In this document: positions 1 through 64,000 of the stretch, piece after piece
Layout of the letters: every line of letters begins with the position of its first letter
Numbering within the stretch: position 1 is the first letter of the stretch
IMG/VR virus record: IMGVR_UViG_3300012206_000007
Coordinates: 1 to 64,000 of that record
From: a virus
DNA: 64,000 nt
Strand: one strand, 5' to 3'
Translations under genes and position numbers: made by a program
The notes under the pieces: generated by a model
Databases searched by the model: none
Told to the model about the DNA's origin: nothing
Seen by the model: only the letters and a program-made list of their open reading frames with translations

Positions 1-1463
1 GACGTAGCGCGCGAGCGGCCGAGCGCCAAGGCGACGCTGGGCGGCAGGGGTTTGCCCGTCTCGCGCGTGGCGCCTGCGAGGTCGGCGGGCAGTTTGACGC
101 CGGTCCCGACCGACGCCGCCGCAGCGGCACTGGGTGCGGCAGCTCCCGGTGCAGGTGGGGGTTGTCCTGGCGTCACCGCACTCGGTGCGGCAGGCGCAGC
201 GGCAGCACCACCGGCTGACGGCAGCGGTGCCACCGTGCCCGGCAGCGGCGCAGACGTGCCTGTGAAGAGCGCATCAGCCAGGTCGATCTTCTGCTGGTTC
301 GACGCGTTGGGCAGCATCGTGTTGGCGTCCTGCAACGCCTGCTGCTTGGTGAGCTGGCCGTGGCGCTGGAGGAGTACGGCGTTGACATGCGCCATGCGCG
401 CCGGGTCGTTGATCTTCGCGGCTGGCCCGTAACCCAACTCGCGCGCGATGGCTTCGCGGTCGGCGCCCAATGAGGTCGACCCTGTCGATTGGAGGGGCTT
501 GGCGCCAACGAGAACCTGTCCCGTGTCGGCGTTAAGGTACTGCCCCAGCATCCCACCGGGTCCGACGGCGCGGGCATCGAAAACGGCGGCGTGCTGCTGC
601 CCATCGGGCGTCTCGACGAAGACGTGGCCGATGCCGAGGCCACCACGCAGGGACCGCGCGTTCCGCTCGGCGAGGGCCTGCCGGACGGCGCCTTCCGCAC
701 CGAGGGACGGCGTCAAGGCACGCACCGTCCCCTGGAAATCGTCTGCTCCGACATCGGGGAAGACATTCGGTCGCGCGGTCGTGGCGGCGAGGGGCGCAGG
801 TGTCGCCCGCCCGAGCACGGCTGCGGGCGATGGCCCTGCCGGGCCTCCAGCGGGCGGTGGTCCCGTGGCGGCTGCAGTGGGCAAAGACGCACGGGGCGCC
901 GCCTCTGCCACCGCCGGGGTGGCTCCGGCAGGGCCTGGGGTGCCGTCTGCGCCTGCCACAGCAGGCGCACTCGTGGCGGCGAGGTCGGGCAGGCCGAAGC
1001 GACGCGGGGTGCGCAGTTGGCCAAAGAGCGACGGTGTCGGCGACGCCACAGCACCATCCGACGGGGGAGGCGCGCCGATTGCCGTTGCCGCTTGCGCAGC
1101 TGGCTCAGCCCGTGCGACAGGGCCAGCAGGCGCTGCCGCCTGGGCTACCGGTGCTGCTGGCGCAGCCCCCGCCGCGTCCGTCGCCATGCTGTGCCCGACC
1201 AGCGCCCGGATGGCATCCATATGGGGCGATGCCTCGTTCTCGCCGAGCCAACCCGCGAGGCCACCCTTGCGCTTGGGTGGATTGGCCCAGTCCAGCATCC
1301 CTGCGACAGCGTGCGACTTGACCTCGGGGTCTGGGGAGTTCAGCAGCGTCGAGAGGATCTTGCCTTCGCGGTCGTGCGACGCCGCCGCGTCGGCGCGGGT
1401 CTGCGCTTCCACCTCGCCTTTGCGCTGCGTGAAGCCACCGAGGAGCCCCTCTAGGTAGCCCGT
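1..1463 (-). CDS. Partial large Ala/Gly/Pro-rich virion protein, internal-virion-like
   Basis: A minus-strand frame stays open from a stop near 1490 to the left edge, so the C-terminus lies outside the window; at least 480 codons are visible. The start of the protein (LLGGFTQRKGEVEAQTRA) is charged, followed by a long low-complexity Ala/Pro/Gly linker and then a folded-looking part (VFPDVGADDFQGTVRALTP, GHVFVETPDGQQHAAVFDA). It follows a gp14-like gene, the place where T7-like phages encode gp15/gp16 ejection proteins, so an internal virion role is inferred from position. No ATG/GTG/TTG lies at the expected start: a GGAG motif precedes ACG at 1463, and the first canonical start is GTG at 1412. 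Plus-strand ORFs covering this region are antisense shadows. Confidence 0.65.
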
Positions 1464-1493
1464 AAGCCTATCTCCTACAGCTAGTTAGCTGCA

Positions 1494-2177
1494 CTAGCCC
1501 CACCCAGCCGTGTCGCTTGGGATGCTGAAGCCGCCCCCGCCGCCTGTGGGATAGCTGCCCCGCCCACCACCCCACTTCGTGCCCCGCAGCACATCGAAGA
1601 TGAGCCCCCCGATGCCCGCCCCGGCTTTCTCGCCTTCGCCCCGTGCATACTGGCGGTTGGCGGTGCCCTGCCCGAGGAGGTTGCTGTAGATCGCGCCTGA
1701 CTGCCCGAGCATCGGCGCGCCGAGCGCCTGCTGGCCCTGCCCGATGGAGGCAAGTGTGCTGGCAGCTCCAGGCTGCACACCCGTGATGAGGCCGCCGATC
1801 TGCCCGGCGCGTTGGCGGCCGAGGTCGGCGCTCGCGACATCGCGTTGCGCACCGCGCACGCCCGACTGGTCGAGATTCCGTTCGGCGCCCCGATAGACAT
1901 CGGTCAAAGCCGCACGGGGTGCCGCCACGGCTTGCGTCTGCGCGGCGCGGTTGCCCGAGAGCAGCGTCTGGAAGTAGTTGGTCGCGGGCGCTTGCGTCTG
2001 GGCGCCGGTGGTGAGGAGGTTCTGCCCGCCTGCGGAGAGCGCCCCAGCGGTGCCTTGCGCGCCTGTCAGGGCGGCGAGTTCCTCGGGCGAGCGTTGCATC
2101 GCGGAGGACTGCGCCTTCCTGCCAGCAAAGGCGCCCACTCCAGAGGCGATCAATGGAAGGAATGGCACAACTGGCAT
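1494..2177 (-). CDS. Putative internal virion protein (T7 gp14-like)
   Basis: 227 residues. A hydrophobic N-terminus (MPVVPFLPLIASGVGAFAG) is followed by an Ala/Gln/Gly-rich, helix-prone body (GQQALGAPMLGQSGAIYSNL) and a Gly-rich tail. Small Ala/Gly/Gln-rich proteins of this kind, placed between an acetyltransferase-like gene and a very large virion gene, are typical of podovirus ejection proteins such as T7 gp14. The assignment rests on composition and gene order, not a diagnostic motif. The next gene downstream begins about 30 bases after the stop. Confidence 0.55.
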   Translation of the reverse strand: MPVVPFLPLIASGVGAFAGRKAQSSAMQRSPEELAALTGAQGTAGALSAGGQNLLTTGAQTQAPATNYFQTLLSGNRAAQTQAVAAPRAALTDVYRGAERNLDQSGVRGAQRDVASADLGRQRAGQIGGLITGVQPGAASTLASIGQGQQALGAPMLGQSGAIYSNLLGQGTANRQYARGEGEKAGAGIGGLIFDVLRGTKWGGGRGSYPTGGGGGFSIPSDTAGWG

Positions 2178-2183
2178 AGCTAT

Positions 2184-2600
2184 CTACCAGTTAGCGCCAT
2201 GTGCTGGCGAGACTAGCACATATTCATCCAGGCTGTGCGCCACTCGTCGCCAGTACGCGCCTGCAGGACGGCGGTTGTTCGCCTGCTCCGTCCATGTTGC
2301 CCACCGACAGTTCCCCGGTTCATAGCCCTTGTCACTGTCGATGCGATCCAACGTATGACGTGGCGTAGGCTTACGCCCCATGTCAGCGAGGAAGTTCGGA
2401 TAGGAATTCCGCCAGCGATCACACACGGTGACGCCACGCGATTGGTAGAACCGCACCTGCTTCGGATCACCACTGAAGTAGCACCGCCTGCGCATACTGC
2501 CCCACGCAGCATACTCTGGCGTCTCGTGCAGGCGAGATTCACCATGCGTCGGAAGAAACTGATGCGTCTCTGGGTCGCGTTCGAGCACGACTTTCGGCAT
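2184..2600 (-). CDS. HNH homing endonuclease (YGGRGI/NCRWAT family)
   Basis: 138 residues with the signature series of this phage HNH family: an AAWGSMRRRC-type segment, YQSRGVTVCDRW, FLADMG, a TLDRIDSDKGYEPGNCRWAT core and a final EQANNRRP. The N-terminal zinc finger carried by relatives at 3665 and 21714 is absent. A clear AGGAGG lies before the ATG. It sits in the same orientation as its neighbours between the acetyltransferase and gp14-like genes, so it can be expressed with the virion operon. Such proteins are selfish DNA endonucleases of phages; the target here is unknown. Confidence 0.88.
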   Translation of the reverse strand: MPKVVLERDPETHQFLPTHGESRLHETPEYAAWGSMRRRCYFSGDPKQVRFYQSRGVTVCDRWRNSYPNFLADMGRKPTPRHTLDRIDSDKGYEPGNCRWATWTEQANNRRPAGAYWRRVAHSLDEYVLVSPAHGANW

Positions 2601-3053
2601 CTAGCCTCCTGACTTTGTTGCTGCATCTGTCGGCGCCGAGAACCGCCAGAGGTCTCCCCGCATCCGCACGAACCCTGCCTTCTCCGCGAGCACCGCCACG
2701 GCGGGCGACTCGACCAGCGTGAAGGCGTGCAGCACCCCGTGCATGTCGAGCGTGGCCTTCATCTCGCGCAGCAGCTGCCCCGCGATGTTCGTGCCGCGAT
2801 GCTCGGGGTGGACCCACAGCCCATCGAGGAAGGGCATCAGCAACAGCGACCAGAGGCCCACAATCTCGCCTGCGGAGTTCTCCGTCACGATGATCAAGGC
2901 GGCGTTCGAGTCGGGGAGGCCGTTGGTCGCAAACGGCAGGGGACGGAGGCGCTCCCAGTCCTCGGGCGGCAAGAGGCGCGTCTTGTAGGCCCCGATGAGC
3001 GGTACCGCTTCGGTGAAGCGCCCGTCCAGCATGGCCCTAGAGTCTACCGCCAT
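2601..3053 (-). CDS. GNAT acetyltransferase-like protein
   Basis: 150 residues with a GNAT fold signature: beta strands leading to a V/GLWVHPEHRGTNIAGQLL motif (acetyl-CoA binding loop, consensus R/QxxGxG/A, about residues 75-95), then a helix and a C-terminal AVLAEKAGFVRM segment. T7 gp13 and equivalents in other podoviruses occupy the same place before gp14 and are GNAT-related, so this may be a virion core protein rather than a free enzyme. The stop is next to the start of the downstream HNH gene. Confidence 0.75.
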   Translation of the reverse strand: MAVDSRAMLDGRFTEAVPLIGAYKTRLLPPEDWERLRPLPFATNGLPDSNAALIIVTENSAGEIVGLWSLLLMPFLDGLWVHPEHRGTNIAGQLLREMKATLDMHGVLHAFTLVESPAVAVLAEKAGFVRMRGDLWRFSAPTDAATKSGG

Positions 3054-3059
3054 CTCCGC

Positions 3060-3635
3060 TTACTGATGCACCGCAGGCTGGCTCCCGAGGTTCGGGTCCG
3101 CACTGCCCGTGTTGCTCGGATTCGCGCGCGCCTCCCAATACGCATTCCAGCCCTGATACCACTTCCCATTGCTGAACTGCGAGGGGACGCTGGCGTGGTC
3201 GATCCAGTACTGGTCGACACTGGGGTTGTAGCCGATGCCGTAGAACTGGAGGCTCGCGCGCACGCTGGCAGCGATGGCGGAAGCAACGATGGACATCGCG
3301 ATGATCGGGTTGGTCTGGCTGCCAGACTCGCCTGCTGGCGGGCCGGATGGCGGTGGAGCGCCGCCACCGGTCGAGGTCGCAGGCGCGCCGGGCGTCTGCG
3401 AGAGCGCGAGCGCCGCACGGGCGTCGCTGTGCGCAGCGGTGATGGCGGTTTCGTTGGCGTTGTGCGCCGCGATGAGGGCGGCGTTGGCGGCTTGCGCCTG
3501 CTGGAGGCGCTCCTCCATGTCATGAGTACGATCCCAGAGGAGTCGCAACGTCGCCTGCGTCGCGTATTCCGGTACGTCGTCCAAGTGCGGAAATAGCCGC
3601 TTGATCGTCGGCTTCGGCGGCAGCGTCAGACTCAT
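3060..3635 (-). CDS. Putative virion protein with coiled coil
   Basis: 191 residues, family not recognised. The N-terminus (about 20-75) is helical and charged (LRLLWDRTHDMEERLQQAQ) and likely forms a coiled coil. A Pro/Gly/Ser linker follows, then a short hydrophobic helix (IIAMSIVASAIAASV) and a Trp/Tyr-rich C-terminus (YWIDHASVPSQFSNGKWYQG). Its place between the nozzle-like gene and the acetyltransferase suggests a tail or fibre-associated component. The stop lies six bases before the next ATG. Confidence 0.6.
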   Translation of the reverse strand: MSLTLPPKPTIKRLFPHLDDVPEYATQATLRLLWDRTHDMEERLQQAQAANAALIAAHNANETAITAAHSDARAALALSQTPGAPATSTGGGAPPPSGPPAGESGSQTNPIIAMSIVASAIAASVRASLQFYGIGYNPSVDQYWIDHASVPSQFSNGKWYQGWNAYWEARANPSNTGSADPNLGSQPAVHQ

Positions 3636-3664
3636 GCTAGACTCCGCACACTACGGCCCAATTC

Positions 3665-4192
3665 ATCGACCTGACAGCACAACGATTCACGTGGCTGACA
3701 GTACTCGGACGCACGTCTAATAACCGACACGGTGGATCGCAGTGGATCTGCCAGTGTAGGTGTGGGAAGCAGACAAGCGTTTCGAGCCTGTGCCTTCGTC
3801 GTGGTACGACGAAGAGTTGCGGCTGCCTCCGTAATCTGAATGTGCGCCTCCGCCGCATCAAGCATGAGGGCCTACGCCTACACCGAAGTGAATACTACAC
3901 GTGGATGGCAGCCAAGCAACGCTGTTGTAATCCACGCTCGAAGAACTATAAGGACTACGGCGGGCGGGGCATCACCATGTGCATGGAGTGGCAACAGGAC
4001 TTCACGGCCTTCTTTAGAGACATGGGACAACGGCCCTCGCCTAAACTGACGTTGGAGCGGATCGATAACAGCAAGGGGTACTCGCAAGAGAATTGCCGCT
4101 GGGCGACGTGGAAGGAACAACGCCATAACTCGCGTCCTATCCCCCGGCGGACCCACCAGCCGCCTGCGCCGCATAGACCGAACTCGTCATAA
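3665..4192 (+). CDS. HNH homing endonuclease with N-terminal zinc finger, no canonical start codon
   Basis: From a TAG at 3651 the frame reads DLTAQRF-WLTVLGRT, WICQCRCG, a second Cys pair (TKSCGCLRN) and then the HNH core (YKDYGGRGITMCMEW, TLERIDNSKGYSQENCRWAT, EQRHNSRP). That is the complete zinc-finger plus HNH architecture seen at 21714. No ATG, GTG or TTG occurs before GTG 3842, which would delete the zinc finger. The family usually begins xDLTGQRF, which here would correspond to ATC at 3665. Either a non-canonical start is used or the gene is decaying. It faces the virion operon and its 3' end overlaps the nozzle-like gene tail-to-tail. Confidence 0.75.
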   Translation: MDLTAQRFTWLTVLGRTSNNRHGGSQWICQCRCGKQTSVSSLCLRRGTTKSCGCLRNLNVRLRRIKHEGLRLHRSEYYTWMAAKQRCCNPRSKNYKDYGGRGITMCMEWQQDFTAFFRDMGQRPSPKLTLERIDNSKGYSQENCRWATWKEQRHNSRPIPRRTHQPPAPHRPNSS

Positions 4193-7100
4193 CGCGTGTT
4201 GGATCTCCTGCATCATTCCCGAACGGGCGCACCGTGATCGGATTCGCTGCCGCCCACGGTTGCAAGACAACAGTCAGCTCATCTCGATATAACCAGAACG
4301 GATCGGCGCTCGTCAGCACATAGCGCACGAGCACACCTTTGATCGCCGCAAAGGTGACATAGGCCCGTTGCTTCTGCCCGCCTGTCGAAGGGATGACATA
4401 CTCCGTTGTCACCGTGCGCCCCCGCTGGTTCACTTGCATCTCGACCGAGAGCGTAACCGGCTGTGTCGACTTCACCACCACATGCGCGTAGAGCAAATGG
4501 AACCACCCCGGTAGGCGGTGATTCGTCTCTTGTGTTTCCCACCGTTTGAGGGCGTAAGGCTCCTCATCGAATACTGGGGTTATCGTGTAGGCACGCCCCG
4601 GATTCCCATCGGTAGGGAACACACGCAGGATGCGTCCGAGTTTCTTCTCCGAGAGTGCGAGCTGCACCACGCGTCGCCCATTCGTATTGACTGGCAGCGT
4701 CTCAACGATTGTGCCGTCGAGTTCGACCGTCACAGACTTCGTTTGACCGAAGGTGTCGACTTCAAAGAGGAACGCCTTGAACCACTTATCCGCTAGCGTG
4801 CCCTGGGAGCTGAAGGTGGCATTGAAGTTCGCCTGCTCGGACGGTTCAGGCGTCAACTGCCAGCGGTGCGCGTAGAGCAGCCCTGGATTCTCATCGATGG
4901 CCTCGAAGTGGTAGACGTGCCCGCGCCCCCACGGCAGCGTGAGGTGCACCACCTGCCGCGCCGTCGTCGTGATGGGCCAGTAGGTCAGCCCGCCCGCCAA
5001 GTCGTTCGTCAGGAAGACGCCATCGACCGACACCCGAATGCGCTTCTCCACCCCGAACGTATTCACGTGCAGGTCGAGCCCCGTGTGGTAGTTGTCCCAG
5101 CCGTTCTCGAAGCCGGCGTCCCACCGGGCGATGCGCGGCGGCTCCGGCGTGAAGATCCAGTCAGCCCGGTAGAGGATCCAGAAGAGGCACGCATCCGACG
5201 ACGGGTGGACGCGCACTTGATTCGCCGCGACCGACGGCCACGAGAACTTCAGCTTGTGCCGCCCGTTGGCGTTCACAGTCAGCGTCGTGACGGTAGACTT
5301 CACGCCCGCGAGGTCCGCCTCGATGAGGACCGTCTTGTCGACGCCCCCGGTGTCGCAGTCGAAGGTCACACCCGACAGCCAGACCTCGTCGGGCGCGCCA
5401 AGGTCATCCCAGTTGGTGACGCGCCGCGTCGTGATGTCCGGCTGGAGGGTAATCGCGTAGCCGAACTGGTAGAGGACGGGGCGGGCAGTGGCACTCGACC
5501 ACGAGACCTCGGTCGAAATCGAATGCGCCAACTGCGGGGAGTCGCCAAAGGCGTCCAGCAGGTAGCGGTTGCGGCCTGCACCTGCCGTCAGCGTCTGCGC
5601 GAGGTTGGTGACGGTTTCCTCGTTCAGGAAGTGTTGCACGCTGAGGTCCACACCTTGACGGTCGGCGTCGAGGAAGGCGTCGCCGAGGAGCTTTTCCTCG
5701 CGCGTGCCACCGGAGAACGCGCCGGTGCGGAGGGTGCACGGGATGGCGAGGTCGCCATCGCTCAGGCCGTCATGCGTGTAGGTCGTGCCGGTTTGCCCGC
5801 CCAAGAGGAGCGTCGCTTCGTCCTCGCCTTGCAGCCCCGCGAGTGGCTGGCCAAACGCGTAGTGCGCCCAGAACTTCTGCAGCAGGTGGTAGACGAGCAC
5901 CTGCGTGGCACCTCCCGTATCCTGGTAGGCGAAGTAGACGCGGTTGGCGTGAATGGTGACGGCGGCACGCTGCGTCGTGTCGATCGGCAACAGACCCCGC
6001 AGGCTCTTGCCCTCGTAGAGGGGTTGGATGTCCCGCCCGATCCATTCCTCCGGCCCGCCGGTGGTGCGGAAGAAGCCGTCCTCGGCGGAGAAGTAGATGC
6101 CGCCAGGCCCCACGGCAAAGGCCCAGCGGCTGTGCGAGAGGCCGCGCTTGCAGAGCGTCGGCGCGGTCGTCACGCCAGAGCCACCAGCCAAGTTCGGGTA
6201 GACCGCATAAAGCCGCTCCCGGCTGAAGACGAACGCTTGATGCCCGAGGAGGCCCCCGTGCTGCAAGGCTTCCGAGGGGGGGCACACTTCCGTGTTGCCT
6301 GACGCCGACCAGTGGTCCGGCGAGTTCGCGAGCGAAAAGTAGAGATGCCCCGGCCGGTAGGGATCGCCGCATGCGAAGAGCATCCCTTCCAGCGGCCCCC
6401 AGAGCGCGGGCACCGGCTGCGCCAAGACGGTCGCACCGGCGTCATTGACCGTGGGCACCGGCTGGAAGTGGTCGGTCGGGAGCATGCCCGCAGCGGAAAT
6501 CGCATCGTCGGTCAGCGTGTCGGTGAAGGCGCCACCATCCGCCGTGTTGACGCCCTCGAAGAACCAATCGTCGACCAGCGAGCCCCCCCGCCGATAGATG
6601 CGCTGGCGCACGGCGCTGTCACCAGAGGCTGGGGGCGTGACGACAATCGCGCGGCGCACGCTGTCGAGCGCGAGCGTCGTGGCCTGCTCGGGTGAGCCAT
6701 TGCTCTCCACGCCCGTGCGCGGGTCGTAGTGCGTCACGCGGTAGTCATACTTCTGGGCGCCGGGCTCCACGGTGTCGGGACCAAAGCCACCCGTGAGGTA
6801 GATGTCGCCGAGGCCGAAGGCGACCGGCCCAAAGCCGTTGAGGGGATCCGCGTCGGCGGACACGTAGACGATCAGGCCGGTAATGGTCGCCCAGTTCGCC
6901 GTCGCGAGTTTCCCGATGCGGTGGAAATCGCCCCGACGCAACGGCAAGCCCACCGTGCCGAGCTCGAACCATTCGTGTGCCCCAGAGGCCAGCTGCTCGG
7001 CGAGAAACGTCGTCGGATTGGCGAGCGTGTCCCGGAGGCCGCGGTGCGTCAGATCGTAATCGCGCAACGCGGCGATGCGGGCCTCCTCGGAGGCGGCCGT

Positions 7101-8135
7101 CTGCGTCTGCGACGATTGGATGAACCCCCCGAAATCCGCACGCCGGAAGCTCTTCACATAGGCCTGGTCGTTGCCCCCCGGTGCCACGGGGGGATCGGGC
7201 TCGGCGTCAAGCTGGAGGTTCCGATTCGTCCCCGGCAGGATGGACGGGTCAAACACCGACGAGACCACGACGTAGATCCGCAGCTCCCGAATGAGTTGCG
7301 GGTGCGAGGTCTTCAGCCAGAGGTGGAAGAGGTCGTCATCGCTCGCGGGAATGTCCCCCGGCGCACCCGTGGTCGGCGAGAGCGTCGTGAGATCGCCGGT
7401 CAGCGGGATCCCAATCCACGCATCGACATAGTCCGAGGGCCCCAAGCCAAAGCCCGTGAACTGCGGATGGATGACCGTGTAGATGTCGGGCAGGCCCCCT
7501 GGGATGCTCGCATCATCGATGGTGTCCGGGGCGGCGGCCGAGTCCCGATCGTTGGAGGTGATCATCACCCAGTTTGCCGCCTGTGTGCCGTCGCTGCTGC
7601 TGCAGGTGGCGAGGCGGCGGCGATACTCGCGGTCGAGCGCGGTGGTCGGCGCCGCCCCCGGCGCGGGGAGACCGATGGGGAGCACGAGCCCATCGGCGCG
7701 CACCTTCCGCATCCGGCTGCGATCGGCGACGAACATCCACGGGTCGCCCGAGAGCGGTGGGCGATGCGGCACCAAGGTGAGCGGGTCGCCCGAGTAGCCT
7801 GCGTCAATGGCCGTGAGCGCGCCCGAGGCGCCGATGCGCAGACTGCCATCGGTGCCCCAGAGGCGCGTATCAATGCCGGTCTGTGGGTCGGTCAGCTTGC
7901 GCACCGAATGGTGCGATGTGCCGCCCGTAGCAAAGGCGGTCTGGCCGGGACGGGCGGTGACTTCGCCGGTGTTGTCGTGATCGAGATTGGTGTGGACGCT
8001 CCAGCCCTCGAGGGCGTCGAGGCTGTCCTTGAGGTTGAGGCCGTTGACGCCGCAGCGGACGAGATGCGACTGAAACGGGGCCTGGAACGGTGCGGAGGTG
8101 ACCGTCTCGCCGCGCCGCGAAAGGGGATCAGGCAT
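4137..8135 (-). CDS. Large beta-propeller tail protein, nozzle/stabilisation-like
   Basis: 1332 residues from ATG 8135, which overlaps the upstream stop by eight bases (ATGCCTGA); an upstream in-frame start at 8165 is less likely. The N-terminus (FQSHLVRCGVNGLNLKDS) resembles tail-hub/nozzle proteins. The centre (about 540-760) has repeated strand-turn units with LYFSLANSPDHW, RLYAVYP and GIYFSAEDGFFRTTG, fitting a beta-propeller of the T7 gp12/P22 gp10 type. Residues about 905-1200 contain three related modules of roughly 100 residues. It is the largest virion protein here and follows the adaptor-like genes, so tail nozzle or hub is the favoured role. Confidence 0.7.
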   Translation of the reverse strand: MPDPLSRRGETVTSAPFQAPFQSHLVRCGVNGLNLKDSLDALEGWSVHTNLDHDNTGEVTARPGQTAFATGGTSHHSVRKLTDPQTGIDTRLWGTDGSLRIGASGALTAIDAGYSGDPLTLVPHRPPLSGDPWMFVADRSRMRKVRADGLVLPIGLPAPGAAPTTALDREYRRRLATCSSSDGTQAANWVMITSNDRDSAAAPDTIDDASIPGGLPDIYTVIHPQFTGFGLGPSDYVDAWIGIPLTGDLTTLSPTTGAPGDIPASDDDLFHLWLKTSHPQLIRELRIYVVVSSVFDPSILPGTNRNLQLDAEPDPPVAPGGNDQAYVKSFRRADFGGFIQSSQTQTAASEEARIAALRDYDLTHRGLRDTLANPTTFLAEQLASGAHEWFELGTVGLPLRRGDFHRIGKLATANWATITGLIVYVSADADPLNGFGPVAFGLGDIYLTGGFGPDTVEPGAQKYDYRVTHYDPRTGVESNGSPEQATTLALDSVRRAIVVTPPASGDSAVRQRIYRRGGSLVDDWFFEGVNTADGGAFTDTLTDDAISAAGMLPTDHFQPVPTVNDAGATVLAQPVPALWGPLEGMLFACGDPYRPGHLYFSLANSPDHWSASGNTEVCPPSEALQHGGLLGHQAFVFSRERLYAVYPNLAGGSGVTTAPTLCKRGLSHSRWAFAVGPGGIYFSAEDGFFRTTGGPEEWIGRDIQPLYEGKSLRGLLPIDTTQRAAVTIHANRVYFAYQDTGGATQVLVYHLLQKFWAHYAFGQPLAGLQGEDEATLLLGGQTGTTYTHDGLSDGDLAIPCTLRTGAFSGGTREEKLLGDAFLDADRQGVDLSVQHFLNEETVTNLAQTLTAGAGRNRYLLDAFGDSPQLAHSISTEVSWSSATARPVLYQFGYAITLQPDITTRRVTNWDDLGAPDEVWLSGVTFDCDTGGVDKTVLIEADLAGVKSTVTTLTVNANGRHKLKFSWPSVAANQVRVHPSSDACLFWILYRADWIFTPEPPRIARWDAGFENGWDNYHTGLDLHVNTFGVEKRIRVSVDGVFLTNDLAGGLTYWPITTTARQVVHLTLPWGRGHVYHFEAIDENPGLLYAHRWQLTPEPSEQANFNATFSSQGTLADKWFKAFLFEVDTFGQTKSVTVELDGTIVETLPVNTNGRRVVQLALSEKKLGRILRVFPTDGNPGRAYTITPVFDEEPYALKRWETQETNHRLPGWFHLLYAHVVVKSTQPVTLSVEMQVNQRGRTVTTEYVIPSTGGQKQRAYVTFAAIKGVLVRYVLTSADPFWLYRDELTVVLQPWAAANPITVRPFGNDAGDPTRVMTSSVYAAQAAGGSAGG

Positions 8136-8340
8136 CAGGCGCCTTGTCTGGGAGGAGGTGGCCAAGGTCTTTCGTGCGGAACACCTGCTGGCGACACGTC
8201 CGGCACCGGTATGTCACCTGCCAGATGTCGCGCGTCACCCGCCGACCGCGAATCCGCTGCCACTCCATGAGGAGCGGCGTGCCACAGCAGGGGCAGGGCA
8301 CGGGACGACTACTCGACAGTGGGCGACGCACGTCAGGCAT
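8128..8340 (-). CDS. Small zinc-ribbon protein
   Basis: 70 residues starting at ATG 8340, which overlaps the previous stop. Two Cys pairs, CPCCGTPLL and CRTCRQQVF, are about 33 residues apart and form a clear zinc-ribbon pattern. The gene is coupled on both sides by eight-base overlaps. Its role in the tail region is unknown. Confidence 0.7.
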   Translation of the reverse strand: MPDVRRPLSSSRPVPCPCCGTPLLMEWQRIRGRRVTRDIWQVTYRCRTCRQQVFRTKDLGHLLPDKAPDA

Positions 8341-8530
8341 CGCCGTGCTCGTCCTGCAGGTGGTCGGCGAAGCACGGCAGGCAGAACCACGCCTCGCAGT
8401 CGAGGCAGGCGTGCCCTGCCGCACGCGGGACCCACCCCTCGCACCCGTCGCATTGGCGCATCGGGTCGTCGCTATCGCCTAGCGCGTCGAGGTCCGGGTC
8501 GATGTCGTGGCCGTTGGGGTCGTCCGTCAT
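8333..8530 (-). CDS. Small acidic zinc-binding protein
   Basis: 65 residues. An Asp-rich N-terminus (DIDPDLDALGDSDDP) precedes a cysteine-rich segment, CDGCEGW - ACLDCEAWFCLPCFADH, with a treble-clef or B-box-like spacing including a trailing HLQDEH. The start overlaps the adaptor-like gene's stop (TGATG). Function unknown. Confidence 0.68.
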   Translation of the reverse strand: MTDDPNGHDIDPDLDALGDSDDPMRQCDGCEGWVPRAAGHACLDCEAWFCLPCFADHLQDEHGDA

Positions 8531-9159
8531 CACGCGAAGCCTTTCAGCAGCAGGTTCGCTGCGAGTTGCGTCAGTTGGGCGCGCTGCTCGCAGTAGGTCG
8601 AGCGCTCCGGGTCCTGGAGGCGCCCCACTTTCGAGAGGAGCCAGCCGAGGGCGTCGTACTTGACGCCACTGGCGAACTCGTCGGACACCGGCAAGGTCAA
8701 GGCCGCACCCGTCATCGAGGTCGGGCGGGCGATATAGAGCAACTCGATGGTGCCATTCGCCAGGGGCGTCGGGACCAAGCGGAGGGTCAGCGTGGAGGCG
8801 TCGAGCGCGGCGTAGCCGAGTGGCGTGCCACCCGTCACTTCCCACGACGGCAGGCCAAGGTCGGCCTCGAAGCTATCGACCGGCGAGAGCGGTGTCCGCA
8901 CGCCCGCGAGGCTGCGCCAGACGAGGTGCGCGGTGGCGAGGTGGTCGGTCGGCAGGGCGACGGAAGTCGCCGCCGCGAGGACGGCGAGTTCGGTGCGCGT
9001 TACCACGAGGTGGGTGGCGCGGAGGAGCTCGCGTAGCCCCCCGTTGACGCCGTCGAGGACTTCCTCGCGCGTCCAGACCTCGGAGGGCCACGACGCGCCG
9101 CCATCGGGCGGCTCCAGCAGCGCGAACTGCAGCTCCTCCAGCAACGCCTGGTCGGTCAC
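8530..9159 (-). CDS. Head-tail adaptor-like protein, copy 1
   Basis: 209 residues, mostly helical. An early segment (WTREEVLDGVNGGLRELLRAT) resembles the helix pair of gp4/gp11-type connector proteins, followed by a beta-rich middle (LRLVPTPLANGTIELLYIARP) and a C-terminal helix bundle with YDALGWLLSKVGR. This layout of helix, strands describing an xxYxxRP edge, then helices is common in neck adaptors. It overlaps the next adaptor-like gene by four bases. Confidence 0.6.
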   Translation of the reverse strand: MTDQALLEELQFALLEPPDGGASWPSEVWTREEVLDGVNGGLRELLRATHLVVTRTELAVLAAATSVALPTDHLATAHLVWRSLAGVRTPLSPVDSFEADLGLPSWEVTGGTPLGYAALDASTLTLRLVPTPLANGTIELLYIARPTSMTGAALTLPVSDEFASGVKYDALGWLLSKVGRLQDPERSTYCEQRAQLTQLAANLLLKGFA

Positions 9160-9914
9160 GGGCCGCCTCCACCGCCTTGGCCAAAGGACGCCGCCACCGC
9201 CGTGAGTTGGTTCGGCGCCCCCTGTGACGGTTGCAGGTCACGGCGCCGGTCGAGCCCTGCCCACTTGCGGAACTTCTGATTCGTCTTGAGCAGGCCATTC
9301 TCGTCGGCCGCCGCTTGGAGGAAGGTCTGGAAGGCGGGCAAGGTGGCGCGCCAGCGCGGCCCCGCCTCCTTGAAGGCGAGGATGTGAATCGCTTGGTCGG
9401 TGAGGAGGTCGACGATTTCCTCGCCGCAGTCGATGGTGTCGCCATCCTCGACGAGCACCGGCGTGTTGGAGACGCCATCGACGAGCAGGTAGTTGGCGAC
9501 AGCCGCAGCAGTGGCAGGCCAGATAGAAATCGTTTGCAGCGAGAGTGGCGCCCACAGGGTGGGGACGGTCGGAACCGCCCCACCTGAGGCGGTCGTTTCC
9601 GACCGCCACGTGGGACGCCCAAGGTCCAGCTCGAGGTGCGAGGTCGGAACGAGCGGCTGTCCGGTCGAGAGCGCCACGCGCATCCCGTAGGTGAGGGTCG
9701 CACCCAGCGCGTACTCGACGACGGGCACGCCCGCGATGGGCGCGAGCGTCGAGAGCGTCAGGCGGCGGCGCCATGTGCCGGTGAGGAGGTTCCAGTCGCG
9801 CAGGGCTTCGTTGAGGGCGAGGCGTGCCTCGGTGGACGTATAGAAGAGGGAGTGATCCGCGCGCTGGTCGACCGAGGCCACCAAGTCGGCGAGCGTCAGA
9901 ACCGTAAACGGCAT
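9156..9914 (-). CDS. Head-tail adaptor-like protein, copy 2
   Basis: 252 residues. The N-terminal helices (FYTSTEARLALNEALRDWNL, TGTWRRRL) align by pattern with copy 1 at 8530 and with 15508. The middle is beta-rich, and the C-terminus is helical (IVDLLTDQAIHILAFKEAG) and ends in a Gly-rich tail. Neck or tail adaptor is inferred from the fold pattern and from its position in the tail module. Confidence 0.6.
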   Translation of the reverse strand: MPFTVLTLADLVASVDQRADHSLFYTSTEARLALNEALRDWNLLTGTWRRRLTLSTLAPIAGVPVVEYALGATLTYGMRVALSTGQPLVPTSHLELDLGRPTWRSETTASGGAVPTVPTLWAPLSLQTISIWPATAAAVANYLLVDGVSNTPVLVEDGDTIDCGEEIVDLLTDQAIHILAFKEAGPRWRATLPAFQTFLQAAADENGLLKTNQKFRKWAGLDRRRDLQPSQGAPNQLTAVAASFGQGGGGGP

Positions 9915-9926
9915 CCTGCCGCCATT

Positions 9927-11318
9927 CTACGGGAAGACGGGCGCCGCCCCCGTCGAGGGCAGGCTCGACGGCGATGACGGCGTCGGCACAGGGCACGCGC
10001 CCAGCAGCGGCGTCACTGGCGCCTCATCCTGCGTCAGCAGAAAGAACGGGCACGAAATCGAGCAGCCAAAGCGGGCGAGTGGCGTCAGTGGGTCCGGGTC
10101 GAAGTAGCCACCGTCCTCATACTCGGCGTGGGTGACTTCAGCGACGAGTACCCCGTCGCTGACGCGGAGGCACTGGAAGACGGAGCGCAGACACGCATCA
10201 TCCGCACCGGGCGGGTGGATCCACGCCCAGAAGGTCGTCGAGTCCAGCCCGTAGGCGATGTGTCCCCAGCCCGACAGTCGGGAGGAGTGACCGAGCGTGT
10301 AGGTGCGCAGCACCGTGCCACTCGGGTCGTAGTGCCGCACGAAGAAGGCGTGTGGCGCGACATCGTTGTCGAAGTAGGCGGCGAGAATCGTGTCGTCATC
10401 GAGGACGAGGAGGTCGTCGACGGTGTAGATGCCTGCCACCGGCGGGGCGAGGGCCGCGAGTGGGGCATCCGTCAGCAGGCTCCAGCGGCTGATGGAGCTG
10501 TCGCCAGCCGCGTTGCCGTAGAGGAGGGTCTCAGCCGCATTCGCCGCCAGCGCCGCTCCCGAGGTGATGGCGTGGGTGGCGGTGATGACCCCCAGCGCGG
10601 AGACGACCGAGACCGTCCCGCCGCTAGCGACGTAGAAGTTGTTCGCCGCACGATTCGACCGGATCCCGCCCGCCGCCAACGCCGGGGTCGCAATGGCCGT
10701 GAACGTCTTGTCGAAGCAGTACACCGTCTGGTCGAAGGCGTTATCGGCGAGGAGCATCGTGCCATCGGGCAGGATGTCACCCACCTCACCGGCCGGAAAG
10801 CCGTACCCGGGCGAATGCGTGAGGACATCGGGGCCAAACCCCGAGACGAAGCGCCGCACCTGATAGTCGGTCGTTGGCGACAGGATGACAGCCGGGAACC
10901 AGCGCGCGTCGTCGATGACGCAGAGGTCGCCACGCCGTGCCGCGTCGATCGGCGCCCGTCGCACATCGAGCGTCAGGACAGCGGGCGTCGCCGCCGGATC
11001 CAGCGCCACCAGCTTGAAGTAGTAGGCGTCAAAGACGCCCACTTCGACGGGAAACTGCACCGGCCGGTTGGTCGCCGTGAGGGCCTGCGGAATCGCCGTG
11101 CCAAAGGCGTCCTGGTAGACCTCCAGCCGGGGCGTGTAGAGGACGGCATCGCCTGAGGCGAACGCGCCGAGCACGAGGTCGCTGGCCACCGGCGTGTACT
11201 TGTACCAGACCGTGTAGGCAGTGGCGGTGCCGACGTCGTAGACGTCCTGCACCACATGGGCGGGCAGGGGGCCGAGGTCAATCGCAGTGGCGGCGTCGAG
11301 GTTGGTGGGAATCGCCAC
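9927..11318 (-). CDS. Beta-propeller-like tail protein
   Basis: 463 residues starting at GTG 11318 directly after a TAG. The sequence alternates short beta strands and turns, with repeated motifs such as GDILPDGTMLLADNAFDQTV, NFYVASGGTVSVVSALG and DDLLVLDDDTILAAYFD, consistent with a seven-bladed-propeller type fold. The C-terminus is Pro/Ser-rich. Lying between an Ig-like small protein and an adaptor, it is probably a tail or receptor-contacting protein. No catalytic motif was seen. Confidence 0.6.
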   Translation of the reverse strand: MAIPTNLDAATAIDLGPLPAHVVQDVYDVGTATAYTVWYKYTPVASDLVLGAFASGDAVLYTPRLEVYQDAFGTAIPQALTATNRPVQFPVEVGVFDAYYFKLVALDPAATPAVLTLDVRRAPIDAARRGDLCVIDDARWFPAVILSPTTDYQVRRFVSGFGPDVLTHSPGYGFPAGEVGDILPDGTMLLADNAFDQTVYCFDKTFTAIATPALAAGGIRSNRAANNFYVASGGTVSVVSALGVITATHAITSGAALAANAAETLLYGNAAGDSSISRWSLLTDAPLAALAPPVAGIYTVDDLLVLDDDTILAAYFDNDVAPHAFFVRHYDPSGTVLRTYTLGHSSRLSGWGHIAYGLDSTTFWAWIHPPGADDACLRSVFQCLRVSDGVLVAEVTHAEYEDGGYFDPDPLTPLARFGCSISCPFFLLTQDEAPVTPLLGACPVPTPSSPSSLPSTGAAPVFP

Positions 11319-11435
11319 CTAGGAGTGCCCCACCATCGACGGCCTATGACCTCCGAGGCCGGGGTAGCCTCGGTTCCCAGCGGCCACGGCGCGTGAGTAG
11401 CGGGGCCTCGCCAGTATAGCCGAAGGCTGGTGCAT
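11319..11435 (-). CDS. Possible 38-residue micro-ORF
   Basis: ATG at 11435 leads to a basic 38-residue peptide (LARPRYSRAVAAGNRGYPGL) whose TAG abuts the GTG of the propeller-like gene. The tiling is what one expects of a translated small gene here, but the region also contains a hairpin (11353-11373, CCGAGGC / GCCTCGG) and no good ribosome binding site. It could equally be untranslated leader. Confidence 0.3.
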   Translation of the reverse strand: MHQPSAILARPRYSRAVAAGNRGYPGLGGHRPSMVGHS

Positions 11436-11440
11436 CAAAC

Positions 11441-11812
11441 TCAGCTCACGCGGTGCAGGTTCCGCACCACGAGGATGACTTCGTGCTTCCCCGCGCCGGC
11501 AGGCCACGTCCACTCGAACAGCGCGATGTGCCGCTCAAACGGCAGCGCCTCCACCAGCGTCGTGTCGCCCACTTGGATCGTCCACGTCAGGAGGCCACCA
11601 GCGGAGACCGTGACGTTGTTCGCGTTGAGGACGTTCTGCACGTTCCGGCTGTTGACGATGCCGTCGGTGCCGTCGGCCTTGATGACGTAGAGCGTCAGGA
11701 CGAGCGTCGAGAGGGTGCCCGCCGGGAGGGGCGTGACGCCGTCGTTCGCGACGAGTGTCGCCGTGTATTGGCCGGTGGCTTTCTCGTCAATGTCGAACGT
11801 CTGCGGCAGCAT
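11441..11812 (-). CDS. Small beta-sandwich-like virion protein
   Basis: 123 residues. The pattern of short strands (YTATLVANDGVTPLPAGTL, LTWTIQVGDTTLVEALP, RHIALFEWTW) is that of an immunoglobulin-like or baseplate-upper-protein-like domain that defines a quantity in a tail context. The start overlaps the upstream stop by one base. The role in the tail is inferred from neighbours only. Confidence 0.6.
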   Translation of the reverse strand: MLPQTFDIDEKATGQYTATLVANDGVTPLPAGTLSTLVLTLYVIKADGTDGIVNSRNVQNVLNANNVTVSAGGLLTWTIQVGDTTLVEALPFERHIALFEWTWPAGAGKHEVILVVRNLHRVS

Positions 11813-12378
11813 CAGCAGAGGGCCTCATCGACGAGAGTCGAGGACGCGAAGGCTTCAGCCGTGAGGTCGGAGGCCGTGACCGCCTCGCTTGACAGGTCGG
11901 TGGTCGTCACCGCATCGTCCACCAACTCGGTGCAGTAGACGCCGAGCGCGATGAGCGCGGGCGGCGTGACGTAGACCGCCTCGGTCGGACGCAGGCGGCG
12001 GCGCATCAGGCGGTCGAGCAGGGTGGGGGTCCACCCGAGCGCCTGCGCCACCACCACCTGCACCGACGGCGGCGGGTCGAAGGTCTCGCCCCCCAGACGA
12101 CCCCGCGCGAGGCGGCGCAGGGGTAGGCGCGGACGCAGGACAGGTAGCCACGTCGCAGGCCGCACACCATCCATGAAGGGGCCGACCCACTCGCGCACAT
12201 TGAGTTGGCGTCGGCGACGAGGCGCAGCAGGCTGCGCCGCGAGGAAGGTCAGGCTCATGAGGACATCGGGGACGGCGATAGAGGCTGCGGAGGACGGCGC
12301 GACGGTGTCCGCCTTCGACCGCAGGCGGCAGCGCGGCGGCTGGAGCGGATCAATCGGGAGCCAGTCGAGCGCCATCAC
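11812..12378 (-). CDS. Hypothetical protein of the tail region
   Basis: 188 residues; GTG 12378 or ATG 12375 follows the upstream TGA directly. The middle is strongly basic (Arg-rich, about 50-130), and the C-terminal third has repeated short units rich in Thr/Ser/Ala/Asp/Glu (LSSEAVTASDLTAEAFASS). No family was recognised. Weak codon structure in the Arg-rich part lowers confidence. Confidence 0.55.
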   Translation of the reverse strand: MMALDWLPIDPLQPPRCRLRSKADTVAPSSAASIAVPDVLMSLTFLAAQPAAPRRRRQLNVREWVGPFMDGVRPATWLPVLRPRLPLRRLARGRLGGETFDPPPSVQVVVAQALGWTPTLLDRLMRRRLRPTEAVYVTPPALIALGVYCTELVDDAVTTTDLSSEAVTASDLTAEAFASSTLVDEALC

Positions 12379-12507
12379 TCACCAGCCGAAGCGCACCCAG
12401 AGGAGCAGCAGCCCGGCGATGACTAGCGCAATGGCGAGGTCGCGCACGAGTGGCGGCTGTGGACTGGGATCGGGACGGGGCGTGGGCGGGGGGACAGCCG
12501 TGAGCAT
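12379..12507 (-). CDS. Small single-span membrane protein
   Basis: 42 residues starting at ATG 12507, overlapping the zinc-binding gene upstream (TGATATG). A Pro-rich N-terminus is followed by one transmembrane helix (LAIALVIAGLLLLWVRFGW) at the extreme C-terminus. Tail-anchored proteins of this size in phages are often lysis or membrane-interaction factors, but nothing specific can be assigned. Confidence 0.6.
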   Translation of the reverse strand: MLTAVPPPTPRPDPSPQPPLVRDLAIALVIAGLLLLWVRFGW

Positions 12508-12508
12508 A

Positions 12509-12814
12509 TCAGACGCCTGCCGAGCGACGCAACCGGTCCCGCGCTTCGCTTGCCTCCAAGGTCTTCTCCCACGGCAGACATCTGCCGAGGTCACAGCAGG
12601 GCAGGCAAATCGGCCGCATACAGACGCGGCAGAACGCCCCCGCTTCTTCCTTCCATGTCCATGACTGGCGGTCGAAGGTCAGGTAGACCGTCGAGGCCGT
12701 ACCCGGCTTCACGACGATGACGCGTTGACAGTGCCCGCAGGACACTGTGTCCCGCACGAAGGGCGACCCCTCGGCGTCGAGAATCGTGAAGCTGCCCGCG
12801 TGGTCGAGCCGCAC
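12509..12814 (-). CDS. Conserved phage zinc-binding protein
   Basis: 101 residues. The pattern of a short antiparallel strand pair, SCGHCQRVIVV, then CRVCMRPICLPCCD-GRC and a Glu/Arg-rich C-terminal helix (WEKTLEASEARDRL) recurs in many environmental phages within the structural module. Two zinc sites (CxxC/CxxC and CxxC-type) are probable. Function unknown. Confidence 0.75.
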   Translation of the reverse strand: MRLDHAGSFTILDAEGSPFVRDTVSCGHCQRVIVVKPGTASTVYLTFDRQSWTWKEEAGAFCRVCMRPICLPCCDLGRCLPWEKTLEASEARDRLRRSAGV

Positions 12815-12817
12815 GAC

Positions 12818-13264
12818 TCAACTTTCAAACACATGCACGGTGGCGGTGATCACGACGGCTGAAGACGTCGGCGTCTGAATGCCAATCCCGTTGGCGGCGG
12901 TGGCGGGTGTGATCAAGGCGCGCGTGTCATCCACCTCCCACCGGAAGGTCGCCCGCTGATTGAGCGGCACGTCCATCAGGACCTGATTGGCCGTGTAGGT
13001 CGGCTCAACCGTGTGGTTCTGGCCGCAGTCCTGCTCGGTGGCGGCATCGGCGGGGTTGAGCGGCTGGAGCGTCACGGCCGTCGAGGTCCCGGCCGCCGTG
13101 CACCGCTGGAGGACGTAGAGGAACGGGTTGTCGGCAGCGGCAGCTTCCGAGCCGAGGACGATGAGGTACCAGCCCATGCGGCGCGGACGCGTGGCATCAG
13201 CGGTGATAGTGCCGAGGGAGGCGGCAGCGGAGGCGGTGCGTCGGAGTAGCGCCGCAAGATTCAT
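12818..13264 (-). CDS. Conserved small virion protein
   Basis: 148 residues from ATG 13264, which has a GAGGAGGAGA ribosome binding site. A basic N-terminal helix leads to a beta-rich domain with GWYLIVLGSEAAAADNPFL, a long loop, and FRWEVDD near the end. This resembles small beta-sandwich proteins found beside fibre genes of uncultured phages. The role is inferred as structural. Confidence 0.6.
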   Translation of the reverse strand: MNLAALLRRTASAAASLGTITADATRPRRMGWYLIVLGSEAAAADNPFLYVLQRCTAAGTSTAVTLQPLNPADAATEQDCGQNHTVEPTYTANQVLMDVPLNQRATFRWEVDDTRALITPATAANGIGIQTPTSSAVVITATVHVFES

Positions 13265-13274
13265 CGTCTCCTCC

Positions 13275-14162
13275 TCAGAAAGCCGTGCACCCGCCGATGA
13301 GCGTATCGTTCGCCGTCCACGCAATGGTGGATGTAATGCCGACCGACGCTGTCGTCGACGAGGTCTGCCGCGTGATGTCGAGGGGCGTCGTCTGGTCAAT
13401 GAGCCAGCAGTTCCAGCCGGTGGTCGCGGTCGGCAGGTTGATGGTGCCCGTGGTGCCGGGAGCTGTGCCGCCTACGGTGATGCGGAAGGCGGCCGTCGTC
13501 GAGCCAGCGACGACCGCCGCAGCCGGGGATGAGCCGGCAAAGCTGGCAATCGTCGGCGCCGTCGCCGTCAGCGCAATCGCGCCGTTCAGTTGTAGCGAAG
13601 TCGTCGCGTTGACCGCTGGTGTAATCACGGACGTGCCGATGTAGGCGGTGCGTGGGCGCGTGGCGCCGCTGGCTCCGATGTCGTAGGTGTTGTCGAGGCC
13701 GGCGACAAACATGCCGGTCCCATCGACCTGCCAGCGCACGAGATTGTTCGTCGCCAAGGCAATCGGGACCGCCGATGTGCCCCCGATGAGGAACGTCCCG
13801 GCATTGACGGGACGCAGCCAGATCAGATTGGCATACAGGGCCCCGGTCATGGGGCCCCCCACCATCCCGGAGGAATAGGCGTCGAGGACCACTTGCGCCG
13901 TATCGCTGCGCGCGATGAAGCCCGCCGAGGCAAGGTTCGCGCTGCTCGTATTAGCGATGTCGATGCGGGGCCCGCCAGGCGCCACCGAGGTGGAGGCTTT
14001 GAGGAAGTTCGTGTCGGGCACGGTGCCGATGCCGAGATTCCCCAGCGGCGCACGGAGGGCGCGCTGCACCTGCGCCGACAGTGGTCCCTGCCCACTGACC
14101 GAGACGGTCAGGAGTCCAAGGAGCAACACGCCAACCGGCGCCAACAGCCAGAGACGCCGCAT
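13275..14162 (-). CDS. Fibre-like protein with N-terminal signal peptide
   Basis: 295 residues. Residues 1-25 form a textbook signal peptide (MRRLWLLAPVGVLLLGLLTV, then SVSGQ), which is unusual for a virion protein. The rest is Thr/Ser/Ala/Gly-rich and beta-prone, with NTYDIGASGATRPRTAYIGT, a motif common in tail fibre and tail-spike stems, and a C-terminal strand-rich region. The start overlaps the previous stop by one base. It may be an exported or membrane-anchored fibre-like protein rather than a virion part. Confidence 0.65.
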   Translation of the reverse strand: MRRLWLLAPVGVLLLGLLTVSVSGQGPLSAQVQRALRAPLGNLGIGTVPDTNFLKASTSVAPGGPRIDIANTSSANLASAGFIARSDTAQVVLDAYSSGMVGGPMTGALYANLIWLRPVNAGTFLIGGTSAVPIALATNNLVRWQVDGTGMFVAGLDNTYDIGASGATRPRTAYIGTSVITPAVNATTSLQLNGAIALTATAPTIASFAGSSPAAAVVAGSTTAAFRITVGGTAPGTTGTINLPTATTGWNCWLIDQTTPLDITRQTSSTTASVGITSTIAWTANDTLIGGCTAF

Positions 14163-14650
14163 CAGCTGCCTCCCATGGTCGGCTCCAGATGCGCTGTCAG
14201 CCGGAAATGCCCCCCGACGCCGTACGCGGTCTTCGCCGATGCCGAGCGATTCACCAACCGCAGGTGGAGCTGCGGCACGTTGACCCCTGCCCCCGTATGC
14301 TGCGCGAGGTCGGTGTCGCGGTACGGAATGTCCAGCCCATCGATGTAGTAGTACCAGAGGCTGCCAATTTGCACCGCGTCGGTTGTGGCGAAGCTCCAGC
14401 GTCCCCGGAAGGTGTCCTGGTTCGGGTCGACGTTCGGGCCGTCATGGCTCCCGAACACTTGGATCTCCCACGCGAGGTTGTCGCTGCTGACGAGCGCCAT
14501 CGAGCGCAGGCGCGCAACGGTGACGCCCCCGGCGCCAAGCGCCCCGCCGAGCGTGAGGTCCTCGGCAATGGCGGCGTTCTGCGCCAGCGACCCGGTGAAG
14601 TTGACCCCGTCGACCGAGACGACGGGGAAGACATGCCCAGCCTGCGACAT
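14162..14650 (-). CDS. Putative virion protein
   Basis: 162 residues with a mixed beta pattern: FPVVSVDGVNFTGSLAQNA, WEIQVFGSHDG, GSLWYYYIDGLDIPYRD, LHLRLVNRSASAKTAYG. The segment linking an external-field-like strand to a final beta hairpin suggests a jelly-roll or decoration type fold. Family not recognised; position between fibre-like and small acidic genes suggests a virion component. Confidence 0.58.
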   Translation of the reverse strand: MSQAGHVFPVVSVDGVNFTGSLAQNAAIAEDLTLGGALGAGGVTVARLRSMALVSSDNLAWEIQVFGSHDGPNVDPNQDTFRGRWSFATTDAVQIGSLWYYYIDGLDIPYRDTDLAQHTGAGVNVPQLHLRLVNRSASAKTAYGVGGHFRLTAHLEPTMGGS

Positions 14651-14656
14651 CGCCGG

Positions 14657-14959
14657 CTACTGCTTGTCGACCGTGCCCGGCGAGCGGCGCGTCAGGTCGG
14701 GCGGGTCGGGTGGCGTCTCCGATGGCGCGAAGCGATTCGGCAGGCTCGGGAGCCCCGAGACGCTGTTCGACGACTCTGCGGTTGAGGGTGAGGGGACTTC
14801 GGGCAGGGCCTTCTTGTCCCAGAAGGTCTGGAGGGCGGCGGGGCCATCGCCACCGTCAGCGTTAGGGTCGCTGCCTCGACTGGTGATGGTCGTGCCGCCG
14901 AGGTCGAAGCTGCTGACGGGTTGCTTATCGTCAGGCCAAAAGGTCTTCAGGTCGCCCAT
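14657..14959 (-). CDS. Hypothetical low-complexity protein
   Basis: 100 residues, Pro/Ser/Asp-rich and probably disordered (PSLPNRFAPSETPPDPPDLT). An N-terminal MGDLKTFWPDDKQPVSSFDL and an internal LQTFWDKKALPEVP look like an imperfect duplicated TFWxxK motif. ATG 14959 follows a GGAGAG-like site. Function unknown. Confidence 0.55.
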   Translation of the reverse strand: MGDLKTFWPDDKQPVSSFDLGGTTITSRGSDPNADGGDGPAALQTFWDKKALPEVPSPSTAESSNSVSGLPSLPNRFAPSETPPDPPDLTRRSPGTVDKQ

Positions 14960-15019
14960 AGAAGTCTCTCCTCTCGCAGTTGCGCGGCACCACTCACATT
15001 CTGTAAGCTAGGCGCCCCC

Positions 15020-15553
15020 ATGCGACAGTGCACGATTGACGGGTGCGAACAACCGTTCGTCGCCCGTGGCTGCTGCAACAAGCACTACAAGCGACTGCGC
15101 CGACACGGTACCACAGCCCCTCGGAAAGGTGAATGGGGTTCGGGCCACGTCGATCGCGCCGGGTACCGCTACCACTGCAGGCAGCGGAGAAAACGAGCCG
15201 AGCATCGGGAGGTGATGGAGTGCGTACTTGGCCGTCCACTACAGCGTGCAGAGGTCGTACACCACCGCAACGGCGACCGATTAGATAATCGCCCAGAGAA
15301 CCTCTGCATCGTCTCACCGACAGAGCACCGCCGCCTCCACACGCGATACTTCCGTGACGCGACACATAAGCAATGCTCACGCCGCCACTGCCTTCTTCCA
15401 CGGACGATGTTCACACGAGTGAAGCTGCGAGCGACACGACCGAATGACGACCCGCATTTCTCCATGTGCCGCCCCTGCGCCAGTCAGTACACGATCGCAT
15501 GGCGGCATCAGTACAAGTCCAAGACAGTCGCGTCCGAGGCGCGGAGCGACTGA
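15020..15553 (+). CDS. HNH endonuclease (HNH_3-like) with Cys-rich N-terminus
   Basis: 177 residues from ATG 15020. The N-terminus is a zinc finger (CTIDGCEQPFVARGCCNKHY), followed by an HNH core with EVVHHRNGDRLDNRPENL and a C-terminal cysteine cluster (CSRRHCLLPR, CRPCASQY). It lies opposite to the virion operon, between a low-complexity gene and the adaptor at 15508, whose 3' end it overlaps by 46 bases tail-to-tail. Typical of a freestanding phage homing endonuclease. An upstream in-frame start at 14921 would add an unrelated extension and is rejected. Confidence 0.88.
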   Translation: MRQCTIDGCEQPFVARGCCNKHYKRLRRHGTTAPRKGEWGSGHVDRAGYRYHCRQRRKRAEHREVMECVLGRPLQRAEVVHHRNGDRLDNRPENLCIVSPTEHRRLHTRYFRDATHKQCSRRHCLLPRTMFTRVKLRATRPNDDPHFSMCRPCASQYTIAWRHQYKSKTVASEARSD

Positions 15554-16455
15554 TCACTGAAACTAATTTCGGCTAAGGGCCACCGCTCCCAGTGCACGGT
15601 CGCCAAGTCGTCCGGCGCTTGGTCATCGTCGCGCAGACTGAGCCGCTGCACGCCCTCCAAGAAGGCCGCCTGTTTCGCCTGCGCCGTGCCTTGGTCGAAG
15701 TAGGGGTTCTTGAGGTCACTGGTGCCGGGCCAGCGTGCGGCTTCGGCCAGCGCCCCATCCGTGAGGACTTCGGCGGCATCCGCGAGAACGCCACTGAAGA
15801 CGCTGGTGTCGTCGAGCCGCGCCGCCTGCTTGTTGTAGAGCGCCGGGTAGGAGCGCGCGGCAGACGGCCGAGGCCAGTAGGTATATTGGACGCGTCCGAG
15901 CGTCGATGCCAGCGTCGACGGGGCATGTGCCACCAGTGCGCGCGGGCCGGAGTCGCCGACCTGCCGCGTCGGGTCGAGCACGTTCAACTGATCCTCGGTG
16001 ATCCAGAACGGCAGGCGGCGCTGGTTGTAGGGGTCGGCGACGAGGCGGAAACTCTCGAAGTCGGCCGGGAGGGTGGCGAGCCCGTCGAAGACTTCGCCCA
16101 CCGCTGTGGCGGAGGACGTCTCGCCGTAGGCGGTGTCGAGCACGATCGTGTTGACATCGGTGACCGAGGCGATGGTGTAGACGGGGAAGCTGCCGACGCG
16201 GAACTGCCGTCCGGCGTCGCCCGCGAGGAAGAGCCCAGCCGAGGTGACCGAGGTCGAGCCAGTCGTCACGACGCACGCCGTAATCGCGCGTGCCGCCGCA
16301 ATCGTCAGGCGCGTCTCCCCCCGCAGGAAGGTCCAGTGCCGCAACCGCGCCAGCCGCTTGTAGGCGACGTTCACCCACTCGCGGACGAGGAAGGTCGGCG
16401 CGGCGGGGACGTAGAGCCGCACCGTCCTCCAGACATCTCCGAAATTCTGGCTCAC
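15508..16455 (-). CDS. Head-tail adaptor / neck protein, copy 3
   Basis: 315 residues starting at GTG 16455 behind GCAGGAGGC. The N-terminal helices (FLVREWVNVAYKRLARLRHW) and TFLRGETRL match the pattern of copies 8530 and 9156. The middle is a beta domain (FRVGSFPVYTIASV), followed by PADFESFRLVADPYNQRRLP and VQYTYWPRP, features frequent in connector or tail-tubular-A-like proteins. It is the first neck gene after the capsid block, so it is the best candidate for the primary adaptor. Confidence 0.65.
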   Translation of the reverse strand: MSQNFGDVWRTVRLYVPAAPTFLVREWVNVAYKRLARLRHWTFLRGETRLTIAAARAITACVVTTGSTSVTSAGLFLAGDAGRQFRVGSFPVYTIASVTDVNTIVLDTAYGETSSATAVGEVFDGLATLPADFESFRLVADPYNQRRLPFWITEDQLNVLDPTRQVGDSGPRALVAHAPSTLASTLGRVQYTYWPRPSAARSYPALYNKQAARLDDTSVFSGVLADAAEVLTDGALAEAARWPGTSDLKNPYFDQGTAQAKQAAFLEGVQRLSLRDDDQAPDDLATVHWERWPLAEISFSDQSLRASDATVLDLY

Positions 16456-16469
16456 ACGCCTCCTGCAGT

Positions 16470-16521
16470 ACAGAAGGTACGTACGGTACCTTGTACGTAC
16501 GAGACGTACAAGGTACCGATC
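16470..16521. repeat. GTAC-rich repeat with perfect 15-bp inverted repeat
   Basis: Between the adaptor and the gene at 16525 lies a run of GTAC tetranucleotides. The arms CGGTACCTTGTACGT (16484-16498) and ACGTACAAGGTACCG (16504-16518) are perfect inverted copies around a five-base loop. The left part, CAGAAGGTACGTAC (16471-16484), recurs at 37727-37740. No T-run follows on either strand, so this is not a standard intrinsic terminator. It lies in the leader of the adaptor gene. Confidence 0.8.
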
Positions 16522-16524
16522 GGC

Positions 16525-16833
16525 TCAGGTCCCCACGACCTCGAACTGCACGCTGAAGGTCGAGAGGTTGGTGGCCGCCGCGACTTCGGCGTTGGTGTTC
16601 GGGACGAACCACTGCAAGGCTTGCGTGGTGGGGTTCCACCACACCAGCCGTGTCGTGGTCCCGTCCGAGGCGATGCCTTCGATGCCCTTCACGATCTGCC
16701 CAAGGCCAAAGGTCGCCGGGGTGCAGGGCTCGCCGCCCGTGACGTAGCTCGCTGGACCGGTCCAGCGTTCCACGCGGCGGGTGAAGCTGCCGCTGTGGTC
16801 GAAGTAGTTCCCGATGCTGCGAGTGAGCGGCAT
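16525..16833 (-). CDS. Conserved small virion protein
   Basis: 102 residues from ATG 16833 (TGATG with the micro-ORF upstream). The order NYFDHSGSFTRRVERWTGPA, GGEPCTPATFGLGQIVKGIE, RLVWWNPTTQALQWFVPN, then an acidic beta end defines a small protein found beside capsid genes in many environmental phages. Probably a capsid or neck-associated protein; the biochemical role is unknown. Confidence 0.75.
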   Translation of the reverse strand: MPLTRSIGNYFDHSGSFTRRVERWTGPASYVTGGEPCTPATFGLGQIVKGIEGIASDGTTTRLVWWNPTTQALQWFVPNTNAEVAAATNLSTFSVQFEVVGT

Positions 16834-16925
16834 CAGCGCCTCCCTTCTGTACGACGTGCGACAGAAGCGACGGAAGCGACGGAAGCGACAGCAGCCCACG
16901 AAGGTGGTTGCAGGATGAGCAACAT
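16833..16925 (-). CDS. Repeat-bearing 30-residue leader ORF
   Basis: ATG 16925 lies behind a very strong AAAGGAGG, and the TGA overlaps the ATG of the next gene (TGATG). The peptide contains VASVASVASVA, encoded by three 9-bp tandem repeats (GAAGCGACG on the plus strand, about 16863-16889). The adjacent CTTCTGT / ACAGAAG arms can pair. A strong ribosome binding site plus coupling argues that it is translated; a regulatory leader-peptide role is possible. Confidence 0.5.
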   Translation of the reverse strand: MLLILQPPSWAAVASVASVASVARRTEGRR

Positions 16926-16939
16926 ACGCAACCTCCTTT

Positions 16940-17494
16940 CTAGGTGGTCTCTGGCACGGCCAGATCCACCACCGCCGTCGCGCTCGGTGGGTCGGTCGAG
17001 AGCGCCGGCCCCGCGACCCAGCCCATCACGGTATGCGTCGGCGCCGTGCCCACCGCGACACGCGTGGCTTTGGCGTTGGTCGACGACGGAATGATCGCGT
17101 CGCCAATCGCCACGGCGGCCATGTCAGCGTCGAGCAGTTTGGTTGTCGCCGGTCCACCGATTTGCACACAGCCGAAGTTGCCCGGTGTGACCGCATTCTG
17201 GAACACCCCCGCGACGCGGTTGCGGTTGGTGGCGTTGGTCGTGACGAGGTACTGCGCCTTGTCCGACCACCACGCCGTCGCGCCGGGGTAGGGCGCGACC
17301 GTCATCGTGGAGTCGGTCTTGACGAGTTGGTAGCGTTTGCTGCGGCCGGATTCGACGCCCGCTGCGGAACGCGAGGGCTGGATGACCGTGAACCGGACAC
17401 CAAGCTGGCCCGGATAGGCGAGCGAGGGGACGTTCTCGGTCTCGGGGTCGCCCGACTGGAGGTAGAAGGCGGGCTGTTCAAAGCGATTCGGCAT
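16940..17494 (-). CDS. Putative capsid decoration / stabilising protein
   Basis: 184 residues directly downstream of the major capsid gene. The beta-rich sequence (LGVRFTVIQPSRSAAGVESG, VFQNAVTPGNFGCVQIGGP, THTVMGWVAGPALSTDPPSA) ends in a strand VVDLAVPETT. This looks like a DUF2190/gpD-like capsid-stabilising domain in which an initial parameter-like strand and a VGxAxxG segment are typical. The call rests mainly on context and pattern. Confidence 0.6.
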   Translation of the reverse strand: MPNRFEQPAFYLQSGDPETENVPSLAYPGQLGVRFTVIQPSRSAAGVESGRSKRYQLVKTDSTMTVAPYPGATAWWSDKAQYLVTTNATNRNRVAGVFQNAVTPGNFGCVQIGGPATTKLLDADMAAVAIGDAIIPSSTNAKATRVAVGTAPTHTVMGWVAGPALSTDPPSATAVVDLAVPETT

Positions 17495-17507
17495 GATCAG
17501 CTCCCTT

Positions 17508-18695
17508 CTAGGCGGTGAAGTTGTGGAGGATGCGCGAGAGGCGCAGCGCCTTCAGCGTGAGGTTGCCACCAAAGAGGAGTTGGCCGGAGACCTGGTTGTC
17601 CTCCCGTGCGCCCTTGAAGCCGGTGAACCCGAACGCGAACTTGCTCGACTGCGAGATATAGAGCCGGATGTAGGCATCATCGCCTTGCGGGCCGAAGTTG
17701 AGCCACGCGAAGGTTTCGCCACTCGCGTTGTAGTTGCCCAGGTCGGCATCGTTCGTCCCGTCCTGCCCTGGCGCATACTGCGACATCATGATGGTCGCTT
17801 TGTCGAACTTCAGGCCCGGCCAGTTGATCTCCGGCTGGGTCGTGTCGACAATCTGGTGCGGCAGGAAGTTCTCGGCGATGAACCCCATCAGGCGGTTGGT
17901 GGTGAGGCCGACGGTGGGCGACTCGTTGCCGATGATGGTCGAAAAGTAGCTGTGGCGCAGCACGCGGTAGCTCATCGTCGCGTTGCTCGCGGCGATGAGG
18001 CCCGTGGGCGGCGTTAAGGCGGGAGAGACATCGGAGCGCAGCTGCCCTCCGTAGGAGGTGAAGATGTTCCCCGCGTAGGACGCGTTCACGCCATCGTTGA
18101 AGCCTTCCTCGATGCCGTTGATTTCGGCTGAGCGGTCGTCCCCGGCGAGCGCTTGGCCGTGGTGGTAGGCGGCGATTTCGAGAATCGCCGACATGGTCAA
18201 AGCCGCCTGCTGCATGTCGGTGCGGATGACGCTGAAGGCGGCACGCGGCCCCGCCATCTCGACTTCCAAGTCCTCGAGGAACTCGGTCACGTTGACTTCG
18301 TAATAGCGCGGCGTGAAGAGCAGGCCAGAACGGGTCTGCCGCCGCGCCACGTCGAAGGTTGCGCCCTTCTTGTAGGCGCTCCCCTTCATCGGCTTGAAGA
18401 GGTAGTTCTCCTGAATTTGCGGACCGATCCACTTACGGGTGAAGCGCGCCTTCATCATGGCGATGAGCGGACCGCCCTTGAAGTAGCCGTCCACGACGCC
18501 CGGCATGATTTCCTTCGTCGTGACGGTGTTCACATCGTCGAGCTGAATCGCCAGCGCGATGGGCAGGAAGGGCAGGCTCTCGGGGCGCACGTAGAGCGCC
18601 ACGAGCGCAACGACGACAGCGAGCAGGCGTGGGTGCGCGCCGAGCCAGAGACAGACTCTGCGCGTCGTGGCGGTGAGCCACCGAATGGACTGCAT
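17508..18695 (-). CDS. Major capsid protein with hydrophobic N-terminal extension
   Basis: 395 residues, located between the scaffold and decoration-like genes. From about residue 50 it reads as an HK97-type capsid protein: an N-arm (LDDVNTVTTKEIMPGVVDGY), FDVARRQTRSGLLFTPRYYEVNVTE split over the E-loop and spine region, a spine helix (MQQAALTMSAILEIAAYHHGQ), and the A-domain end (KFAFGFTGFKGAR). Residues 18-50 are strongly hydrophobic (LLAVVVALVALYV, FLPIALAIQ) after a basic start, like a signal or membrane segment. This region is either removed during maturation or the true start is internal, but no better internal start codon is obvious before LDDVN. Confidence 0.78.
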   Translation of the reverse strand: MQSIRWLTATTRRVCLWLGAHPRLLAVVVALVALYVRPESLPFLPIALAIQLDDVNTVTTKEIMPGVVDGYFKGGPLIAMMKARFTRKWIGPQIQENYLFKPMKGSAYKKGATFDVARRQTRSGLLFTPRYYEVNVTEFLEDLEVEMAGPRAAFSVIRTDMQQAALTMSAILEIAAYHHGQALAGDDRSAEINGIEEGFNDGVNASYAGNIFTSYGGQLRSDVSPALTPPTGLIAASNATMSYRVLRHSYFSTIIGNESPTVGLTTNRLMGFIAENFLPHQIVDTTQPEINWPGLKFDKATIMMSQYAPGQDGTNDADLGNYNASGETFAWLNFGPQGDDAYIRLYISQSSKFAFGFTGFKGAREDNQVSGQLLFGGNLTLKALRLSRILHNFTA

Positions 18696-18741
18696 GAGTG
18701 AACTCCTTCGGCGGCGCCCGGCGGGGGCGATCGCCTAACTG

Positions 18742-19590
18742 CTAGAGGCCCCGCCCCGCTTGCAGTTGCTCGTAGGCCGCGACGGCGGCGTCAAGCGTGT
18801 GCGCGGCGGAGCCCTCTTTGGTGTCGAGGACATCGAGGACCGACGGGCCCGGCCCGCCGCGGAGCGGGAACGGCTGGTCGATGAGCTTCTTGCGCTCCTC
18901 GACCAGGCGCTTCTGGACCTCGTCCTCGATCTGCTTGTCGTGCACTTCCTTCTGTTTGGCGACGAGTTGCTCGCCGTACTTTTCCTGGTAGGCGTCTTGG
19001 AGGCTGAAGACCCGGCCCGGCTGGCCGAGAATGGGTTTGCCGAGTTTCGGGTTCGCCACCAGCTCCCGCATGTTGAGCGGGGAGCCGAAGGTCTGGTGGT
19101 GCGTGAAGCCAGTATCCTGCATGAAGGCGACGACATCGACATAGCCGCGCTCGCGTTCGGCGAGGCTCGTGTCGAGGAGGCTGGCGATGGTCTCTTCGAT
19201 CGTCTTGCGATCGAGGGGCGCGGAGCGGTGGTCGCCGCCACCGTCGCCGTTCCCATCGCCGGTGCCGCCGCCCGCCTTGAGGCGGTCCAGCTCACTCTTC
19301 AACGTCGGATACTCCTTGAGCGCCGCTTCGTTGGTGCGATACCAGGTCTGGTTGCGGTCGTAGAGGTCGGTCGCGGCGACCAGCTTGTCCTTGAGGTCCT
19401 TGTCCTGCGCGGAGAGCTGATCCATCCGTTTCGAGTAGTCCGAGCGAGCCAGCACGCCATCGCCCAGGAGGGTCACGGCGTCCTTCGCGTCTGGGGTCTC
19501 GAATGCGGCCTTCACCTGTGCGCGCAAGGCTTCGGGCACCTTCGCGAGCACGCCAGCGAGGAACGAACTGCCTTCTTCAAATGCGCCCAT
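18742..19590 (-). CDS. Scaffolding protein
   Basis: 282 residues immediately before the major capsid gene. Nearly all helical and highly charged, with coiled-coil segments (YSKRMDQLSAQDKDLKDKL; EQLVAKQKEVHDKQIEDEVQ; KRLVEERKKLIDQ) around an acidic Gly/Asp linker near residue 115. Position and composition are those of phage capsid scaffolds. No protease motif was seen. Confidence 0.7.
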   Translation of the reverse strand: MGAFEEGSSFLAGVLAKVPEALRAQVKAAFETPDAKDAVTLLGDGVLARSDYSKRMDQLSAQDKDLKDKLVAATDLYDRNQTWYRTNEAALKEYPTLKSELDRLKAGGGTGDGNGDGGGDHRSAPLDRKTIEETIASLLDTSLAERERGYVDVVAFMQDTGFTHHQTFGSPLNMRELVANPKLGKPILGQPGRVFSLQDAYQEKYGEQLVAKQKEVHDKQIEDEVQKRLVEERKKLIDQPFPLRGGPGPSVLDVLDTKEGSAAHTLDAAVAAYEQLQAGRGL

Positions 19591-19635
19591 CGGCGCCTCC
19601 TCTCATGCGGCCAGTGCACGGCGCACCTCGCATGA

Positions 19636-20040
19636 TCAAGGAACGGATCCTGGTCCAGAGATGCCACGGTCGACGCCACCACCAGGAAAGGCGGGACCAG
19701 GAGCGGTGGGCGACACAGGGCCGGCGCCAGCGGCCATGAGGTCGGCGAGATATTGCTGCAGCAGCTCCTTGATGAGGGCGAGCTGCGTCGCTTTGTCCGG
19801 GGTCACTTGGGCGAAGCTGTCGAGCATCTGGCTGATGGTCTGCGCTGATTGCGTGAGGCCGGTGAGGACTTCGGGCGGCATCTGGCCAGAGGGCACGGGT
19901 GCTGGGCCACCGAGGCCCTTCATCGAGAAGGGCGAGTTCGGCGCTGGGCCGCCCATCGGGGTCGGGGAGGGCGGCGGGCCATCGAGCGGGGAGGCGGTGG
20001 CGCCGCCTGCGAGCGCCGTCGCGCCATAGGGGCCTGCCAT
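19636..20040 (-). CDS. Pro/Gly-rich protein of the head module
   Basis: 134 residues. Disordered Pro/Gly-rich termini flank one central helix pair (LTGLTQSAQTISQMLDSFAQ and LALIKELLQQYLADLMA). Proteins of this type commonly sit between portal and scaffold in podovirus-like genomes. The function is not known. It starts directly after the 59-residue gene's stop. Confidence 0.6.
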   Translation of the reverse strand: MAGPYGATALAGGATASPLDGPPPSPTPMGGPAPNSPFSMKGLGGPAPVPSGQMPPEVLTGLTQSAQTISQMLDSFAQVTPDKATQLALIKELLQQYLADLMAAGAGPVSPTAPGPAFPGGGVDRGISGPGSVP

Positions 20041-20220
20041 CTAGCGCTTCCCTGACATGGTGCGGTGGCCTTTGAGCGACTTTCCGGAGGCAGCGGCTTT
20101 CTGGAACGCCGCCTTTCCGTACTTGGCGCGTCCCACGGAGGCCGCGACAGCCCCAGGGTCGCGCACGTTGCCCTTGGCGGCGATCTGGCCCTTCAGCTTG
20201 GAGAAGCCGACGTAGGCCAT
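20041..20220 (-). CDS. Small basic Ala/Lys/Gly protein
   Basis: 59 residues, below usual ORF cut-offs. ATG 20220 overlaps the preceding TGA; TAG at 20043-20041 is followed directly by the next ATG. The sequence (VGFSKLKGQIAAKGNVRDPG, then SVGRAKYGKAAFQKAA) matches a recurrent small phage protein with a GNVRDPxAVAAxxGRxKYG core, usually found between portal and capsid genes. DNA or scaffold binding is possible. Confidence 0.7.
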   Translation of the reverse strand: MAYVGFSKLKGQIAAKGNVRDPGAVAASVGRAKYGKAAFQKAAASGKSLKGHRTMSGKR

Positions 20221-20396
20221 CAGCGCCTGCCTTTACTCATCGATCGGGCCGGGAGGCCCGTCCGCCTGGTCGCGGCGAAGTCGTGCAACTGGCTATGCGA
20301 GAGCTTGAGGAGGCCGCGATTCTTGGCGTGGAGCTTCTCGGGGGCGTGCTCTGCAACAGCGAACAGCCGCTGCTGCGCTTGGCTCTGCGCTGGCAT
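20220..20396 (-). CDS. Small DUF3008-like protein
   Basis: 58 residues, too short for usual gene lists. MPAQSQAQQRLFAVA at the N-terminus and the C-terminal LHDFAATRRTGLPARS give the pattern of the DUF3008-type phage proteins (Q-x-QQ-x-hydrophobic start, then DFAxTxxxGLP). Coupled on both sides by TGATG overlaps. Function unknown. Confidence 0.7.
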   Translation of the reverse strand: MPAQSQAQQRLFAVAEHAPEKLHAKNRGLLKLSHSQLHDFAATRRTGLPARSMSKGRR

Positions 20397-20611
20397 CAGG
20401 AACTCCGCCGCCGCCCGCTCAGGCTCTTGCCGACTGAAGCGAGCGATTTCTTCGCGAGGGCGTGGTGCTTGAGGACGGAGGCCATGCGGGCGGGGTCCTG
20501 CCGGATGTCCGCCGCTCGACTCAGCGTCTGGTGATCCTCAGATGCGCGCCAATCCGTCTTGGCGTCCGCGTCGGCGGTGGGGGAGGAGCCCAAGCCCTGA
20601 CACATGGGCAT
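20396..20611 (-). CDS. Small helical head-module protein
   Basis: 71 residues from ATG 20611, or 69 from ATG 20605. A disordered start is followed by WRASEDHQTLSRAADIRQDP and a basic helical tail ending SGRRRSS. The 'TLSRAxxIRxDPxRxxxxxxHA' pattern is recurrent in small phage proteins next to the portal. A promoter-like TTGACA/GATAGT pair lies just upstream with no Shine-Dalgarno, so translation may start on a leaderless mRNA at 20605. Confidence 0.65.
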   Translation of the reverse strand: MPMCQGLGSSPTADADAKTDWRASEDHQTLSRAADIRQDPARMASVLKHHALAKKSLASVGKSLSGRRRSS

Positions 20612-20613
20612 CG

Positions 20614-20642
20614 ACTATCGGGCGTACCACTCGGAATGTCAA
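20614..20642 (-). promoter_or_regulatory. Sigma70-like promoter for the 20611-18742 gene run
   Basis: On the minus strand TTGACA (20642-20637), 17 bp and GATAGT (20619-20614) are followed by two ATGs, 2 and 8 bases further on. The -35 is a consensus match and the -10 is weaker. It lies at the 5' end of the small-gene/scaffold/capsid block, just after the HNH cassette region, where a fresh promoter would be useful. Confidence 0.5.
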
Positions 20643-20717
20643 GGGGTAGTGTGTTGCTACACAGGCAGTAGCAGGGGTAGAGTAGGCGGGAACTTGGACG
20701 CGAGCTAACGCGGCCAA

Positions 20718-20752
20718 GTCCCCTTGAACATCGGAATTGGAGGTTCCTGATG
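20718..20752 (+). repeat. HNH cassette left end, copy 1
   Basis: GTCCCCTTGAACA followed by an xCGGAATTGGAGGTTCCTGATG-type segment ends exactly at the ATG of the HNH gene. The same block recurs at 21618-21654 before a different HNH gene. Confidence 0.75.
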
Positions 20753-21316
20753 TCCCACAGTCGATTCTGCCGCAGGTGCGGCGAACCTACCAAGGACTAC
20801 CGGAATCAGTACTGCTCTCGTGCCTGCTTCGACTGTGCAAAGCGCGATGCGGCTGTCGTCGGCATCCCCCGACGCTTCTGGACCTGCGTGCAGAAGACGG
20901 AGACGTGCTGGCTGTGGACCGGAGGGCGAGATCAAAAGGGCTATGGAACATTTGCCCTGCCGAATAGGCGCGCTCATTTTGTGCGCGTGCATCGGTACGC
21001 CTACGAACTGGAAGTCGGTCCCATTCCAGCAGGACTGAGCGTGCTGCATCACTGCGATGTCAGGAATTGCCTCAATCCGGCCCACCTGTTCCTCGGCACA
21101 CAAGGCGACAACGTGCGGGATGCGGCGATGAAGGGACGCTACCCTCGGGGAGAACAGCATCCTTGGGCGCGGCTCACCGTCGATGACGTGCGCTACATCA
21201 GAGCGGCCTATGCCGATACGGACTGTCGGCTGAAGGACCTTGCCGAACGCTTCGGGATCACGGAGAGCGCCGCCGCACGAATCGTGAAACGGCGCCGCTG
21301 GAGCCATGTCCCCTGA
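20750..21316 (+). CDS. HNH endonuclease (HNH_3-like) with helix-turn-helix tail
   Basis: 188 residues. An N-terminal Cys cluster (CRRCGEPTKD, CSRACFDC) is followed by CWLWTGGRDQKGYGTF and the HNH core VLHHCDVRNCLNPAHLFLGT, QGDNVRD. The C-terminal 60 residues (LTVDDVRYIRAAYADTDCRL, LAERFGITESAAARIVKRR) form a DNA-binding helix-turn-helix of the kind many homing endonucleases carry. GGAGG precedes the ATG. It lies opposite to the virion operon and shares both flanks with the HNH gene at 21714. Confidence 0.9.
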   Translation: MSHSRFCRRCGEPTKDYRNQYCSRACFDCAKRDAAVVGIPRRFWTCVQKTETCWLWTGGRDQKGYGTFALPNRRAHFVRVHRYAYELEVGPIPAGLSVLHHCDVRNCLNPAHLFLGTQGDNVRDAAMKGRYPRGEQHPWARLTVDDVRYIRAAYADTDCRLKDLAERFGITESAAARIVKRRRWSHVP

Positions 21317-21568
21317 TCACTTGCGGCTTTGTGACACCGTGCTTCGCCCGCCCGGCTGATCGTGCTTGAGTTCTTGGTGGGTGGGGAGCGGAGGCGGCGG
21401 CAGGTCGAGCGCAAACAACTCCGGCACCTCCTCGGGGATGACCAACCCGAAGTAGCCCCGGTTATCAGGCCAGACCATGTAGAAGGCGACGCGGTCGGGA
21501 TGGCAGGGGACACACCACTGAATCAGGCGGCGGCGCAGGGCGCGGTGGAGGCGGACGCGCAGGGTCAT
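21317..21568 (-). CDS. Small protein whose C-terminus matches the portal C-terminus
   Basis: 83 residues lying between two opposite-strand HNH genes. It has a basic start, CVPCHPDRVAFYMVWPDNRG, FGLVIPEEVPELF and a Pro-rich stretch, and ends HQELKHDQPGGRSTVSQSRK. The portal protein ends almost identically (HQEIKHDQPGGRST). The shared tail is encoded by the shared right end of the two HNH cassettes. A genuine small gene is plausible; an artefact of cassette insertion is the alternative. Confidence 0.5.
   Translation of the reverse strand: MTLRVRLHRALRRRLIQWCVPCHPDRVAFYMVWPDNRGYFGLVIPEEVPELFALDLPPPPLPTHQELKHDQPGGRSTVSQSRK
21351..21387. repeat. HNH cassette right end, copy 1
   Basis: CCCGGCTGATCGTGCTTGAG and the following TTCTTGGTG match 22388-22416 (CCCGGCTGATCATGCTTGAT...) just downstream of the second HNH gene. 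Differences fall mostly at synonymous positions of the minus-strand frame, so the block is coding on that strand. Confidence 0.7.
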
Positions 21569-21617
21569 CGGTCGGAGTAGACTAGCGAGGTCCGGCGTCT
21601 GCGGTCAACAGGCGCCG

Positions 21618-21654
21618 GTCCCCTTGAACACCGTGGAATCGGAGGTTCCCGATG
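21618..21654 (+). repeat. HNH cassette left end, copy 2
   Basis: GTCCCCTTGAACACCGTGGA followed by ATCGGAGGTTCCCGATG repeats the block at 20718-20752 with few changes. Here the terminal ATG is not in frame with the HNH gene, which starts 60 bases later with its own AGGAGG. Confidence 0.75.
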
Positions 21655-21713
21655 CCCTACCACCATCCTACACGAGCGCCCCATCTCACGTCAGCTACCC
21701 ACAGGAGGACGCG

Positions 21714-22406
21714 ATGCGCCTCCTAGACTTGACCGGCCAACGCTTCGGTCGCCTCGTCGTCATCAGCCAGTGGGGCCATGACAAGTTCGACCGCGTCACA
21801 TGGCTGTGTCGCTGCGACTGTGGACGTGCGACGAGCCCGACGAGCAACAAACTGATGCGAGGCGAAACGCGAAGTTGCGGATGCCTACGTGAGGAATACC
21901 TGCATGATCGCACCTATCTGGAAGGCAGCCGGAACACGCGTGTCTACGAAATCTGGGCTGGCGCAAAAGATCGTTGCTTTCGTTCCGGTAGCCCTGCCTA
22001 CAAGAACTACGGCGGTAGAGGCATCACGATGTGCGACGCGTGGCGCGACGACTTCGCGCAATTCCAGAAGGATATGGGACCACGCCCACCGGGTGCCACA
22101 CTCGATCGGATCGATAACAATGGCAACTACTGCCCCGAGAACTGCCGGTGGACGAGCCGACTAGCGCAAATGCGGAACCAGCGTAAGACACGACGGTACG
22201 ACTTCGCGGGAGAATCGCGCACGTTGCAAGACTGGTCGGATATTACGGGCTTGGCGTTGTCGGCGCTCTATTACAGAATCAACGAAGGACACTGGTCAGT
22301 CGAGCGTGCGCTGACTACACCGAGCGTGACAGGAGGAAACAAGCCGAAACGGATCAGTGTCGAGACTCCGAGATCGTCGAACGTCCCCCCGGCTGATCAT
22401 GCTTGA
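21714..22406 (+). CDS. HNH homing endonuclease with zinc finger (YGGRGI family)
   Basis: 230 residues from ATG 21714 behind CACAGGAGGACGCG. The N-terminal module is LLDLTGQRFGRLVV, WLCRCDCG, TRSCGCLRE; the HNH core is YKNYGGRGITMCDAW, FQKDMGPRP, ATLDRIDNNGNYCPENCRWT; the C-terminus has a nuclease-associated helix-turn-helix-like segment (LQDWSDITGLALSALYYRI). All expected residues are present. The 3' end overlaps the portal gene tail-to-tail by 53 bases. It is the intact relative of the start-less gene at 3665. Confidence 0.92.
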   Translation: MRLLDLTGQRFGRLVVISQWGHDKFDRVTWLCRCDCGRATSPTSNKLMRGETRSCGCLREEYLHDRTYLEGSRNTRVYEIWAGAKDRCFRSGSPAYKNYGGRGITMCDAWRDDFAQFQKDMGPRPPGATLDRIDNNGNYCPENCRWTSRLAQMRNQRKTRRYDFAGESRTLQDWSDITGLALSALYYRINEGHWSVERALTTPSVTGGNKPKRISVETPRSSNVPPADHA

Positions 22407-24501
22407 TCTCTTGATGGGGAGGGACAGCAGCTGTTGGAGGCCGTCCAGCAGCGGACTCAGGCTGACCTACACCGATCAGTTTCTGTGCAGCCAGCCGCTC
22501 GGTCACGGTATGTGGCAGTCGGATCTCTAGAATCTGCCCTGACGTGAGATCAGTCGTGTAAACGCGCCCTGTTAATGGATCGGTATATTGCGGCGGGGGC
22601 ATCGCGCCAGACGCGAGGAGTGCAAGTCCTCCAGGCACCTGCTGCACTTTCGCGAGCAGTTGTTGCAGGACATCCGGTGGGGGTGGTTCTATTGGCGGGA
22701 GTGGGATCGTCGGGGGCGCCCCGATATTCGGCGTCTGTAACGACTCGTGCAGACTCCACATATCCATAATCCCGAGTCTGAACAGCTGGAGGTTCATGAG
22801 CTTCTTCTCCGTCGCATCGATCGCGAGCACAGAGTTAGGCGCCACAATGAACTGGAGCTGGTTCGCGATGAAGAGCGCGCGTTCATCTCTGGAGGTGTTA
22901 TCGACGTCTAACTCGGGCGTGTACCCCTTGGCACCGGGGCGGAGGCCGGGCACTAAGGTGTTCGGGTCAAAGTCGAAATCCAAGAGTGACTGACCGGCGG
23001 AGCCGAGCACTTGGATGCGCTTCGCCTTGCTCAGAAACTGAAAGTAGTTGCACTTAACGAGATCCGAAAGATCGCGTAAGAAGGCTTCCACAGTCCGCGC
23101 TTCGTTCCGTATCTCTGGGGTGAGGGCCTCGAAGTACTTACTGATGGTGTCGGCGGAGGGCATCTGGCGGAGTTGGAGTAAGGCAGTGAGATTCGCCGTG
23201 CCGGCTAAGTCGGAGAACTTCGTGGTGAGCTGCTGCCAGAGCTCGAGGCCCATGGAGAGGATCTGCGGGTTGGGGCCGTCTTCCTTCTTCCACGGCGTGC
23301 CATAGCCGGGATTCACTTTGACGCGCTTGCCGGGACGGCGCGGGTCCATGAGGCGCATGGTGGCTTCGGAGACGGCGTTGCGGTTGTAGGTAATGTCGGC
23401 ATCGGTCCACTGGCGCATGCCGAGGCGCACGTCATGCACGGTGTCGTTGATGGCGTCCTGAATCGGCAGGAGGTCGTTGAAGAGCGGCACGCCGAGGAAC
23501 TGCCACGGCACCGACCAGAGACGCAGGCGGCAGAAGGGGTAGAGCCCGTGGAAGTAGGTGTTGGGGCCATCGTAGACGAGGGCGTCGTCGGTGGCGACGA
23601 GGAGACGGCCACGCGGGTAGAGCGGCTGGTGTGGCAGCACGGTGTAGGCCCAGTTGGCGCCGGGCGTGCCCATCGGGAGGGGCTTGTCCGTCAGGTTGTG
23701 CGTGCGGTCGCGGAAGTAGGCGCGATACAAGGCGACGCCGCCGCGACGCGGGCGGCGGGCCGAGGCGGCACTGCCCCCGAGGGAATCGAGCGGGTCGGCG
23801 GGCGTGAGGAGCCGATTGAGGCCGCTGCGGAAGCGGCCCATGATCTTGCCCAGCGAGGTGTCGGTGGCGGGGCGGAAGAGATTGGCCTTGGTCGGATACA
23901 TGCCGCGCAGGACGTTGACGCTGTGCTCTTCGCGGAAGCAGACGCCTTCCCAGGTCTGGACGCTGCGGCCGTAGGAGGGCCGCAAGGGGAGCGTGTCGCG
24001 GGGGTCGCGCGCCGTGAACTGATGCCCCCCGCCCAGGGGGAGGTGCGGGTCCCAGTCGACTACGAGGTCGCCCGTGCCCCCCGCGAGGGAGTACTTCACG
24101 CAGTCCCCGAGGTCGATGTCGAGCATCAGCGTGATCCACTCGGCGAGGAGGTACTGGTTGAGGAGGTCGGCTTGGAGCTGCGTCTCGGGCGGCCCTTTCC
24201 ACCCGACCACAGGTTGGAAATCGGTGATGGCGGAGACGTGCGCCTGCATCGCTTTCCGGGTCTCGTTGATGACGACCTGCGGCAGGTACTTGAGTTTGCG
24301 CGTCTCGGGCGAGAGCTGTTCGCCCACGACGTATTGGAAGGCGCGCTCAATGCCGTCGTAGGAGGGGTCGGAGCGGTTGAGGAGGTCGCCTTCCTGCTGC
24401 CACTCTTTGAGCCAGCCGAGGACGCGGGGGTCGCCGCGGGCGAGGGTGTCGGCCGTGGCTCTTGGGAGGTCGACGACTCCAGACGCGCTCAGATCGGCGA
24501 T
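22354..24501 (-). CDS. Portal protein
   Basis: About 715 residues. Portal hallmarks are the N-terminal QVVINETRKAMQAHVSAITD, the wing/clip sequence NTYFHGLYPFCRLRLWSVPW, PIQDAINDTVHDVRLGM, and the later helical stem (LTALLQLRQMPSADTISKYF). The C-terminus is Pro-rich. The frame continues upstream of the first canonical start (GTG 24327) for another 58 codons of portal-like sequence (LGWLKEWQQEGDLLNRSDPS) to a GGAGG six bases before ATC at 24501-24499. I place the start there; no ATG/GTG/TTG is available. The C-terminal 20 residues come from the HNH cassette end. Confidence 0.85.
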   Translation of the reverse strand: MADLSASGVVDLPRATADTLARGDPRVLGWLKEWQQEGDLLNRSDPSYDGIERAFQYVVGEQLSPETRKLKYLPQVVINETRKAMQAHVSAITDFQPVVGWKGPPETQLQADLLNQYLLAEWITLMLDIDLGDCVKYSLAGGTGDLVVDWDPHLPLGGGHQFTARDPRDTLPLRPSYGRSVQTWEGVCFREEHSVNVLRGMYPTKANLFRPATDTSLGKIMGRFRSGLNRLLTPADPLDSLGGSAASARRPRRGGVALYRAYFRDRTHNLTDKPLPMGTPGANWAYTVLPHQPLYPRGRLLVATDDALVYDGPNTYFHGLYPFCRLRLWSVPWQFLGVPLFNDLLPIQDAINDTVHDVRLGMRQWTDADITYNRNAVSEATMRLMDPRRPGKRVKVNPGYGTPWKKEDGPNPQILSMGLELWQQLTTKFSDLAGTANLTALLQLRQMPSADTISKYFEALTPEIRNEARTVEAFLRDLSDLVKCNYFQFLSKAKRIQVLGSAGQSLLDFDFDPNTLVPGLRPGAKGYTPELDVDNTSRDERALFIANQLQFIVAPNSVLAIDATEKKLMNLQLFRLGIMDMWSLHESLQTPNIGAPPTIPLPPIEPPPPDVLQQLLAKVQQVPGGLALLASGAMPPPQYTDPLTGRVYTTDLTSGQILEIRLPHTVTERLAAQKLIGVGQPESAAGRPPTAAVPPHQEIKHDQPGGRSTISESRH

Positions 24502-24546
24502 AGCACACCTCCAGCAACTGCGGTGCGAGCGAGTGTAGCAGACCCT

Positions 24547-24885
24547 CTAGGCGACAAGCGCCGACACGAGCACGCCGTCAGAGGCGACGTCCGCGTCGAA
24601 GCGGAGCTGGGCGAGGTTCAAGGCGTTGGCGGCCTGCGTGAGCGAGACCGAAAAGGTGGGGAGGCTGCTGGCGGTCGGGACGGGCAGGACGACAAGAACC
24701 GAGTCGAGCGTGACCCGGTCAAGGCCGTCGAGGCCGACGTAGACCTTCCCGGTGTTGGTCGCGAGGGCTTCGACGAGGAAGGCGTGGACGGAGGTCGGAT
24801 TGAGGGTGGCGGGCAGCGTCAAGGCGACTGGCGTACCGGGGGCGGGCACCGTCAGCTTGCCGAGGCCGTAAAAGAGGGCCGCCAT
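24547..24885 (-). CDS. Conserved phage beta-sandwich protein
   Basis: 112 residues from ATG 24885 (TAATG overlap). The sequence MAALFYGLGKLTVPAPGTPV, FLVEALATNTGKVYVGLDGL, FSVSLTQAANALNLAQLRFD, GVLVSALVA is a recurrent small protein of environmental phages in the packaging/head module. It probably has a beta-sandwich fold and may decorate the head. The exact function is not known. Confidence 0.72.
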   Translation of the reverse strand: MAALFYGLGKLTVPAPGTPVALTLPATLNPTSVHAFLVEALATNTGKVYVGLDGLDRVTLDSVLVVLPVPTASSLPTFSVSLTQAANALNLAQLRFDADVASDGVLVSALVA

Positions 24886-25358
24886 TAGAGGAGCGCCACG
24901 GTCAGGAAGAAGACAGTGATGGCGAGCTGGTTGGCTGGGTCGCCCCCGGTGAGGTCGCCGGGATTCCCACTCAGCTTGAGCACGATGGGGGCGGCGACAT
25001 CGCCCGCACCATACTCGAAGGTGGCGAGGTTCGTGTGGAGGCCGGGGAGGAGTTCCGCTTGGGGCAGGGGCGAGAGGAAATGGAGGGCCTGCCCCGCCGT
25101 CAGCCAATTCGTCAAGTCGGTGCGTCCAGTCGCCGACACATTGAGCAGCAGGTCGAGCACATCCCAGTTGGACTGTGTCACCACTTCGAGGTAGGCGTCG
25201 GCGCCAATGTTCGTGTAGGAGGCCGCAAAGGCTTTGGACAGAACGCCCTGCGTGGGGACCACGATCCGATTGACGACGCCAGCGACGAGCGCCACCGGCG
25301 TGGTGGGGAGGGCTTTGATCTGGGCGTCGGTCAGCGTGACGGTGGCGGACTGGAGCAT
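24885..25358 (-). CDS. Conserved phage protein of the head module
   Basis: 157 residues from ATG 25358, which has GGGAGGCGAT upstream; a longer start at 25418 is possible. The pattern ATVTLTDAQIKALPTTPVAL, VVPTQGVLSKAFAASYTNIG, ALHFLSPLPQAELLPGL, a long strand IVLKLSGNPGDLTGGDPANQ and a hydrophobic end is a known companion of the 24547 family. Predicted beta-rich; probably structural. Confidence 0.7.
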   Translation of the reverse strand: MLQSATVTLTDAQIKALPTTPVALVAGVVNRIVVPTQGVLSKAFAASYTNIGADAYLEVVTQSNWDVLDLLLNVSATGRTDLTNWLTAGQALHFLSPLPQAELLPGLHTNLATFEYGAGDVAAPIVLKLSGNPGDLTGGDPANQLAITVFFLTVALL

Positions 25359-25404
25359 ATCGCCTCCCAGATCGAGTCCGCCGAAGAGGCGGGCGACGAA
25401 GCCA

Positions 25405-25623
25405 TCACCCCCCAACATCGGTGGGCGTCTGCCCCAGCCACCACGCCCAGAGGCGACCGAGTCCCCGGCGGAGGGATCGGAGGCCGTGTGTGACCCCGCG
25501 CAGGAGCCGCGCCCGCCACGACAGCGGCCTCGGCGGTGGCCCCACCTCGAAGAGGGGCGCGCCGAGGGTGGGTGCGCCCATGCGGTAGACGGTGGTGGGG
25601 GCGGGCCAGGGGTCGAGCGGCAT
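25405..25623 (-). CDS. Small basic amphipathic protein
   Basis: 72 residues. A Pro-rich start is followed by LSWRARLLRGVTHGLRSLRR and LGRLWAWWLGQ, which together form an amphipathic, Arg/Trp-rich helix that could bind membranes. It overlaps the metallopeptidase-like gene's stop at 25623. Family unknown. Confidence 0.5.
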   Translation of the reverse strand: MPLDPWPAPTTVYRMGAPTLGAPLFEVGPPPRPLSWRARLLRGVTHGLRSLRRGLGRLWAWWLGQTPTDVGG

Positions 25624-26084
25624 CAGCCCCTCAGCAGCAGACGGTGGCGCTGGAGGCCCCGGACGACTGCAGATAGGAGGCCACCGAGCGCGCGGCAGAA
25701 GTCTTCTTCGTCTGCTGGCACGACAGAGTGACCTGCGACGCGCGCGGGCTGCAGGCGCTGGCGTTCAGCCCACCCGAACGTACTGTGCGTGCACTCATGG
25801 CTGAGGAGGCCAACGCCGAGATGCGACCGGCAGAGGAGGATCTCACCGTGGTCCGGCGTGAGACGGAAGCCGTAGCGGGTTGGACGGTGCCGGGTCCATG
25901 TGACACTGAGCGCCCAATAGTTGCGCCCGATGCTGGAGGTCATATCGTGCGTGGCAGCGTAGGCGCGGAGGGCGTCAAGGGTATCGAAGATGCGGACGGT
26001 GACGAAGGCTTTGCGACGGGCATAGAAGCGGGCGCGGAAGGTGGCGAGCTGGCCGGGCGGCGCATCGTGTGCAGCAGTCGGCAT
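25623..26084 (-). CDS. HExxH metallopeptidase-like protein
   Basis: 153 residues. The centre contains LLSHECTHSTFGW, an HExxH zinc-metallopeptidase motif with a following aromatic, and the C-terminal helix has EEDFCRALGGL, where a Glu could supply the third ligand as in M78/ImmA-type proteins. The N-terminus is beta-rich. It sits between terminase and portal genes, where head-processing or structural accessory genes are common. A catalytic role is inferred from the motif only. Confidence 0.6.
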   Translation of the reverse strand: MPTAAHDAPPGQLATFRARFYARRKAFVTVRIFDTLDALRAYAATHDMTSSIGRNYWALSVTWTRHRPTRYGFRLTPDHGEILLCRSHLGVGLLSHECTHSTFGWAERQRLQPARVAGHSVVPADEEDFCRALGGLLSAVVRGLQRHRLLLRG

Positions 26085-26088
26085 GGCG

Positions 26089-26253
26089 TCAGCGGGGCTG
26101 CACTTTGCTCGCCAGCCAGAAGCAGGGGAGCGCCATCCAGCAGAGCGCGGCCCCGATCAGAATCGTGCGGAGGTCATCGGCAGGCAGTGCGATGACGACG
26201 CCCGCTAGCAGCAACAGCACCCCCGCGACGATCGCCGACAGGAAGCCCCGCAT
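26089..26253 (-). CDS. Small two-span membrane protein
   Basis: 54 residues, shorter than usual cut-offs. Two hydrophobic helices (FLSAIVAGVLLLLAGVVIAL and ILIGAALCWMALPCFWLA) are separated by a short PADDLRT loop. ATG 26253 overlaps the preceding TGA. Two-span proteins of this length are candidate holins, but the position inside the head module does not support that strongly. Confidence 0.6.
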   Translation of the reverse strand: MRGFLSAIVAGVLLLLAGVVIALPADDLRTILIGAALCWMALPCFWLASKVQPR

Positions 26254-26753
26254 CAGCGTGTCGGCTCGAGCGGCAGGGCGGAGGCGGTCGCGTCGCTGAC
26301 GCCGGGACCGAAGGCGGTATCCGGCGCCTCGGTCGAGCGGCGCAGGGCGGCGCCGAAGCGATGCTTCGCCTCGGGCGAGGGGTAGGTGCCCCCATCGTAC
26401 GATTTCGAGAGCGTTGGCGCGTCCCGATTGGAGCCATCTTGCGCCCAGCGCCGGAAGACCATCGGCTGGCCTTCACCGTTTCTGTAGGCGGTTTCGGCCT
26501 CGCGCTCGACTTGGCGCAGCTTGTGGAGCGAGTCGACGACGACGCGCTGGCCCCGGCCATCGGTGGTGGTAAAGCCGCGAAACGCCGCCGTCTTCACCGC
26601 GCCGATGTCCATCGCGATCGTCGCGGCCGGAATCCACGCCATCGGCTGGCCGCAGTGCTGCGGCCCACCGGCGCGGGCGCCGATGGCGGCGGGGATCACC
26701 ACATCGGGCAGGAGTTGGCCGCAGACCGTGCACCAAAAGTCGTGGAGCGCCAT
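26253..26753 (-). CDS. Zinc-ribbon phage protein
   Basis: 166 residues. The N-terminus begins FWCTVCGQLLPDVVIP with a second pair HCGQPMAW about 20 residues later, giving a zinc ribbon of the FmdB-like kind. The rest includes FRGFTTTDGRGQRVVVDSLH and a stretch about a Tyr/Arg-rich frame (VFRRWAQDGSNRDAPT), typical of a protein found beside the terminase in many uncultured phages. Function unknown. Confidence 0.7.
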   Translation of the reverse strand: MALHDFWCTVCGQLLPDVVIPAAIGARAGGPQHCGQPMAWIPAATIAMDIGAVKTAAFRGFTTTDGRGQRVVVDSLHKLRQVEREAETAYRNGEGQPMVFRRWAQDGSNRDAPTLSKSYDGGTYPSPEAKHRFGAALRRSTEAPDTAFGPGVSDATASALPLEPTR

Positions 26754-26758
26754 CGGCG

Positions 26759-27382
26759 TCAGCCTTTCCAGAACAGTTCATCTTTGATGCGGTCGACCAC
26801 CGCCTCGACCGCCTGCGCGACGGTCTGGCCGCGCTTCCCCGCGCGGTAGTGCAGCTCTTCGAGTTGGCCCGGCGTGAAGGGAAGGTCGACCTCGCCGATG
26901 GAGAGGCGGGCGAGGCGGCGGGCAGCGGCGACGAGCGCGTCGGCGGACTGCGATGCGCCGAGGCCGAGCAGGCCGTCGAGGTCCTCACGGTCGAGGCGCG
27001 AGAGGGTGAGGCTGCCCTCCTCGACGAGTTCGTAGGGGGCGGGGAATGCAGTGGACGAGACGACGCTGATCGGCACATGACCGACCTGCACGATCCAGTC
27101 ACCGGGCCGCGCCACGACGGTCACGTCATCAGGCAGTGTGACGGCTTGGGACTCGCCGATGCGCACGCCGAGGAAGGTCGCTCCGGGGCGGCGCAGTCCT
27201 ACGCGCGCGGGCAGGGGAGGGCGTGGCCGTGGCGCGGGCGGTGCGGGGATCTTTTCCTCCTGGCGCGGCAGCGCCCCTGTGAGCCTGTCGGCAGGCTCAC
27301 TCGTGCTGGCGGGCATCGAAATAGAGGGAAAGGGGGTCGGCTCCGGCGTCGGCGAACTCGTCATCTTCTTGATGACCGGCAT
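26759..27382 (-). CDS. Hypothetical protein adjacent to terminase
   Basis: 207 residues. The first 60 are Pro/Ser-rich and disordered. A beta-rich segment follows (FLGVRIGESQAVTLPDDVTV, RPGDWIVQVGHVPISVV), then an acidic region with a strongly helical C-terminus (TPGQLEELHYRAGKRGQTVA). It overlaps the terminase 3' end by 86 bases, so translation is likely coupled. No family was recognised. Confidence 0.6.
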   Translation of the reverse strand: MPVIKKMTSSPTPEPTPFPSISMPASTSEPADRLTGALPRQEEKIPAPPAPRPRPPLPARVGLRRPGATFLGVRIGESQAVTLPDDVTVVARPGDWIVQVGHVPISVVSSTAFPAPYELVEEGSLTLSRLDREDLDGLLGLGASQSADALVAAARRLARLSIGEVDLPFTPGQLEELHYRAGKRGQTVAQAVEAVVDRIKDELFWKG

Positions 27383-29615
27383 CGGCTTCCTCCGCCGTCA
27401 GCGCCTGGCAGCGGGCGTTCGGCGGGGCGCTCGGCGTGAGCGCTGCCTGCCGGTCGCGCGCGGCTTTGCGGTGGCGCTTCTCGCTGAGCGGCTCGGCTTC
27501 GCCACCGGCGAGGCGCCACGCGACATAGTAGCCGATCGCGGCGGCGAGGATGGCGTCGTCGTGCTGGCCCCGCGCGGCCTGGGCCTCGGCGAGCGGTCCC
27601 GGCGTGATGAAGTGCCGCAACTCGGCGCGCGTAATCGGCGAGTTGAGGATGAAGTCGGGTTGCCCCGTGATCGGATCAACGTTGGTGATCGCGTCGCGGA
27701 AGCTCGCGAGCAGAATCGGGCGCGTCCGCGTCGTCGTCACCCACCCGATGCGCGTCGAGTAGCGCCGGTCGGGGCTGGCGGCATCGGCATATTCCCAGAC
27801 GTAGAAGTGCGAGTACCCGAGGTGGAGCTGCAAGGTGTCCTGCGTCGCGAGGCCATGGCCGTTGGTCTCGATGGCGGCGAGCGCTTCGACGCCGTCCTCG
27901 TCGGGGTAGAGGCGGCCGATGGCATCGCACACGAAGGCGAGCTGCTGCGTGTCGACGGTCTTGCTGACGTATTGGGCGACCTGCTCGGCGGGCTCATCGA
28001 AGGTCGGGAGGCGGATGAGGTCGATGACCGAGCAGTCCTGGCCGAGGCCGTCGGAAACGTCGACGCTCATGACGTAGCGGCGGCGGCCACGCGGACGTGG
28101 GTATTCCCAGATCGCGAGGACGCTCTCACGGAGGGAGGGCAGGGCCGCGACTTCGGTGGGCGTCAGGCGCTGGAAGCCGTAGCCGGGCGGGATGGGGAAG
28201 GTTTCGGCAGCGAGCTTCGAGGTCGGCTGCGGGATGCGCATCGAGAGGGGCGGCAGGGGGCGAGCGGGCGGGCGCCCCGGCGGAGCGGGGGCGAGCGCCT
28301 CGCGGGACGCCCCCGCACCGGGAGCGGTGTCGTCTTCGGGCAACCGGCGCAACGCCGCGATGTCGCGGGCGGGCTCGACCTTCCAGACGTCGAGGAGCGG
28401 GCGTTTGGCGCCCGCCGCGTCAATCGCGTCGAGCTGCGCGAAGGTGAAGATCGAGCGGCCCGCATACTGGAAACACTCGATGTCGTCGGCACAAAACTCC
28501 TTGGCGAAGGTGCCATAGTCGCCTTTCTGCTCGTAGAAGGCGCGGGTCGTCTCATACCAGTAGAGCTGATCGCGGCTGAGGGTGACGGCCCGTGGGAGCC
28601 ACTGGGTCGAGGTGCGCTCGCACCTGGTGGCCCACGCGAGGGTCGAGGAGGACGGCACCCAGTGGGGGGGCGGCGGCAGCGCGTATTTGGAGGGCTCGGC
28701 GTAGACGGGCACGAAGATGTTGGTGAAGCGGCCGACGCCGGAGGCGCTGGTCTGCCAGTGCTGATGCCACCAATCCCCCGCGTGCTCCGCCGTGGACTCG
28801 AAGAGGACCAGTGTGTCGTGATGCACGGGGATGGCGGGCAGGAGCGCGGCATCCAGTTGCTGCGGGTTCGCCCACGTGGCGAGTTCGCTGATGTGGATCG
28901 TCGAGAAGGTCATGCCCCGCCCGATCGCGCCTTTGCTGCCCTCCGTGCCGGAGACGGCTTGCAGCGCGCCACGGGTCGACTGGCCCCACGCCGTCTTGAG
29001 GAAGCTGCCGTTCTCGAAGCTCGTCTCGCGGTTCTTGACGAAGGTCAGTCGCGCCGGCTTGAGGAAGTAGGGGAGGTGGTCGACGAGGCGCACGACCATG
29101 CGGAACAAGTAGCCGGCCTGGTCTTCGACGTCGGCGCCGCTCAAGCCGCGCGTGTGTGGCTGGAACAGGATGCGGTGCGCGACGAGGGCTTCGCTGAGCG
29201 TCGAGATGTACAGCTGCCGGGCCTTCAACACGTTGACGAGGAGGCCATCGGGATGGACGCCCCACCGCGCCGCTTCGAGGGCGGCGAGCCGTCCGAGGAC
29301 GTAGGTTTGCGACTCGGAGAGCGGGGAGAGGCGACGCAGGCCGTGGCCCTGGTCATCAATCCACACGAAGCGCGTCACGAAGTACTCGAAGTCGATCGCG
29401 CACTTGAGCGGCGTCGTGTGCAGGAAGAGCGCCTCCTCGGGCGCGAGGCGGCGCGTGTAGCGGCCCTCGGGCGTGCGCGCGGCGACCAGCGCGTCAGTCA
29501 GGGCGGCGGTGTCCGCGAGCGAGTAGGTCGGCAGGCCCGTGTCGCGCAGCGCCTGCCAGCGGGGCGTGGCGAGGAGGGTCTGCTCGCGGGCGGCGACCGT
29601 GGCCGGCGAATACAT
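27297..29615 (-). CDS. Terminase large subunit
   Basis: 772 residues. The N-terminal ATPase half has a deviant Walker A-like segment (LLVNVLKARQLYIS, near residue 128) with a C-motif region around TIHISELATWA (near 240). The nuclease half shows the first acidic site in YVMSVDVSDGLGQDCSV (near 515), FVCDAIGRLYPDEDG, and the last in ARGQHDDAILAAAIGYYVAW (near 680). The NGHGL segment (IETNGHGLATQDTL) is also typical. It packages DNA into the prohead through the portal. The C-terminal 90 residues are unusually charged and overlap the next gene. Confidence 0.88.
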   Translation of the reverse strand: MYSPATVAAREQTLLATPRWQALRDTGLPTYSLADTAALTDALVAARTPEGRYTRRLAPEEALFLHTTPLKCAIDFEYFVTRFVWIDDQGHGLRRLSPLSESQTYVLGRLAALEAARWGVHPDGLLVNVLKARQLYISTLSEALVAHRILFQPHTRGLSGADVEDQAGYLFRMVVRLVDHLPYFLKPARLTFVKNRETSFENGSFLKTAWGQSTRGALQAVSGTEGSKGAIGRGMTFSTIHISELATWANPQQLDAALLPAIPVHHDTLVLFESTAEHAGDWWHQHWQTSASGVGRFTNIFVPVYAEPSKYALPPPPHWVPSSSTLAWATRCERTSTQWLPRAVTLSRDQLYWYETTRAFYEQKGDYGTFAKEFCADDIECFQYAGRSIFTFAQLDAIDAAGAKRPLLDVWKVEPARDIAALRRLPEDDTAPGAGASREALAPAPPGRPPARPLPPLSMRIPQPTSKLAAETFPIPPGYGFQRLTPTEVAALPSLRESVLAIWEYPRPRGRRRYVMSVDVSDGLGQDCSVIDLIRLPTFDEPAEQVAQYVSKTVDTQQLAFVCDAIGRLYPDEDGVEALAAIETNGHGLATQDTLQLHLGYSHFYVWEYADAASPDRRYSTRIGWVTTTRTRPILLASFRDAITNVDPITGQPDFILNSPITRAELRHFITPGPLAEAQAARGQHDDAILAAAIGYYVAWRLAGGEAEPLSEKRHRKAARDRQAALTPSAPPNARCQALTAEEADAGHQEDDEFADAGADPLSLYFDARQHE

Positions 29616-29645
29616 CGCTGCATCCTATCGCGTGCATCGCCTCCG

Positions 29646-29690
29646 TACCTACCGGTACGGACCCTCCGTACCCTCCGTACACGGTACTGA
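29646..29690. repeat. GTAC-rich repeat before the terminase gene
   Basis: CCGTACC TACC GGTACGG forms a 7-bp stem, followed by ACCCTCCGTACCCTCCGTAC (29661-29680), which is identical to 36800-36819, and a final GGTACTGATCGG. It lies in the 86-base gap between the coiled-coil gene and the terminase start. Confidence 0.8.
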
Positions 29691-29701
29691 TCGGGCGTCG
29701 C

Positions 29702-30097
29702 TCAGTTGCCGGAGTCTTGTCCAGACGGCGCGGCATCGGTCGCGCGCCCCAGGCGGCGTTGCGTCTGCAGGCCCTGCACCATGCCCTGGAGGCGGCCGAT
29801 TTCAATCGATTGGGCGACGACGGTTTTCTGCATGCGGTCGAGGCTGCCGTTGGTCTGCTGCTTGACGTCCCCGACGAGGGAGACGACTTCGTGGGAGGCG
29901 TCGACGGTCTGCTGCTTCACGTCGGCGAGTTGGGCGGTGAGGTCGGAGGAGGTGTCCGCGAGGAGCGAGACGACCTGCTGGTGTTCGGCGTTGCGGCGGG
30001 GGCGGCGGGAGAACCCATCGAAGAGTTCGCGCAGGACGACGACGACGGCGCCCGTGTAGAGCGGGATGAGGATGACCAGATCGGAGGTGGGCATCAT
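29702..30097 (-). CDS. Membrane-anchored coiled-coil protein
   Basis: 131 residues (ATG 30097 or 30094). A single N-terminal transmembrane helix (LVILIPLYTGAVVVVLREL) is followed by about 80 residues of coiled coil with repeated DVKQQTxDxSxEVVSLxGDV units. The order membrane anchor plus periplasmic or cytoplasmic coil resembles i-spanins or pinholin-associated factors, but no partner is seen nearby. It overlaps the next small coiled-coil gene. Confidence 0.6.
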   Translation of the reverse strand: MMPTSDLVILIPLYTGAVVVVLRELFDGFSRRPRRNAEHQQVVSLLADTSSDLTAQLADVKQQTVDASHEVVSLVGDVKQQTNGSLDRMQKTVVAQSIEIGRLQGMVQGLQTQRRLGRATDAAPSGQDSGN

Positions 30098-30273
30098 GGC
30101 GTCGCGGGGCTTGGGAGGGGCCGCGCGCTGGGAGGCGGGAGGGCCAAGCGCGTCTGGAGCAGGTGCCAGAGGGCATCGAGACGCGCGTGGAGGTCCGCGA
30201 TGTCCGCGCGCAGGTCGGTGACGGCGGTCTCGATCTCGTCGAGCGCCGTGAGGATCTGGTCGTGCTCGCTCAC
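30094..30273 (-). CDS. Small coiled-coil protein
   Basis: 59 residues from GTG 30273, which overlaps the upstream TGA (GTGA). Nearly the entire protein is a heptad coil (ILTALDEIETAVTDLRADIA, DLHARLDALWHLLQ) with a Pro-rich end. It may pair with the membrane coil protein downstream, whose start it overlaps by four bases. Confidence 0.6.
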   Translation of the reverse strand: MSEHDQILTALDEIETAVTDLRADIADLHARLDALWHLLQTRLALPPPSARPLPSPATP

Positions 30274-30635
30274 GGGTGCCACGCGTTGCACGGAATGACT
30301 TCGAGAAATTCTACGGGATGTACTTCTATCCAGCCGTGGCCCGCTTCGGTATCGACGCGGCGGATGCCCCGGATGCGGACACAGTCCCCGGGCTTCGGCG
30401 GCAGAATTGGCCCCTCCGGCGGCACGAGCGTCGGGATGATCTCGGCCACGATGAAGCGGTGCCCATCACTCAGGCGGACGTGCCAGTCGCCATCGGCTTC
30501 GTGCCGGACGACCGTGACGTGCCCTTCGACCTCGACATGCGTGTGCCGGGAGGTGACGAGCGACGCAATCGTCTCGCGGTGGGCGAGTCGCCCCTCGCCG
30601 AGCGCCAGCAGGAGCAGGAGCCAAGCCGTCGGCAT
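30270..30635 (-). CDS. OB-fold-like protein with N-terminal signal-like helix
   Basis: 121 residues. Residues 1-18 are hydrophobic (PTAWLLLLLALGEG) like a short signal or anchor. The remaining beta pattern, HVTVVRHEADGDWHVRLSDG, FIVAEIIPTLVP, GDCVRIRGIRRVDTEAGHGW, matches OB-fold proteins of unknown function found in many bacteria, with the final HPVEFLEVIP strand. Probably exported or membrane-tethered. Confidence 0.65.
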   Translation of the reverse strand: MPTAWLLLLLALGEGRLAHRETIASLVTSRHTHVEVEGHVTVVRHEADGDWHVRLSDGHRFIVAEIIPTLVPPEGPILPPKPGDCVRIRGIRRVDTEAGHGWIEVHPVEFLEVIPCNAWHP

Positions 30636-30637
30636 GC

Positions 30638-30904
30638 TTACCAGCGTAGCAAAAGTCTGGTGCCGATCGAGTTGGCCCCGTCCCAGTCATGCCGAGCGGC
30701 GGCTTGCAGCTCCCAGTGGAGGCCTCCCACCTGGGCTGCGCGGTTCTTGAAGGAGGCGACCACTTGGGCGCCGTGCTTGTCGAGCGTGCCAACGACGACC
30801 TTTTCGCCGGGCTGCGCGTCGGCCGGCAGGGTCTCGGTGACGAGCCGCTGGAGCTGCTCGGCACTGAAGATCGTCGGGGCGGCGTTCGGTACGGGCAGGC
30901 CCAT
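30638..30904 (-). CDS. Conserved small phage protein
   Basis: 88 residues from ATG 30904, overlapping the upstream stop. The sequence FSAEQLQRLVTETLPADAQP, VVVGTLDKHGAQVVASFKNR, LHWELQAAARHDWDGANSIG, LLLRW follows a pattern seen in several phage proteins: a short helix then a beta meander ending in a basic aromatic pair. The role is unknown. Confidence 0.62.
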   Translation of the reverse strand: MGLPVPNAAPTIFSAEQLQRLVTETLPADAQPGEKVVVGTLDKHGAQVVASFKNRAAQVGGLHWELQAAARHDWDGANSIGTRLLLRW

Positions 30905-31440
30905 CAGGTGGTCCAGCGGTCGCGCCACATCCGCGCGAGTTGCTGCTCGAGGTGTGTCAGGCGTTGCTCGATGCGGTCCAGCGCGGTGGTGGCGGTGTGG
31001 CCAGCCGTGCGGAGCGACGCGTCGAGGGAGGCGACCTGCTCGGCGAGGTGCGTGAGGCTGGTCTGGAGGTCGACGAGCAGTTGCGCGGGACTCGGGGTCA
31101 GCGGCAGCGGCGGGGCGGGCGCATCAGGCGCCTCCGGATCGTCCACGAGCGGTGTGGTCCAGCCACCGGGAGGCCCGCCGTTGGGCGGCACGGCATAGGG
31201 GCCGTAGGGCGGGATATCCGTGCCACCGGCTTGCCAGCCAATGAGGCGCAGCCATGCGTAGTGGTCGACGTGGATTTCGACGCCACGCGCGACGAGGTTC
31301 GGCCACTCCGCCCGCCAGTAGACATAGTCGCCGAGGACAGCTTCACGATCGGTGCTATCGGTGAGGCCCGCGCGAATCGTGCGGTCGATGACGGCGGGAT
31401 CGGTCTGGTCGCCGAGCGGCGGCTGAAAGCGGGCACGCAT
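30904..31440 (-). CDS. Hypothetical protein with C-terminal coiled coil
   Basis: 178 residues from ATG 31440. The first half contains YVYWRAEWPNLVARGVEIHV and WLRLIGWQAGGTDIPPYGPY, the middle is Pro-rich, and the last 65 residues are coiled coil (DLQTSLTHLAEQVASLDAS, DRIEQRLTHLEQQLARMW). No family was recognised. A strong ribosome binding site lies upstream but serves a 20-residue leader ORF first. Confidence 0.6.
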   Translation of the reverse strand: MRARFQPPLGDQTDPAVIDRTIRAGLTDSTDREAVLGDYVYWRAEWPNLVARGVEIHVDHYAWLRLIGWQAGGTDIPPYGPYAVPPNGGPPGGWTTPLVDDPEAPDAPAPPLPLTPSPAQLLVDLQTSLTHLAEQVASLDASLRTAGHTATTALDRIEQRLTHLEQQLARMWRDRWTT

Positions 31441-31447
31441 GGGGCGC

Positions 31448-31510
31448 CTAGGCCGCACACCAGGGGACGGGTGTACGATCCCGCCCGAACGGAATAGAAG
31501 TCGCGCACAT
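31448..31510 (-). CDS. Possible 20-residue leader peptide
   Basis: ATG 31510 follows ACGGAGGAAAAGAA, one of the best Shine-Dalgarno sequences in the window. It encodes 20 residues ending in VPWCAA before TAG, ten bases ahead of the next ATG. It may help reinitiation at 31440, or the site may serve the alternative GTG 31508. Confidence 0.4.
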   Translation of the reverse strand: MCATSIPFGRDRTPVPWCAA

Positions 31511-31726
31511 TTCTTTTCCTCCGTTTCGTGTCAATTCAGCCGGTCGAGGGGCTGAAATCCTGTCGAATGGGCGACGCGTGGGGCCAGCGCCTCGACGAAG
31601 ATCGCGCGCCCCCACAGCCGATGACGTACACAGATTGGGCGGCGCAGTCGTTCACACTGGCCGCCCGGACACGGACTAGATAGGGATCGAAATCCTCCAC
31701 ACTGTAGCCGACCTATCCTGCGGAGT
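31511..31726 (-). other. Intergenic leader with long hairpin
   Basis: About 216 bases between the terminase-small-like gene and the leader ORF carry no convincing gene. A strong stem-loop lies at 31637-31666: GGGCGGC pairs with GCCGCCC and, past one bulged base, CAGT with ACTG around a seven-base loop. No T-run follows, so it is more likely a structured leader than an intrinsic terminator. Confidence 0.55.
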
Positions 31727-32563
31727 CTACTCAGGCGGCGCGACCGGCGCTGTCTCAGAGGAGACAGGCGTCGGCGTGACATCGACCACGGGCGCCAGCG
31801 GGGCACGGGTACGCAGGGCGGCGGCCACCGCCTGCTGGAGGTCGACGAGGCTTGCGCTCGGTTGGGCCACGATCGTCTGCTGCTGCTGGACGAGTAGTGG
31901 GGTGCGTGAGAGGAGGTGGCCGAGTTCGAGCGCGAGTTTCTGGTGCGCGAGGCTGGGGAGCTGGAGGACCTGCCCTTTGCCGCGGCAGGTCCGGCAGATC
32001 TTGGGCCGCGGCGCGGCCCCTGTGGCGTGGTCTCCCACGCCACCGCAGGCGGCGCAGGGGATGGGATAGGGGGCCGCCCGCATCATGACATCCTTGACGA
32101 CGGCGACGAGCCGCTCGGCAATCTCGTGGTAGGCCAGCAGATGCGCGCGGGCGAGCGCGGCGTTCCGGTAGGCGGCGAAGAGGTCGAGAATCGTGACGCC
32201 AGCGAGGCGGCAGACATCGCGCAGCGGGAGGTGGTCATAGGTGGGGTCGGCGAGGGTGGCGAGGACGGCTTCGAGGTCGGGCGGCGCGGCTTCAAGCGTG
32301 TGGGCGAGGCGGGACCGGCCCCCGAGGGCCTCGACGACGGGGCCCAGACTGTCGTCGACGGCGGCGGCTTCCTCAGGCGTGAGGAAGGTGGTGCCGCCGG
32401 GGCGGTGGAGCTGGTGTTCGGGCGGGGTAGATGGGACGTCGGTCAGGATGTGCTGGATGTCATGAATGGGCGGCAGGACGGGCTTGGGGCGCGGGGCCAA
32501 GCGCGTGGCCGACCGGATGCGCAGCGCCGGGGGGGCGTTCGGGTCGCCGTGGCGTCGGTTCAT
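31727..32563 (-). CDS. Putative terminase small subunit with zinc-finger insert
   Basis: 278 residues from ATG 32563. After a Pro-rich start it has LTPEEAAAVDDSLGPVVEAL, then repeated helical DNA-binding-like segments (LPLRDVCRLAGVTILDLFAA, RNAALARAHLLAYHEIAERL), a DnaJ-like zinc finger (CAACGGVGDHATG, CRTCRGKGQV), and a helical C-terminus with a Pro-rich tail. A helix-turn-helix followed by an oligomerisation helix in a gene upstream of the large terminase is what a small terminase subunit looks like. The zinc insert is unusual. Confidence 0.55.
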   Translation of the reverse strand: MNRRHGDPNAPPALRIRSATRLAPRPKPVLPPIHDIQHILTDVPSTPPEHQLHRPGGTTFLTPEEAAAVDDSLGPVVEALGGRSRLAHTLEAAPPDLEAVLATLADPTYDHLPLRDVCRLAGVTILDLFAAYRNAALARAHLLAYHEIAERLVAVVKDVMMRAAPYPIPCAACGGVGDHATGAAPRPKICRTCRGKGQVLQLPSLAHQKLALELGHLLSRTPLLVQQQQTIVAQPSASLVDLQQAVAAALRTRAPLAPVVDVTPTPVSSETAPVAPPE

Positions 32564-32613
32564 GGAGCCGCAGCTTGGGTGGCAGTGCCACCCCTCGGCG
32601 CGGTCCGCCGCGC

Positions 32614-32865
32614 CTAGCGTCGGATGATACCGCCCAAGAGGCTGAGCGCAAGCAGGCCCGCTTGCTGGGTCGGCTGGTGGGGGGCGCGGGTCGGGACCAC
32701 CGCCCAGTCGATATCGAGGCTCTTGCAGGCGGGGCAGCGGGGGAGGCGGCGTTGGGCGGCGGAATCGCACCGGGTGGGGCGATAGACCTGCGTGCCGCAC
32801 CACGCGCACGTCCCGACCGGTCGCCCGGTCGCGCGAGGGATCCGGCCGGTGGGGGTGCGCCCCAT
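32614..32865 (-). CDS. Small zinc-ribbon protein
   Basis: 83 residues from ATG 32865. Two Cys pairs, CAWCGTQVYRPTRCD and CPACKSLDIDW, make a zinc ribbon; the C-terminus is a short hydrophobic helix (AGLLALSLLGGIIRR) that may associate with membranes. Function unknown. Confidence 0.65.
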   Translation of the reverse strand: MGRTPTGRIPRATGRPVGTCAWCGTQVYRPTRCDSAAQRRLPRCPACKSLDIDWAVVPTRAPHQPTQQAGLLALSLLGGIIRR

Positions 32866-32869
32866 CAGC

Positions 32870-33388
32870 TCAGCCCCTCCGCATGCCTCGTCCTCCGCCG
32901 CTGCCTGCTGGCGTCGCGCATAGACGCTCTGTCCCGAGTGTCGTCTGGTGGGCCGGTCTCCCGTAGGGGTCAGCGCACGCCCCGCTGTGTGTGCGCGCGA
33001 GGTGTGCCAGAGTCTCCCGCTCTCGGAGCCGCTGGTGCAGGTCGACCGTCTTCTCATCCGCCAAGTAGGTCAGAATCTCCTCCTCGTCGGGCGTATGTCC
33101 GGTCGCCTCCTGCATCTGCGCGATAAAGTCCGCGACCAGCCCCGCTTCGACCTGATCGAGGTAACTCACGGCGGGTGGGGTCGCGCCAAGACCGACGCCT
33201 CCCGTCTGTAGCGCACCAATGGCCTCCGGGACCTCACCGTCCTGATCTGCACCTGTCACGTGCGCGACCAGATGCTCCAGCGCGTCCGCCTGCCGCTCCT
33301 CCGCCTGCCGAATCCCGGCCAGTTCGTGCACCAGCGTCCGCAGCAGCCGCCCGCTCCCCTGTCGCCGGAAGGCGTCGGCCCAGCCCAT
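32870..33388 (-). CDS. Hypothetical helical protein
   Basis: 172 residues. N-terminal amphipathic helices (LLRTLVHELAGIRQAEERQA) are followed by EAGLVADFIAQMQEATGHTP, an acidic EEILTYLADEKTVDLHQRL segment and a Gly/Arg-rich end. It starts nine bases after the upstream stop. No recognised family. Confidence 0.58.
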   Translation of the reverse strand: MGWADAFRRQGSGRLLRTLVHELAGIRQAEERQADALEHLVAHVTGADQDGEVPEAIGALQTGGVGLGATPPAVSYLDQVEAGLVADFIAQMQEATGHTPDEEEILTYLADEKTVDLHQRLRERETLAHLARTHSGACADPYGRPAHQTTLGTERLCATPAGSGGGRGMRRG

Positions 33389-33397
33389 CGCCTCAGC

Positions 33398-33637
33398 CTA
33401 CACCGACTCGGGCCCGTCTGCGTCTACAGTGCCCGTTGCGTCGTCTCCCGCAGGCAGATCCAGCCGATCTAGCAGCACCACGACCATCGAGGACCACCCG
33501 ACAGGCTTCAGCACTTTCTGCGATTCTTTCACCGCCCGCGTGACACACGTCTGCGCTCGACCGCCCTCCACGATCCCGCGATGCGTCTGCGGGGGCCGCA
33601 TCGCATACTCAAACGAACAGCTGAATCGACAGCGCAT
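33398..33637 (-). CDS. Hypothetical small protein
   Basis: 79 residues from ATG 33637, preceded by GGGGGGAGGC. It starts MRCRFSCSFEYAMRPPQTHR and continues with a helical KESQKVLKPVGWSSMVVVLL and an acidic end. No family recognised. The 225 bases upstream (33638-33862) hold no supported gene, only an imperfect CCGGCC/GGCCGG hairpin near 33731. Confidence 0.5.
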   Translation of the reverse strand: MRCRFSCSFEYAMRPPQTHRGIVEGGRAQTCVTRAVKESQKVLKPVGWSSMVVVLLDRLDLPAGDDATGTVDADGPESV

Positions 33638-33862
33638 GCCTCCCCCCTCCGCCGTAGAGCCTACCACCTCAGCAGTCGATTTAGACAACTCCCCCTCCGT
33701 GCAGAAAAATACTGAGCTGAGCCCTAGTCCGGCCGCGAGCCTCTCCGGCCGGGGCGGCCCTTGCGGACAATGGTGCGGCCTGGTCGGAGGCGTGCGCAGG
33801 ATGCCCCGTGCGTCCGTGTGGAAGGCACAGGACGCGTCTGGCGCGACGGGGAAGGGTCTGGC

Positions 33863-34045
33863 CTAGGGTACGTCGCCTGACGCGCCGTCGCTAGCGGAGA
33901 CGACGGTATAGGCTACGTCGGCGCCCCAGCGTCCGGCATCGTCGCGTTCCGCCAGCGTGCAGGCTTCGTCGGGCGATGTGGCGCGATAGGTCCGGTCCCG
34001 AACCGTGCCGTCGGCGTCTGTCGCACGGATGAGGTAGTCAGTCAT
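33863..34045 (-). CDS. Small hypothetical protein
   Basis: 60 residues from ATG 34045. YLIRATDADGTVRDRTYRAT, SPDEACTLAERDD and GADVAYTVVSAS give a compact beta-alpha-beta pattern, typical of small phage 'early' domains. No family name can be given. Confidence 0.55.
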   Translation of the reverse strand: MTDYLIRATDADGTVRDRTYRATSPDEACTLAERDDAGRWGADVAYTVVSASDGASGDVP

Positions 34046-34139
34046 ACCGCGGATCCTACCCGAACGGCTGAGCTGGGTCAAGTGTGGCATGCTCCCCACA
34101 TGTAGGGCGAGTGCCCCTACCGACCACCTCAGCCGCACA

Positions 34140-34277
34140 TCAGCGAAGCATCAGGTAGAAGCACAGCAGCGACAGGCCGCACGCACTCAGCCAGAACCCG
34201 ACGACGAACAGCCGCGCCAGCACACCCGCTCCGCCACACAACGCGAACAGGATGAGCCCTAGCAGGATAGCGACCAT
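34140..34277 (-). CDS. Small two-span membrane protein, first gene of the leftward unit
   Basis: 45 residues with two hydrophobic helices (MVAILLGLILFALCGGAGVL and FWLSACGLSLLCFYLML). No Shine-Dalgarno precedes ATG 34277; instead a TAAGCT -10 ends six bases before the ATG, as in the rightward promoter, so the mRNA probably starts at or near the ATG. Possible membrane-acting early protein. Confidence 0.6.
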   Translation of the reverse strand: MVAILLGLILFALCGGAGVLARLFVVGFWLSACGLSLLCFYLMLR

Positions 34278-34283
34278 TGGCTG

Positions 34284-34312
34284 AGCTTAGCACAGGACGG
34301 GCTCCGGCGCAA
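34284..34312 (-). promoter_or_regulatory. Leftward promoter with leaderless geometry
   Basis: On the minus strand TTGCGC (34312-34307), 17 bp, TAAGCT (34289-34284) and six bases lead to ATG 34277. The -10 and the spacing to ATG are the same as in the rightward promoter at 34467. Confidence 0.5.
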
Positions 34313-34346
34313 GGGCGCGATGCTACAGGTATGAACGATACAGGGC

Positions 34347-34423
34347 TGAATAGTGCATAGCGCGATAGAGACGGTATGAACAGTTCATAGCTGCACTATA
34401 ACTGACTGAACAGTTCATAGCTG
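34347..34423. repeat. Three 17-bp iterons at 30-bp spacing
   Basis: TGAACAGTTCATAGCTG occurs at 34377-34393 and 34407-34423, and a diverged copy (TGAATAGTGCATAGCGC) at 34347-34363. The starts are exactly 30 bp apart. The core TGAACAGTTCA is a perfect palindrome around one base. The array lies between divergent promoters, as expected for an operator array or replication iterons. Confidence 0.8.
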
Positions 34424-34466
34424 TAGGGCTTTGCTAAGCTTATCAAGCTTGCAGTTCACTGAGTGC

Positions 34467-34496
34467 TTGACAAGCTCAGCCGTGCTGAAGTAAGCT
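34467..34496 (+). promoter_or_regulatory. Rightward early promoter
   Basis: TTGACA (34467-34472), 18 bp and TAAGCT (34491-34496), with ATG six bases later and no Shine-Dalgarno. The promoter before 39692 has the same TGCTTGACAA start, the same 18-bp spacer and a matching -10, so this is a phage promoter class. Confidence 0.65.
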
Positions 34497-34502
34497 CTGC
34501 AC

Positions 34503-34829
34503 ATGGCCACTGACTACGTCGACTTAGGACCCACGCCGGCAGAAGAATCGTGTCAGCAAGTGGGCACGGCAGCGTATGACGAAGGAGAAGCGCGGCGGGA
34601 GTCGCGGATCTACCTTGAGCAGATTCGGCGCGTCTGCGGAGTGGAACCCCTTGGGGCTCGCCTGGTGATCAAGGGGTTTGCGCATGACTTCGGGACGTAC
34701 CACGAAGTGGTGTGTCGCTTCAATGATGAGTCGGAAACAGCGACCGCGTACGCCTATCGGCTTGAGGCGGAGTCACCGCAATGCTGGGATAGCGAAGCGC
34801 GAGCGCAACTGGGCAGAGATGCCGTATGA
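34503..34829 (+). CDS. First rightward early gene, hypothetical
   Basis: 108 residues. The sequence runs MATDYVDLGPTPAEESCQQV, an amphipathic EGEARRESRIYLEQIRRVC, then a beta part (LVIKGFAHDFGTYHEVVCRF). No family recognised. It is the first gene of a chain of coupled small genes and probably translated from a leaderless mRNA. Confidence 0.65.
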   Translation: MATDYVDLGPTPAEESCQQVGTAAYDEGEARRESRIYLEQIRRVCGVEPLGARLVIKGFAHDFGTYHEVVCRFNDESETATAYAYRLEAESPQCWDSEARAQLGRDAV

Positions 34830-35197
34830 AGCGCACGCGGGCGGAACTTGAGGCGGAGCTCGCCTACCAGCAAGGCCAGGCGACGATCTACCAAGTCGCA
34901 CTCTCAGCCATCGTCGACGCACCGGCGGCCGTGGAGCGGTTCTCGATTGATGGCGGGCGGTACACGCTGCGGCTGTACCGACCGACGGCCGCGCACGGAG
35001 GACTGGTGACGACCACATATGCGTGCAAGGGGCAGGCGACGGTCGTCCTAGCTGACTACCTCGACAGTCTAGCGAACGTCTACTGGGCAGGACATGCGGG
35101 GGCGACGGCTCTGCCGTTCTGCAGGGCCGTTGAGCGGCTGACCCGAGTGCGGAACAAGGCGAACGAAGCACCACGCCGAACGGAAGGGGCCGCATGA
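34826..35197 (+). CDS. Hypothetical early protein
   Basis: 123 residues overlapping the previous gene by four bases. A helical start (RTRAELEAELAYQQGQATIY) is followed by a beta-rich middle (FSIDGGRYTLRLYRP) and a basic end. Function unknown. Confidence 0.6.
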   Translation: MKRTRAELEAELAYQQGQATIYQVALSAIVDAPAAVERFSIDGGRYTLRLYRPTAAHGGLVTTTYACKGQATVVLADYLDSLANVYWAGHAGATALPFCRAVERLTRVRNKANEAPRRTEGAA

Positions 35198-35379
35198 GCT
35201 GCACGCTCCGTCGACTCTCCACTGGCGAGTCCCGCTGGCACCTCTCGACGGACCTACCGGGCACAGGACGCTCGAGTCGGATCGATCGGCAGGCAATCGG
35301 CGTGCTGTACCTGACGATCCACGCGTTCGGCTGCTACCTCGACTGGACCGCAACGTGCCCGAAAGGCTGGCGCGCATGA
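35194..35379 (+). CDS. Hypothetical early protein
   Basis: 61 residues, coupled by ATGA overlaps to both neighbours. Contains RRLSTGESRWHLSTDL and LYLTIHAFGCYLDWTATCP. Small, beta-prone, family unknown. Confidence 0.55.
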   Translation: MSCTLRRLSTGESRWHLSTDLPGTGRSSRIDRQAIGVLYLTIHAFGCYLDWTATCPKGWRA

Positions 35380-35609
35380 CGTTCCAGTCCTTCGACACAT
35401 GGGCGGCCATCCTTGAGCACGTGCGAGCGGAGCAGCCCATCTATTACCAAGCGCCCTTGGATTACCGGCCTGTGCACGTGCTGGCGCGTTGCGGGCGCGG
35501 CACGTTGCCAGACGTCGTCCACGTGACGCCGCTTCCGTTTGGGACTGCCGATCCGTTCTGGGCGGACGCCGGGCACTTGTCCCGCTTCCGCCAGCAGGTG
35601 CGCGCATGA
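35376..35609 (+). CDS. Hypothetical early protein
   Basis: 77 residues from ATG 35376. FQSFDTWAAILEHVRAEQPI, YYQAPLDYRPVHVLARCGRG and DPFWADAGHLSRFRQQV suggest a compact alpha/beta domain; the pattern of tyrosine and DYRP near the middle recalls small phage 'possible DNA metabolism' proteins. Coupled on both sides. Confidence 0.58.
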   Translation: MTFQSFDTWAAILEHVRAEQPIYYQAPLDYRPVHVLARCGRGTLPDVVHVTPLPFGTADPFWADAGHLSRFRQQVRA

Positions 35610-35971
35610 GGCCCTATTGCGTGACGTGTGGGCGACCGTTCGCGGTCGCAAAGGTAGCCAAGCCAGTCGATACGGCTCAGCTGTCGGTGAAGGCCCTGTA
35701 CGCCCACTTCAGGGCGTCTGCACCGCTCGAGGATGTGCGCTTCTTCCTAGCGACTGCAGTGTTGTCGTCAGCGACGCGAGCAGCGGTCAAAGCGTTACTG
35801 GCAACAGGCTGCACGAACCGAGCAGAGACCTATCGCCAGCTGGGGGCGCTTCAAGATCGCTGGCGCGCTGAGGATTACTGGCATCGGATCGTCGTGCCGC
35901 GCAAGCGGCTCGCACGGCGCCGCGCTCGCGCGCAACGACGGACTCACGCCCAACAGGAAAGGGCCGCATGA
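35606..35971 (+). CDS. Hypothetical protein with N-terminal zinc knuckle
   Basis: 121 residues from ATG 35606. CVTCGRPFAVAK is an isolated Cys pair; the rest is helical (VRFFLATAVLSSATRAAVKA, YRQLGALQDRWRAEDYWHRI) and ends in a very basic tail (RLARRRARAQRR) suited to nucleic-acid binding. Confidence 0.58.
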   Translation: MRPYCVTCGRPFAVAKVAKPVDTAQLSVKALYAHFRASAPLEDVRFFLATAVLSSATRAAVKALLATGCTNRAETYRQLGALQDRWRAEDYWHRIVVPRKRLARRRARAQRRTHAQQERAA

Positions 35972-36207
35972 ACAAGACACAGCAGACCCAGCTCCGCGAG
36001 CGTCTCCGCCAGCAGGGGTTTGACGCCTCGTATCTGACACGAGACGGGGCGGAGCGAGCCGTACGCGTGCGGTGCTCGGCGTGCGAGGCCCATGTCATCC
36101 AAGGCGTCGCCTGCCATGAGACGGGCTGTCCACACCAAGTCTATGAGTGCCGGGGCTGCAATGCGGCCGTCCCGCGACGGGGCGCCTACTGCGAGGACTG
36201 CGCATGA
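35968..36207 (+). CDS. Small zinc-ribbon protein
   Basis: 79 residues. A helical start (TQQTQLRERLRQQGFDASYL) is followed by a cysteine-rich domain: CSACEAHVIQGVACHETGC, YECRGCNAAVP, YCEDC. Eight cysteines allow two zinc sites. Related in style to the many small zinc proteins of this phage. Confidence 0.65.
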   Translation: MNKTQQTQLRERLRQQGFDASYLTRDGAERAVRVRCSACEAHVIQGVACHETGCPHQVYECRGCNAAVPRRGAYCEDCA

Positions 36208-36524
36208 CGCACTTTCGCGTGACTTATGACGTCGTGACCGAAGAATCCGCCGAGCAAGGCGATATCGCAGAGTCTGGCTTTTACTCGCGTGGCGGGTGGA
36301 AACACGACGATCCGAGCGATTGGACGTTGCATGAAGTCGTACGCGAATTCGGGCGCAACGGCCTCGAGGACGGCGGGCGTGGGTTTTACACCTGCGACTC
36401 GGAGATTGACTACCGAACGGGCGATCACACGTCGTATGGGGTGCATCCGCCGGCCTCGGTCACGGGCGCCAGCTACGCGCGCCTGCAACGGATCCTCAGC
36501 TACCGACACGGCAAGCGGACGTGA
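36204..36524 (+). CDS. Conserved small phage protein
   Basis: 106 residues from ATG 36204. The pattern FRVTYDVVTEESAEQGDIAE, then GFYSRGGWK, an acidic helix, RGFYTCDSEIDYRTGDHTSY and a helical end (YARLQRILSYRHG) recurs widely among phages and phage-derived islands as a protein of unknown function. Coupled by overlap to both neighbours. Confidence 0.72.
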   Translation: MTHFRVTYDVVTEESAEQGDIAESGFYSRGGWKHDDPSDWTLHEVVREFGRNGLEDGGRGFYTCDSEIDYRTGDHTSYGVHPPASVTGASYARLQRILSYRHGKRT

Positions 36525-36739
36525 AGGCGCCGCTCGCCTTCCCAGTGCCTGCTCCGCCCTGCTACGACTGCGGCACACCGACCCGTTCGGAGGTCAAAGT
36601 GTGCGCTGCCTGCATCCGTCGCCGCTGGCGGGCGGGCGAATTGGAGTGGTTTGGGCGGTGCTACCCCGCTGACCAGCACGCCCGTTGCGATCACCCGCTG
36701 CCAGCGGGCTATCCCACCCGCCCACGGGAGAGCGCATGA
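36521..36739 (+). CDS. Small zinc-binding protein
   Basis: 72 residues starting at GTG. Two Cys pairs (CYDCGTP and CAACIRRRW) then a further Cys/His set (CYPADQHARCDH). Overlaps neighbours by four bases on each side. Confidence 0.6.
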   Translation: MKAPLAFPVPAPPCYDCGTPTRSEVKVCAACIRRRWRAGELEWFGRCYPADQHARCDHPLPAGYPTRPRESA

Positions 36740-36858
36740 TGCCGCCAACGCGTACGTCCCGTACGTCCTTCAGCCGGTACGTACCTTCAGTCGGTACGTA
36801 CCCTCCGTACCCTCCGTACCTTCCGTACCTTCCGTACCTTCAGAGGAGCACCAGATGA
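36736..36858 (+). CDS. Repeat-filled 40-residue micro-ORF
   Basis: ATG 36736 overlaps the previous stop and TGA 36858 overlaps the ATG of the next gene, so it is tiled like a translated coupled gene. The peptide is rich in Tyr/Pro repeats (YPPYPPYLPYLPYL) because the GTAC repeat array lies inside it. Whether the peptide matters or the DNA repeat does is open. Confidence 0.4.
   Translation: MMPPTRTSRTSFSRYVPSVGTYPPYPPYLPYLPYLQRSTR
36763..36841. repeat. GTAC-rich tandem repeat array
   Basis: A roughly 9-bp unit, CCGTACCTT / CCGTACCCT, is repeated, preceded by CGTACGTCCCGTACGTCC and two CGGTACGTACC blocks. The 20-mer ACCCTCCGTACCCTCCGTAC at 36800-36819 is identical to 29661-29680. It is located inside the micro-ORF directly before the gene at 36855. 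Confidence 0.85.
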
Positions 36859-37304
36859 GCCGTTCCCCCGCCTGGCGTGATGAGTTCGTCGCCCAACTGA
36901 CGCGTGAACTCCCGACGCAATCGCCCTATGCCGTGGCCGAACTGGCGGAGCAGCTCATGCGCGCCAGCCGACGCTTGCAGCGGCTGGCGGAGCTCGCCTG
37001 CAGCTCGGAAGCGGCCGACCGCGACCGCGTGCTCTGTCCCGCCGCGACGAAGAAACGCGCCGTCTGCCTGTGCGACTACGACGCCCAAGATCCGATCAAC
37101 GGCCATCAGACGATCCCGCGCATTGCCCTGCAGGACTGGCAGACCGAGCAGCGGGTCAAAGCCCTCTGTAAGCCGTACGGCCTCGAGGTGCTGACGCAAG
37201 GCGACCCACGCGGAGCCGTCCTGCGGGTCATCCCGCCCAGCTACGCGAAGCGGAACGAAGGGAAGGACCGCTTCAACCTGGAAGGAATCGCGGTGCCGTC
37301 ATGA
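36855..37304 (+). CDS. Hypothetical early protein
   Basis: 149 residues from ATG 36855, preceded by AGAGGAGCACCAG. An N-terminal helical part (FVAQLTRELPTQSPYAVAEL, EQLMRASRRLQRLAELAC) is followed by a beta part (AVCLCDYDAQDPINGHQTIP, VLRVIPPSYAKRNEGKDRFN). Function unknown. Confidence 0.62.
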   Translation: MSRSPAWRDEFVAQLTRELPTQSPYAVAELAEQLMRASRRLQRLAELACSSEAADRDRVLCPAATKKRAVCLCDYDAQDPINGHQTIPRIALQDWQTEQRVKALCKPYGLEVLTQGDPRGAVLRVIPPSYAKRNEGKDRFNLEGIAVPS

Positions 37305-37507
37305 CCGCTCGCTACGATCAAGCCGCCTATCGCCAGTTCAAGGCGTCGCTGACGCGTGCCGTGAACCGGCAGGATGACGCCGCTATCCTGCGTGCATGCG
37401 CGGCTTTCGATGCCTTCTACGAGGGGTACTCGCCGCCAGATGACTGGCACCGCTGGCGTGTCGCACGGGAAGAGGCCGAAGGCCGGATTAGACGGAGGCA
37501 GCCATGA
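37301..37507 (+). CDS. Hypothetical early protein
   Basis: 68 residues, all helical and charged: YDQAAYRQFKASLTRAVNRQ, AAILRACAAFDAFYEGY, RWRVAREEAEGRIRRRQ. Overlaps both neighbours by four bases. Family unknown. Confidence 0.58.
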   Translation: MTARYDQAAYRQFKASLTRAVNRQDDAAILRACAAFDAFYEGYSPPDDWHRWRVAREEAEGRIRRRQP

Positions 37508-37701
37508 CCATCACCATCCGCCTGAAGACCGATAACGCCGCCTTCAACGACAACCTCCGCGCGCCGCAGATCGCGAGCATCGTCTCGCACGTCGCCGCAC
37601 TCCTCCTCCAGGGGAAGGTCGCCGCAGGGCGCCTCGAAGCCAAGCCACTCTACGACGCCAACGGGAATCGCGTCGGTTCGGTCACTGTTACCGGGCGCTG
37701 A
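37504..37701 (+). CDS. Conserved small phage protein
   Basis: 65 residues. ITIRLKTDNAAFNDNLRAPQ, IASIVSHVAALLLQGKVAA and YDANGNRVGSVTV give the pattern of a widespread small phage protein (strand, DNAAF, long helix, DxNGNxVG strand). It is the last gene of the first rightward run. Confidence 0.68.
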   Translation: MTITIRLKTDNAAFNDNLRAPQIASIVSHVAALLLQGKVAAGRLEAKPLYDANGNRVGSVTVTGR

Positions 37702-37711
37702 GCCGCTCCCT

Positions 37712-37753
37712 CCGGTACCGTCCCTTCAGAAGGTACGTACCCCTCAGTACCGA
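37712..37753. repeat. GTAC-rich repeat between convergent genes
   Basis: CTCCGGTACCGTCCC, CAGAAGGTACGTAC (37727-37740, identical to 16471-16484) and AGTACCGATCC. The GTACCGATC end also occurs at 16514 and 59272. It lies between the ends of the 37504 and 37780 genes. Confidence 0.75.
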
Positions 37754-37779
37754 TCCACGCACGCGCGAGCAGACACCCA

Positions 37780-38100
37780 CTAGCCCCACCGCTGAAGGAT
37801 CCGCCCGTCACGCACCAGGGGAATCCGCGTGTTCGGCTGGCCTAAATCTTCGAGGACATGCAGGAGATCAATGGAGGGGCCGTCTGTACAGCGGCAGGTC
37901 GCGTTGCTATTCCCCAGTGAGAGCGGGCAATGGTCGTCATGCTGGTTCTCAAGGTAGTAGATAGCGCCTTGCTGGATGAAGGGCTGGGCCAATGGCAGGG
38001 CGCGCTCCATGAGTTGGAGCCGGTTGAGGCCGAACCAAGGCTGCTTAGAGGAGGCACGTGCGGTAGTTGCCCGACGCGGCGTGAAGCGCGGGATCTTCAT
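37780..38100 (-). CDS. Small protein with Cys/His cluster, opposite strand
   Basis: 106 residues, ATG 38100 behind AAAAGGAGCGTGTCCG. LNRLQLMERALPLAQPFIQQ, then HDDHCPLSLGNSNATCRCTD, a probable zinc site (HxxHC...CxC), and IDLLHVLEDLGQPNTRIPLV. Reading against its neighbours with its own upstream control region, it may be a separately regulated factor. Confidence 0.6.
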   Translation of the reverse strand: MKIPRFTPRRATTARASSKQPWFGLNRLQLMERALPLAQPFIQQGAIYYLENQHDDHCPLSLGNSNATCRCTDGPSIDLLHVLEDLGQPNTRIPLVRDGRILQRWG

Positions 38101-38412
38101 CGGACACGCTCCTTTTCAGGCGAGGTGTACGTACCTTATGGTACATCTAGGTCTCATGGTAGGGCACAAGCTGCGTAAACTCGGATAACTCCTGTACCGA
38201 CAGTACGTTAGGTCGCCGCATACGCCCGACTTTTGTACTGCGTGATCGATTGCGCAATGCGTAATGGGTGCGCAATCGATCTTTAGTACCTATGTACCTG
38301 TACCAGTAGGTACTTAGCGCCAGTTACGCAATCACGCACCGTTTCTAGGAAAACGCGGCCGGCCATAAGGAAGTCGTATCCAGACATGCTCCGTACTAAG
38401 TGCGTAAGTGCG
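38101..38412. promoter_or_regulatory. Intergenic control region with perfect palindrome and GTAC repeats
   Basis: About 310 bases without a supported gene. GATCGATTGCGCA (38244-38256) and TGCGCAATCGATC (38269-38281) are perfect inverted arms with a 12-base spacer. TACGCAATCACGCA (about 38324) repeats part of the flanking TGCGTGATCGATTGCG in inverse orientation. About ten GTAC tetranucleotides flank it on both sides. The region could be a replication origin or an operator for the 38100 gene. Confidence 0.55.
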
Positions 38413-39411
38413 CTAGGTCGCTCGGACGAACATCGTCTTGACGTAGCGCCCTCGACTGACCCGTGTGATGTACAGCCGTTGCTGGAGATCCCAGATCAGT
38501 TGGTCGGCTCGGCGCTCTTTGACAGCACAGGCCAACTCAATCGCCGTCTTCAGTTGCTTCCGCGTCCAGCCGGGGGGGTCACTCGGCATCTGGTCAACAA
38601 CCGCCTCAAGGCGCTGTTGATCGGCCTCGCTCGGCTCCTCGCCACCCTCCGCAGCGGCATCTGTGGAGTAGGGGACGAACAGCCCCAAGTCATTCCGACC
38701 AAAGTTGAATGTTCCGCTCGGCGCATGGGTCGGTTGCCAGCCCACCTCGTAGTACGGCTGGCTGATCTCCTTCGGCCCGAGCAGGTAGAACATCGTGTCC
38801 GAGAATCCGATCTGCGCGCCTGACCCCATGATGCGTTCGTAGGGGTCCTTGTACTGGTCGCGTGTGTCACCCTTCTGCTTGCTCATGTGGCTGAGCCCGA
38901 GCAGCGTGAGCTGGCGGCGATCCATGAACTGGCTGATCGTCCCGAGTCCCCCGACGACCTCGGCGTAGTCATTCAACCGGCTCGTGAGAAATGGTCCCAT
39001 GACGTCGATTCCGAGGAAGCCCCCAGGTGGCAGGGCCAAGGCATCTAGTGCCCGATTCACGAGCATGTCTGCATAGGCGGGTGTCTTCAGCTTACGCCAG
39101 AGGATGTCGGGCTGATCGCGGAGGGCGTAGTAACGCACGTCTGGGAAGCCTGCTTTGGCGAACCAGCCAGCTTGGTTCAGGTGCCACTTGTGATCGGTGG
39201 TGAGGAGGCCCAAGGCTGTGGGGCGATTGGTCGGGAGCCCGCAAATGGGACGCCCATCGCGGAGCCGCGCGAACCAGTCGGCGAGGAGGGCCGTCTTCCC
39301 GCGCTTGGGCGGCCCCATGAAGATGCACAGGGAGCCGAACGGAATGACGCCAGGAATCGGATCGGGATAGGGGGCTTGACTGGATGAGCTTCCGAATGGT
39401 AGTGTGGTCAT
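38413..39411 (-). CDS. RecA-like/RepA-like ATPase
   Basis: 332 residues from ATG 39411, with AAAGGAG eight bases before; an in-frame GTG at 39420 would touch that site and is rejected. Walker A is IFMGPPKRGKTALLADW (near residue 33), Walker B is FLGIDVMGPF (near 130), followed by LTLLGLSHMSKQKGDTRDQY as a sensor-like strand, typical of AAA_25/RepA-type replicative ATPases. The C-terminal 80 residues look like a winged helix (GWTRKQLKTAIELACAVK). Lies alone on the minus strand in the early region, so it is under different control; a replication or recombination role is likely. Confidence 0.75.
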   Translation of the reverse strand: MTTLPFGSSSSQAPYPDPIPGVIPFGSLCIFMGPPKRGKTALLADWFARLRDGRPICGLPTNRPTALGLLTTDHKWHLNQAGWFAKAGFPDVRYYALRDQPDILWRKLKTPAYADMLVNRALDALALPPGGFLGIDVMGPFLTSRLNDYAEVVGGLGTISQFMDRRQLTLLGLSHMSKQKGDTRDQYKDPYERIMGSGAQIGFSDTMFYLLGPKEISQPYYEVGWQPTHAPSGTFNFGRNDLGLFVPYSTDAAAEGGEEPSEADQQRLEAVVDQMPSDPPGWTRKQLKTAIELACAVKERRADQLIWDLQQRLYITRVSRGRYVKTMFVRAT

Positions 39412-39654
39412 GTCGGCCACTCCTTTGGCAGATTCGGCTGGGCCTGCATCGCTTCCTTTCCAGAGGGCACGCTGACCTGGCCGACTTTCCGCAGTCTAAA
39501 CCCCGCAGTTCTACACCCGTCCTGCCTCGGCCGCAACCGCTAGACCTTGTGACGCCTACCTCGGCCGTCTACTACTTCGGGTATTCGCCTACAGTCTGCG
39601 ACTGGCTACTGAAGAGCAGCTCAGCCATTCCTTAGCATCGGCAAAACTGCGTGC
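39412..39654. other. Divergent intergenic region
   Basis: About 240 bases between the ATPase start and the rightward promoter. A possible plus-strand ORF (39384-39635) has no ribosome binding site or recognisable sequence and is not called. No repeat or hairpin of note was seen. Confidence 0.4.
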
Positions 39655-39684
39655 TTGACAACCTCGACCATTCCGATCTAGGCT
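39655..39684 (+). promoter_or_regulatory. Second rightward early promoter
   Basis: TTGACA (39655-39660), 18 bp and TAGGCT (39679-39684), then seven bases to ATG 39692 with no Shine-Dalgarno. The upstream bases (TGCTTGACAACCTCGACC) match the 34467 promoter (TGCTTGACAAGCTCAGCC). Confidence 0.65.
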
Positions 39685-39691
39685 TCTGCCC

Positions 39692-39979
39692 ATGGACCTC
39701 TTCATCAGCGGCGACCCCTCTCGCATCGATGGCCCCGTCGAACTCGCCGCCAGCGAACGCCTCGAGGGCGAACCGATTCGCGTCCGCCTCCAGCCTTCCC
39801 TGTTCCGCCGCGGCCTCGGGCAGCACCGCTACTGGGCCGGCGTCAGCTGGACCGTGGACTGTCGGAGCGTCGAGGAAGCGGTCGGGCTCAGAGAGGCGCT
39901 CCAAGCGTTCTTCCGGGCGCTGGAGCGGGCGGGGACGCGCGCCTTGGTCGTGGCGCTGGATGCGGTCGGACCCCACTGA
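39692..39979 (+). CDS. Hypothetical early protein
   Basis: 95 residues. FISGDPSRIDGPVELAASER, IRVRLQPSLFRRGLGQHRYW and a C-terminal helix (LREALQAFFRALERAGTRAL). Probably an alpha/beta domain; the second rightward promoter sits directly before it. Function unknown. Confidence 0.62.
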   Translation: MDLFISGDPSRIDGPVELAASERLEGEPIRVRLQPSLFRRGLGQHRYWAGVSWTVDCRSVEEAVGLREALQAFFRALERAGTRALVVALDAVGPH

Positions 39980-40031
39980 CGCGCGTGGAGACGTCTACAG
40001 AAGGCTCACCCGAAAGGGGCCACCCCCTCAG

Positions 40032-41459
40032 ATGCTACCGAACATTGCGCCTACTGACTCTCAGCCCGTACCACAGCCCCTCTGGCTCTGGCCCACCGAC
40101 CGCACGCGCTTCAAGGTTGGCGTCGGTCGCTGCGCCCGGGCCCGCTACCTCGGCTACCACTTCGACGGCGTGGGGCTGGCGCCTAAGGCCGAGAGCCTCC
40201 CGCTCGCGACGGGCCTCTACACCCACCAAGGGGTCGAAGCCTTCGGGCGCATCCTCGCGGAGCAGGACCGCCTCCCGACGCTCGAAGAGACACGCGAGAT
40301 TGTCGCTAGGGTGCGCGCCGCCTACGTCGCCAAAGTCGAAGCCCGTGGCTTCCTCGGCATCCTTGGCGGCGAGCAGACCACCGAGACCATCCTCGAGCAG
40401 TCGGCCCTGATTTCTGGCCTCCTCTGGGCCTTGCGCCTGAAGCTGCTGCCGTGGCTGCACCAGACCTACCGCCTGCTCTCGGTCGAGCAAGAGCGGCTGC
40501 ACTTCCTCTCGTGCACCTGCGGCGCGGGCCCCTTGGACGCCGACGAACATGTCCGCCGCGAATGCCAGGGTGTCGTCCTGATGCTCCGCAGCGACCTCCT
40601 CGCCCAACGCCGTGGCGCCACCACGCTGGCCTACTTCGAGGTCAAGACCACCGGCTGGGAATCCTCCGCGTGGGCGGAGCAGTGGGAAATCGACCCGCAA
40701 CTCGGCCTCGGCACGCTGGATGTCGACCGCCTGTTCGGGGCCGAAGTTGCCGAACTCTACATCGTCGGCCTCAACAAAGGCCCCCGCCGACGTGAGAAGG
40801 ACGAGCCCGAGGGCCGCCGCAAGCAGCTGAGCGCGCTCTGCTACGGCTATCGCCGTCCGGGCAATCCGCCGCTGCTGGCTGAGGAGTGGCTTCCGAGCTA
40901 TGAGTGGACGACGGATGACGGCGAGACCAAACGAGCCAGCCGTGCGCATCGCCGCGCCGGTGTTTGGGAAATCCCCACGGGCGACTCGACCACATGGCGG
41001 GCCTACAGCAGTCAGGATCCCAGCCTCTCACCGGAAGAGTTCTGGGTGCGCCTTCTGCCGGCCTCCGTGCTCGACAAGGTCTGCTTCCTGCTCGGCCCCA
41101 TGAACCGCCAAGACCAGCAAATTGCCTCGGTGCGCCGCGCCATGCTCGGCGAGGAGGCGCGTTGGCAGCAGGTCCTGTGGGACCTCTACGCGCTGCAGCA
41201 GACGCACCCCTGGGCCTCCGATGCCTACCAGGCGCGGCTCGATACGCTGGTGCCCCAGAGCTGGCAGTGCCGCCCCTTTGGGAAGGAGCACCAGTGCGCC
41301 TTTGTGCCGATTTGCTGTCGGGAAGCCGGGTGGGATGACCCACTCGCCAGTGACCGGTACGAAGCGCGGCGCCCCCACCATGTGCTGGAGGCCGACCAGT
41401 GGCGGGCACGCGGCATTGTCGTTGACGGAACCGGCAGCGCGGAAGGAGACGAGGCATGA
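40032..41459 (+). CDS. PD-(D/E)XK nuclease with cysteine-rich C-terminus (RecB/Cas4-like)
   Basis: 475 residues from ATG 40032 behind AAAGGGG. N-terminal CARARYLGYHFDGVG and GLYTHQGVEAFGRILAEQ fit the RecB-like start; the nuclease core has LAYFEVKTTGWESSAWAEQ, an E-x-K motif with a following aromatic, then LGTLDVDRLFGAEVAELYIV. Near the C-terminus CRPFGKEHQCAFVPICC provides a CxxxxxxxxCxxxxxCC set and, with the internal CTCGAG, could bind an iron-sulphur cluster as in Cas4/AddB. Probably exonuclease for recombination or DNA processing. Confidence 0.78.
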   Translation: MLPNIAPTDSQPVPQPLWLWPTDRTRFKVGVGRCARARYLGYHFDGVGLAPKAESLPLATGLYTHQGVEAFGRILAEQDRLPTLEETREIVARVRAAYVAKVEARGFLGILGGEQTTETILEQSALISGLLWALRLKLLPWLHQTYRLLSVEQERLHFLSCTCGAGPLDADEHVRRECQGVVLMLRSDLLAQRRGATTLAYFEVKTTGWESSAWAEQWEIDPQLGLGTLDVDRLFGAEVAELYIVGLNKGPRRREKDEPEGRRKQLSALCYGYRRPGNPPLLAEEWLPSYEWTTDDGETKRASRAHRRAGVWEIPTGDSTTWRAYSSQDPSLSPEEFWVRLLPASVLDKVCFLLGPMNRQDQQIASVRRAMLGEEARWQQVLWDLYALQQTHPWASDAYQARLDTLVPQSWQCRPFGKEHQCAFVPICCREAGWDDPLASDRYEARRPHHVLEADQWRARGIVVDGTGSAEGDEA

Positions 41460-41698
41460 CCCATATCACCTGTAACACCTGCGGCAAAGCGGTCTCGCCC
41501 ACGCCCTACGGCGTGTCACCCGATGGGTGGCTCTCCGTCAGCCTGCGCGGCACCCCGTATGTGCCGCCCGCCGACTACTGCTCGGTGGCGTGCGCGATGA
41601 AAGGGCTGGAGGACCACGAGGCATCGGAACGAGCGCTGGCTGGGCAAGCGCTCCTGCAGGACGCCCTCACCAGCGTGCCAGAGGACGACGTTGCCTGA
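41456..41698 (+). CDS. Small zinc-binding protein
   Basis: 80 residues overlapping the nuclease stop. CNTCGKAVSPTPYGVSPDGW and YCSVACAMKGLEDHEASER make a zinc finger with a long loop (CxxC...CxxxC). The C-terminus is acidic. Confidence 0.65.
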   Translation: MTHITCNTCGKAVSPTPYGVSPDGWLSVSLRGTPYVPPADYCSVACAMKGLEDHEASERALAGQALLQDALTSVPEDDVA

Positions 41699-42236
41699 CC
41701 GCCTCGCGCTCGACGCGCACGCGCCCACCCGCCACTACCACGGCCCTGAGGCCGAGGCCGTAGCACCGTGGTCGTGCCCTGCGTGCGGCGTCCTGAATGT
41801 GGGGCGTATCGTGCTCGGCTGCTCGGCGTGTGGCGCAGGCGCACCGGGACGGCATGTGGACACGCCACCGCCAGACCCGCAGCGGCTGGACCGACGGCGG
41901 GATCCGCTCCCGCTTCGGCCAGATCAGGCCGTCGCGTGGGCGCTCTATGGAGAGGCGCAGGACTGGGCCGCTCGGCACGCGACCGCCTCCTTGGCCGATG
42001 CCTTCGTCGCAGGCTACACGACGGCGACGCAGGGGATGAATCACTCGCGCGCTCCCGTCGCGATCGAGGCGCTCGCTCCTGAAGGCAAGGCACGCCGTAC
42101 GATCATGGCGGCGCTCGACCTCTTCAAAGACCAGATCCTCAGCCAGCAGCCCGAGGAGATTGCGTCGGGCGAGTGGTGCTCGGTCGAGGAGACGGAGGCG
42201 TTGCTCGCCACGCTGCGTGCGGAGGACGGTGCCTAA
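41691..42236 (+). CDS. Zinc-ribbon protein
   Basis: 181 residues from TTG 41691. SCPACGVLNVGRIVLGCSAC is a compact zinc ribbon (CxxC-x12-CxxC). The remainder is helical (DQAVAWALYGEAQDWAARHA, IMAALDLFKDQILSQQPEEI). Function unknown; the gene is coupled to the next by an overlap. Confidence 0.6.
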   Translation: MPDRLALDAHAPTRHYHGPEAEAVAPWSCPACGVLNVGRIVLGCSACGAGAPGRHVDTPPPDPQRLDRRRDPLPLRPDQAVAWALYGEAQDWAARHATASLADAFVAGYTTATQGMNHSRAPVAIEALAPEGKARRTIMAALDLFKDQILSQQPEEIASGEWCSVEETEALLATLRAEDGA

Positions 42237-42691
42237 TGAAGAAGTGGCACGCCTCCACCTACAAGGGCCTCCCGCTCATCGATGCCGACGAGGACCTCAA
42301 GATTGAGGTCCTCACAGCGGACGTGGCCAAGTCTCGACGTAACGACCCGAGCAATTGTGCGGCGACCGTGGCATCGAAGCGCATCTTGAAGACAGACGTC
42401 GAGGTGCACCTCTCCCGCACCTATGTGAAGGCTCCTGACGGGCAGGCGTGGATTCGGTTCCTCACGCCACAGTCCATCAGCCGGGAGATTACCGCATTCG
42501 ACCGGCACGCAGCCTTCGAGCCGGGTGACTATGTGCTGAAAGCGCCCGCGGAGACGCAACGGCTCGGTCAGTGGGCGAAAAAGGCCCGCGTGCGAACGGT
42601 CACCAGCAAGAAGCGCGTGAAGCACCATATGACCGCGAATGTGCGCGAGTCCGCGAAGCTGCCTGGCCAGATGAGGAGACGTGCGATATGA
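42236..42691 (+). CDS. Hypothetical basic protein
   Basis: 151 residues from ATG 42236. KKWHASTYKGLPLIDADEDL, SNCAATVASKRILKTDVEVH, WIRFLTPQSISREITAFDRH and a very basic end (RVRTVTSKKRVKHHMTANVR). The pattern of strands followed by a Lys/Arg tail suggests nucleic-acid contact. Overlaps the ATPase gene by four bases. Confidence 0.62.
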   Translation: MKKWHASTYKGLPLIDADEDLKIEVLTADVAKSRRNDPSNCAATVASKRILKTDVEVHLSRTYVKAPDGQAWIRFLTPQSISREITAFDRHAAFEPGDYVLKAPAETQRLGQWAKKARVRTVTSKKRVKHHMTANVRESAKLPGQMRRRAI

Positions 42692-44214
42692 CCGAGCCGA
42701 CCACCGCCACTGCCCCCGCGCCGATGCACCGCATCTTCACCGCCACCCTCATCATGGGCGTCAGCGGCTCCGGTAAGACCTCCCTCTACAAAGGCTTCGC
42801 CGAATACCTCTGGGAGACCTATGGGAAGGTCCTCCTCCTCTACTCGTGGGATGGCGGCGCCATCCCGACCGATGTCCAGAAGCGGATGCGCCAAGGCCTG
42901 ATCCGCTACTGGCGGGCCCGCACGCGCTCGGCCCCCGGCCTCGCGCTCGAAACGCTCTACCTCGCCACCAAAGGCTACTGGCCCCGGCGCATCAACGCCG
43001 AGACCGGCGAAACGGCGCCCGCCATCGAACTCGTCCCCCCCGTCACGGCCACCTACACGGTGACCTGCCCGAAGGGCCATGGCCTCAGCGTCGTGCCGAC
43101 GCGCAGCCTGATTACGCCGACCTACTGCACGCCCTGCCACGAGCTGATTGGCCCTGCCGCCCTACGCGTCGCTGAAAGCGTGCGCCCCACGAAGGGCTTT
43201 GAGTTGGTCGGCGGCGTGGGCTTCGATGGCCTCACCTCGATGACCCACATGGTGCTCGACCACATGGACCTCCAGCGCGGCGACGGCCTCATTGGCGGCG
43301 AGAAATCAGCCTTTGGCGGCATCGTCAGCAGTGGCGCGATCCGATTCGGGGGGAACAACCGCGCCGATATCGGCTTCGGCCAAAGCCGGGGACACCAGTT
43401 CGTCAATAACTCGCTGAGCATCCCAAACCTCGTGGAAGGGCCGGTCTGGACTGCGCTCACGACCGAAGTCACCGACGAAGGGGGCATGCCCATCGTCGGC
43501 GCCAAACTCCCCGGCCGCGCCGCGACGGAAGACGCGAGCAGTTGGTTCGGGAATGTGCTGGAAACCGGGAAACTCCTGAACGGCGAAGGCAAGAGTTGCT
43601 TCGCGTTGTGGTTGCAGCCCTTCATCGACGCCCAGAACCGCCGCCACCTCCTCAAGTCCTCCGCGAGTCCGACGGGGGTGCCGGACAAGTTCGTCGACCC
43701 CCCCGAGGAGACTCATCAGCCCTACACCGGCGTGAACCTCGGGCGCTTCTTCCGCCTGCTCGACCAGGATTTGCAGCGGGGGCCGCAGGAGGAGTTGCCC
43801 GGCGCGCCCGGCATCCCGTCCGCGATGATGGATTATGGTGAGCCGCTGACCGTGGCTGCTGCACCGGGTGCCGCACCTGTCTCGGGGGTCATCCAGCCCT
43901 TGCGCGTGGCGTCTCCTGCCCCGCCGGCCACATCCGCCTCGGTGGCGCCTCCCCCCACCTCACTGGTGGCCCCGGCGCCTGCCGCTGAGGGGCCACGGGT
44001 GAGCACGGGGATGCCGAAGGCGGGCGCGGCTGCACCGACGACGCAGGCACCATTGATGGTCGCCAAGCCGCGCCGGAAAGGGTCGCAGACCATCCCGTTG
44101 CCCGATCTGACGCCGCCCGCCCAAGCGCCGGTCGTAGCGGCGGCCCCTCCGGTTGGCGTGCCGCCCCCTGGTAAGCCACCCATGAAGGCCCCCGTGGGCG
44201 AGGTCCCGTTCTAA
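42688..44214 (+). CDS. P-loop ATPase with zinc insert and Pro-rich tail
   Basis: 508 residues from ATG 42688. Walker A is GVSGSGKTS (residues 24-32). Residues about 120-155 include CPKGHGLSVVPTRSLITPTY and CTPCHEL, a zinc ribbon inserted in the ATPase. Further ATPase elements are SMTHMVLDHMDLQRG and FGQSRGHQFVNNSLSIP. Residues from about 385 are Pro/Ala-rich and disordered, ending GKPPMKAPVGEVPF like the tip of an SSB. This form is seen in phage ATPases placed near ssDNA-binding and recombination genes; a Sak4-like annealing or helicase-loader role is possible but unproven. Confidence 0.7.
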   Translation: MTEPTTATAPAPMHRIFTATLIMGVSGSGKTSLYKGFAEYLWETYGKVLLLYSWDGGAIPTDVQKRMRQGLIRYWRARTRSAPGLALETLYLATKGYWPRRINAETGETAPAIELVPPVTATYTVTCPKGHGLSVVPTRSLITPTYCTPCHELIGPAALRVAESVRPTKGFELVGGVGFDGLTSMTHMVLDHMDLQRGDGLIGGEKSAFGGIVSSGAIRFGGNNRADIGFGQSRGHQFVNNSLSIPNLVEGPVWTALTTEVTDEGGMPIVGAKLPGRAATEDASSWFGNVLETGKLLNGEGKSCFALWLQPFIDAQNRRHLLKSSASPTGVPDKFVDPPEETHQPYTGVNLGRFFRLLDQDLQRGPQEELPGAPGIPSAMMDYGEPLTVAAAPGAAPVSGVIQPLRVASPAPPATSASVAPPPTSLVAPAPAAEGPRVSTGMPKAGAAAPTTQAPLMVAKPRRKGSQTIPLPDLTPPAQAPVVAAAPPVGVPPPGKPPMKAPVGEVPF

Positions 44215-44224
44215 GGAGACGGCT

Positions 44225-44641
44225 GTGCCGACCTTCTACCAGTCGCAAGCCGACCGTCCTGAGCGCCCACGCGACCTCCCGGCCCGCGCCCCGAGTGCCG
44301 TCGCCGAGGAAGGCCCCAGTCGCATCCGCGACCAGATCGCGCTGGGCGAGAAACTCTTGACCGCCGTGGCGGACGCCATCGCTCAACTCGAGCAGCGCCT
44401 CGATGCGGTGCTGGCACCGGTGGCGATCCTGACGAGCGCACCCCATCCGGGAGCCGTGGCGACGACCGTGTTGGAAGAACTCCCGCGTGCGGAAGGGCCT
44501 GAGGAGCCGATCGGTGGAGCCACCGTCACAGTCGCCGCGCCCGTTGTGTCGCCTATTGCTGCGCGCCTCGGCCTCCTCAACGGGAGCATCACCCTGGTCG
44601 AGCAGCGCCTGCGCGACCTCGGGCGGCGTGTGGACATCTAG
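44225..44641 (+). CDS. Coiled-coil protein
   Basis: 138 residues from GTG 44225, preceded by AAGGAGACG. Two helical segments (SRIRDQIALGEKLLTAVADA, IAQLEQRLDAVL; NGSITLVEQRLRDLGRRVDI) flank a Val/Ala/Pro-rich linker. No family. Confidence 0.58.
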   Translation: MPTFYQSQADRPERPRDLPARAPSAVAEEGPSRIRDQIALGEKLLTAVADAIAQLEQRLDAVLAPVAILTSAPHPGAVATTVLEELPRAEGPEEPIGGATVTVAAPVVSPIAARLGLLNGSITLVEQRLRDLGRRVDI

Positions 44642-44647
44642 CCATGA

Positions 44648-44863
44648 GACGAAACGCAGGACATCGCACGCATCGTTGCGGGTACGCCGGTGCGGATTGT
44701 CGACCCGGCGCATCCGCACTTTCGAGAGACCGGCATCTGGACGGGCAAGCTGATTCGGTTCACGTTCCCACCGTACGACCAGCTGGCTCACATCACGTTG
44801 GATCACTGTCGCCACGGCGTGGAGAGCTGTTACGTGTCACCGGGGCAGATCGAGCAGGACTGA
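44648..44863 (+). CDS. Small protein lacking a canonical N-terminal start
   Basis: The frame between TGA 44645 and TGA 44861 reads DETQDIARIVAGTPVRIVDP, HPHFRETGIWTGKLIRF, HITLDHCRHGVESCYVSPGQ, clearly protein-like. The first canonical start is GTG 44690, which would remove the AGTP segment. An ATG at 44644 lies one base out of frame (ATGA|GAC). Either a non-canonical start, a one-base insertion or the GTG is used. Function unknown. Confidence 0.5.
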   Translation, partial: DETQDIARIVAGTPVRIVDPAHPHFRETGIWTGKLIRFTFPPYDQLAHITLDHCRHGVESCYVSPGQIEQD

Positions 44864-45090
44864 CAGGACAGGCCTCCAGACGGGGGTGCGGGCGAACCCG
44901 GACCATGGGTGTGTGGCACCGCCACCGTAAGTCCCGTGATATGGCACCGAGCGTCCCAAGATCGCCGGGCCGCTCAGGACCAGGCGGTCGAATGGCTTCC
45001 ACGTTGGGGGCACCGACAGCAGGCAGCGCAGCAGACAGCAGGGAGCCGCAGAAACCGTCAACGCACCACCAGCCGCAGAAGGAGTCTCAG
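44864..45090 (+). other. Intergenic stretch, no supported gene
   Basis: About 227 bases between the start-less small gene and 45091. Two frames stay open but neither has a ribosome binding site or recognisable sequence. The last bases contain the AGAAGGAGT site of the next gene. Confidence 0.35.
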
Positions 45091-45750
45091 ATGGGCAAAT
45101 CGCTTCACGACCTCGGCCTCGCCGATGACCCCCTCCCCACCGCAGGCCAATCGCTGGCTGATCTCCCCGACTTTGGGGGCTTCCGCGAACCGCCTCAGCC
45201 AGGCAGCTACCGCTTCCAGCTCCCCGACGACCTCTCGACCATTTGGGACGTCTACGACACGCCCAGCAAAACGCCGCCGCAACGCGTGCGCGCGATTTTC
45301 GACCGCGAGCATCCGCTCCAGATCGTGCAGAGCGCCAGCGGGCGCTACAACGGGGAGCCCTTCGAGGCGCGCCTCTCCAATGAGGAGCGCAACCGGGGCA
45401 AAGACCGCATCGCCAGCGACTTGGACTTCCTGCTGCGCGCGCTGGGCATCACCACCAAGCCGCGCAGCAATAGTGACTACATCCGCACCGTCCAGACGCA
45501 GGCCAAGAAGCAGTTTGGCGCTGACATCCGCTTCTCCTGGAAGTGCGCGACGAATCGCAACATTCGGGTGCGTGACGCCAACGGGGCCATCCAGGAAGTT
45601 GAGGGGCACAAAGGCTGCGGCACCGCCTACTACCAGGAGGACCTCCCCAATGGCGGGAAGCAGGCCGATGGGCAGGTGCCGACGCAGATCCAGTGCACCT
45701 GTGGGGCGCTCCTGCGGGCGTTCGCAAATTTGGACAACCTCCGGGCCTAG
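45091..45750 (+). CDS. Hypothetical protein, possibly ssDNA-associated
   Basis: 219 residues from ATG 45091 behind AGAAGGAGT. After an acidic start it has FQLPDDLSTIWDVYDTPSKT, RVRAIFDREHPLQIVQSASG, SDLDFLLRALGI, and a C-terminal cysteine set (WKCATNRNIRVRD, HKGCGTAYYQEDL, CTCGALL). A beta barrel with a zinc site in this genomic place, beside ATPases and a nuclease, would fit an ssDNA-binding or recombination cofactor, but no diagnostic motif was recognised. Confidence 0.55.
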   Translation: MGKSLHDLGLADDPLPTAGQSLADLPDFGGFREPPQPGSYRFQLPDDLSTIWDVYDTPSKTPPQRVRAIFDREHPLQIVQSASGRYNGEPFEARLSNEERNRGKDRIASDLDFLLRALGITTKPRSNSDYIRTVQTQAKKQFGADIRFSWKCATNRNIRVRDANGAIQEVEGHKGCGTAYYQEDLPNGGKQADGQVPTQIQCTCGALLRAFANLDNLRA

Positions 45751-45775
45751 GCAGGGGTACGCGTAGACTGGCGCA

Positions 45776-46993
45776 GTGCCCGCCTACTACAACGAGAACG
45801 ACGCCTTCTGCGTCGCGTGGCTGAAGGCGCTGATTGCAGACGGGCTGATTGCGCCGGGTGATGTCGACGACCGCAGCATTGAGGCTGTGCAGCCGGAGGA
45901 CCTCCGAGGCTATGACCAAGGCCACTTCTTCGCCGGGATCGGGGGCTGGAGCTACGCCCTCCGCCTCGCCGACTGGCCAGACGACCGATTTGCTTGGACG
46001 GGCAGTTGCCCCTGCCAGCCCTTCTCGGTCGCGGGCAAAGGTGGCGGCCCAGCCGATCCCCGCCATCTTTGGCCAGCGTGGTTCCGCCTCATCGCAGAGT
46101 GCCGCCCTCCAGTCCTCTTTGCGGAGCAGGTTGGAGGACCGGCTGGCCTTGCGTGGCTCGACGCTGTTTACGCTGACTTGGAAGGAATTGGTTACGCCAT
46201 CGGGGCGGTCGATCTCCCGGCTGCGAGCGTCGGCGCGCCGCATCGACGACAGCGCCTGTGGGTCGTGGCCGACACCGACGAAGGACGAAGTGGGTGGGAC
46301 ACCCGAGCAGTTCCTTGCGCGGAAAGTGGCACTCGGGGGGAGGTGCGGCGTGTCGCTGACGGCGCTGAATCTGGTCGCGGAGCTGGTGGCGTGGCCGACG
46401 CCCTGCCAGCAGGACGGCCCGAACGGCGGACCGGCGCAGGGCACGGATCGTCTGCCAGCAGCAGCGATGGCGTCGTGGCCAAGTCCGAAGGCGAGCAATA
46501 CGACAGGGGCAGGGACGCGTGGCGAGGGAGGCGAGAACCTCCAGACGATGGCGGGCTGGGCCACCCCGACCCGCCGCGATCACAAGGACGGCGCCTCGGA
46601 CGGGACAGTACCGGTGAACGCCCTGCTCGGGCGGCAGGCGTGGCTAGCGGGCTGGCCCACCCCGGTGGGCCAAGATGCAGGAAACAGTACCCACTGCTAC
46701 ACCCACGGGAACCACGACCAGATCGCGCTGAAGCTGCCGGGAGTGGTGCTTCTGACTTCTGGACCGACTGCGTCTGGCTCCCCTGCCGCGACGGCAGGTG
46801 GCGACCGACTCAACCCGGCCTTCAGCCTCTGGCTCATGGGATACCCCACCGGGTGGGCACGTTGCGCGGCGCAGGCAACAGCATCGTCGCACCGCTTGCG
46901 GCGGAATTCATCCGTGCCTACAGGGAAACCTGTGATGAAAGTCTGCACGGGATGCAAGCAGTCGAAACAATCGACGGAGTTCTTCCGAGATAA
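45776..46993 (+). CDS. C5-cytosine DNA methyltransferase
   Basis: 405 residues from GTG 45776. Motif I is FAGIGGWSYAL (near residue 55), motif IV the catalytic CPCQPFSVAGKGG (near 78), motif VI is FAEQVGG (a variant of ENV), motif VIII QRLWVVAD (near 159). The middle is the target-recognition region, and motif X is RGAGNSIVAPLAAEFIRAY (near 363), preceded by CVWLPCRDGRWRPTQPG typical of phage Dcm proteins. It probably protects phage DNA from host restriction. The gene's last 59 bases overlap the HNH domain, and another long frame overlies it. Confidence 0.88.
   Translation: MPAYYNENDAFCVAWLKALIADGLIAPGDVDDRSIEAVQPEDLRGYDQGHFFAGIGGWSYALRLADWPDDRFAWTGSCPCQPFSVAGKGGGPADPRHLWPAWFRLIAECRPPVLFAEQVGGPAGLAWLDAVYADLEGIGYAIGAVDLPAASVGAPHRRQRLWVVADTDEGRSGWDTRAVPCAESGTRGEVRRVADGAESGRGAGGVADALPAGRPERRTGAGHGSSASSSDGVVAKSEGEQYDRGRDAWRGRREPPDDGGLGHPDPPRSQGRRLGRDSTGERPARAAGVASGLAHPGGPRCRKQYPLLHPREPRPDRAEAAGSGASDFWTDCVWLPCRDGRWRPTQPGLQPLAHGIPHRVGTLRGAGNSIVAPLAAEFIRAYRETCDESLHGMQAVETIDGVLPR
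45849..46934 (+). other. Second conserved-looking reading frame inside the methyltransferase gene
   Basis: A different frame is open across the methyltransferase and continues into the HNH domain without a stop. It shows a regular motif series: FTLTWKELVTPSGRSISRLR, SWPTPTKDE, AWPTPCQQDG, SWPSPKASN, GWATPTRRDHKDG, GWPTPVGQD, then RLNPAFSLWLMGYPTGW. That series (W-P-T-P repeats followed by an MGYP box) is familiar from phage proteins annotated as DNA methylases. Either it is a real overprinted product or the family in databases is the shadow of Dcm genes. Confidence 0.4.
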
Positions 46994-47399
46994 GCGACGG
47001 CCCCAAGGACGATTGGCTCGGTGCAAGCAGTGCAAGCGTGCCGCCTATCACCGTTGGCGAGTTGCGCATCCAGACATGGATAGGAACCGGTACTGGACAC
47101 ATCGGGATGCTGAACGGGAACGTCACTTGGTGAAGAAGTACGGAGTCACGTTCGCACGGTATGACGAACTGCTGGCACTGCAGGGCGGTAGGTGTGCCGT
47201 GTGCCACCACCTTGCGCCAAAGGGCCGCTTACTAGACGTGGACCACGATCATGCGACAGGGACAGTACGTGGCCTGCTCTGTACCGCCTGTAATCAGCTT
47301 CTTGGACACGCCCAGGATTCTGCTGCGCGCCTTCTAGAGGCAGCGCAGTATCTGTCCACGAGCACATCGCGGGTCCAGCCTGCACAAAAGGAGCGCCCG
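46935..47399 (+). CDS. Endonuclease VII-like HNH protein, open at its 3' end
   Basis: From ATG 46935 the protein reads CTGCKQSKQSTEFF, CKQCKRAAYHRWR, YDELLALQGGRCAVCH, LDVDHDHATGTVRGLLCTAC, NQLLGHAQDSAARLLEAAQY, i.e. an N-terminal zinc knuckle and a complete recombination endonuclease VII core (His-Asp-His plus CxxC pairs). No stop follows: the frame runs on through 47401 to 47699 and joins the next gene, and upstream it is fused to the overprinted frame in the methyltransferase gene. It may be a mobile HNH domain inserted between two genes or a resolvase-like enzyme. Confidence 0.82.
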
Positions 47400-47400
47400 A

Positions 47401-47699
47401 TGCCGAAGCGCCGTGAGACCACCTTGGCCGATGTCCTCGACTTCCTCCAAGGCGCCCATGTGGACGTGCAGAAGGCCGTACTCGGCCTTCTGAAGACGCG
47501 CGTGGCGGCAGCGGCTCCGCCGAAGCGGAAGATGCCGTCCGGCAGCCGACTGTCGCTCAGCGACGCGGCGCGTGAGTCGCTGGATGCCGCCGCACGGAAG
47601 CCGGCGAAGCCTGCGGCTAAGCCGCCCCAGACGGCGAAGCGCTCTGCCGCACCGGATGTGCCGCTGCCGTCCCTCAGTGGATTCCCCCCTACGTCCTGA
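47401..47699 (+). CDS. Hypothetical protein, in frame with the HNH domain
   Basis: 99 residues from ATG 47401, which has a very good CAAAAGGAGCGCCCG ahead of it, so it is probably made on its own as well as in a fusion. RETTLADVLDFLQGAHVDVQ and a KAVLGLLKTRVAAA helix are followed by a Lys/Ala/Pro-rich tail. Likely an original phage gene behind the methyltransferase that was joined by HNH insertion. Confidence 0.6.
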
Positions 47700-47702
47700 G
47701 CG

Positions 47703-48869
47703 ATGACGAAGACGCCTCTCCTCCTCGTCGGCGATGGCCCCGCCGAACCCACCGGTCTGGGTCGCATCTTGCGCGACCTCGGCACGCTCCTCGTCCAGAG
47801 TGACCTCCCGATCGACCTCGCCTCGGTCGGCGGGCCCGTCCCGCCCGTCTGGCGCGCGTGGCCGCACTACCCACTCGACGAGCGCCTGCACCGCGGCGAG
47901 GACTGGGGCGCAAGCTACGTCGAGCAGCTCTGGGCCAGCCACTTCGGCAGCCGCCCCGGCATCCTCTGGGTCATCTGGGACCCGAGTCGCTTGGTCTACT
48001 ACCAGCACCTACAGGCCCCAGTCGTGAAGTGGGCCTATCCGGCGATTGATGCCGCCAACGGCGTGGGGACCATCGGCGGGCCAGCAGGTGAGGCACTCGC
48101 CTCGTGGGACCGCGTCATCGCCTATGGCCGGTGGGCGAGCCAGATCATCAAGACGGTGCGGACTGAAGCCGTGCCCTACCTGCCGCACGGCCTCCACAGT
48201 GAGACCTATGATCCGGCGGCGAACTATCTGTACCAGTCAGGGTGGGCGCACGACCAGCTCGGTCCCCACTGCAAAGGGAGCGACCTCGTCGTCGGCTGCG
48301 TCGCGACCAACCAGGCGCGCAAAGACCTCGGCCTCTACTTCCAGACGCTGGGCAAACTGAAGGACCGTGGCCTCCCCGTCTACGGCTGGCTCCACACCGA
48401 CACACTGGTCAAGGCGTGGGCGATTCCGCAACTGGTCGAGGACTGCGGCCTCGCGAAGCGGGTGACGGTCTCAACGCGCGCCTACACCGATGCCGAACTC
48501 GCCGCCTTGTATCGCGCGTGCGACGTGACGATTGCTCCTGGGCTCGGCGAAGGGTTCGCGTACCCCATCGCCGAATCGTTGGCGAGTGGCACGCTGGTCG
48601 TGCACGGCGACTACGCCGGCGGACGCGAACTCGTGCCGAAGCGCGAGTGGCGCTTCCCGGTGCGGGAGCTGCGACTGGAGGGCCTCTACGCCGTCCAGCG
48701 GCCGGTGTTCCGGGCCGAGGATGTCGCCAATGCGGTCGAGCGGGCGCTCGCGTGGCGCGACGCGGTGGGGCGGGAGACGGCGTCGTCGTATTGCACAGGC
48801 GCTGTCGCCCATCTCGACTGGCAGGCGCTGGCGGGGCGCTGGCTTGCCTGGGTGAAGGCGGGGCTGTGA
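47703..48869 (+). CDS. GT4-type glycosyltransferase
   Basis: 388 residues. The N-terminal Rossmann half starts LLLVGDGPAEPTGLGRILRD; the C-terminal half contains DLVVGCVATNQARKDLGLYF, VTVSTRAYTDAELAALYRAC, the donor-binding VTIAPGLGEGFAYPIAESLA (E-x7-E motif) and GTLVVHGDYAGG, the standard order of GT-B family 4 enzymes. It would transfer a sugar from an NDP-sugar; acceptor unknown. First of five glycosyltransferase-like genes in the rightward arm. Confidence 0.82.
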   Translation: MTKTPLLLVGDGPAEPTGLGRILRDLGTLLVQSDLPIDLASVGGPVPPVWRAWPHYPLDERLHRGEDWGASYVEQLWASHFGSRPGILWVIWDPSRLVYYQHLQAPVVKWAYPAIDAANGVGTIGGPAGEALASWDRVIAYGRWASQIIKTVRTEAVPYLPHGLHSETYDPAANYLYQSGWAHDQLGPHCKGSDLVVGCVATNQARKDLGLYFQTLGKLKDRGLPVYGWLHTDTLVKAWAIPQLVEDCGLAKRVTVSTRAYTDAELAALYRACDVTIAPGLGEGFAYPIAESLASGTLVVHGDYAGGRELVPKREWRFPVRELRLEGLYAVQRPVFRAEDVANAVERALAWRDAVGRETASSYCTGAVAHLDWQALAGRWLAWVKAGL

Positions 48870-49291
48870 TGGCGTTCCATGTGCCCGAAGCCTCACGTGT
48901 GACCGACCATCCGGTCCTAGGGTCCACAGCGGACGCGGGGAATAACGGCGCCTTCGTCCTCGCCTCCCCAGAGCCGGGATGGCGCCTCATGCTGATCTGC
49001 AGCGATAGCGGGGAGGTGCCTGGCCTCCCCGCGTGGGAGCACGTCAGCGTCCACGCTGTGCGCGGTGGCACAGGGTCTCGTCTGCAGCAGCGCACGCCCT
49101 CGTGGAAGGAGATGGCCTTCGTCAAAGACCTCTGCTGGGACGACGACGATGTCGTCATGCAGCTCCACCCACGGAAGGCCGATTACGTCAACGACCATCC
49201 GCACACGCTGCATTTATGGCGCCCGATCGACCGGGAGATTCCTACGCCGCCTACGATCTTCATCGGGGTGGGACGGAAGGCGCCGCTGTGA
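48869..49291 (+). CDS. Conserved phage protein (DUF7694-like)
   Basis: 140 residues from ATG 48869 (TGATG). WRLMLICSDSGEVPGLPAWE, HVSVHAVRG and SWKEMAFVKDLCWDDDDVVM, QLHPRKADYVNDHPHTLHLW form a highly recurrent phage protein of unknown function, often beside DNA-metabolism or modification genes. Confidence 0.72.
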   Translation: MAFHVPEASRVTDHPVLGSTADAGNNGAFVLASPEPGWRLMLICSDSGEVPGLPAWEHVSVHAVRGGTGSRLQQRTPSWKEMAFVKDLCWDDDDVVMQLHPRKADYVNDHPHTLHLWRPIDREIPTPPTIFIGVGRKAPL

Positions 49292-49560
49292 CGAACGAGA
49301 AGGCGCAGGCCCACACGACCAGCCGCATCTACGTCGTGCAGCCCGTCGAGGGTCCGTCCTTCCTCCTCGTCGAGGTCAGTATCGACTGCCCCGTGTGCGG
49401 CCAGCAGACGCTTCAGCTCGCGGGGCACCACCTGCGGCTGGTGCGCGATGTCATCCTCGAGGCGATGGACCGCCACCCCGAGCTGACATGCAGCGGGGAG
49501 TCGCAGATCGTGGAGCGATGGGAACTGAAGGGAGTCGGCAATGACCCGACCACGAGCTAA
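49288..49560 (+). CDS. Small protein with one CxxC pair
   Basis: 90 residues from GTG 49288 (GTGA overlap). TTSRIYVVQPVEGPSFLLVE, CPVCGQQTLQLAGHHLRLV, then a helical end. Function unknown. Confidence 0.58.
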   Translation: MTNEKAQAHTTSRIYVVQPVEGPSFLLVEVSIDCPVCGQQTLQLAGHHLRLVRDVILEAMDRHPELTCSGESQIVERWELKGVGNDPTTS

Positions 49561-49747
49561 GCCGGTGCAGCGATTGCCCGCGACGTGCGTGTGGACCGCC
49601 GATGACGAGGGCACCTGGGAGACGGCCTGCGGGGAACGCTTCATCTTCACGACCGGCGGGCCCATTGAGAATCGCGCGAGTTTTTGCCCCTATTGTGGTC
49701 GGGGGATTCGGACGGCTGCGGTCCTCCGGGAAGGCAGGCGGCTATGA
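49541..49747 (+). CDS. Conserved small zinc-binding phage protein
   Basis: 68 residues. The pattern W-x-x-D-D-x-G-x-W-E-T-x-C-G, then an aromatic FIFTTGGP and FCPYCGRGI at the end is one of the commonest small phage zinc proteins. It overlaps the previous gene by 20 bases. Confidence 0.7.
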   Translation: MTRPRAKPVQRLPATCVWTADDEGTWETACGERFIFTTGGPIENRASFCPYCGRGIRTAAVLREGRRL

Positions 49748-49980
49748 CTCGAGCACGAGTTGAGAGCGAAGCGGGAGAGCGGCTGATGCTCATGCTGACG
49801 CCTGCTGAAGCCAAGCACCTCATCGCGATCATCACGTTCGCGGAGGGGGCAGCCCTCGCCTATCCCACGGGCCTGTCGGAGGCGGTCACGTATCTCCTGC
49901 CGCTACGCCGCCGCCTGCTGGAAGCCTATCAGCCGCACTGGGCGCACGACCTCGCCAAGACGCTGGAGGAGGAAGGATGA
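49744..49980 (+). CDS. Small helical protein
   Basis: 78 residues from ATG 49744. LMLMLTPAEAKHLIAIITFA and YLLPLRRRLLEAYQPHWAHD; all helical, overlaps both neighbours by four bases. Family unknown. Confidence 0.58.
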   Translation: MTRARVESEAGERLMLMLTPAEAKHLIAIITFAEGAALAYPTGLSEAVTYLLPLRRRLLEAYQPHWAHDLAKTLEEEG

Positions 49981-50831
49981 CGCTCGCCATCGTGACGGCC
50001 TCGACCAATGTGGAGCGGGCGCGGCCCTGCCTCGAAAGCTGGGTCCGTTGCGCGACGACGCCACCGCCGATCTTCATCGTCCTCAACGGCTGCGCGAATG
50101 TGTCGAAGGTCGAAGTCGCGGGTGTGCAAGCGGCGTGGATTCACCGCGACGCCTACCTCGGCACCGTCCCCGCATTCCGGCGTGGTATCGATCTTGCGCT
50201 GGCGTCTGGCGACTTCGGGATTCTGGCAGCCCTGCATGACGACTTCGAGATCAAGGAGCCGGGCTGGGACGAGAAGGTCCTGCGCTACTTCGCCCGGAAT
50301 CCTGCCATGGGCCTCGCCGGCTTCGGCGGCGCCACAGGCCTCGGCGATCTCGACCTCTATGAGAAGCCCTATGACCCCATGAGCCTCGCGCGCGTGGGCT
50401 TCCGGAGCGACTTGGAAGACGCCGAGGCGCATGGGATGCGGAGCCTCCTCGCGGAGAAGGTCGCCGTGCTTGACGGCTTCAGTCAGTGCGGTCGGCGGGA
50501 GTTCTGGGAAGGCTATCCTGCGCCGAGCACACCGCACGATCAGCGATTCGAGCACTCGCCCTATGCACGTCCGTGGACTGTGCTGGAGGGCTTGGGGATC
50601 CACCATCATGCTTACGACGCCGGTCTTGGAGCACTCGCCGCACGTTACGGGTGGGAATGCTGGTATTTACCCCTGAGATGTCGCCACTACGGTGGCCAGA
50701 CAGCAGTCGGCGATGTCGGCTACCAAGCATGGGCGAAGACGCAAGATGTCAACGGCGACCAAGGCTTCTGGCAGCGCGCCCACGCTGCGATTTACGAGGC
50801 GTTCCGAGATCAACTTCCACTGCGTACCTGA
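49977..50831 (+). CDS. GT2-type glycosyltransferase
   Basis: 284 residues. LAIVTASTNVERARPCLESW and PIFIVLNGC form the start of a GT-A fold; FGILAALHDDFEIKEPGWDE carries the metal-binding DD (DxD-like) after strand 4; SQCGRREFWEGYPAPSTPHD resembles the acceptor loop, and CWYLPLRCRHYGGQTA the C-terminal beta end with a conserved H. Donor and acceptor unknown. Confidence 0.75.
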   Translation: MTLAIVTASTNVERARPCLESWVRCATTPPPIFIVLNGCANVSKVEVAGVQAAWIHRDAYLGTVPAFRRGIDLALASGDFGILAALHDDFEIKEPGWDEKVLRYFARNPAMGLAGFGGATGLGDLDLYEKPYDPMSLARVGFRSDLEDAEAHGMRSLLAEKVAVLDGFSQCGRREFWEGYPAPSTPHDQRFEHSPYARPWTVLEGLGIHHHAYDAGLGALAARYGWECWYLPLRCRHYGGQTAVGDVGYQAWAKTQDVNGDQGFWQRAHAAIYEAFRDQLPLRT

Positions 50832-50832
50832 G

Positions 50833-52326
50833 ATGAAGCACGCCTTCGGTGTCACGTCGGACTTGCAGCTCCCGTTTCCAACGGAGGCGGAGCCAGAGGT
50901 GTCGGATGGCGTGGGTCGGCGGGTGGCTGGTGCTCCTTGTGCTGCTGTGGGTGTGCGGACCGAAGCCCCTGCGCCCGAACTGGCACCGCCCGCCGAAGCC
51001 ACCACCGAGGAAGAAGCCCTCTGGCCCGATCCCGCGCCGCCCTACACCTACCTCGCAGGACCGGCTGGCAGTGGGAAGACCTTCGCCGTGAAAGCGTGGC
51101 AGGAGCGCGTCGGCGGCATCGAACTCTGCGCAACGACCGGTATTTCAGCGATCAACTGTGGCGGCACGACTATCCATGCACTGGCGGGGTACTTTGATAC
51201 GAAGAGCCTGCAGGAGAGCTACACCAACGGCTTCCTCACGGCGCGCCTCGGCAGGCTCTGGCGCGCCGGGATCCGCCGCCTCGTGCTCGACGAAGTCTCC
51301 ATGCTCGACGCCGACCAACTGACCTACATCGTGCGGGCGATTGAAGAAGTGAACGGACGCGGCTATGTGCTCGACGGCTGGACGCAGGAGGACGACGAAG
51401 AGCCGCCCGCGCTGGGCCTGACGCTCGTCGGCGATTTTGCCCAGCTCCCTCCCGTGAAAGCGCCCTTTGCGTTCGAGTCCCCCGAGTGGCTGCGCTTCGC
51501 CGAGCACACGAAGACCCTCATACGTATCCACCGCCAAGCCGACGCGCCCTTCATTGAAGCCCTCCGCCAGGCACGCCTCGGCAACGGCCGCGCGGTCGTC
51601 GACGCCTTCCGCAGCCAGCTCCACGCCGAGACTGACGACACCTTCGACGGCCCGACCCTCTTCGCGAAGAACGACGCCGTCGACCGCTACAACTGGATCC
51701 GCCTCGGGCGCGTGAAGGGGAAGGACCTGCTCTACGAGTCGGCGCGCGAGGGAAAGCAGCGCAGCGAGTGGGGCGACCCCAAGAAGCTGCCCGCCTCGTG
51801 GGGCATCCCGCTCCGCCTCCACCTCAAGATCGGCACGCTGGTGATGGTGCTCGCCAATAAGCGCGTCGAGGGCGAGCCACCGCAGCCCTTCGTCTATGTC
51901 AATGGTGACCTCGGCGAAGTCGTTGATGGTGATGCGACCGCGTGCTCCATCAAACTGCAGCGCACCGGCGCCGTCGTGAAGGTGCTCTATGTGAAGCGTA
52001 CCGTGCTGCAGCCCTGCGACGGCGCCCGTCGCAAGGAGCTCCGCGCCCTCGGGCAGGCAGATCGCATCGAAGGGAAGTTCGAGATCGTCGGCTGGGTGCA
52101 GTACATGCCGTTGCGCATTGCCTACGCCTCAACCGTCCATAAGTCGCAGGGCCTCTCGCTCGATCAGGTGCAGATCAATTGTCGCGACGCGTTCTTTTGT
52201 ACGCCGGCGATGTTGTATGTCGGCTTGTCGCGGTGCCGCACGCAGGAAGGACTTCGCTTAGTAGGTTCCGAAGCTGCTCTCTTGGAACGCTGCGTCGCTG
52301 ACCCGAGGCTCCGCGCATGGCTCTAG
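50833..52326 (+). CDS. Pif1/RecD-like SF1 helicase
   Basis: 497 residues from ATG 50833. Motif I AGPAGSGKTF (near 76), Ia TTGISAINCGGTTIHALAG, II RLVLDEVSMLDADQ (near 151), III LVGDFAQLPPVKAP (near 200), IV RIHRQ, V YASTVHKSQGLSLDQ (near 432), VI YVGLSRCRT. All SF1B helicase motifs are in order. The first 75 residues are Pro/Ala-rich and disordered. It would unwind DNA 5'-3' in replication or recombination. Confidence 0.9.
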   Translation: MKHAFGVTSDLQLPFPTEAEPEVSDGVGRRVAGAPCAAVGVRTEAPAPELAPPAEATTEEEALWPDPAPPYTYLAGPAGSGKTFAVKAWQERVGGIELCATTGISAINCGGTTIHALAGYFDTKSLQESYTNGFLTARLGRLWRAGIRRLVLDEVSMLDADQLTYIVRAIEEVNGRGYVLDGWTQEDDEEPPALGLTLVGDFAQLPPVKAPFAFESPEWLRFAEHTKTLIRIHRQADAPFIEALRQARLGNGRAVVDAFRSQLHAETDDTFDGPTLFAKNDAVDRYNWIRLGRVKGKDLLYESAREGKQRSEWGDPKKLPASWGIPLRLHLKIGTLVMVLANKRVEGEPPQPFVYVNGDLGEVVDGDATACSIKLQRTGAVVKVLYVKRTVLQPCDGARRKELRALGQADRIEGKFEIVGWVQYMPLRIAYASTVHKSQGLSLDQVQINCRDAFFCTPAMLYVGLSRCRTQEGLRLVGSEAALLERCVADPRLRAWL

Positions 52327-52565
52327 ATGAGGCCTGGCCTTGGATGACCATCTCAGATGACCCCGACTGGAACACGGTCGAGGCGATGATCTGCTACGGC
52401 GGGGGCTTTGTCGCGGCTCTTGGCCAGCTCTATCGCCGGGCCGACCCGCAGAACCAGGCGCGGCTCAAAGGCGCCTTCCCCGAATACTGGCGCAGCTACA
52501 CCGAGATCGCCCGGCAGCAGCAGGCCGCCCAAGCGGAAGAGACCAAGCGGAAGGGCACGCTGTGA
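52317..52565 (+). CDS. Hypothetical small protein
   Basis: 82 residues. WPWMTISDDPDWNTVEAMIC, YGGGFVAALGQLYRRADPQN and a helical Gln/Lys-rich end. Overlaps the helicase stop by ten bases. No family. Confidence 0.58.
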   Translation: MALDEAWPWMTISDDPDWNTVEAMICYGGGFVAALGQLYRRADPQNQARLKGAFPEYWRSYTEIARQQQAAQAEETKRKGTL

Positions 52566-53209
52566 CACCGATCCTGGTGCCTGGGACGGGCAGTTGGGCC
52601 GACGACAATCGCGTCGACTGGTATTGCCCCGGCTCGCCCTTCGTTGACTTCCTCGGCCGGCAGCATCTCGCCCCGGCCTTCGGGCGCCGCTACGACCTCG
52701 GCTACGACATCGGTCTGGCACCCTTCATCTGGTCGACGGACCTCGCGGGCGTGCCGATTCTCAGCCGCCTTGCGACGTGGGCGGCCGGTGGCGCGGCGCT
52801 CGCCTACTTTGTGGAAGCGACCGCGAACCTGCGGGGGAAGGACACCGCCGTCATCGCGCACAGCCACGGCTTGCAGCCCGTGCTCTACAGCTGCGCCGAG
52901 CAGAACCTCCGCGTGGCGCAGCTCATCTCGGTCGGCTCGCCCGTGCGCCACGACATGCTGGCCATTGCCAAGCGGGCCCGGCCACGCATCGGGTTCTGGC
53001 GGCACCTCCACTCGGACGCCTCCGACCGCTGGCAGTGGCTCGGCGAGCTGTTCGACAGTCACTTCAGCATCGTGCGCGCCCACCCCTTGGCCGATGAGAA
53101 CGTCGGCGTGCCCAAGGTGGGACATTCGGAGTTGCTGCGCGACGCAAGCCTGTTCCACCTGTGGGTGGATGAGGGGTGGTTGCAGCCCCTGCAACGGAGG
53201 CCCGCATGA
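52562..53209 (+). CDS. Alpha/beta-hydrolase, possible lipolytic lysis enzyme
   Basis: 215 residues from GTG 52562. ILVPGTGSWADDNRVDWYCP is the first strand and oxyanion region, VIAHSHGLQPVLYSC (near 97) holds the nucleophile elbow as H-S-H-G, and VGSPVRHDM plus later Asp/His (SDASDRW, PKVGHSELL) can complete a triad. It directly precedes a peptidoglycan hydrolase, like LysB esterases next to LysA in actinophages. The LysB comparison is by context, not a full motif match. Confidence 0.68.
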   Translation: MTPILVPGTGSWADDNRVDWYCPGSPFVDFLGRQHLAPAFGRRYDLGYDIGLAPFIWSTDLAGVPILSRLATWAAGGAALAYFVEATANLRGKDTAVIAHSHGLQPVLYSCAEQNLRVAQLISVGSPVRHDMLAIAKRARPRIGFWRHLHSDASDRWQWLGELFDSHFSIVRAHPLADENVGVPKVGHSELLRDASLFHLWVDEGWLQPLQRRPA

Positions 53210-53637
53210 GCCTCGCCCCACTCGATGTCATCGCGATCACCATTTGGGCTGAAGCGAGAAACCAGCCCGTCGAGGGTCGAATTGCCGTGGCAGCTGTCAT
53301 CCGTAACCGCGTGCGCGCCCACCATTGGGGTGCGACCTACGAGGCGGTGTGTCTCGCCCCCAAGCAGTTCTCCTGCTGGCAGGCGGTGGGGGGCACGGCG
53401 AATTACGAAGCGGTGCGGGCGCTCAAGGAACGCATTGAGCAGGGGCAGCGCCCCTCCGATGTTGTGCTGACCGAGTGCTACGCCATCGCGCAGGAGATTG
53501 TCTCGGGCCGACTCCAAGACAATACGAAAGGCGCGACGCATTACGTGGTGACGACGGTGCCCCCGCCGCTCTGGGCGGTGGACCACACGCCGGTGTGCGT
53601 CATCGGGGACCACGCGTTCTATGCGGGAGTGGCGTGA
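53206..53637 (+). CDS. SleB-type cell-wall hydrolase (endolysin)
   Basis: 143 residues from ATG 53206. ITIWAEARNQPVEGRIAVAA (catalytic Glu near residue 16), VIRNRVRAHHWGATYEAVC, PKQFSCWQAVGG and GATHYVVTTVPPPLW are the standard blocks of Hydrolase_2/SleB enzymes, here without signal peptide or binding domain. It probably degrades peptidoglycan for lysis. No adjacent holin was identified. Confidence 0.85.
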   Translation: MSLAPLDVIAITIWAEARNQPVEGRIAVAAVIRNRVRAHHWGATYEAVCLAPKQFSCWQAVGGTANYEAVRALKERIEQGQRPSDVVLTECYAIAQEIVSGRLQDNTKGATHYVVTTVPPPLWAVDHTPVCVIGDHAFYAGVA

Positions 53638-53951
53638 TGCGGCAGCCCATGATTCCTGAACGACTTGGCGATCTGCCGACACCGTCTGGTGTCTCGCGCC
53701 GGGCCTTCCTGCGCGCCCTCGTCGCGGCCCCTGCACTGGCCTCCTCGACGCTGGCCGTCGACTGGGAGCGCCTCCTGTGGACGCCCACGCCGATTATCCT
53801 GGTCCCGGCGATGCCCCAGCCTGCGTGGCTGGATGCGCTCGCCGAGGGGCAGTTCTCCCATATCGTGACCCGTCTGGCGCTGGCGGTAGGGGCGGAGGAC
53901 CCCAGCCGTCCCTTCACGGCGACGTGGATTCCGGTGACGGGCCATGAGTAG
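53637..53951 (+). CDS. Small protein with twin-arginine signal
   Basis: 104 residues from ATG 53637, overlapping the endolysin stop. SRRAFLRALVAAPALASSTL is a Tat-type signal (S-R-R-x-F-L followed by a hydrophobic stretch). The mature part, WERLLWTPTPIILVPAMPQP, is short. A Tat-targeted phage protein beside an endolysin may assist lysis or entry exclusion; this is inference. Confidence 0.65.
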   Translation: MRQPMIPERLGDLPTPSGVSRRAFLRALVAAPALASSTLAVDWERLLWTPTPIILVPAMPQPAWLDALAEGQFSHIVTRLALAVGAEDPSRPFTATWIPVTGHE

Positions 53952-54804
53952 GCTGCTGACGACCTTCCCGGGGCGCTTCGGGGACATCGGATGGGCCCTA
54001 CCGACCATTCGCGCCATTGCGGAGGCGAACGAGCCTGTCGACCTCGTCATTGGCGCCGAGTTCGCCTCGATTGTGCCGCTCCTCCAGCAGCAGCCCTACC
54101 TGCGCCACGTCTGGAGCGACCCTGCGTGGCACCTCGTGCCGCCAGATGAGTGGCGGGCGCCCTACGCCGGTAAGGAAGGTGTCGCCCCACCCGACCTGCC
54201 GGACGTGCCCTACGACCAGATCATCCACCTTGGGCACCGGAAGTGGCCCGATGAATCACTGCCCAAGCGGATCTACACGCAGCTCGGTGAGCAGTATCCC
54301 GGCCTGAAGAAGGCGCCGCTCGATCTCGACCGGCCGTGGATCGCCGTCATCCCCAAGCTCTGGACAGGGCCGTCGCTCGATGTGGCTGTCTGCTGGTCTG
54401 AAGAATGGATCGAGTTGAAGATGGGCACCGTCCTCGCGGTCGCAGAAGCCCTCCGGAGGAAACGCTTTACCCTCGTCGGCCCCGACCGTATGGGACGCCG
54501 CGCGGAGTGGGAGCATAGCTGGCTCCGTCTCGATAACACGCTGGCCTGGCCGAGCGACTGGATTCTCGCCACGTATGCGCTCTGTGAAGCGCGCGTGGTG
54601 CTGACCTGCTGCTCCGGCCTCTGGGTCCTCGCCAACGCCCTCAACAAGCCGGTCGTGCTCTACGAGCCGAGCGCCGCACGGCAGAACCCCGTCTTCTGGC
54701 TGGAACACCCGAGGAATCGGAAGGTGCTCGGTGGCGACGGCCTCCCGACCATCGATGCACGGGCGACAGCAGCAGCGATTGAGGCGGTGCTGAATGGCCA
54801 CTGA
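53944..54804 (+). CDS. GT9-like glycosyltransferase (heptosyltransferase type)
   Basis: 286 residues. FPGRFGDIGWALPTIRAIAE (nucleotide-fold start with the FGDxxxxxPTIR signature of GT9), VIGAEFASIVPLL, a C-terminal Rossmann half with VLTCCSGLWVLANALNKPVV (donor/acceptor region resembling S/TGxxHLAxALGxP) and VLYEPS. GT9 enzymes add heptose or similar sugars to LPS. Overlaps both neighbours. Confidence 0.78.
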   Translation: MSRLLTTFPGRFGDIGWALPTIRAIAEANEPVDLVIGAEFASIVPLLQQQPYLRHVWSDPAWHLVPPDEWRAPYAGKEGVAPPDLPDVPYDQIIHLGHRKWPDESLPKRIYTQLGEQYPGLKKAPLDLDRPWIAVIPKLWTGPSLDVAVCWSEEWIELKMGTVLAVAEALRRKRFTLVGPDRMGRRAEWEHSWLRLDNTLAWPSDWILATYALCEARVVLTCCSGLWVLANALNKPVVLYEPSAARQNPVFWLEHPRNRKVLGGDGLPTIDARATAAAIEAVLNGH

Positions 54805-55126
54805 TGCCGATCCGATTGACGACCTCGTGCTCCCGATCACGAAATCGGAACGACAGCGCCTCGTTCATGAAGCGGCGCAGCTTGGCATCAGCCTGCATAA
54901 CTACGTGCGATCCGCCTTGGGGTTACCGCTCTGGGCGACTGACCAACGCGGATCACAGGAGCGTGTCGCTCAGTGCATGTCGCTGATCGGCAAGACGTAT
55001 GGATACCTCGGGGGGATGCGGCGTGCCGAACGCTTGACCGCGAGACGACGGCGTGAAATTGCTCGACATGCAGCGCAGGTACGCTGGGCCAAGCATCAGC
55101 AGGAGGCGGTGCTCGATGGCCGCTGA
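54794..55126 (+). CDS. Small basic protein, ribbon-helix-helix-like start
   Basis: 110 residues. DDLVLPITKSERQRLVHEAA and QLGISLHNYVRSALGL form a strand and two helices like ribbon-helix-helix or toxin-antitoxin antitoxin domains, with a basic C-terminus (RRAERLTARRRREIARHAAQ) suited to DNA binding. Its start region (GAGGCGGTGCTGAATGGCC) matches those of 55116 and 55365. Confidence 0.6.
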   Translation: MATDADPIDDLVLPITKSERQRLVHEAAQLGISLHNYVRSALGLPLWATDQRGSQERVAQCMSLIGKTYGYLGGMRRAERLTARRRREIARHAAQVRWAKHQQEAVLDGR

Positions 55127-55349
55127 CGTGCGCTCAGGCGACCTCATCGTGGCGGAGATCAGTAAGAACTGGATCGACTCGACTGAAGTCGTCCCGACGC
55201 CGCCACTCTGCCAACTCTTCGAGCAGGTCATCGCGCGCAATCGCTCGCGCGGCTATCACCTGCACTCGTTCCAACTCCATCGCCTCATGGTGTCGTTGAA
55301 CCAGATGAACGAGACGATCATCGCAGTCTTCGAGTGGGACGGGCGATGA
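55116..55349 (+). CDS. Conserved small phage protein
   Basis: 77 residues from ATG 55116. LCQLFEQVIARNRSRGYHLH, SFQLHRLMVSLNQMNETIIA form a pattern frequent in phages of many hosts, (F/L)EQVIxxNRxxGYxLHSFQL...LNETIIAVFE. Function unknown. The start is embedded in GGAGGCGGTGCTCGATGGCC, identical to that of 55365. Confidence 0.72.
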   Translation: MAADVRSGDLIVAEISKNWIDSTEVVPTPPLCQLFEQVIARNRSRGYHLHSFQLHRLMVSLNQMNETIIAVFEWDGR

Positions 55350-55364
55350 AGGAGGCGGTGCTCG

Positions 55365-56144
55365 ATGGCCTTTGATCAACGGCGCATGTACGAGGCAATG
55401 TCGAACGCCTATGCGCCAGCACCCACGACGCCACCTGCTGAGGAAGTGGTCGAAACTCCCTTCGGCAAGTTTCTGGTCGACTCGCGCGACGTGATCGACG
55501 CCACCCTCGAGGCGGGCACCCTCTGGGACGGTCCCGGCTTCCTCCAGCCGCTCGCCGTCGAGTATGGCCGTCTCGGCGAGCGCGGCGTGACCATCCTCGA
55601 TGTCGGTGCACACCATGGCGCCTTCAGCGTCTGGCTCGCGCGGCAGGGCGCGTGGCGTGTGGTCGCGGTCGAGCCCGTGCCCCAGACGATGCAGCGGCTG
55701 AAGGCCAACCTGGACCTCAATCGCGAGGCGACGGCGTCCTGCGTCATCCCGATCGAGGTGGCGGCCTACGATGCCCGCCGCCTGCTCTGGGTGCCCCCTG
55801 TGGAGGCAGGCAACACCGGCGGCGTCGCGCTGCGGCCGGAGGGCGAGGTCGGTGCGCCCACCGTGGCGGCACGTCCGCTCGACGAGTACCGCTGGCTCTG
55901 CCCGCAGGTGAGCCTGATCAAAGTCGACGCCCAAGGCTGCGATGGGCGGGCGTTGCGCGGGGCGCAGGCCCTCATCGAGGTGCACCACCCGGCGATTGTC
56001 TTCGAGTGGGAGGCCGATCTCGCTGCCGCGCACGGCGACAGTCTCACGGGTCCCGCTGGCATCTGGGAGTGGCTCGTCGCGCGCGGCTATCATGTGCACG
56101 CGTGGCCGAGTCAGCCGAACAACTACGTCGCGCGCTGGCGGTGA
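55365..56144 (+). CDS. FkbM-type methyltransferase
   Basis: 259 residues. After ETPFGKFLVDSRDVIDATLE it has the SAM site VTILDVGAHHGAFSVWLARQ, WRVVAVEPVPQTMQRLKANL, and the conserved VSLIKVDAQGCDGRALRGAQ with IVFEWEAD near the end. These are the hallmark blocks of FkbM enzymes that O-methylate sugars or polyketide-linked groups. In a cluster with glycosyltransferases it most likely modifies a glycan. Confidence 0.82.
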   Translation: MAFDQRRMYEAMSNAYAPAPTTPPAEEVVETPFGKFLVDSRDVIDATLEAGTLWDGPGFLQPLAVEYGRLGERGVTILDVGAHHGAFSVWLARQGAWRVVAVEPVPQTMQRLKANLDLNREATASCVIPIEVAAYDARRLLWVPPVEAGNTGGVALRPEGEVGAPTVAARPLDEYRWLCPQVSLIKVDAQGCDGRALRGAQALIEVHHPAIVFEWEADLAAAHGDSLTGPAGIWEWLVARGYHVHAWPSQPNNYVARWR

Positions 56145-56151
56145 GGACGCG

Positions 56152-56637
56152 ATGCCTGTGGTCTGGCAGCAGGTGACGAAGTTCGATGGCCGGGCGTGCG
56201 CGCTGGCCGACCGGCACTACAGCCGCCGGAAGATTGGCGCACCGCAGTTCATGCCGCCTGGCGAGACGGTCATTCTGCTCACACCGGCTGCCGACGCGGT
56301 CTTCGGCTGGTGGCGTCCGCATCCGGCGTCGGGATTGAGGGCCATGAACGGGCGGGATGGCTGGACGTGCTCGATCTTCCGCAACGAAGGTGGGCAGCGG
56401 TCCTCTGCCCTGATCCTCGCCGCTGAGGAGAGGCTGGCACGACTTGGCGTCACCTGCGGTGTGGACGGCTTACTGACCTACATCTGGCGGGCGAAGGTGC
56501 GGAGCGTGAATCCCGGCTATTGCTTTAAGTGCGCAGGCTATCGACGGATCGGCGTGAGCGCCGATGGGCGGAAAGACTTGCTCCAGAAGGCGTGGGCATC
56601 TGTCGGACAGGCGGGCGGCGTGCATGGCCGCTGCTGA
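56152..56637 (+). CDS. GNAT-like conserved phage protein
   Basis: 161 residues from ATG 56152. RACALADRHYSRRKIGAPQF, MPPGETVILLTPAADAVFGW, WRPHPASGLRAMNGRDGWTC, SIFRNEGGQRSSALILAAEE, then VNPGYCFKCAGYRRIGVSAD. The central IFRNEG...SALILAAE resembles the acetyl-CoA region of phage GNAT-like proteins common in actinophages. Substrate unknown. Confidence 0.68.
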   Translation: MPVVWQQVTKFDGRACALADRHYSRRKIGAPQFMPPGETVILLTPAADAVFGWWRPHPASGLRAMNGRDGWTCSIFRNEGGQRSSALILAAEERLARLGVTCGVDGLLTYIWRAKVRSVNPGYCFKCAGYRRIGVSADGRKDLLQKAWASVGQAGGVHGRC

Positions 56638-57094
56638 TGTCGCAGGAGGCTCTACGAAACTTGTGAACGCTGGCCTTGGCGATGTGTCCGACCGCCTCAC
56701 GATTCTGGCGCTGAAGATCCTCGTCGGCCAGGAGCAGGGCAGGGACGTGACCCACTTCAGCAACGAGCACGCCGCTCTGCTGACGCAGATCCGCAGCCGC
56801 ACGCTGAACGCGAAGTGGTTCGAGGCGGTGCTGAGCCTCGCCGCCGTGAACGGCCTGCTGTGGCACGCCGAGGACGACCTGAAAGCCCTCCGCCTCGAAT
56901 GGATGGTGCAGCAGACACCGTCTGCGGCGGAGGTGACCATCACCGCCGTGGGCGACGGCGTCAAGCGGCGCGTCGCGGACCTCGTGTTACCGCTCGCCTT
57001 CCGGATCCAAGGATTGAACGAGCAGCGCGCCGAACTCGTCGCGCAGATCAACCGCGAGGCCGGCGACGGGGCTGGTGCTGAGAAGCTCTCATGA
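56624..57094 (+). CDS. DUF6165-like protein
   Basis: 156 residues from ATG 56624. LGDVSDRLTILALKILVGQE, a helical body (NAKWFEAVLSLAAVNGLLWH) and ADLVLPLAFRIQGLNEQRAE. The start resembles DUF6165/DUF4254 proteins, which often lie in glycan clusters. Assignment is tentative. Confidence 0.55.
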   Translation: MAAADVAGGSTKLVNAGLGDVSDRLTILALKILVGQEQGRDVTHFSNEHAALLTQIRSRTLNAKWFEAVLSLAAVNGLLWHAEDDLKALRLEWMVQQTPSAAEVTITAVGDGVKRRVADLVLPLAFRIQGLNEQRAELVAQINREAGDGAGAEKLS

Positions 57095-57324
57095 CGTCAC
57101 GGACATCACTGGATGCGTACTGGCAGGACTACTACGCCAACAAGCAGGGCGTCGCGGACCAGCAGTTGCTGAAACAACTCGAGTCCGCCTTTGAGGCGGT
57201 CTTCTATGCGGGGGCCACCGCCGCCCTGCTGGGAATCGGTGCTGTGGCGCCAACCTGCCGAGAGAACCGCCGACGCGAGTTGCTGGACGAGGTCGATATG
57301 AAGCTGATGGCGCAGGGTGGCTGA
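57091..57324 (+). CDS. Conserved small helical phage protein
   Basis: 77 residues. LLKQLESAFEAVFYAGATAA is the familiar 'AFxAGAxA' helix of small phage proteins, with a helical LLDEVDMKLMAQ end. Function unknown; overlaps the previous gene by four bases. Confidence 0.65.
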   Translation: MTSRTSLDAYWQDYYANKQGVADQQLLKQLESAFEAVFYAGATAALLGIGAVAPTCRENRRRELLDEVDMKLMAQGG

Positions 57325-57336
57325 CGGGCGGCACCG

Positions 57337-58308
57337 ATGAACGTCGCCCTTGTTTCGACGTGGGATATCCCATGCGGGATTGCTGAAATGGCCGCCTACC
57401 TGAAGGCGGCGGTTGAAGCGGCTGACCCGACGATCACGCTCGTGCCGATCACGAATCTTCATCCGGCGGCGATTCTCGCGCCCGAAGCGATCGGTGCGCC
57501 GCAAGGCTGGGACGTGATTCTGCTCAACTATCAGGCCGCCCTCCTCAGTCAATGGCACCCAGAGGACATCCGAGCCGTGCAAGTGCACGGGATGAAAGTG
57601 CTAGTCGTCTGGCATGACAGTGGCGTCCCGAACTCCGATCAGGCCAAAGGCATCTGCGCGGCGGCAGACAGTTTCGTCGTGCACGAGCCGTACGACGACC
57701 TCGACGGCAACGGCCGCTACTGGCGCATGGGCGTGCCGGACTGGCAACTCGCGCAGCCTGTCGACATCCACCCACGGAGTTGGTGTGGCCCTCGGCCGAT
57801 CCTCGGCTCGATCGGCTTCCCCTATCCGTGGAAATGCCTCGACGAGCTCGCGCGCGTGACAGCAAAGGCTGGGTGGGCGCTCCTGCTCATCGCGCCGACG
57901 GCGACGCCCACACAGGTGGCGACGTGGACAAGCCTAAATCCCCACCTCTGCGTATATAACCGCTTCCTCGATCGGGAGGAAGCGTTGCAGCTCTTAGGCG
58001 GTTGTGACGCGACTGCCTTCTGCTTTTCATGTGCAAATACGGGACAGTCAGGATCCATCCTGCAGGGCATCGCGGCGCGCAAGCCCGTCATCGCCTTCAG
58101 TCATTGCCGCCAAATGAAATCGCTCTGGGAGGACCCGCTCGGCCGCGAGGTCATCTACTGGACGGACAGCTTCGACGGCGTCGCGGAGCACCTCCGTACG
58201 CTGCCGATTCAGCGCGTCGACCCTGGCACGGTGGCGTTGGCGACGCAGGATTCGTGGGAACAGCTCGGACGGAAGTACGCTGCCCTCCTGCACGAGTTGG
58301 TGCGATGA
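57337..58308 (+). CDS. GT4-like glycosyltransferase
   Basis: 323 residues. NVALVSTWDIPCGIAEMAAY gives the GT-B start with a glycine-rich C-G-I-A acceptor loop; VVWHDSGVPNSDQ and DSFVVHEPYDDL lie at the domain boundary; the donor half has ILGSIGFPYPWKCLDELARV, CDATAFCFSCANTGQSGSIL and QGIAARKPVIAFSH (equivalent of the E-x7-E region, with GSILQGIAAxKPV). Likely transfers a sugar; substrate unknown. Confidence 0.72.
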   Translation: MNVALVSTWDIPCGIAEMAAYLKAAVEAADPTITLVPITNLHPAAILAPEAIGAPQGWDVILLNYQAALLSQWHPEDIRAVQVHGMKVLVVWHDSGVPNSDQAKGICAAADSFVVHEPYDDLDGNGRYWRMGVPDWQLAQPVDIHPRSWCGPRPILGSIGFPYPWKCLDELARVTAKAGWALLLIAPTATPTQVATWTSLNPHLCVYNRFLDREEALQLLGGCDATAFCFSCANTGQSGSILQGIAARKPVIAFSHCRQMKSLWEDPLGREVIYWTDSFDGVAEHLRTLPIQRVDPGTVALATQDSWEQLGRKYAALLHELVR

Positions 58309-59060
58309 CGGCCGCCTACCCCTTGAGCAAGTGCGTAGATCCGGTGCCAGACTATGCCGAGCTCACCCCTGAACTTGCCACCGTCGACCGCTTCTTTACC
58401 GCCGCGAGCGAGCAGCATAGCGGGCGTCGGTGGGAGTACGCACTCGCGTTACGCGCCCTCACGGCCTGGACGTCCACTCGCGCCCCGCACGAGCATCTGC
58501 ACCTCATCGATGTCGGCGGTGCGGGCTCGCCCTTCGCGCTGATGGCCGACCACCAGCTCCGCCAAGTCGCCGTCGAGCACCACATCAGGCACCTGCAGGT
58601 GACGATCATCGACCCCGCATGGAGCGGGCTGCTGCTCGGCCCGGCCGCAGAGGCTGGCGCGACCATCCAGCCGGTGCCGCTCGACCTCGCCACCTACCTC
58701 ACGGGCGATGCGCCCGCGACGCTCGCGCACATCTGTACCGTTCTCTCTGTCGTCGAGCATGTCCCTGACCTCGAGCGTTTCCTCTTCCACCTCAGTTGCC
58801 TCGTGCTGCCGGGCGGGCTGCTCTTCCTGACGATGGACTGCTGCGAGGCCGACGCACCCGACCCTGGGGGCTGGCCCACCGACCGCTATCACTTCCACTG
58901 GATGCGCCAGCGGATTTTCGACCGGCCGCAGTGGCAGCGGCTGCGCGACGTGTTCGCGCGGTACCAGTTCCGCCTGTCTGGTGAGGCGGACTGGGCATGG
59001 AAAGGCGCGCACGTCGCGGACTACAGCTTTTGTTCGCTTGCTCTGGTGAAGCGGGTATGA
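58305..59060 (+). CDS. Class I SAM-dependent methyltransferase
   Basis: 251 residues from ATG 58305. HLHLIDVGGAGSPFALMADH is the SAM-binding loop, VTIIDPAWSGLLLG holds the acidic ribose contact, and ICTVLSVVEHVPDLERFLFH is motif III with E-H as in glycan and small-molecule methyltransferases. The C-terminal half is aromatic-rich. Coupled to the next methyltransferase by four bases, so the two probably act in one pathway. Confidence 0.75.
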   Translation: MTAAYPLSKCVDPVPDYAELTPELATVDRFFTAASEQHSGRRWEYALALRALTAWTSTRAPHEHLHLIDVGGAGSPFALMADHQLRQVAVEHHIRHLQVTIIDPAWSGLLLGPAAEAGATIQPVPLDLATYLTGDAPATLAHICTVLSVVEHVPDLERFLFHLSCLVLPGGLLFLTMDCCEADAPDPGGWPTDRYHFHWMRQRIFDRPQWQRLRDVFARYQFRLSGEADWAWKGAHVADYSFCSLALVKRV

Positions 59061-60337
59061 CCTTCACGGTAACGCTCCACGACCGCTGCCGCCTCTGCCA
59101 AGGCGTGCTCGACCCGGTGCTCGACCTCGGACACCTCGCGCTCCCGACCTTCCCGCGCCCAGAGGACGATCCGGCGCCACGCGTGCCGCTCGACCTCACG
59201 ACCTGCCGCACCTGCGGCCTCGTGCAGCTGCGCCACACCGTCTCGCCGGACGCCTTGTTCCGTACGTACTGGTACCGATCGTCCACCAATGAGGCGATGC
59301 AGGCGGAGCTGACGGACATCGTGCGCGCGGCGCTGGCGGCGGTCGACGTGGAGGCGAACGATCCCGTCATCGACATCGGCGCGAACGATGGCTTCCTCCT
59401 CAGTCAGTACCCGCTGTGCCTCCCCCATCGGAGGCCGGAGCGCATCGCCTTCGAGCCCGCGCACAACCTCAAGGACGCGTGCCGCCGCCATGCCGAGCAG
59501 CACTGGGCCGAATACTTCCCCCCCACAGGCGAGACCCGCGCGACGCATGTCCTCCCGGTGGCGTGGCGCCGGAAGGTCAAAGTGCTGACATCCATCGCCT
59601 GCTTCTACGATGTCGAGGACCCGACCGCGTTCGTGCAGGCGGTGGATGTCCTGCTGGCCGAGGACGGCGTGTGGATCGTGCAGCTCCAGGACCTCGCCCA
59701 GACCGTTGAGGCGACCGCCTTCGATTGCGTCTGTGCGGAACATCTGACTTACTGGTCACTGGCCAGCTTTGAATTCCTGCTCGCTCGCACAGACGTGGAC
59801 TTGCACATCGTCCACGCCGAGCGGCGCCCCATCAACGGCGGCAGCCTCCGCCTCCTGATCCGGCGGCGGCACCACACGGTCGACGAGACCGTCCACACGC
59901 TCGCGGAGCAGGAAGCTGCCTCGATCACATGGCAGGCGCTGGAGCGCTTCGCGTGGTCGGCGGTGGTGGCCAGGACGCAGATCGAAGCGGCGGTCCACGC
60001 GGCGACGCGTGCGGGCTTGACGGTCGACTTGTATGGGCCAAGCACGAAAGCAGAGACGCTCACACAGTGGGTTGGCCTTGGGCCACCGCGCATCCGGCAG
60101 GCGTGGGAGCGGCACCCAGACAAGATCGGGCGGCTGACGGCAATGGGCATCCCGATTGTCGACGAGGAGACGGGGCGTGCGGACCCCCCGGACCTTCTTC
60201 TCGTCGGCATTTGGCAATTCAGAGAGGGCATCCTGCGGCGTGAGGCGGACTACTTGGCCGGTGGCGGTCGGCTACTTTTTCCGCTGCCAGTCGTCGACGT
60301 GGTGAGCTATGGCCTTGTCCTCCCCACCGTCATGTAG
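59057..60337 (+). CDS. Zinc-binding sugar C-methyltransferase
   Basis: 426 residues from ATG 59057. An N-terminal zinc module (CRLCQGVLDPVLDLGHLALP, TCRTCGLVQLRH) is followed by FRTYWYRSSTNEAMQAEL, the SAM-binding VIDIGANDGFLL, FDCVCAEHLTYWSLASFEFL, and a C-terminal nucleotide-like domain with VDLYGPSTKAETLTQW. This is the three-part architecture of TylCIII-like NDP-sugar C-3 methyltransferases. It implies an unusual branched deoxysugar. A GTAC repeat core (CCGTACGTACTGGTACCGATC) overlaps codons near 59262-59280. Confidence 0.82.
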   Translation: MTFTVTLHDRCRLCQGVLDPVLDLGHLALPTFPRPEDDPAPRVPLDLTTCRTCGLVQLRHTVSPDALFRTYWYRSSTNEAMQAELTDIVRAALAAVDVEANDPVIDIGANDGFLLSQYPLCLPHRRPERIAFEPAHNLKDACRRHAEQHWAEYFPPTGETRATHVLPVAWRRKVKVLTSIACFYDVEDPTAFVQAVDVLLAEDGVWIVQLQDLAQTVEATAFDCVCAEHLTYWSLASFEFLLARTDVDLHIVHAERRPINGGSLRLLIRRRHHTVDETVHTLAEQEAASITWQALERFAWSAVVARTQIEAAVHAATRAGLTVDLYGPSTKAETLTQWVGLGPPRIRQAWERHPDKIGRLTAMGIPIVDEETGRADPPDLLLVGIWQFREGILRREADYLAGGGRLLFPLPVVDVVSYGLVLPTVM

Positions 60338-60527
60338 GCACTGCGGCAACGCCGACCCAACGATGCTCATCGGGCTGACGGGCGGAGGACTCTACTGTGA
60401 AGTGTGCAGCCGGGTGACGGAGGCGAGGACGACCGATGGCAATGCGGAACGCCGTGATTCTGTGGCTGACGCTGACCGGCGTGGTCCTGCTGGCCTTCGC
60501 CACCAGCGCCGACCGACGCGTGAGTGA
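60309..60527 (+). CDS. Small zinc-binding protein
   Basis: 72 residues. CRHCGNADPTMLIGLTGGG and YCEVCSRVTEAR form a zinc ribbon. The C-terminal half overlaps the membrane-protein gene by 92 bases and looks random, so the functional part may be only the first 45 residues. Confidence 0.5.
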   Translation: MALSSPPSCRHCGNADPTMLIGLTGGGLYCEVCSRVTEARTTDGNAERRDSVADADRRGPAGLRHQRRPTRE

Positions 60528-60609
60528 GGCGGTGGCGAGTGGTGGCTGCTGGCTGCTCGCGTGGGTCTACGCGCAACTGACAAGAGGCGGGCGAGGAGGA
60601 CAGCGATGA
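60436..60609 (+). CDS. Small membrane protein
   Basis: 57 residues, not long enough for usual gene lists. One transmembrane helix (AVILWLTLTGVVLLAFATSA) and a second hydrophobic region (GGCWLLAWVYAQL) precede a basic GGRGGQR tail. The stop overlaps the next ATG (ATGA). Candidate membrane-active protein, possibly a holin, given the lysis genes upstream. Confidence 0.55.
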   Translation: MAMRNAVILWLTLTGVVLLAFATSADRRVSEAVASGGCWLLAWVYAQLTRGGRGGQR

Positions 60610-60878
60610 AGCGGTATGCGGACCTCCCCGAGGCCGACCGGATGACCGAGGCGCATGTGCGCCAGTGGGAGGTGCTCACCCGGAAGAGCGGCGGCTGTGG
60701 CGGCGAAGACTGGATTCAGGAGACCCTCCAGCGGATGGCTGAGGCACGGTGTGAGGCGGCCGTGCCGTGGTTTGGCGAGATCGATGGCCACGTCTACTAC
60801 CGACGCTGCCAACGGCCCATCCTGAAGACGCAAGCCTACTGCCGCATCCATGCGCCGCTGGAAGGAGACACCGCATGA
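60606..60878 (+). CDS. Small Cys/Trp protein
   Basis: 90 residues from ATG 60606. KRYADLPEADRMTEAHVRQW, GGCGGEDWIQETLQRMAEAR, a central WFGEIDGHVYYRRCQRPI and YCRIHAP at the end. Cys/His residues may bind zinc. Coupled on both sides. Function unknown. Confidence 0.6.
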   Translation: MKRYADLPEADRMTEAHVRQWEVLTRKSGGCGGEDWIQETLQRMAEARCEAAVPWFGEIDGHVYYRRCQRPILKTQAYCRIHAPLEGDTA

Positions 60879-61135
60879 TCGACTACGTCGAAGTCGACGG
60901 TCCCGACGGCCTCGTTCGCATCAAGCCCGAATGGATGATTGCGCTCGGCGCCCCGCTGGACTGGTTCCGCCCAGGCGACGACCTCACGGAAGACCAGAAA
61001 GTGCGCGTGCGCGCCGTCTACCTGCACGGGGGCGCCCAGATCATGGTGCTCGATACGCCGGAGAACCTGCGGCGGTTGCTCCAGCGCGTGTGGCCTGATG
61101 CGGCGGCGTGGGCCAAGCGGGAGAGCGAGCGATGA
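60875..61135 (+). CDS. Hypothetical small protein
   Basis: 86 residues from ATG 60875. YVEVDGPDGLVRIKPEWMIA, DLTEDQKVRVRAVYLHGGAQ, IMVLDTPENLRRLLQRVWPD: a small alpha/beta domain of the kind seen as regulators or inhibitors. Coupled to both neighbours. Confidence 0.58.
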   Translation: MIDYVEVDGPDGLVRIKPEWMIALGAPLDWFRPGDDLTEDQKVRVRAVYLHGGAQIMVLDTPENLRRLLQRVWPDAAAWAKRESER

Positions 61136-61974
61136 CGCCGACGTGGATCATCCTGCCGGTGATGACGGGGATGGAGATGACCCGCGCCGCCATCAGCGAT
61201 GCCCTTGCGCAGTCGGTGCCGACGCGCCTGCTGCTTGTGAACCAGGGCTGCCCCGATGACATGCGGGATGAGTTCGAGCGCCTCGCGGAGGAGCAGCCCG
61301 AGCGCGTGTTCGTCCTGCATCACATGCCGCCGTTGCCGAGCCTCTCGGCGACGTGGAACCGGTGTCTCGATCTGGCATGGGAAACGGGCGGTGAGGCGGC
61401 GCTGGTCGTGAATTTCGACGTGCGCCTTGCGCCTGACACGGTCGAAATGCTCGCCGCCGCCCGTCGCGCCTGTGATGCGCTGTTCGTCTCAGCCGTTGGC
61501 GTGACGGGAGCCGACTTCAGGCAGACGAGCTATGAGGAGCGTGAAGTTGGTGATGTCCTTGCGAACAAGGGTGGTCCCGACTTCTCCTGCTTTCTGATCA
61601 GTAAGGCGTGCCACGACCGCTTCCGCTTCGATGAAGGCTTCATCCCGGCGTTTGCCGAAGACCTCGATATGCACCGCCGCCTGATGCTCGCTGGCGAAGG
61701 CCAGCGTATCTTCAGCGTCAATCTGCCGTTCCTGCACCATGCCAGTCAGACGCTGAAACTCCTCCCGCCGAAGGAGGCTGACCGCATCCGGCGCGAGATT
61801 GACACCATCAGCCGCGCGCACTACCGCGCCAAGTGGGGCGGCGACGTGAACGCCGAGACGTTCCTCGTGCCCTTTGGCCACGCGTCAGATTGTGTACGGA
61901 CGGATGGCTCCGCGGCCACGCCCTACTTATTCGACCAGGAGCGCCAGCAATGGGCAAGCGCCTTGAGGACCTGA
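61132..61974 (+). CDS. GT2-type glycosyltransferase
   Basis: 280 residues from ATG 61132. TWIILPVMTGMEMTRAAISD, LLLVNQGCPDDMRDEF, SLSATWNRCLDLAWETGGEA and ALVVNFDVRLAPDTVEML give the GT-A fold with an N-F-D metal-site variant of DxD; the acceptor side has FSCFLISKACHDRFRFDEGF and FAEDLDMHRRLMLAGE (E-D-x-D-x-H-R, close to the ED/QxxRW-type motif). Substrate unknown. Confidence 0.77.
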   Translation: MTPTWIILPVMTGMEMTRAAISDALAQSVPTRLLLVNQGCPDDMRDEFERLAEEQPERVFVLHHMPPLPSLSATWNRCLDLAWETGGEAALVVNFDVRLAPDTVEMLAAARRACDALFVSAVGVTGADFRQTSYEEREVGDVLANKGGPDFSCFLISKACHDRFRFDEGFIPAFAEDLDMHRRLMLAGEGQRIFSVNLPFLHHASQTLKLLPPKEADRIRREIDTISRAHYRAKWGGDVNAETFLVPFGHASDCVRTDGSAATPYLFDQERQQWASALRT

Positions 61975-62249
61975 ACCTCCCTGACGAGCCGCTCCAGCCG
62001 ACGCCTGCGCCGCGCGAGGCCGAGGACGTACGCGCCACCGAGTGGTACCGCTTCTGCCGAGAGATTGACGACATCATTGCTACGGGCAACTTCACATGGG
62101 CGGAAGACACCCTCAGTGACATAGCCGCGACGGTGGAGAAATACCAGCGCGTCACCGAGGGCCAGCGCAAGGCGGTCGCAAACATCGAGGCCGCTCGCGC
62201 CGGACGTGGCAGTCGGCGGCATGAAGGCTTCTATCGGCGGTGGCGATGA
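61950..62249 (+). CDS. Hypothetical helical protein
   Basis: 99 residues from ATG 61950. LNLPDEPLQPTPAPREAEDV, FCREIDDIIATGNFTWAEDT, LSDIAATVEKYQRVTEGQRK and AVANIEAARAG. Helical in the second half; starts 25 bases inside the glycosyltransferase gene. Pattern 'FTWAEDTLxxIxxTVxxxxxVTxGQxxAVxNI' is a known phage protein of unknown function. Confidence 0.65.
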   Translation: MGKRLEDLNLPDEPLQPTPAPREAEDVRATEWYRFCREIDDIIATGNFTWAEDTLSDIAATVEKYQRVTEGQRKAVANIEAARAGRGSRRHEGFYRRWR

Positions 62250-62440
62250 GTACACAGCCCTGTGGGTGTGACGAAGAGGTGGGCTGGATCTGCGCGTTTC
62301 ATCAGATGCTCGCTGAAACGTGGAATACGTGCCCCGACTGCGGCGTCCGGTGGAAGGACCACGTCGCCACGCTTGGTGTGATTCATCGGACGCGACTCTG
62401 CCCTGCATGCAAAGCCGCGATAGATGCCACAACTGAGTAA
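62246..62440 (+). CDS. Small zinc-binding protein
   Basis: 64 residues from ATG 62246. CGCDEEVGWICAFH, CPDCGVRWKDH and CPACKAAI make a Cys-rich protein with probably two zinc sites. Overlaps the polymerase gene start by 17 bases. Confidence 0.62.
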   Translation: MSTQPCGCDEEVGWICAFHQMLAETWNTCPDCGVRWKDHVATLGVIHRTRLCPACKAAIDATTE

Positions 62441-64000
62441 GCCTGCCGCGTGTGGAGGGTGCCCATTAGCAACACGCGGCACCGGCTATGTGCCCGGCGA
62501 AGGGCCAGCGGGCTCGCCTATCGCGTTCGTCGCGGAGTCGGCGGGTGCTGTCGAGGCTCTTACTGGTCGGCCGTTAGTCGGCGACGCTGGCGGCATGTTC
62601 AGCCGCACGTTAGGACTCCTCGGCTGGAATCGCGACGCCTTCCGCTTGGATAACTGCGTCCGTTGCGCGCCCCCCAAAGGCTGGTTCGACGAACGTGCTC
62701 CCTGGTACTACGGGGCACTGGCGCATTGCCAGTACGTCGAACGCGAAACGCTCGCGCAGGGCAGCAAAGTCGTCGTCGCACTCGGCGGCACGGCGCTCAA
62801 GCGCCTGATGCACCTGGAGCACCACAAGGACAGCATCAAGATCGGCGACTGGCACGGCGCGATCCTGCGCGACCCCACCGACAGATATTTCGTCGTGCCA
62901 ACCTACCACCCGAGCTTCCTGCAGCGCGGCGCCACCAACCTGATCGGCACCGTGCTGTGGGACCTCAAGCAGGCGGAGATTGCACGCGACACCGGCAAGC
63001 CTGCCGACGCCGGCTCACTCGTCATCGACCCGCCGCTCGACTGGTTCCGCACGTGGGTCGACACTGTGGTGGCGGCCCGCCAGCAGGACTCCGCCGCCTA
63101 CCCCATCTCCTCCGACGTCGAGACGCCCGACAAAGCCGGTGGCAAGGATGAAGGTGAGATCACCGCCGAGCACAAGAGCTTCCAGATCCTACGGGTGAAT
63201 GTCGCGTGCCACCCGGATGAAGGCGTCACAGTGCCGTTCGCGGAAGGCTACATCCAGGAGCTGGCGCGGCTGCACCAGTCGCCCGGCCAGATATTCGAGT
63301 TCAATCGGGAGTACGACTTCGTACGGCAGGTCCACGCCGGGATGCTGTGCGAGGAGGACTCGGCGAAGGTCATCGACCTGATGTGGCTCTGGCATCTGCT
63401 CCAGAGCGACGTACCGCGTGGCCTCGGCTTCGTCGCACCGTTCTACTCGACCTCTGGGCCCTGGAAGCATCTCGCTCGCAGCGAGCCCGCGCGCTACGCC
63501 GCGATTGACGCCCTGCAAACGCACCGCGTCGGCTTTGGCCTCCTCACAGACCTGCAGGCGACGGGGCAGCTCGCCATCGCGATGCGCCACACCCATCGCC
63601 TCCTCACCGAAGTCCTGCGGCCTGCGCAGCTCGTCGGCGTCAAAGTCGACCGCATCCGCCTCGACGTCTTCAAGCAGACGCTCACCGAGAAAGCCCGCGC
63701 CAGCCTGCAGGCCCTCCAGCTGTGTGTGCCCGAGAGTGTCTGCCCGCTGACGCCTAAAGAGGGGTTGGTGCACAAGCCGCTGGAAAACGTGCTGCATGTG
63801 AAGGCGACCGCCTTCACACGGAAGGGGACAGCGCGTGCAGGCCGCCAACCCGCCGAGATCAAACAGGAGCTCTATGCTACCGCGCGGCTCGTCGAGAAGC
63901 TCGTCCTCAAAGAGGTCTGGGTCTGCCACGCCTGTAGGGGAGTGGACGTATCGCGGCGGCACACTTGCCAGCCTCAGTTACCGGTTGGACTGGGTGGTCG
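62424..64000 (+). CDS. Uracil-DNA glycosylase fused to family A DNA polymerase (partial)
   Basis: At least 525 codons from ATG 62424, open to the right edge. Residues 1-200 are a family 4-like uracil-DNA glycosylase: Cys10/Cys13 (CGGC), YVPGEGPAGSPIAFVAESAG, GRPLVGDAGGMFSRTL, Cys81 in CVRCAPPKGW, Cys102 and YHPSFLQRG (near 160), with four cysteines placed for a 4Fe-4S cluster. From about 225 a 3'-5' exonuclease follows: ISSDVETP (Exo I), FEFNREYDFV (Exo II), RYAAIDALQTHRV (Exo III). The polymerase part begins with AQLVGVKVDRIRLDVFKQTL. The polymerase palm lies beyond the window. Confidence 0.85.
   Translation, partial: MPQLSKPAACGGCPLATRGTGYVPGEGPAGSPIAFVAESAGAVEALTGRPLVGDAGGMFSRTLGLLGWNRDAFRLDNCVRCAPPKGWFDERAPWYYGALAHCQYVERETLAQGSKVVVALGGTALKRLMHLEHHKDSIKIGDWHGAILRDPTDRYFVVPTYHPSFLQRGATNLIGTVLWDLKQAEIARDTGKPADAGSLVIDPPLDWFRTWVDTVVAARQQDSAAYPISSDVETPDKAGGKDEGEITAEHKSFQILRVNVACHPDEGVTVPFAEGYIQELARLHQSPGQIFEFNREYDFVRQVHAGMLCEEDSAKVIDLMWLWHLLQSDVPRGLGFVAPFYSTSGPWKHLARSEPARYAAIDALQTHRVGFGLLTDLQATGQLAIAMRHTHRLLTEVLRPAQLVGVKVDRIRLDVFKQTLTEKARASLQALQLCVPESVCPLTPKEGLVHKPLENVLHVKATAFTRKGTARAGRQPAEIKQELYATARLVEKLVLKEVWVCHACRGVDVSRRHTCQPQLPVGLGG

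Follow-up and report, generated by a model that had tools for sequence, protein, structure and literature searches.

A phage C5-cytosine DNA methyltransferase probably built from two chains encoded by fully nested genes

In the C5-cytosine methyltransferase M.EcoHK31I the gene of a small chain of 176 amino acids lies inside the gene of the large chain and is read in another frame. This two-polypeptide enzyme, specific for YGGCCR (Lee, Kam and Shaw 1995, via PMC3404938), has motifs I-VIII and X on the large chain and motif IX on the small chain according to the description in PMC3404938, and the title of the 1995 paper, as cited there, states that both proteins are required. The same description provides a second two-chain precedent, M.AquI, a C5-methyltransferase split into alpha and beta chains (PMC3404938). 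In phages, the ShiLan element consists of HNH insertions hidden out of frame in methylases (Arsenault et al. 2025, PMC11855218). We found no report of a nested overlap of this type in phages in the open-licence literature; an earlier description may exist.

Here we analysed a window of 64,000 nucleotides taken from a virus record of 68.7 kb. It harbours a methyltransferase gene (GC content 69%) whose frame-1 product of 405 amino acids matches phrog_363 (E 1.2e-70, profile search) and PF00145 (E 1.4e-14, Pfam search). A first-pass annotation, made from the sequence alone, had read this frame as a C5-cytosine methyltransferase with motifs I, IV, VI, VIII and X. All five can be located, and the catalytic motifs of the PF00145 family, including the PCQ of motif IV, are all in frame 1 (Table 1); motif VI has EQV in place of ENV. 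Frame 1 contains neither motif IX nor a box of the WLMG type, which sits in frame 2 instead, and motif IX and a target-recognition domain are not found on the same chain as the catalytic motifs. Across the recognition region frame 1 is a stop-free stretch of low complexity, and the DNA of the frame-2 box (46809..46856) reads TQPGLQPLAHGIPHRVG in this frame.

Table 1. Positions of the methyltransferase frames, their motifs and the downstream genes in the window.
Feature	Position	Strand	Frame, basis or remark
Catalytic (alpha) C5-cytosine methyltransferase chain	45776..46993	+	Frame 1; phrog_363, PF00145, motifs
Motif I, HFFAGIGG	45923-45946		Frame 1
Motif IV, PCQPFS	46010-46027		Frame 1
Motif VI, FAEQV	46118-46132		Frame 1
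Motif VIII, HRRQRL	46241-46258		Frame 1
Motif X, GAGNSIV	46868-46888	+	Frame 1; codon-position pattern back to frame 1 here
Nested second (beta) chain, up to HNH	45861..46934	+	Frame 2; phrog_1008, dual-coding tests
Helix-strand-strand element (LQSSL..GSTLFTLTWK..TPSGR..ASARR) over frame-1 motifs VI-VIII	46107..46247	+	Frame 2
W-P/A-T/S-P modules (five boxes), probable target-recognition region	46266..46664	+	Frame 2
WPTP box	46266		Frame 2
WPTP box	46392		Frame 2
WPSP box	46476		Frame 2
WATP box	46557		Frame 2
WPTP box	46653		Frame 2
LNPAFSLWLMGYPTGW, assigned to C5-methyltransferase motif IX (LNPxxSxWLMGxP)	46809..46856	+	Frame 2; conservation in 194 loci, HHalign
HNH endonuclease VII-like domain, own ATG, without own stop	46935..47399	+	PF02945, phrog_2633; same frame as frame 2
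99-aa basic gene, strong AAAGGAG ribosome-binding site, own ATG	47400..47699	+	In frame with HNH

Frame 2 is the +1 frame of frame 1 and is open from 45849 to 47699 (616 amino acids). As the first-pass annotation had noted, it contains five W-P/A-T/S-P boxes and then LNPAFSLWLMGYP, all located between 46266 and 46856, and runs without a stop into an endonuclease VII-like HNH domain and a 99-residue gene. Searched alone against protein families, frame 2 matches phrog_1008, labelled 'DNA methyltransferase' (E 2.7e-26), as well as PHROG 31772 and 27243; frame-2 proteins have no match above cut-off in Pfam and NCBIfam. A PDB profile search with frame 2 gave no significant match, and the confident Foldseek matches of the frame-2 model are to phage proteins of the same family only. 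The AF2 model of frame 2 has a mean pLDDT of 58.7 and is confident in two elements and no more, with values of about 80-92 over the helix-strand-strand element (residues 79-125). Confidence is low over the W-P-T-P modules, both in this model and in that of a single-chain relative (L446), and the fold of the recognition domain is therefore not seen.

Viral contigs and bacterial genomes supplied three sets of homologous loci, of which one was selected solely by similarity to frame 1 and the other two by frame 2. In total 248 loci were examined, including eight annotated phage loci and the window, and 194 were left once those at least 90% identical had been removed. Frame 1 of the loci was detected with a profile, and a frame-1 methyltransferase is present in every locus picked by frame 2. 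As a null model, synonymous codons were shuffled within each gene, keeping the frame-1 protein and the codon usage, and stops were counted in the other frames over a region that starts upstream of the conserved frame-2 start. Such shuffles ignore shared ancestry; the +2 frame and single-chain genes serve as internal controls. Among the 66 non-redundant viral loci picked by frame 1 only, the +1 frame contains 24 stops compared with 251.5 expected and is fully open in 50 loci (2.1 expected), while the +2 control has 846 stops, with 801 expected. Both sets chosen by frame 2 give the same picture. In the reverse test, where the frame-2 protein is held, the recognition region of frame 1 has no stop in 193 loci compared with 625 expected, and the third frame is at expectation (1144 versus 1110 stops). 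Thus, as in overprinted genes, each frame is open and conserved beyond what the other demands, in both directions. The inner ORF has a median length of 330 residues from stop to stop (194 loci) and ends a median of 26 nt upstream of the frame-1 stop; it is therefore fully nested.

The same depletion is seen in a second group of different viral C5-methyltransferases, fetched by a DNA pattern for NPxWVEWLMG, with 81 stops in the +1 frame against 441.6 expected and the +2 frame at expectation. HHalign shows the two sets of frame-2 proteins to be homologous (99.9%, E 1e-32), and PHROG 1008 is matched by each of the 48 aligned members of the second set. A third set, retrieved with the GFPCQDI motif of the enzymes themselves, comprised 59 full-length methyltransferases. 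In this set 27 genes have a +1 W(L/M)MG and 15 stops there compared with 115 expected; some other genes fetched in this way, e.g. L429 and L445, lack +1 depletion and serve as controls. Cultured examples of the nested arrangement include phages N15, epsilon15, K1H, Xanthomonas PhiXhv-5, Paenibacillus Bloom and Acinetobacter ABMM1. Both genes are annotated in K1H, PhiXhv-5 and Bloom. Overall, hundreds of phages and prophages carry the nested pair; annotation usually overlooks it or records a single ordinary methylase in its place.

We analysed the conservation of frame-2 residues in a per-site test that compares frame-2 entropy on the frame-1 codon alignment with codons redrawn by the synonymous usage of each gene. 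Upstream of the frame-2 start the entropy deficit has a mean of 0.07 bit per column, which is no real excess, and over motifs I-IV it is small (0.17 bit). It amounts to 0.84 bit per column over motifs VI-VIII, 0.72 bit in the recognition region and 1.00 bit around the WLMG box, and is down to 0.25 bit over motif X. In the final box W and L are each conserved in 100% of the 194 loci, M in 97%, G in 99% and the next P in 99%, while the frame-1 residue at the position of this P is a proline in just 51%. The W and T of the W-P-T-P boxes reach 93-95% conservation, compared with 56-65% for the frame-1 residue.

These data bear on the possibility that frame 2 is a mere shadow, with a +1 frame that stays open and seems conserved owing to methyltransferase conservation and GC-rich codon usage. 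For the window alone the openness of frame 2 is mildly unusual (P about 0.02 in synonymous shuffles at 69% GC), and S, T, R and P abound in much of frame 2, as they do in shadow frames. Synonymous shuffles of the same genes, however, give ten times more stops, and it is because of this comparative evidence, not the openness of the window alone, that frame 2 lies far beyond chance. Conservation of frame-2 residues reaches 97-100% at sites with a variable frame-1 residue, the effect holds in members of the second group with a GC content below 50% (14 stops versus 106 expected), internal Shine-Dalgarno sites are present (see below), and single-chain methyltransferases lack the effect, their +1 frame being near expectation (96 stops versus 127 in 25 loci). 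A shadow frame is refuted by the shuffles in both directions, the residue conservation and the GC strata, and we regard it as extremely improbable. Changes that are synonymous in frame 1 are hence not random or stop-creating in frame 2, as they would be in a shadow; the outcome is the opposite, a depletion of +1 stops. The alternative raised by the first-pass annotation, in which an entire database family would merely reflect Dcm genes read out of frame, finds no support, because frame 2 is real and probably the nested second chain of a two-subunit C5-methyltransferase; PHROG 1008 corresponds to a true second frame. Most likely, the PHROG family labelled 'DNA methyltransferase' is the partner chain.

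The substitution pattern was derived from 3359 alignments of 75-96% identity as the ratio of substitutions at frame-1 codon position 3 to those at position 1. This ratio is 3.44 before the frame-2 start, 2.89 across the frame-2 N-terminus and 1.28 across motifs VI-VIII. In the recognition region it is 0.67 and 0.26, at the WLMG box 0.99 and at motif X 4.04. The dominant coding frame therefore goes from 1 to 2 and back to 1, with the return at motif X.

Start signals are found inside the gene. A conserved column 36 codons into the gene holds a frame-2 ATG in 117 of the 194 loci, and a Shine-Dalgarno-like site lies 4-18 nt upstream in 63% of the loci with that ATG versus 5% of those without. For the arginine codon forming the ATG, 75 of 189 loci use AGG or AGA, compared with about 17% gene-wide. 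Many relatives thus carry an initiation signal for the inner frame that consists of a Shine-Dalgarno site and an ATG. The ATG of the conserved column is absent from the window, where the frame-2 start is uncertain, with no obvious choice among TTG 45849, GTG 45858, ATG 45861 and ATG 45912, the last of which has GGAGG 12 nt upstream. In Acinetobacter phage ABMM1 (L540, 1074-1078), which has a methyltransferase of the MNELALFAGAGGG type, the inner start is 4 nt past the outer one (ATGAATGAG: MNE.../MSW...), and the two proteins therefore overlap over nearly their full length; L326 and L272 show a similar arrangement. Taken together, stop depletion, residue conservation, internal ribosome-binding sites and the codon-position pattern support the proposal of the first-pass annotation that the overprinted frame is a real product.

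A programmed +1 frameshift after motif VIII that fuses frames 1 and 2 into a single-chain enzyme would agree with the change of the dominant coding frame near this motif. Rare natural ORFs (L357, L517, L518) do join the catalytic N-terminal half to frame 2 with its PTP boxes and WLMG, but without motif X; these are either natural frame fusions or sequencing errors. Frameshifting is made less likely by the conservation that frame 2 already shows over motifs VI-VIII, ahead of the switch, where a frameshifted enzyme would have no use for it, and by the start signals (Shine-Dalgarno site and ATG) that frame 2 has of its own. Moreover, because motif X is read in frame 1, the window family would require a further shift. 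We therefore consider a frameshift unlikely and favour separate translation of a nested second chain.

What the second chain contributes is suggested by relatives in which all parts are in one frame. The single-chain methyltransferases L382/L446 and L390 carry motifs I-VIII, PTP boxes, (V/L)SPxFVEWLMG or a near variant, and GNGVVPQ in a single frame, with PTP boxes that vary in number among single-chain relatives. Frame-2 profiles match these enzymes with E values down to 1e-16, and the box of the window aligns with them as well (HHalign 94%, E 1e-7). In a comparison of the single-chain profile with M.HhaI, a weak second segment pairs RRLSPAFVEWLMGLPEGW with RKLHPRECARVMGYPDSY (motif IX-X stretch, HhaI 271-307). 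The model of L446 has M.HhaI as its best match; its catalytic and C-terminal parts are confident and its recognition region is without a confident fold. Judged by these profile matches, frame 2 is homologous to the recognition and motif IX part of single-chain methyltransferases. Since frame 1 is without motif IX, this homology indicates that frame 2 carries the recognition region and motif IX, and the W-P-T-P region is the probable target-recognition region because the homologous region is in frame with the catalytic motifs in the single-chain relatives.

Frame 2 might instead encode a protein of its own whose function has nothing to do with the methyltransferase, e.g. a regulator or a counter-defence factor, and which was overprinted by chance. 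Its N-terminal helix-strand-strand element, which has no counterpart in single-chain methyltransferases and no match in Pfam, NCBIfam or PDB, would fit such a protein. However, the PTP and WLMG parts share homology with the recognition and motif IX part of the single-chain enzymes, and it is precisely this motif (IX) that frame 1 is without. An unrelated function thus appears very unlikely, and a methyltransferase subunit remains the preferred assignment of frame 2.

A third layout is found in the split loci L272, L283 and L455-L490, where the alpha ORF stops after motif VIII and the beta ORF has PTP boxes and motifs IX and X; beta is in the +1 frame in 27 of 30 cases. In a tree of the catalytic part the window family forms one clade, and in the other groups loci of nested, split and single-chain layout are interspersed with one another. 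The W-P-T-P modules vary in order and number between frame 2 of L003, L004, L006, L008 and the window, with recurring modules such as TTRDHKDG..NVPTNSLLGREVW and NDTTGSTHCYSG..KICLKLPG; this pattern suggests an exchange of cassettes within the recognition region. The +1 protein of L331, a viral contig of 45% GC, has a helix-turn-helix-like insert (EFVNYMREQTSVKELHEKTGIKKTTVEHWFRR) that is also present in L308.

We then considered the region downstream of the nested pair. The HNH domain matches PF02945 (E 3.6e-24, 84.9 bits against a cut-off of 23.6) and phrog_2633 (E 2.7e-35), and the 99-aa gene has no family match in the PHROG and Pfam searches. The stop-free run from 45849 to 47699 would permit a real fusion of beta, HNH and the 99-aa frame, a protein of about 613 aa with a novel role that would exist alongside the nested pair. 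Of the 194 loci, however, the window is the only one in which frame 2 extends well beyond the frame-1 stop (by 706 nt), and the HNH domain and the 99-aa frame each have an ATG of their own, the latter with a strong Shine-Dalgarno site. The nearest HNH relative, 53% identical (L526/L527; L526 1321-1800), also lies downstream of a nested methyltransferase and starts at its own ATG, which overlaps the alpha stop. After this HNH a leftover copy of the motif X tail (VPQVAAQFIGAFLD) is found in the HNH frame; from its sequence we read it as the mark of an insertion, which apparently carried along a substitute 3' end. Another HNH is inserted in the same 3' region in phiKX1 (L004, 2260-2778), and HNH insertions thus recur at the methyltransferase 3' end in other frame relations. 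A hybrid protein with the HNH domain, as envisaged in the first-pass annotation, is improbable given its occurrence at one locus, the separate relative and the recurrent insertion, and the run-on in frame 2 is probably an incidental by-product of the HNH insertion.

Both frames of the methyltransferase gene are conserved and kept open. We consider it highly likely that two fully nested genes at this locus together specify a C5-cytosine DNA methyltransferase of two chains, similar to M.EcoHK31I. The alpha chain (frame 1) would supply the AdoMet and catalytic motifs I-VIII and X. The beta chain (frame 2, +1) would initiate inside the alpha gene, be translated separately and comprise, in this order, the helix-strand-strand element over motifs VI-VIII, the W-P-T-P modules for target recognition and motif IX. 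Alpha and beta may then assemble as one enzyme that methylates the phage DNA, possibly with an anti-restriction role.

What looked like a possible annotation artefact thereby becomes an enzyme architecture that can be tested. In phages and prophages, 'orphan Dcm' genes numbering in the hundreds probably depend for activity on a partner protein that is mostly unannotated, and cloning or modelling the annotated chain alone would therefore fail or mislead. The loci also constitute a large natural data set on two long proteins encoded by the same DNA, and single-chain, split and fully nested relatives are available for reconstructing the path between them. With modest confidence we propose in more general terms that a large share of phage C5-methyltransferases are obligate two-protein enzymes with a nested +1 specificity chain of 230-450 aa. 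Exchange of W-P-T-P cassettes in the inner frame would alter DNA specificity, the outer frame being merely an open passage to motif X, and the layout (single chain, split, nested) would have been gained or lost several times. Few fully nested gene pairs of phages would then be as long or as widespread.

The closest database families are PHROG 1008, 31772 and 26627, which comprise 'DNA methyltransferase' and unknown families, and frame 2 of the window matches PHROG 1008. This family is labelled methyltransferase although it is without a catalytic motif, and its overlap with phrog_363 genes is unmentioned there. With the ShiLan element the locus shares mobile HNH endonuclease genes within phage DNA methylase genes that are read in another frame. 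In contrast to ShiLan, the HNH of the window is at the 3' end past motif X, and frame 2 appears to be a methyltransferase part and not a mobile element. M.AquI likewise has catalytic motifs I-VIII and the recognition/motif IX part on two chains, exactly as in L272, L283 and L455-L490. In M.AquI and in these split loci motif X is on beta together with motif IX, whereas in the window it is on alpha and the genes are fully nested. The second chain of the window has about double the length of the M.EcoHK31I small chain, bears an additional N-terminal element and belongs to a phage family. In the description of M.EcoHK31I (PMC3404938) the predicted target-recognition domain is on the large chain, while the PTP modules of the window, with their homology to the recognition region, are on the second chain. 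The likeness to M.EcoHK31I is one of motif layout as given in this description: the large chain of the window carries motifs I-VIII and X, and motif IX is on the second chain.

Follow-up and report, generated by a model that had tools for sequence, protein, structure and literature searches.

Whether phage-encoded glycosyltransferases act on DNA, the host surface or the virion is often guessed, and the question is raised anew by a set of glycan genes at positions 47703–61974 of a 64,000-nucleotide stretch of viral DNA (the window; positions 1–64,000 of IMG/VR record IMGVR_UViG_3300012206_000007). Comparative genomics here directs attention to a single acceptor on the capsid surface and yields natural variants for comparison, paired by presence and absence of the cassette. 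Because, in this lineage of uncultured phages, cassette-less relatives carry a different version of this predicted outer-shell protein, the results suggest that the enzymes of the cassette sugar-coat the virus particle.

Composition of the glycan gene cassette

All of the glycan genes lie on the + strand, at the positions given in an earlier note on this DNA. Four of its glycosyltransferase starts (47703, 49977, 53944 and 57337) are each the first start codon of their own open reading frame (ORF); the fifth, 61132, is the ATG picked by the gene caller within an ORF that opens at 61108. The caller also places three methyltransferases at 55365, 58305 and 59057. The cassette that the note described is real, as confirmed by profiles, predicted fold and gene order in relatives. 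The first gene, GT4a (47703–48869), encodes a GT4-family glycosyltransferase, with scores over cut-off for both PF13692 (36.6 bits; Glyco_trans_1_4, cut-off 27 bits) and PF00534 (33.9 bits), a match to the PHROG 2170 glycosyltransferase (E = 2.5 × 10−19) and profile matches to GT4-type structures that include B736L (3oy2; E = 3.2 × 10−5 over 58 residues), which we take to be a chlorovirus protein. For the GT9 gene (53944–54804), Pfam, PHROGs and NCBIfam all gave no hit; its predicted model (pLDDT 80.9) has a GT9-type GT-B fold like that of WaaC, WaaF and TibC (Foldseek E = 2.3 × 10−8 to 1psw; Z = 20.2 and 3.1 Å over 256 residues to 3tov; Z = 19.5–20.0 to WaaC). An FkbM-family methyltransferase (55365–56144; PF05050 50.1 bits, cut-off 22.7; TIGR01444 78.7 bits) is also clear by profile, as is the zinc-binding NDP-sugar C-methyltransferase of the TcaB9/TylCIII type (59057–60337) that the note had claimed: PF08421 (49.6 bits) and PF08484 (92 bits) are both over cut-off, and matches to TcaB9 and mycarose 3-C-methyltransferases have E values between 10−34 and 10−44 (TcaB9, 1.7 × 10−38 over 9–414). 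Its Glu-His pair aligns with that of TcaB9, and the tyrosine before this pair is Cys in the window; Tyr-x-Glu-His is presumably the catalytic motif of TcaB9-type enzymes.

Taken singly, the remaining enzyme genes are weak predictions: GT2a (49977–50831; GT2-like, Glyco_tranf_2_5 18.4 bits, cut-off 27), GT4b (57337–58308; GT4-like, PF13692 14.5 bits, cut-off 27), the class I methyltransferase MT1 (58305–59060; Methyltransf_23 17.7 bits, cut-off 27) and GT2b (61132–61974; GT2-like), which had no Pfam match, hit PHROG 29879 ‘galactosyl transferase’ (E = 6.6 × 10−11) and, as an alignment profile, GalT1 (5hea; E = 0.012). For several glycosyltransferase assignments the Pfam matches are sub-threshold, and a PDB sequence search of these gave no match; that the phage encodes glycosyltransferases is carried by the GT4a profile and the GT9 fold, the others being weaker. 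The start of GT4b may be 57388. A small DUF4254-like gene (56663–57094; PF14063 21.5 bits, cut-off 27; 26.9 bits in the L003 relative), absent from the earlier list, is a core member of the set. Interleaved with the glycan genes are a Dda-like helicase (50953–52326, +; PHROG 325, E = 2.5 × 10−52), which is outside the glycan set, and a SleB-type hydrolase. The gene that comes next and anchors the locus (62424–64000, +) encodes a uracil-DNA glycosylase (UDG) domain (PF03167, 63 bits) fused to a DNA polymerase-like protein; its ORF continues past the window to record position 65516, is 1030 aa in L002 and is found in 33 relatives. We presume the polymerase part from sequence features and SPO1-type fusions.

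To call this a complete set, as the note did, was too strong. The donor-sugar search covered two sugar-nucleotide families: the PF00483 nucleotidyltransferase occurred in 0 of 13 records, and PF01370 was over cut-off in 1 of 20 and found nowhere in the window's record. Donor sugars would therefore come from the host.

Conservation among related phages

The order of seven genes (GT4a, GT2a, GT9, the DUF4254-like gene, GT4b, the C-methyltransferase and GT2b) is the same in eight divergent phage records (G000, which is the window, and G008, G012, G013, G014, G020, G026 and G042), which excludes chance grouping. Co-occurrence in relatives, a check that the note had proposed, thus shows a conserved lineage module with its gene order kept, not a one-off. 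Single genes recur in 19 (GT4a), 15 (GT2a, well kept despite its weak profile score; 21.9 bits in the L003 relative), 14 (GT9 and GT4b), 12 (DUF4254-like) and 11 (GT2b) of the 41 records; the FkbM methyltransferase is optional among relatives, and a shorter paralogue of MT1 persists in cassette-negative phages. At the same locus, some relatives have instead an amino-sugar-like set (type B, as opposed to the window's type A), comprising a DegT-type aminotransferase, a hexapeptide transferase, further glycosyltransferase-like genes and GT4a, which is common to both types, and 11 relatives that span the locus have none of the window's glycosyltransferases. The cassette is present or absent as a block, and its inheritance appears to be mostly vertical: patristic distances of the cassette are correlated with those of the core (0.94) and 6 of 10 splits are common to both trees, with some of the conflicting splits well supported in the core tree (0.99–1.0).

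A capsid gene that varies with the cassette

Among 13 conserved genes compared by column, one tracks the cassette. This gene (16940–17494, −; 184 aa) adjoins that of the major capsid protein (17508–18695, −), which matches a protein annotated as major head protein in Tunturi_2 (E about 2 × 10−24) and is 58–86% identical to the window protein in most relatives. Its neighbourhood and modelled fold mark the 16940 product as a predicted capsid decoration protein: the model (pLDDT 83.9) gives Z = 9.6–10.6 to chains of the capsid entries FCWL1, HFTV1, T1, Pa193 and XM1 and Z = 8.5–9.7 to entries titled decorating or stabilizing, with a best Foldseek E of only 10−3. In 16940, 22 of 180 columns fully separate 17 cassette-positive from 8 cassette-negative phages, as against 2 of 5,079 columns in the twelve other genes. 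When the cassette effect was tested for 30 gene families against core distance (1,000 permutations), 16940 again had, among families outside the cassette, the largest effect (0.99 sd, 0 of 1,000 permutations), followed by gene 15508 (0.38 sd, likewise 0 of 1,000).

Two cassette-positive phages nested among negatives retain the positive-type allele. For the first, G024, 24 columns discriminate, compared with 0 or 1 when the role of odd one out is given to each of the 8 negatives in turn; the second (G008, G033 and L285, contigs overlapping at 99.94–100%) sits inside the negative clade. Parsimony counts 3 cassette changes on 25 tips, and on our reading a fourth once G008 is added (26 tips). Sequences of the negative allele group in a single clade on a long stem (0.677, support 1.000); this allele therefore arose once and must have been exchanged.

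Within the protein, residues 62–66 are a Ser/Thr-rich stretch in the positives (mean 2.75 Ser/Thr, range 1–4, in 16 sequences; 1, 2, 0, 1, 0, 0, 0 and 0 in the 8 negatives), and Ser62 occurs in all 16 positives and in one of the 8 C-type (no-cassette) negatives; G001 is cassette-negative yet retains Ser62. In Tunturi_2, the corresponding stretch of a distant homologue, annotated there as a head scaffolding protein, contains Ser-Ser-Thr, yet neither the annotation of that phage nor searches with cassette queries revealed a glycosyltransferase, so the stretch may be a family consensus and not a site.

The coupling of glycosyltransferase set and decoration protein is correlational, and the two could lack any functional link, both following a third factor, such as host lineage, or coinciding through recombination. 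We consider this fairly unlikely. It would suit the small number of independent events, a negative allele that differs over most of its length and not at a single site, and the misfit of G022, a separate cassette-negative lineage without the negative allele (Asn-Ala in place of the Asp-Ser pair, 2 Ser/Thr in residues 62–66 and the longest branch in the gene tree). However, the coupled loci of G024 are far apart (13.7–21.4 kb and 47.4 kb), separated by negative-like genes, only 16940 breaks rank among its core structural genes by the margin used, and the second nested positive agrees with the allele pattern.

Candidate targets of the cassette

Of the three targets that the earlier note had proposed, a virion protein is the best supported, through this co-variation with a decoration-fold capsid protein. 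The acceptor might instead be a different structural protein (the major capsid, a tail or a fibre protein), with the decoration allele shifting only through changed contacts, which we regard as unlikely. The major capsid protein does show a cassette effect, if a small one (0.16 sd, 7 of 1,000 permutations), but it, the portal, the 1332-aa tail and the head-tail genes contain 0 discriminating columns. Accessory structural-region genes 11441, 11812 and 12818 are found chiefly in that part of the A clade to which the window belongs; they track phylogeny, however, and neither G024 nor the G008 part of the second nested positive has them. Both nested positives do contain a small accessory structural-region gene found mostly with the cassette (24547–24885, −; 9 of 41 records), which is also present in G025 (GT4a only) and, in two copies, in the C-type G019. 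Known mycobacteriophage glycans sit on capsid and tail tube subunits (PMC12619734).

It is rather unlikely that the cassette modifies host surface polysaccharide, as in superinfection exclusion or receptor change, with the capsid allele co-varying through host adaptation. Bacterial polysaccharide clusters often hold GT9, FkbM and C-methyltransferase genes, the GT9 fold is that of WaaC and WaaF, and integrases are over cut-off in 13 of 41 records, so that some of these phages are probably temperate; the window's record, however, has no integrase match. The GtrA flippase (control detected in 8 of 14, 7 of them over cut-off), the PF02397 bacterial sugar transferase and PF00483 were each found in 0 of 13 records, and each of the 23 genes of the region has at most one hydrophobic segment. 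The strongest covariate is moreover a capsid gene, and the 1332-aa tail gene does not discriminate.

A glycan built on a hypermodified DNA base, the note's third candidate, appears very improbable. The cassette does sit among replication genes, next to a C5-cytosine methylase (45776–46993) and the UDG–polymerase fusion, but among 40 relatives the methylase was matched only in G027 and G036, neither of which is type A, and the fusion is also present in cassette-negative relatives. No thymidylate-synthase-fold hydroxymethylase was found in 12 cassette-positive records (control detected in 9 of 14 genomes); TET/JBP dioxygenases matched 0 of 13 records in a search whose control was detected nowhere, and 0 of 1 in another whose control fell below cut-off.

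Proposed pathway

We give an even chance to cytoplasmic glycosylation of the decoration protein 16940 by the cassette enzymes. The cassette would constitute a soluble pathway that decorates the virion: during infection, phage glycosyltransferases would add host-made nucleotide sugars sequentially to a capsid-surface acceptor, most likely 16940, perhaps at residues 62–66, and the C-methyltransferase, with FkbM and MT1, would methylate the sugars, yielding a methylated and possibly branched glycan. The benefit may be an altered particle surface, for example for protection or adhesion. If true, phage virion glycosylation would become testable beyond mycobacteriophages, with eight or nine genes and one acceptor produced recombinantly.

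Comparison with known systems

Tunturi_1 and Tunturi_2 (Tunturiibacter phages, podoviruses of Acidobacteriota) share distant portal (27%), terminase, major head and decoration homologues, the last likewise adjoining the head gene; unlike here, no glycosyltransferase is annotated there, and Tunturi_2 had no match to glycosyltransferase, C-methyltransferase or DUF4254-like queries at E 0.01. The GT9 gene product resembles the heptosyltransferases WaaC, WaaF and TibC over nearly the whole chain (Z = 16–20), but with only 12–17% identity. With TcaB9/TylCIII enzymes the C-methyltransferase shares both Pfam domains, a nearly full-length alignment and the Glu-His pair, yet it is phage-borne, has Cys for the tyrosine and comes from a record without a PF01370 epimerase/dehydratase gene.

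By analogy, the closest kind of system would be virion glycosylation in mycobacteriophages and chloroviruses. In chloroviruses, virus-encoded glycosyltransferases and methyltransferases assemble an unusual glycan on a capsid protein, and the GT4a profile matches B736L; these are, however, eukaryotic algal viruses with other enzymes and another acceptor. Mycobacteriophages likewise use phage-encoded glycosyltransferases with virion proteins as acceptors (Freeman et al. 2023, as cited in PMC12619734; cf. PMC11256854). Set against what these sources describe, the cassette combines about five glycosyltransferase-like genes with a sugar C-methyltransferase in an order that is conserved, its locus can hold alternative sets, and a decoration protein is the proposed acceptor of a predicted glycan. 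More tentatively, and with somewhat less than even confidence, we suggest an exchangeable virion glycan locus, in which type A would specify an oligosaccharide that is methylated and C-branched, type B an amino-sugar glycan and type C none, with matching glycan-bearing and bare alleles of the decoration protein changing with the cassette: a phage counterpart of capsule serotypes and, at once, a protein glycosylation pathway free of lipid carriers.

Gene content of the glycan cassette

Of the 68,723 bases of this uncultivated virus record (IMG/VR), the window covers 64,000. Gene calls placed the structural genes on the minus strand in the first ~33 kb and an early and replication region mainly on the plus strand; ARAGORN found no tRNA in the window, and bases 47000-63900 had no near-identical match in the phage collection. 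The nearest cultured phages by portal and decoration protein were Tunturi_1 and Tunturi_2 of Tunturiibacter, podoviruses according to PMC11924767, and the window's capsid gene matched the protein that is annotated in Tunturi_2 as major head protein. In a prophage-based host search of genome contigs, the capsid profile had no match and the portal profile had one, a 40% portal relative on L369, an 8.3-kb contig that is assigned to a Patescibacteria MAG; because this contig is possibly a mis-binned phage piece, no host is claimed. A host among the Acidobacteriota would be no more than a guess, drawn from the distant Tunturi phages.

The earlier note had proposed a phage-borne glycan cassette at 47703-61974, and the positions of its glycan genes were borne out by ORF and gene calls. 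The enzyme classes that it assigned differ in support: GT4a (47703), FkbM (55365) and the C-methyltransferase (59057) exceeded curated Pfam cut-offs; GT9 (53944) was recovered by fold, predicted because a sequence search of solved structures gave nothing useful; GT2b (61132) had a phage-family match; and GT2a (49977), GT4b (57337) and the class I methyltransferase (MT1, 58305) fell under cut-offs, with no solved structure matching GT2a or GT4b by sequence. By sequence, the C-methyltransferase groups with the NDP-sugar 3-C-methyltransferases, whose substrate is a keto sugar nucleotide. To the core set we add a DUF4254-like gene (56663-57094). The region also encodes a Dda helicase (50953) and a hydrolase of the SleB type (53206). 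PADLOC gave a single weak match in the window, the FkbM gene as 'mad2', which was taken as a common methyltransferase domain and dropped as a defence gene. Between FkbM and the DUF4254-like gene, 56152-56637 encodes a PHROG 24928 protein (function not assigned, E 6e-35), matched in 1 of 40 relatives (G040, 31%).

DNA-modifying and replication genes flank the region. Directly after it, a gene at 62424-64000, continuing to record position 65516, encodes a protein of about 1030 aa in which a UDG-family domain is joined to a DNA polymerase-like part, a fusion found in cassette-positive and cassette-negative relatives alike. On the other side, a C5-cytosine DNA methylase (45776-46993) adjoins the cassette and had a match in only 2 of 40 relatives (G027 and G036); an overlapping frame runs on into what we take, by motif, to be an HNH/endonuclease VII-like stretch.

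Recurrence in relatives and alternative locus types

The search of relatives for co-occurrence that the earlier note had called for showed that the set recurs, with all seven core genes present in eight records, including the window. The first relative (L003) has the window's order (GT4a, GT2a, Dda, GT9, DUF4254-like, GT4b, C-methyltransferase, GT2b, UDG-polymerase), with proteins 30-46% identical to the window's, a sugar epimerase/dehydratase between GT4b and the C-methyltransferase, and no recognised relative of MT1. Scans with polymerase, C-methyltransferase and GT4a alignments yielded a panel of 40 records, comprising 31 of 33 polymerase loci (L016 and L022 were left out as short pieces), six further contigs of 18 GT4a loci and three further contigs of the best 80 C-methyltransferase loci; two records were added by scans with capsid and GT2a alignments.

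Among these records, the content of the locus between gene 45091 and the polymerase fell into three types. Type A is the set seen in the window; in G042, its most distant complete representative, the capsid protein shares 51.6% identity with its best panel match, and the remaining type A records are cut by contig ends or are one gene short (G017 lacks the DUF4254-like gene and G024 lacks GT2b). FkbM is optional among relatives, and of 20 records searched for the sugar epimerase family, 1 had a match over cut-off. Type B (G018, G023, G027 and G036) combines GT4a with a DegT/DnrJ/EryC1 aminotransferase (240 bits), a hexapeptide transferase (27.2 bits against a cut-off of 27), a gene with sub-threshold mannosyltransferase and GT2 matches, and another that has no Pfam match and is GT4-like by eye, one member having been scanned per gene. 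Exemplified by L211:12357-15603 and L256:7153-9077, where the aminotransferase, hexapeptide transferase and GT4a lie with further glycosyltransferase-like genes, type B is a predicted amino-sugar alternative to type A at this position. Two further records (G025 and G037) have GT4a without the other type B genes.

In type C the window's glycosyltransferases are all absent, a short paralogue of MT1 remains, and six of nine records carry an integrase. We defined cassette-negative as having no window glycosyltransferase by tblastn at E 1e-4, and none was found in any of 11 records that have the locus (G001, G002, G003, G004, G006, G009, G011, G016, G019, G021 and G022); in G001 and G009 the contig ends interrupt the locus between the polymerase and MT1 or genes next to MT1. 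A Pfam scan of 10 unassigned genes at the negative loci of G004, G006, G009, G019, G021 and G022 revealed no glycosyltransferase. The negative locus of G009 has an N6/N4 DNA methylase (L186:4264-5325, 83.5 bits) between Dda and MT1.

Several relatives carry additional genes. A second sugar C-methyltransferase lies on the opposite strand, far from the cassette, in G014 (L158:4262-5470). Extra genes near GT4b in G015 (L202:8717-9466), G014 (L160:9661-10599) and G020 (L173:7432-8340) are possibly further glycan-modifying enzymes; the first two had no Pfam match, and the latter two are alike by eye.

Coupling of the cassette to a capsid gene

We assessed which genes follow the cassette beyond core distance, using 30 families present in at least 14 of 25 records. 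In this run the negatives included G005 and G007, whose contigs do not span the locus, and the permutations did not separate relatedness from the distance term. The largest cassette effects were those of MT1, itself in the cassette (1.10 sd, 4/1000 permutations), and of the 16940 gene (16940-17494, minus strand; 0.99 sd, 0/1000), a predicted capsid decoration gene adjoining the major capsid gene; 15508 was next (0.38 sd, 0/1000), and several families showed small effects (for example, capsid, 0.16 sd, 7/1000). Genes 11441, 11812 and 12818, considered as glycan targets, appeared cassette-linked at first look but follow phylogeny and were set aside as targets.

Alignment columns gave a similar picture. 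The first count also had G005 and G007 as negative, and its result held once both were dropped: 24 of 178 columns of 16940 split positive from negative phages, versus 12 of 5,067 columns across twelve further genes, and taking any of the eight true negatives as the outlier gave 0 or 1 column of 16940. Left out of these counts were G002 (near-identical to G003), G010 (locus not spanned), G021 (no capsid gene found), G022 (taken separately) and G041, whose capsid, portal, terminase and decoration proteins are identical to those of G009.

Two cassette-positive phages are nested among type C relatives. In G024, which has core genes of the C clade, 16940 was the sole core structural gene to lie nearer type A with a margin above 0.05 of self score (0.57 versus 0.45; 19636 was level, at 0.77 versus 0.76), with accessory gene 24547 and small gene family og76 also nearer type A. 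The G008 contig is without a capsid gene, and a capsid scan found a small contig, L285, with a positive-type 16940 allele. The three IMG/VR records G008, G033 and L285, which come from two metagenomes, overlap one another end to end with 99.94-100% identity (L285 with G033 at 99.94% over 1,801 bases and with the beginning of G008 over 33 identical bases; G033 with G008 by 21,035 identical bases), and they look like pieces of one phage. With this phage added, 22 of 180 columns in 16940 were discriminating, versus 2 of 5,079 across the twelve others; the comparison set 17 positives, among them the type B or GT4a-only records G018, G023 and G025, against 8 negatives. In the 16940 gene tree, a long stem (0.677, support 1.000) leads to a clade of all eight C-type negatives that excludes both nested positives. 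The core tree has G001 diverging ahead of G024 (support 1.000) and places G008 among the remaining C types (exact place support 0.321). As a correlation, coupling of the 16940 allele with the cassette is well supported, though the independent events are few and G022 departs from the pattern.

The 184-residue 16940 product was modelled at a pLDDT of 83.9 and matched capsid-entry chains of FCWL1, HFTV1, T1, Pa193, XM1, E217 and TW1 at Z 8.5-10.6, where a best Z of 7-8 is usual for models without a clear match; several of these entries bear titles naming a decorating or stabilizing protein, and Foldseek gave E 1e-3 at best. A strong local change follows strand 52-60, with D61-S-T-M-T-V-A-P in the window versus D-P-A-A-A-A-A-P or similar in C types. 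Residues 62-66 hold a mean of 2.75 Ser/Thr (range 1-4) in 16 positives and a total of 4 across the eight C-type negatives, the Ser/Thr fraction elsewhere in the protein being alike (0.159 in positives versus 0.147 in negatives, with 11 counted negative). These residues are kept as a possible glycan attachment site only, because the homologue in Tunturi_2, a phage with no cassette, has Ser-Ser-Thr in this stretch, the negative G001 keeps one Ser, and G022, which lacks the C allele, has two Ser/Thr.

Cassette history, proposed mechanism and known systems

In a core tree of eight proteins, the cassette is present on both sides of the midpoint root, and C types are a nested group also holding the positives G024 and G008. 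The cassette tree, which pairs G008 with G024, has 6 of 10 splits in common with the core tree (patristic correlation 0.94); some conflicting splits have core support of 0.99-1.0, so exchange also occurred. The simplest account is that the cassette is old, was inherited mostly vertically and was lost several times.

Each of the 23 region genes encodes at most one hydrophobic segment, and 13 records yielded no member of the GtrA, bacterial sugar transferase or nucleotidyltransferase families; together these results favour sequential transfer in the cytoplasm. The phage glycosyltransferases would add sugars one after another from host-made donors, with the host supplying the keto sugar nucleotide for the C-methyltransferase, and the acceptor would be a capsid protein produced in the same compartment. 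In function, the nearest analogue is the glycosylation of chlorovirus capsids.

Virion glycosylation in phages is already known: mycobacteriophages have glycans on capsid and tail tube subunits, as reported in PMC12619734 (citing Freeman et al. 2023), and the Maravista announcement infers virion glycosylation from two glycosyltransferases. Literature searches on phage or virion glycosylation, covering few subscription papers, turned up no description of such a cassette coupled to a decoration protein. What looks new here, relative to these systems, is a large conserved set that has alternative types at its locus and is coupled to a protein with a decoration fold.
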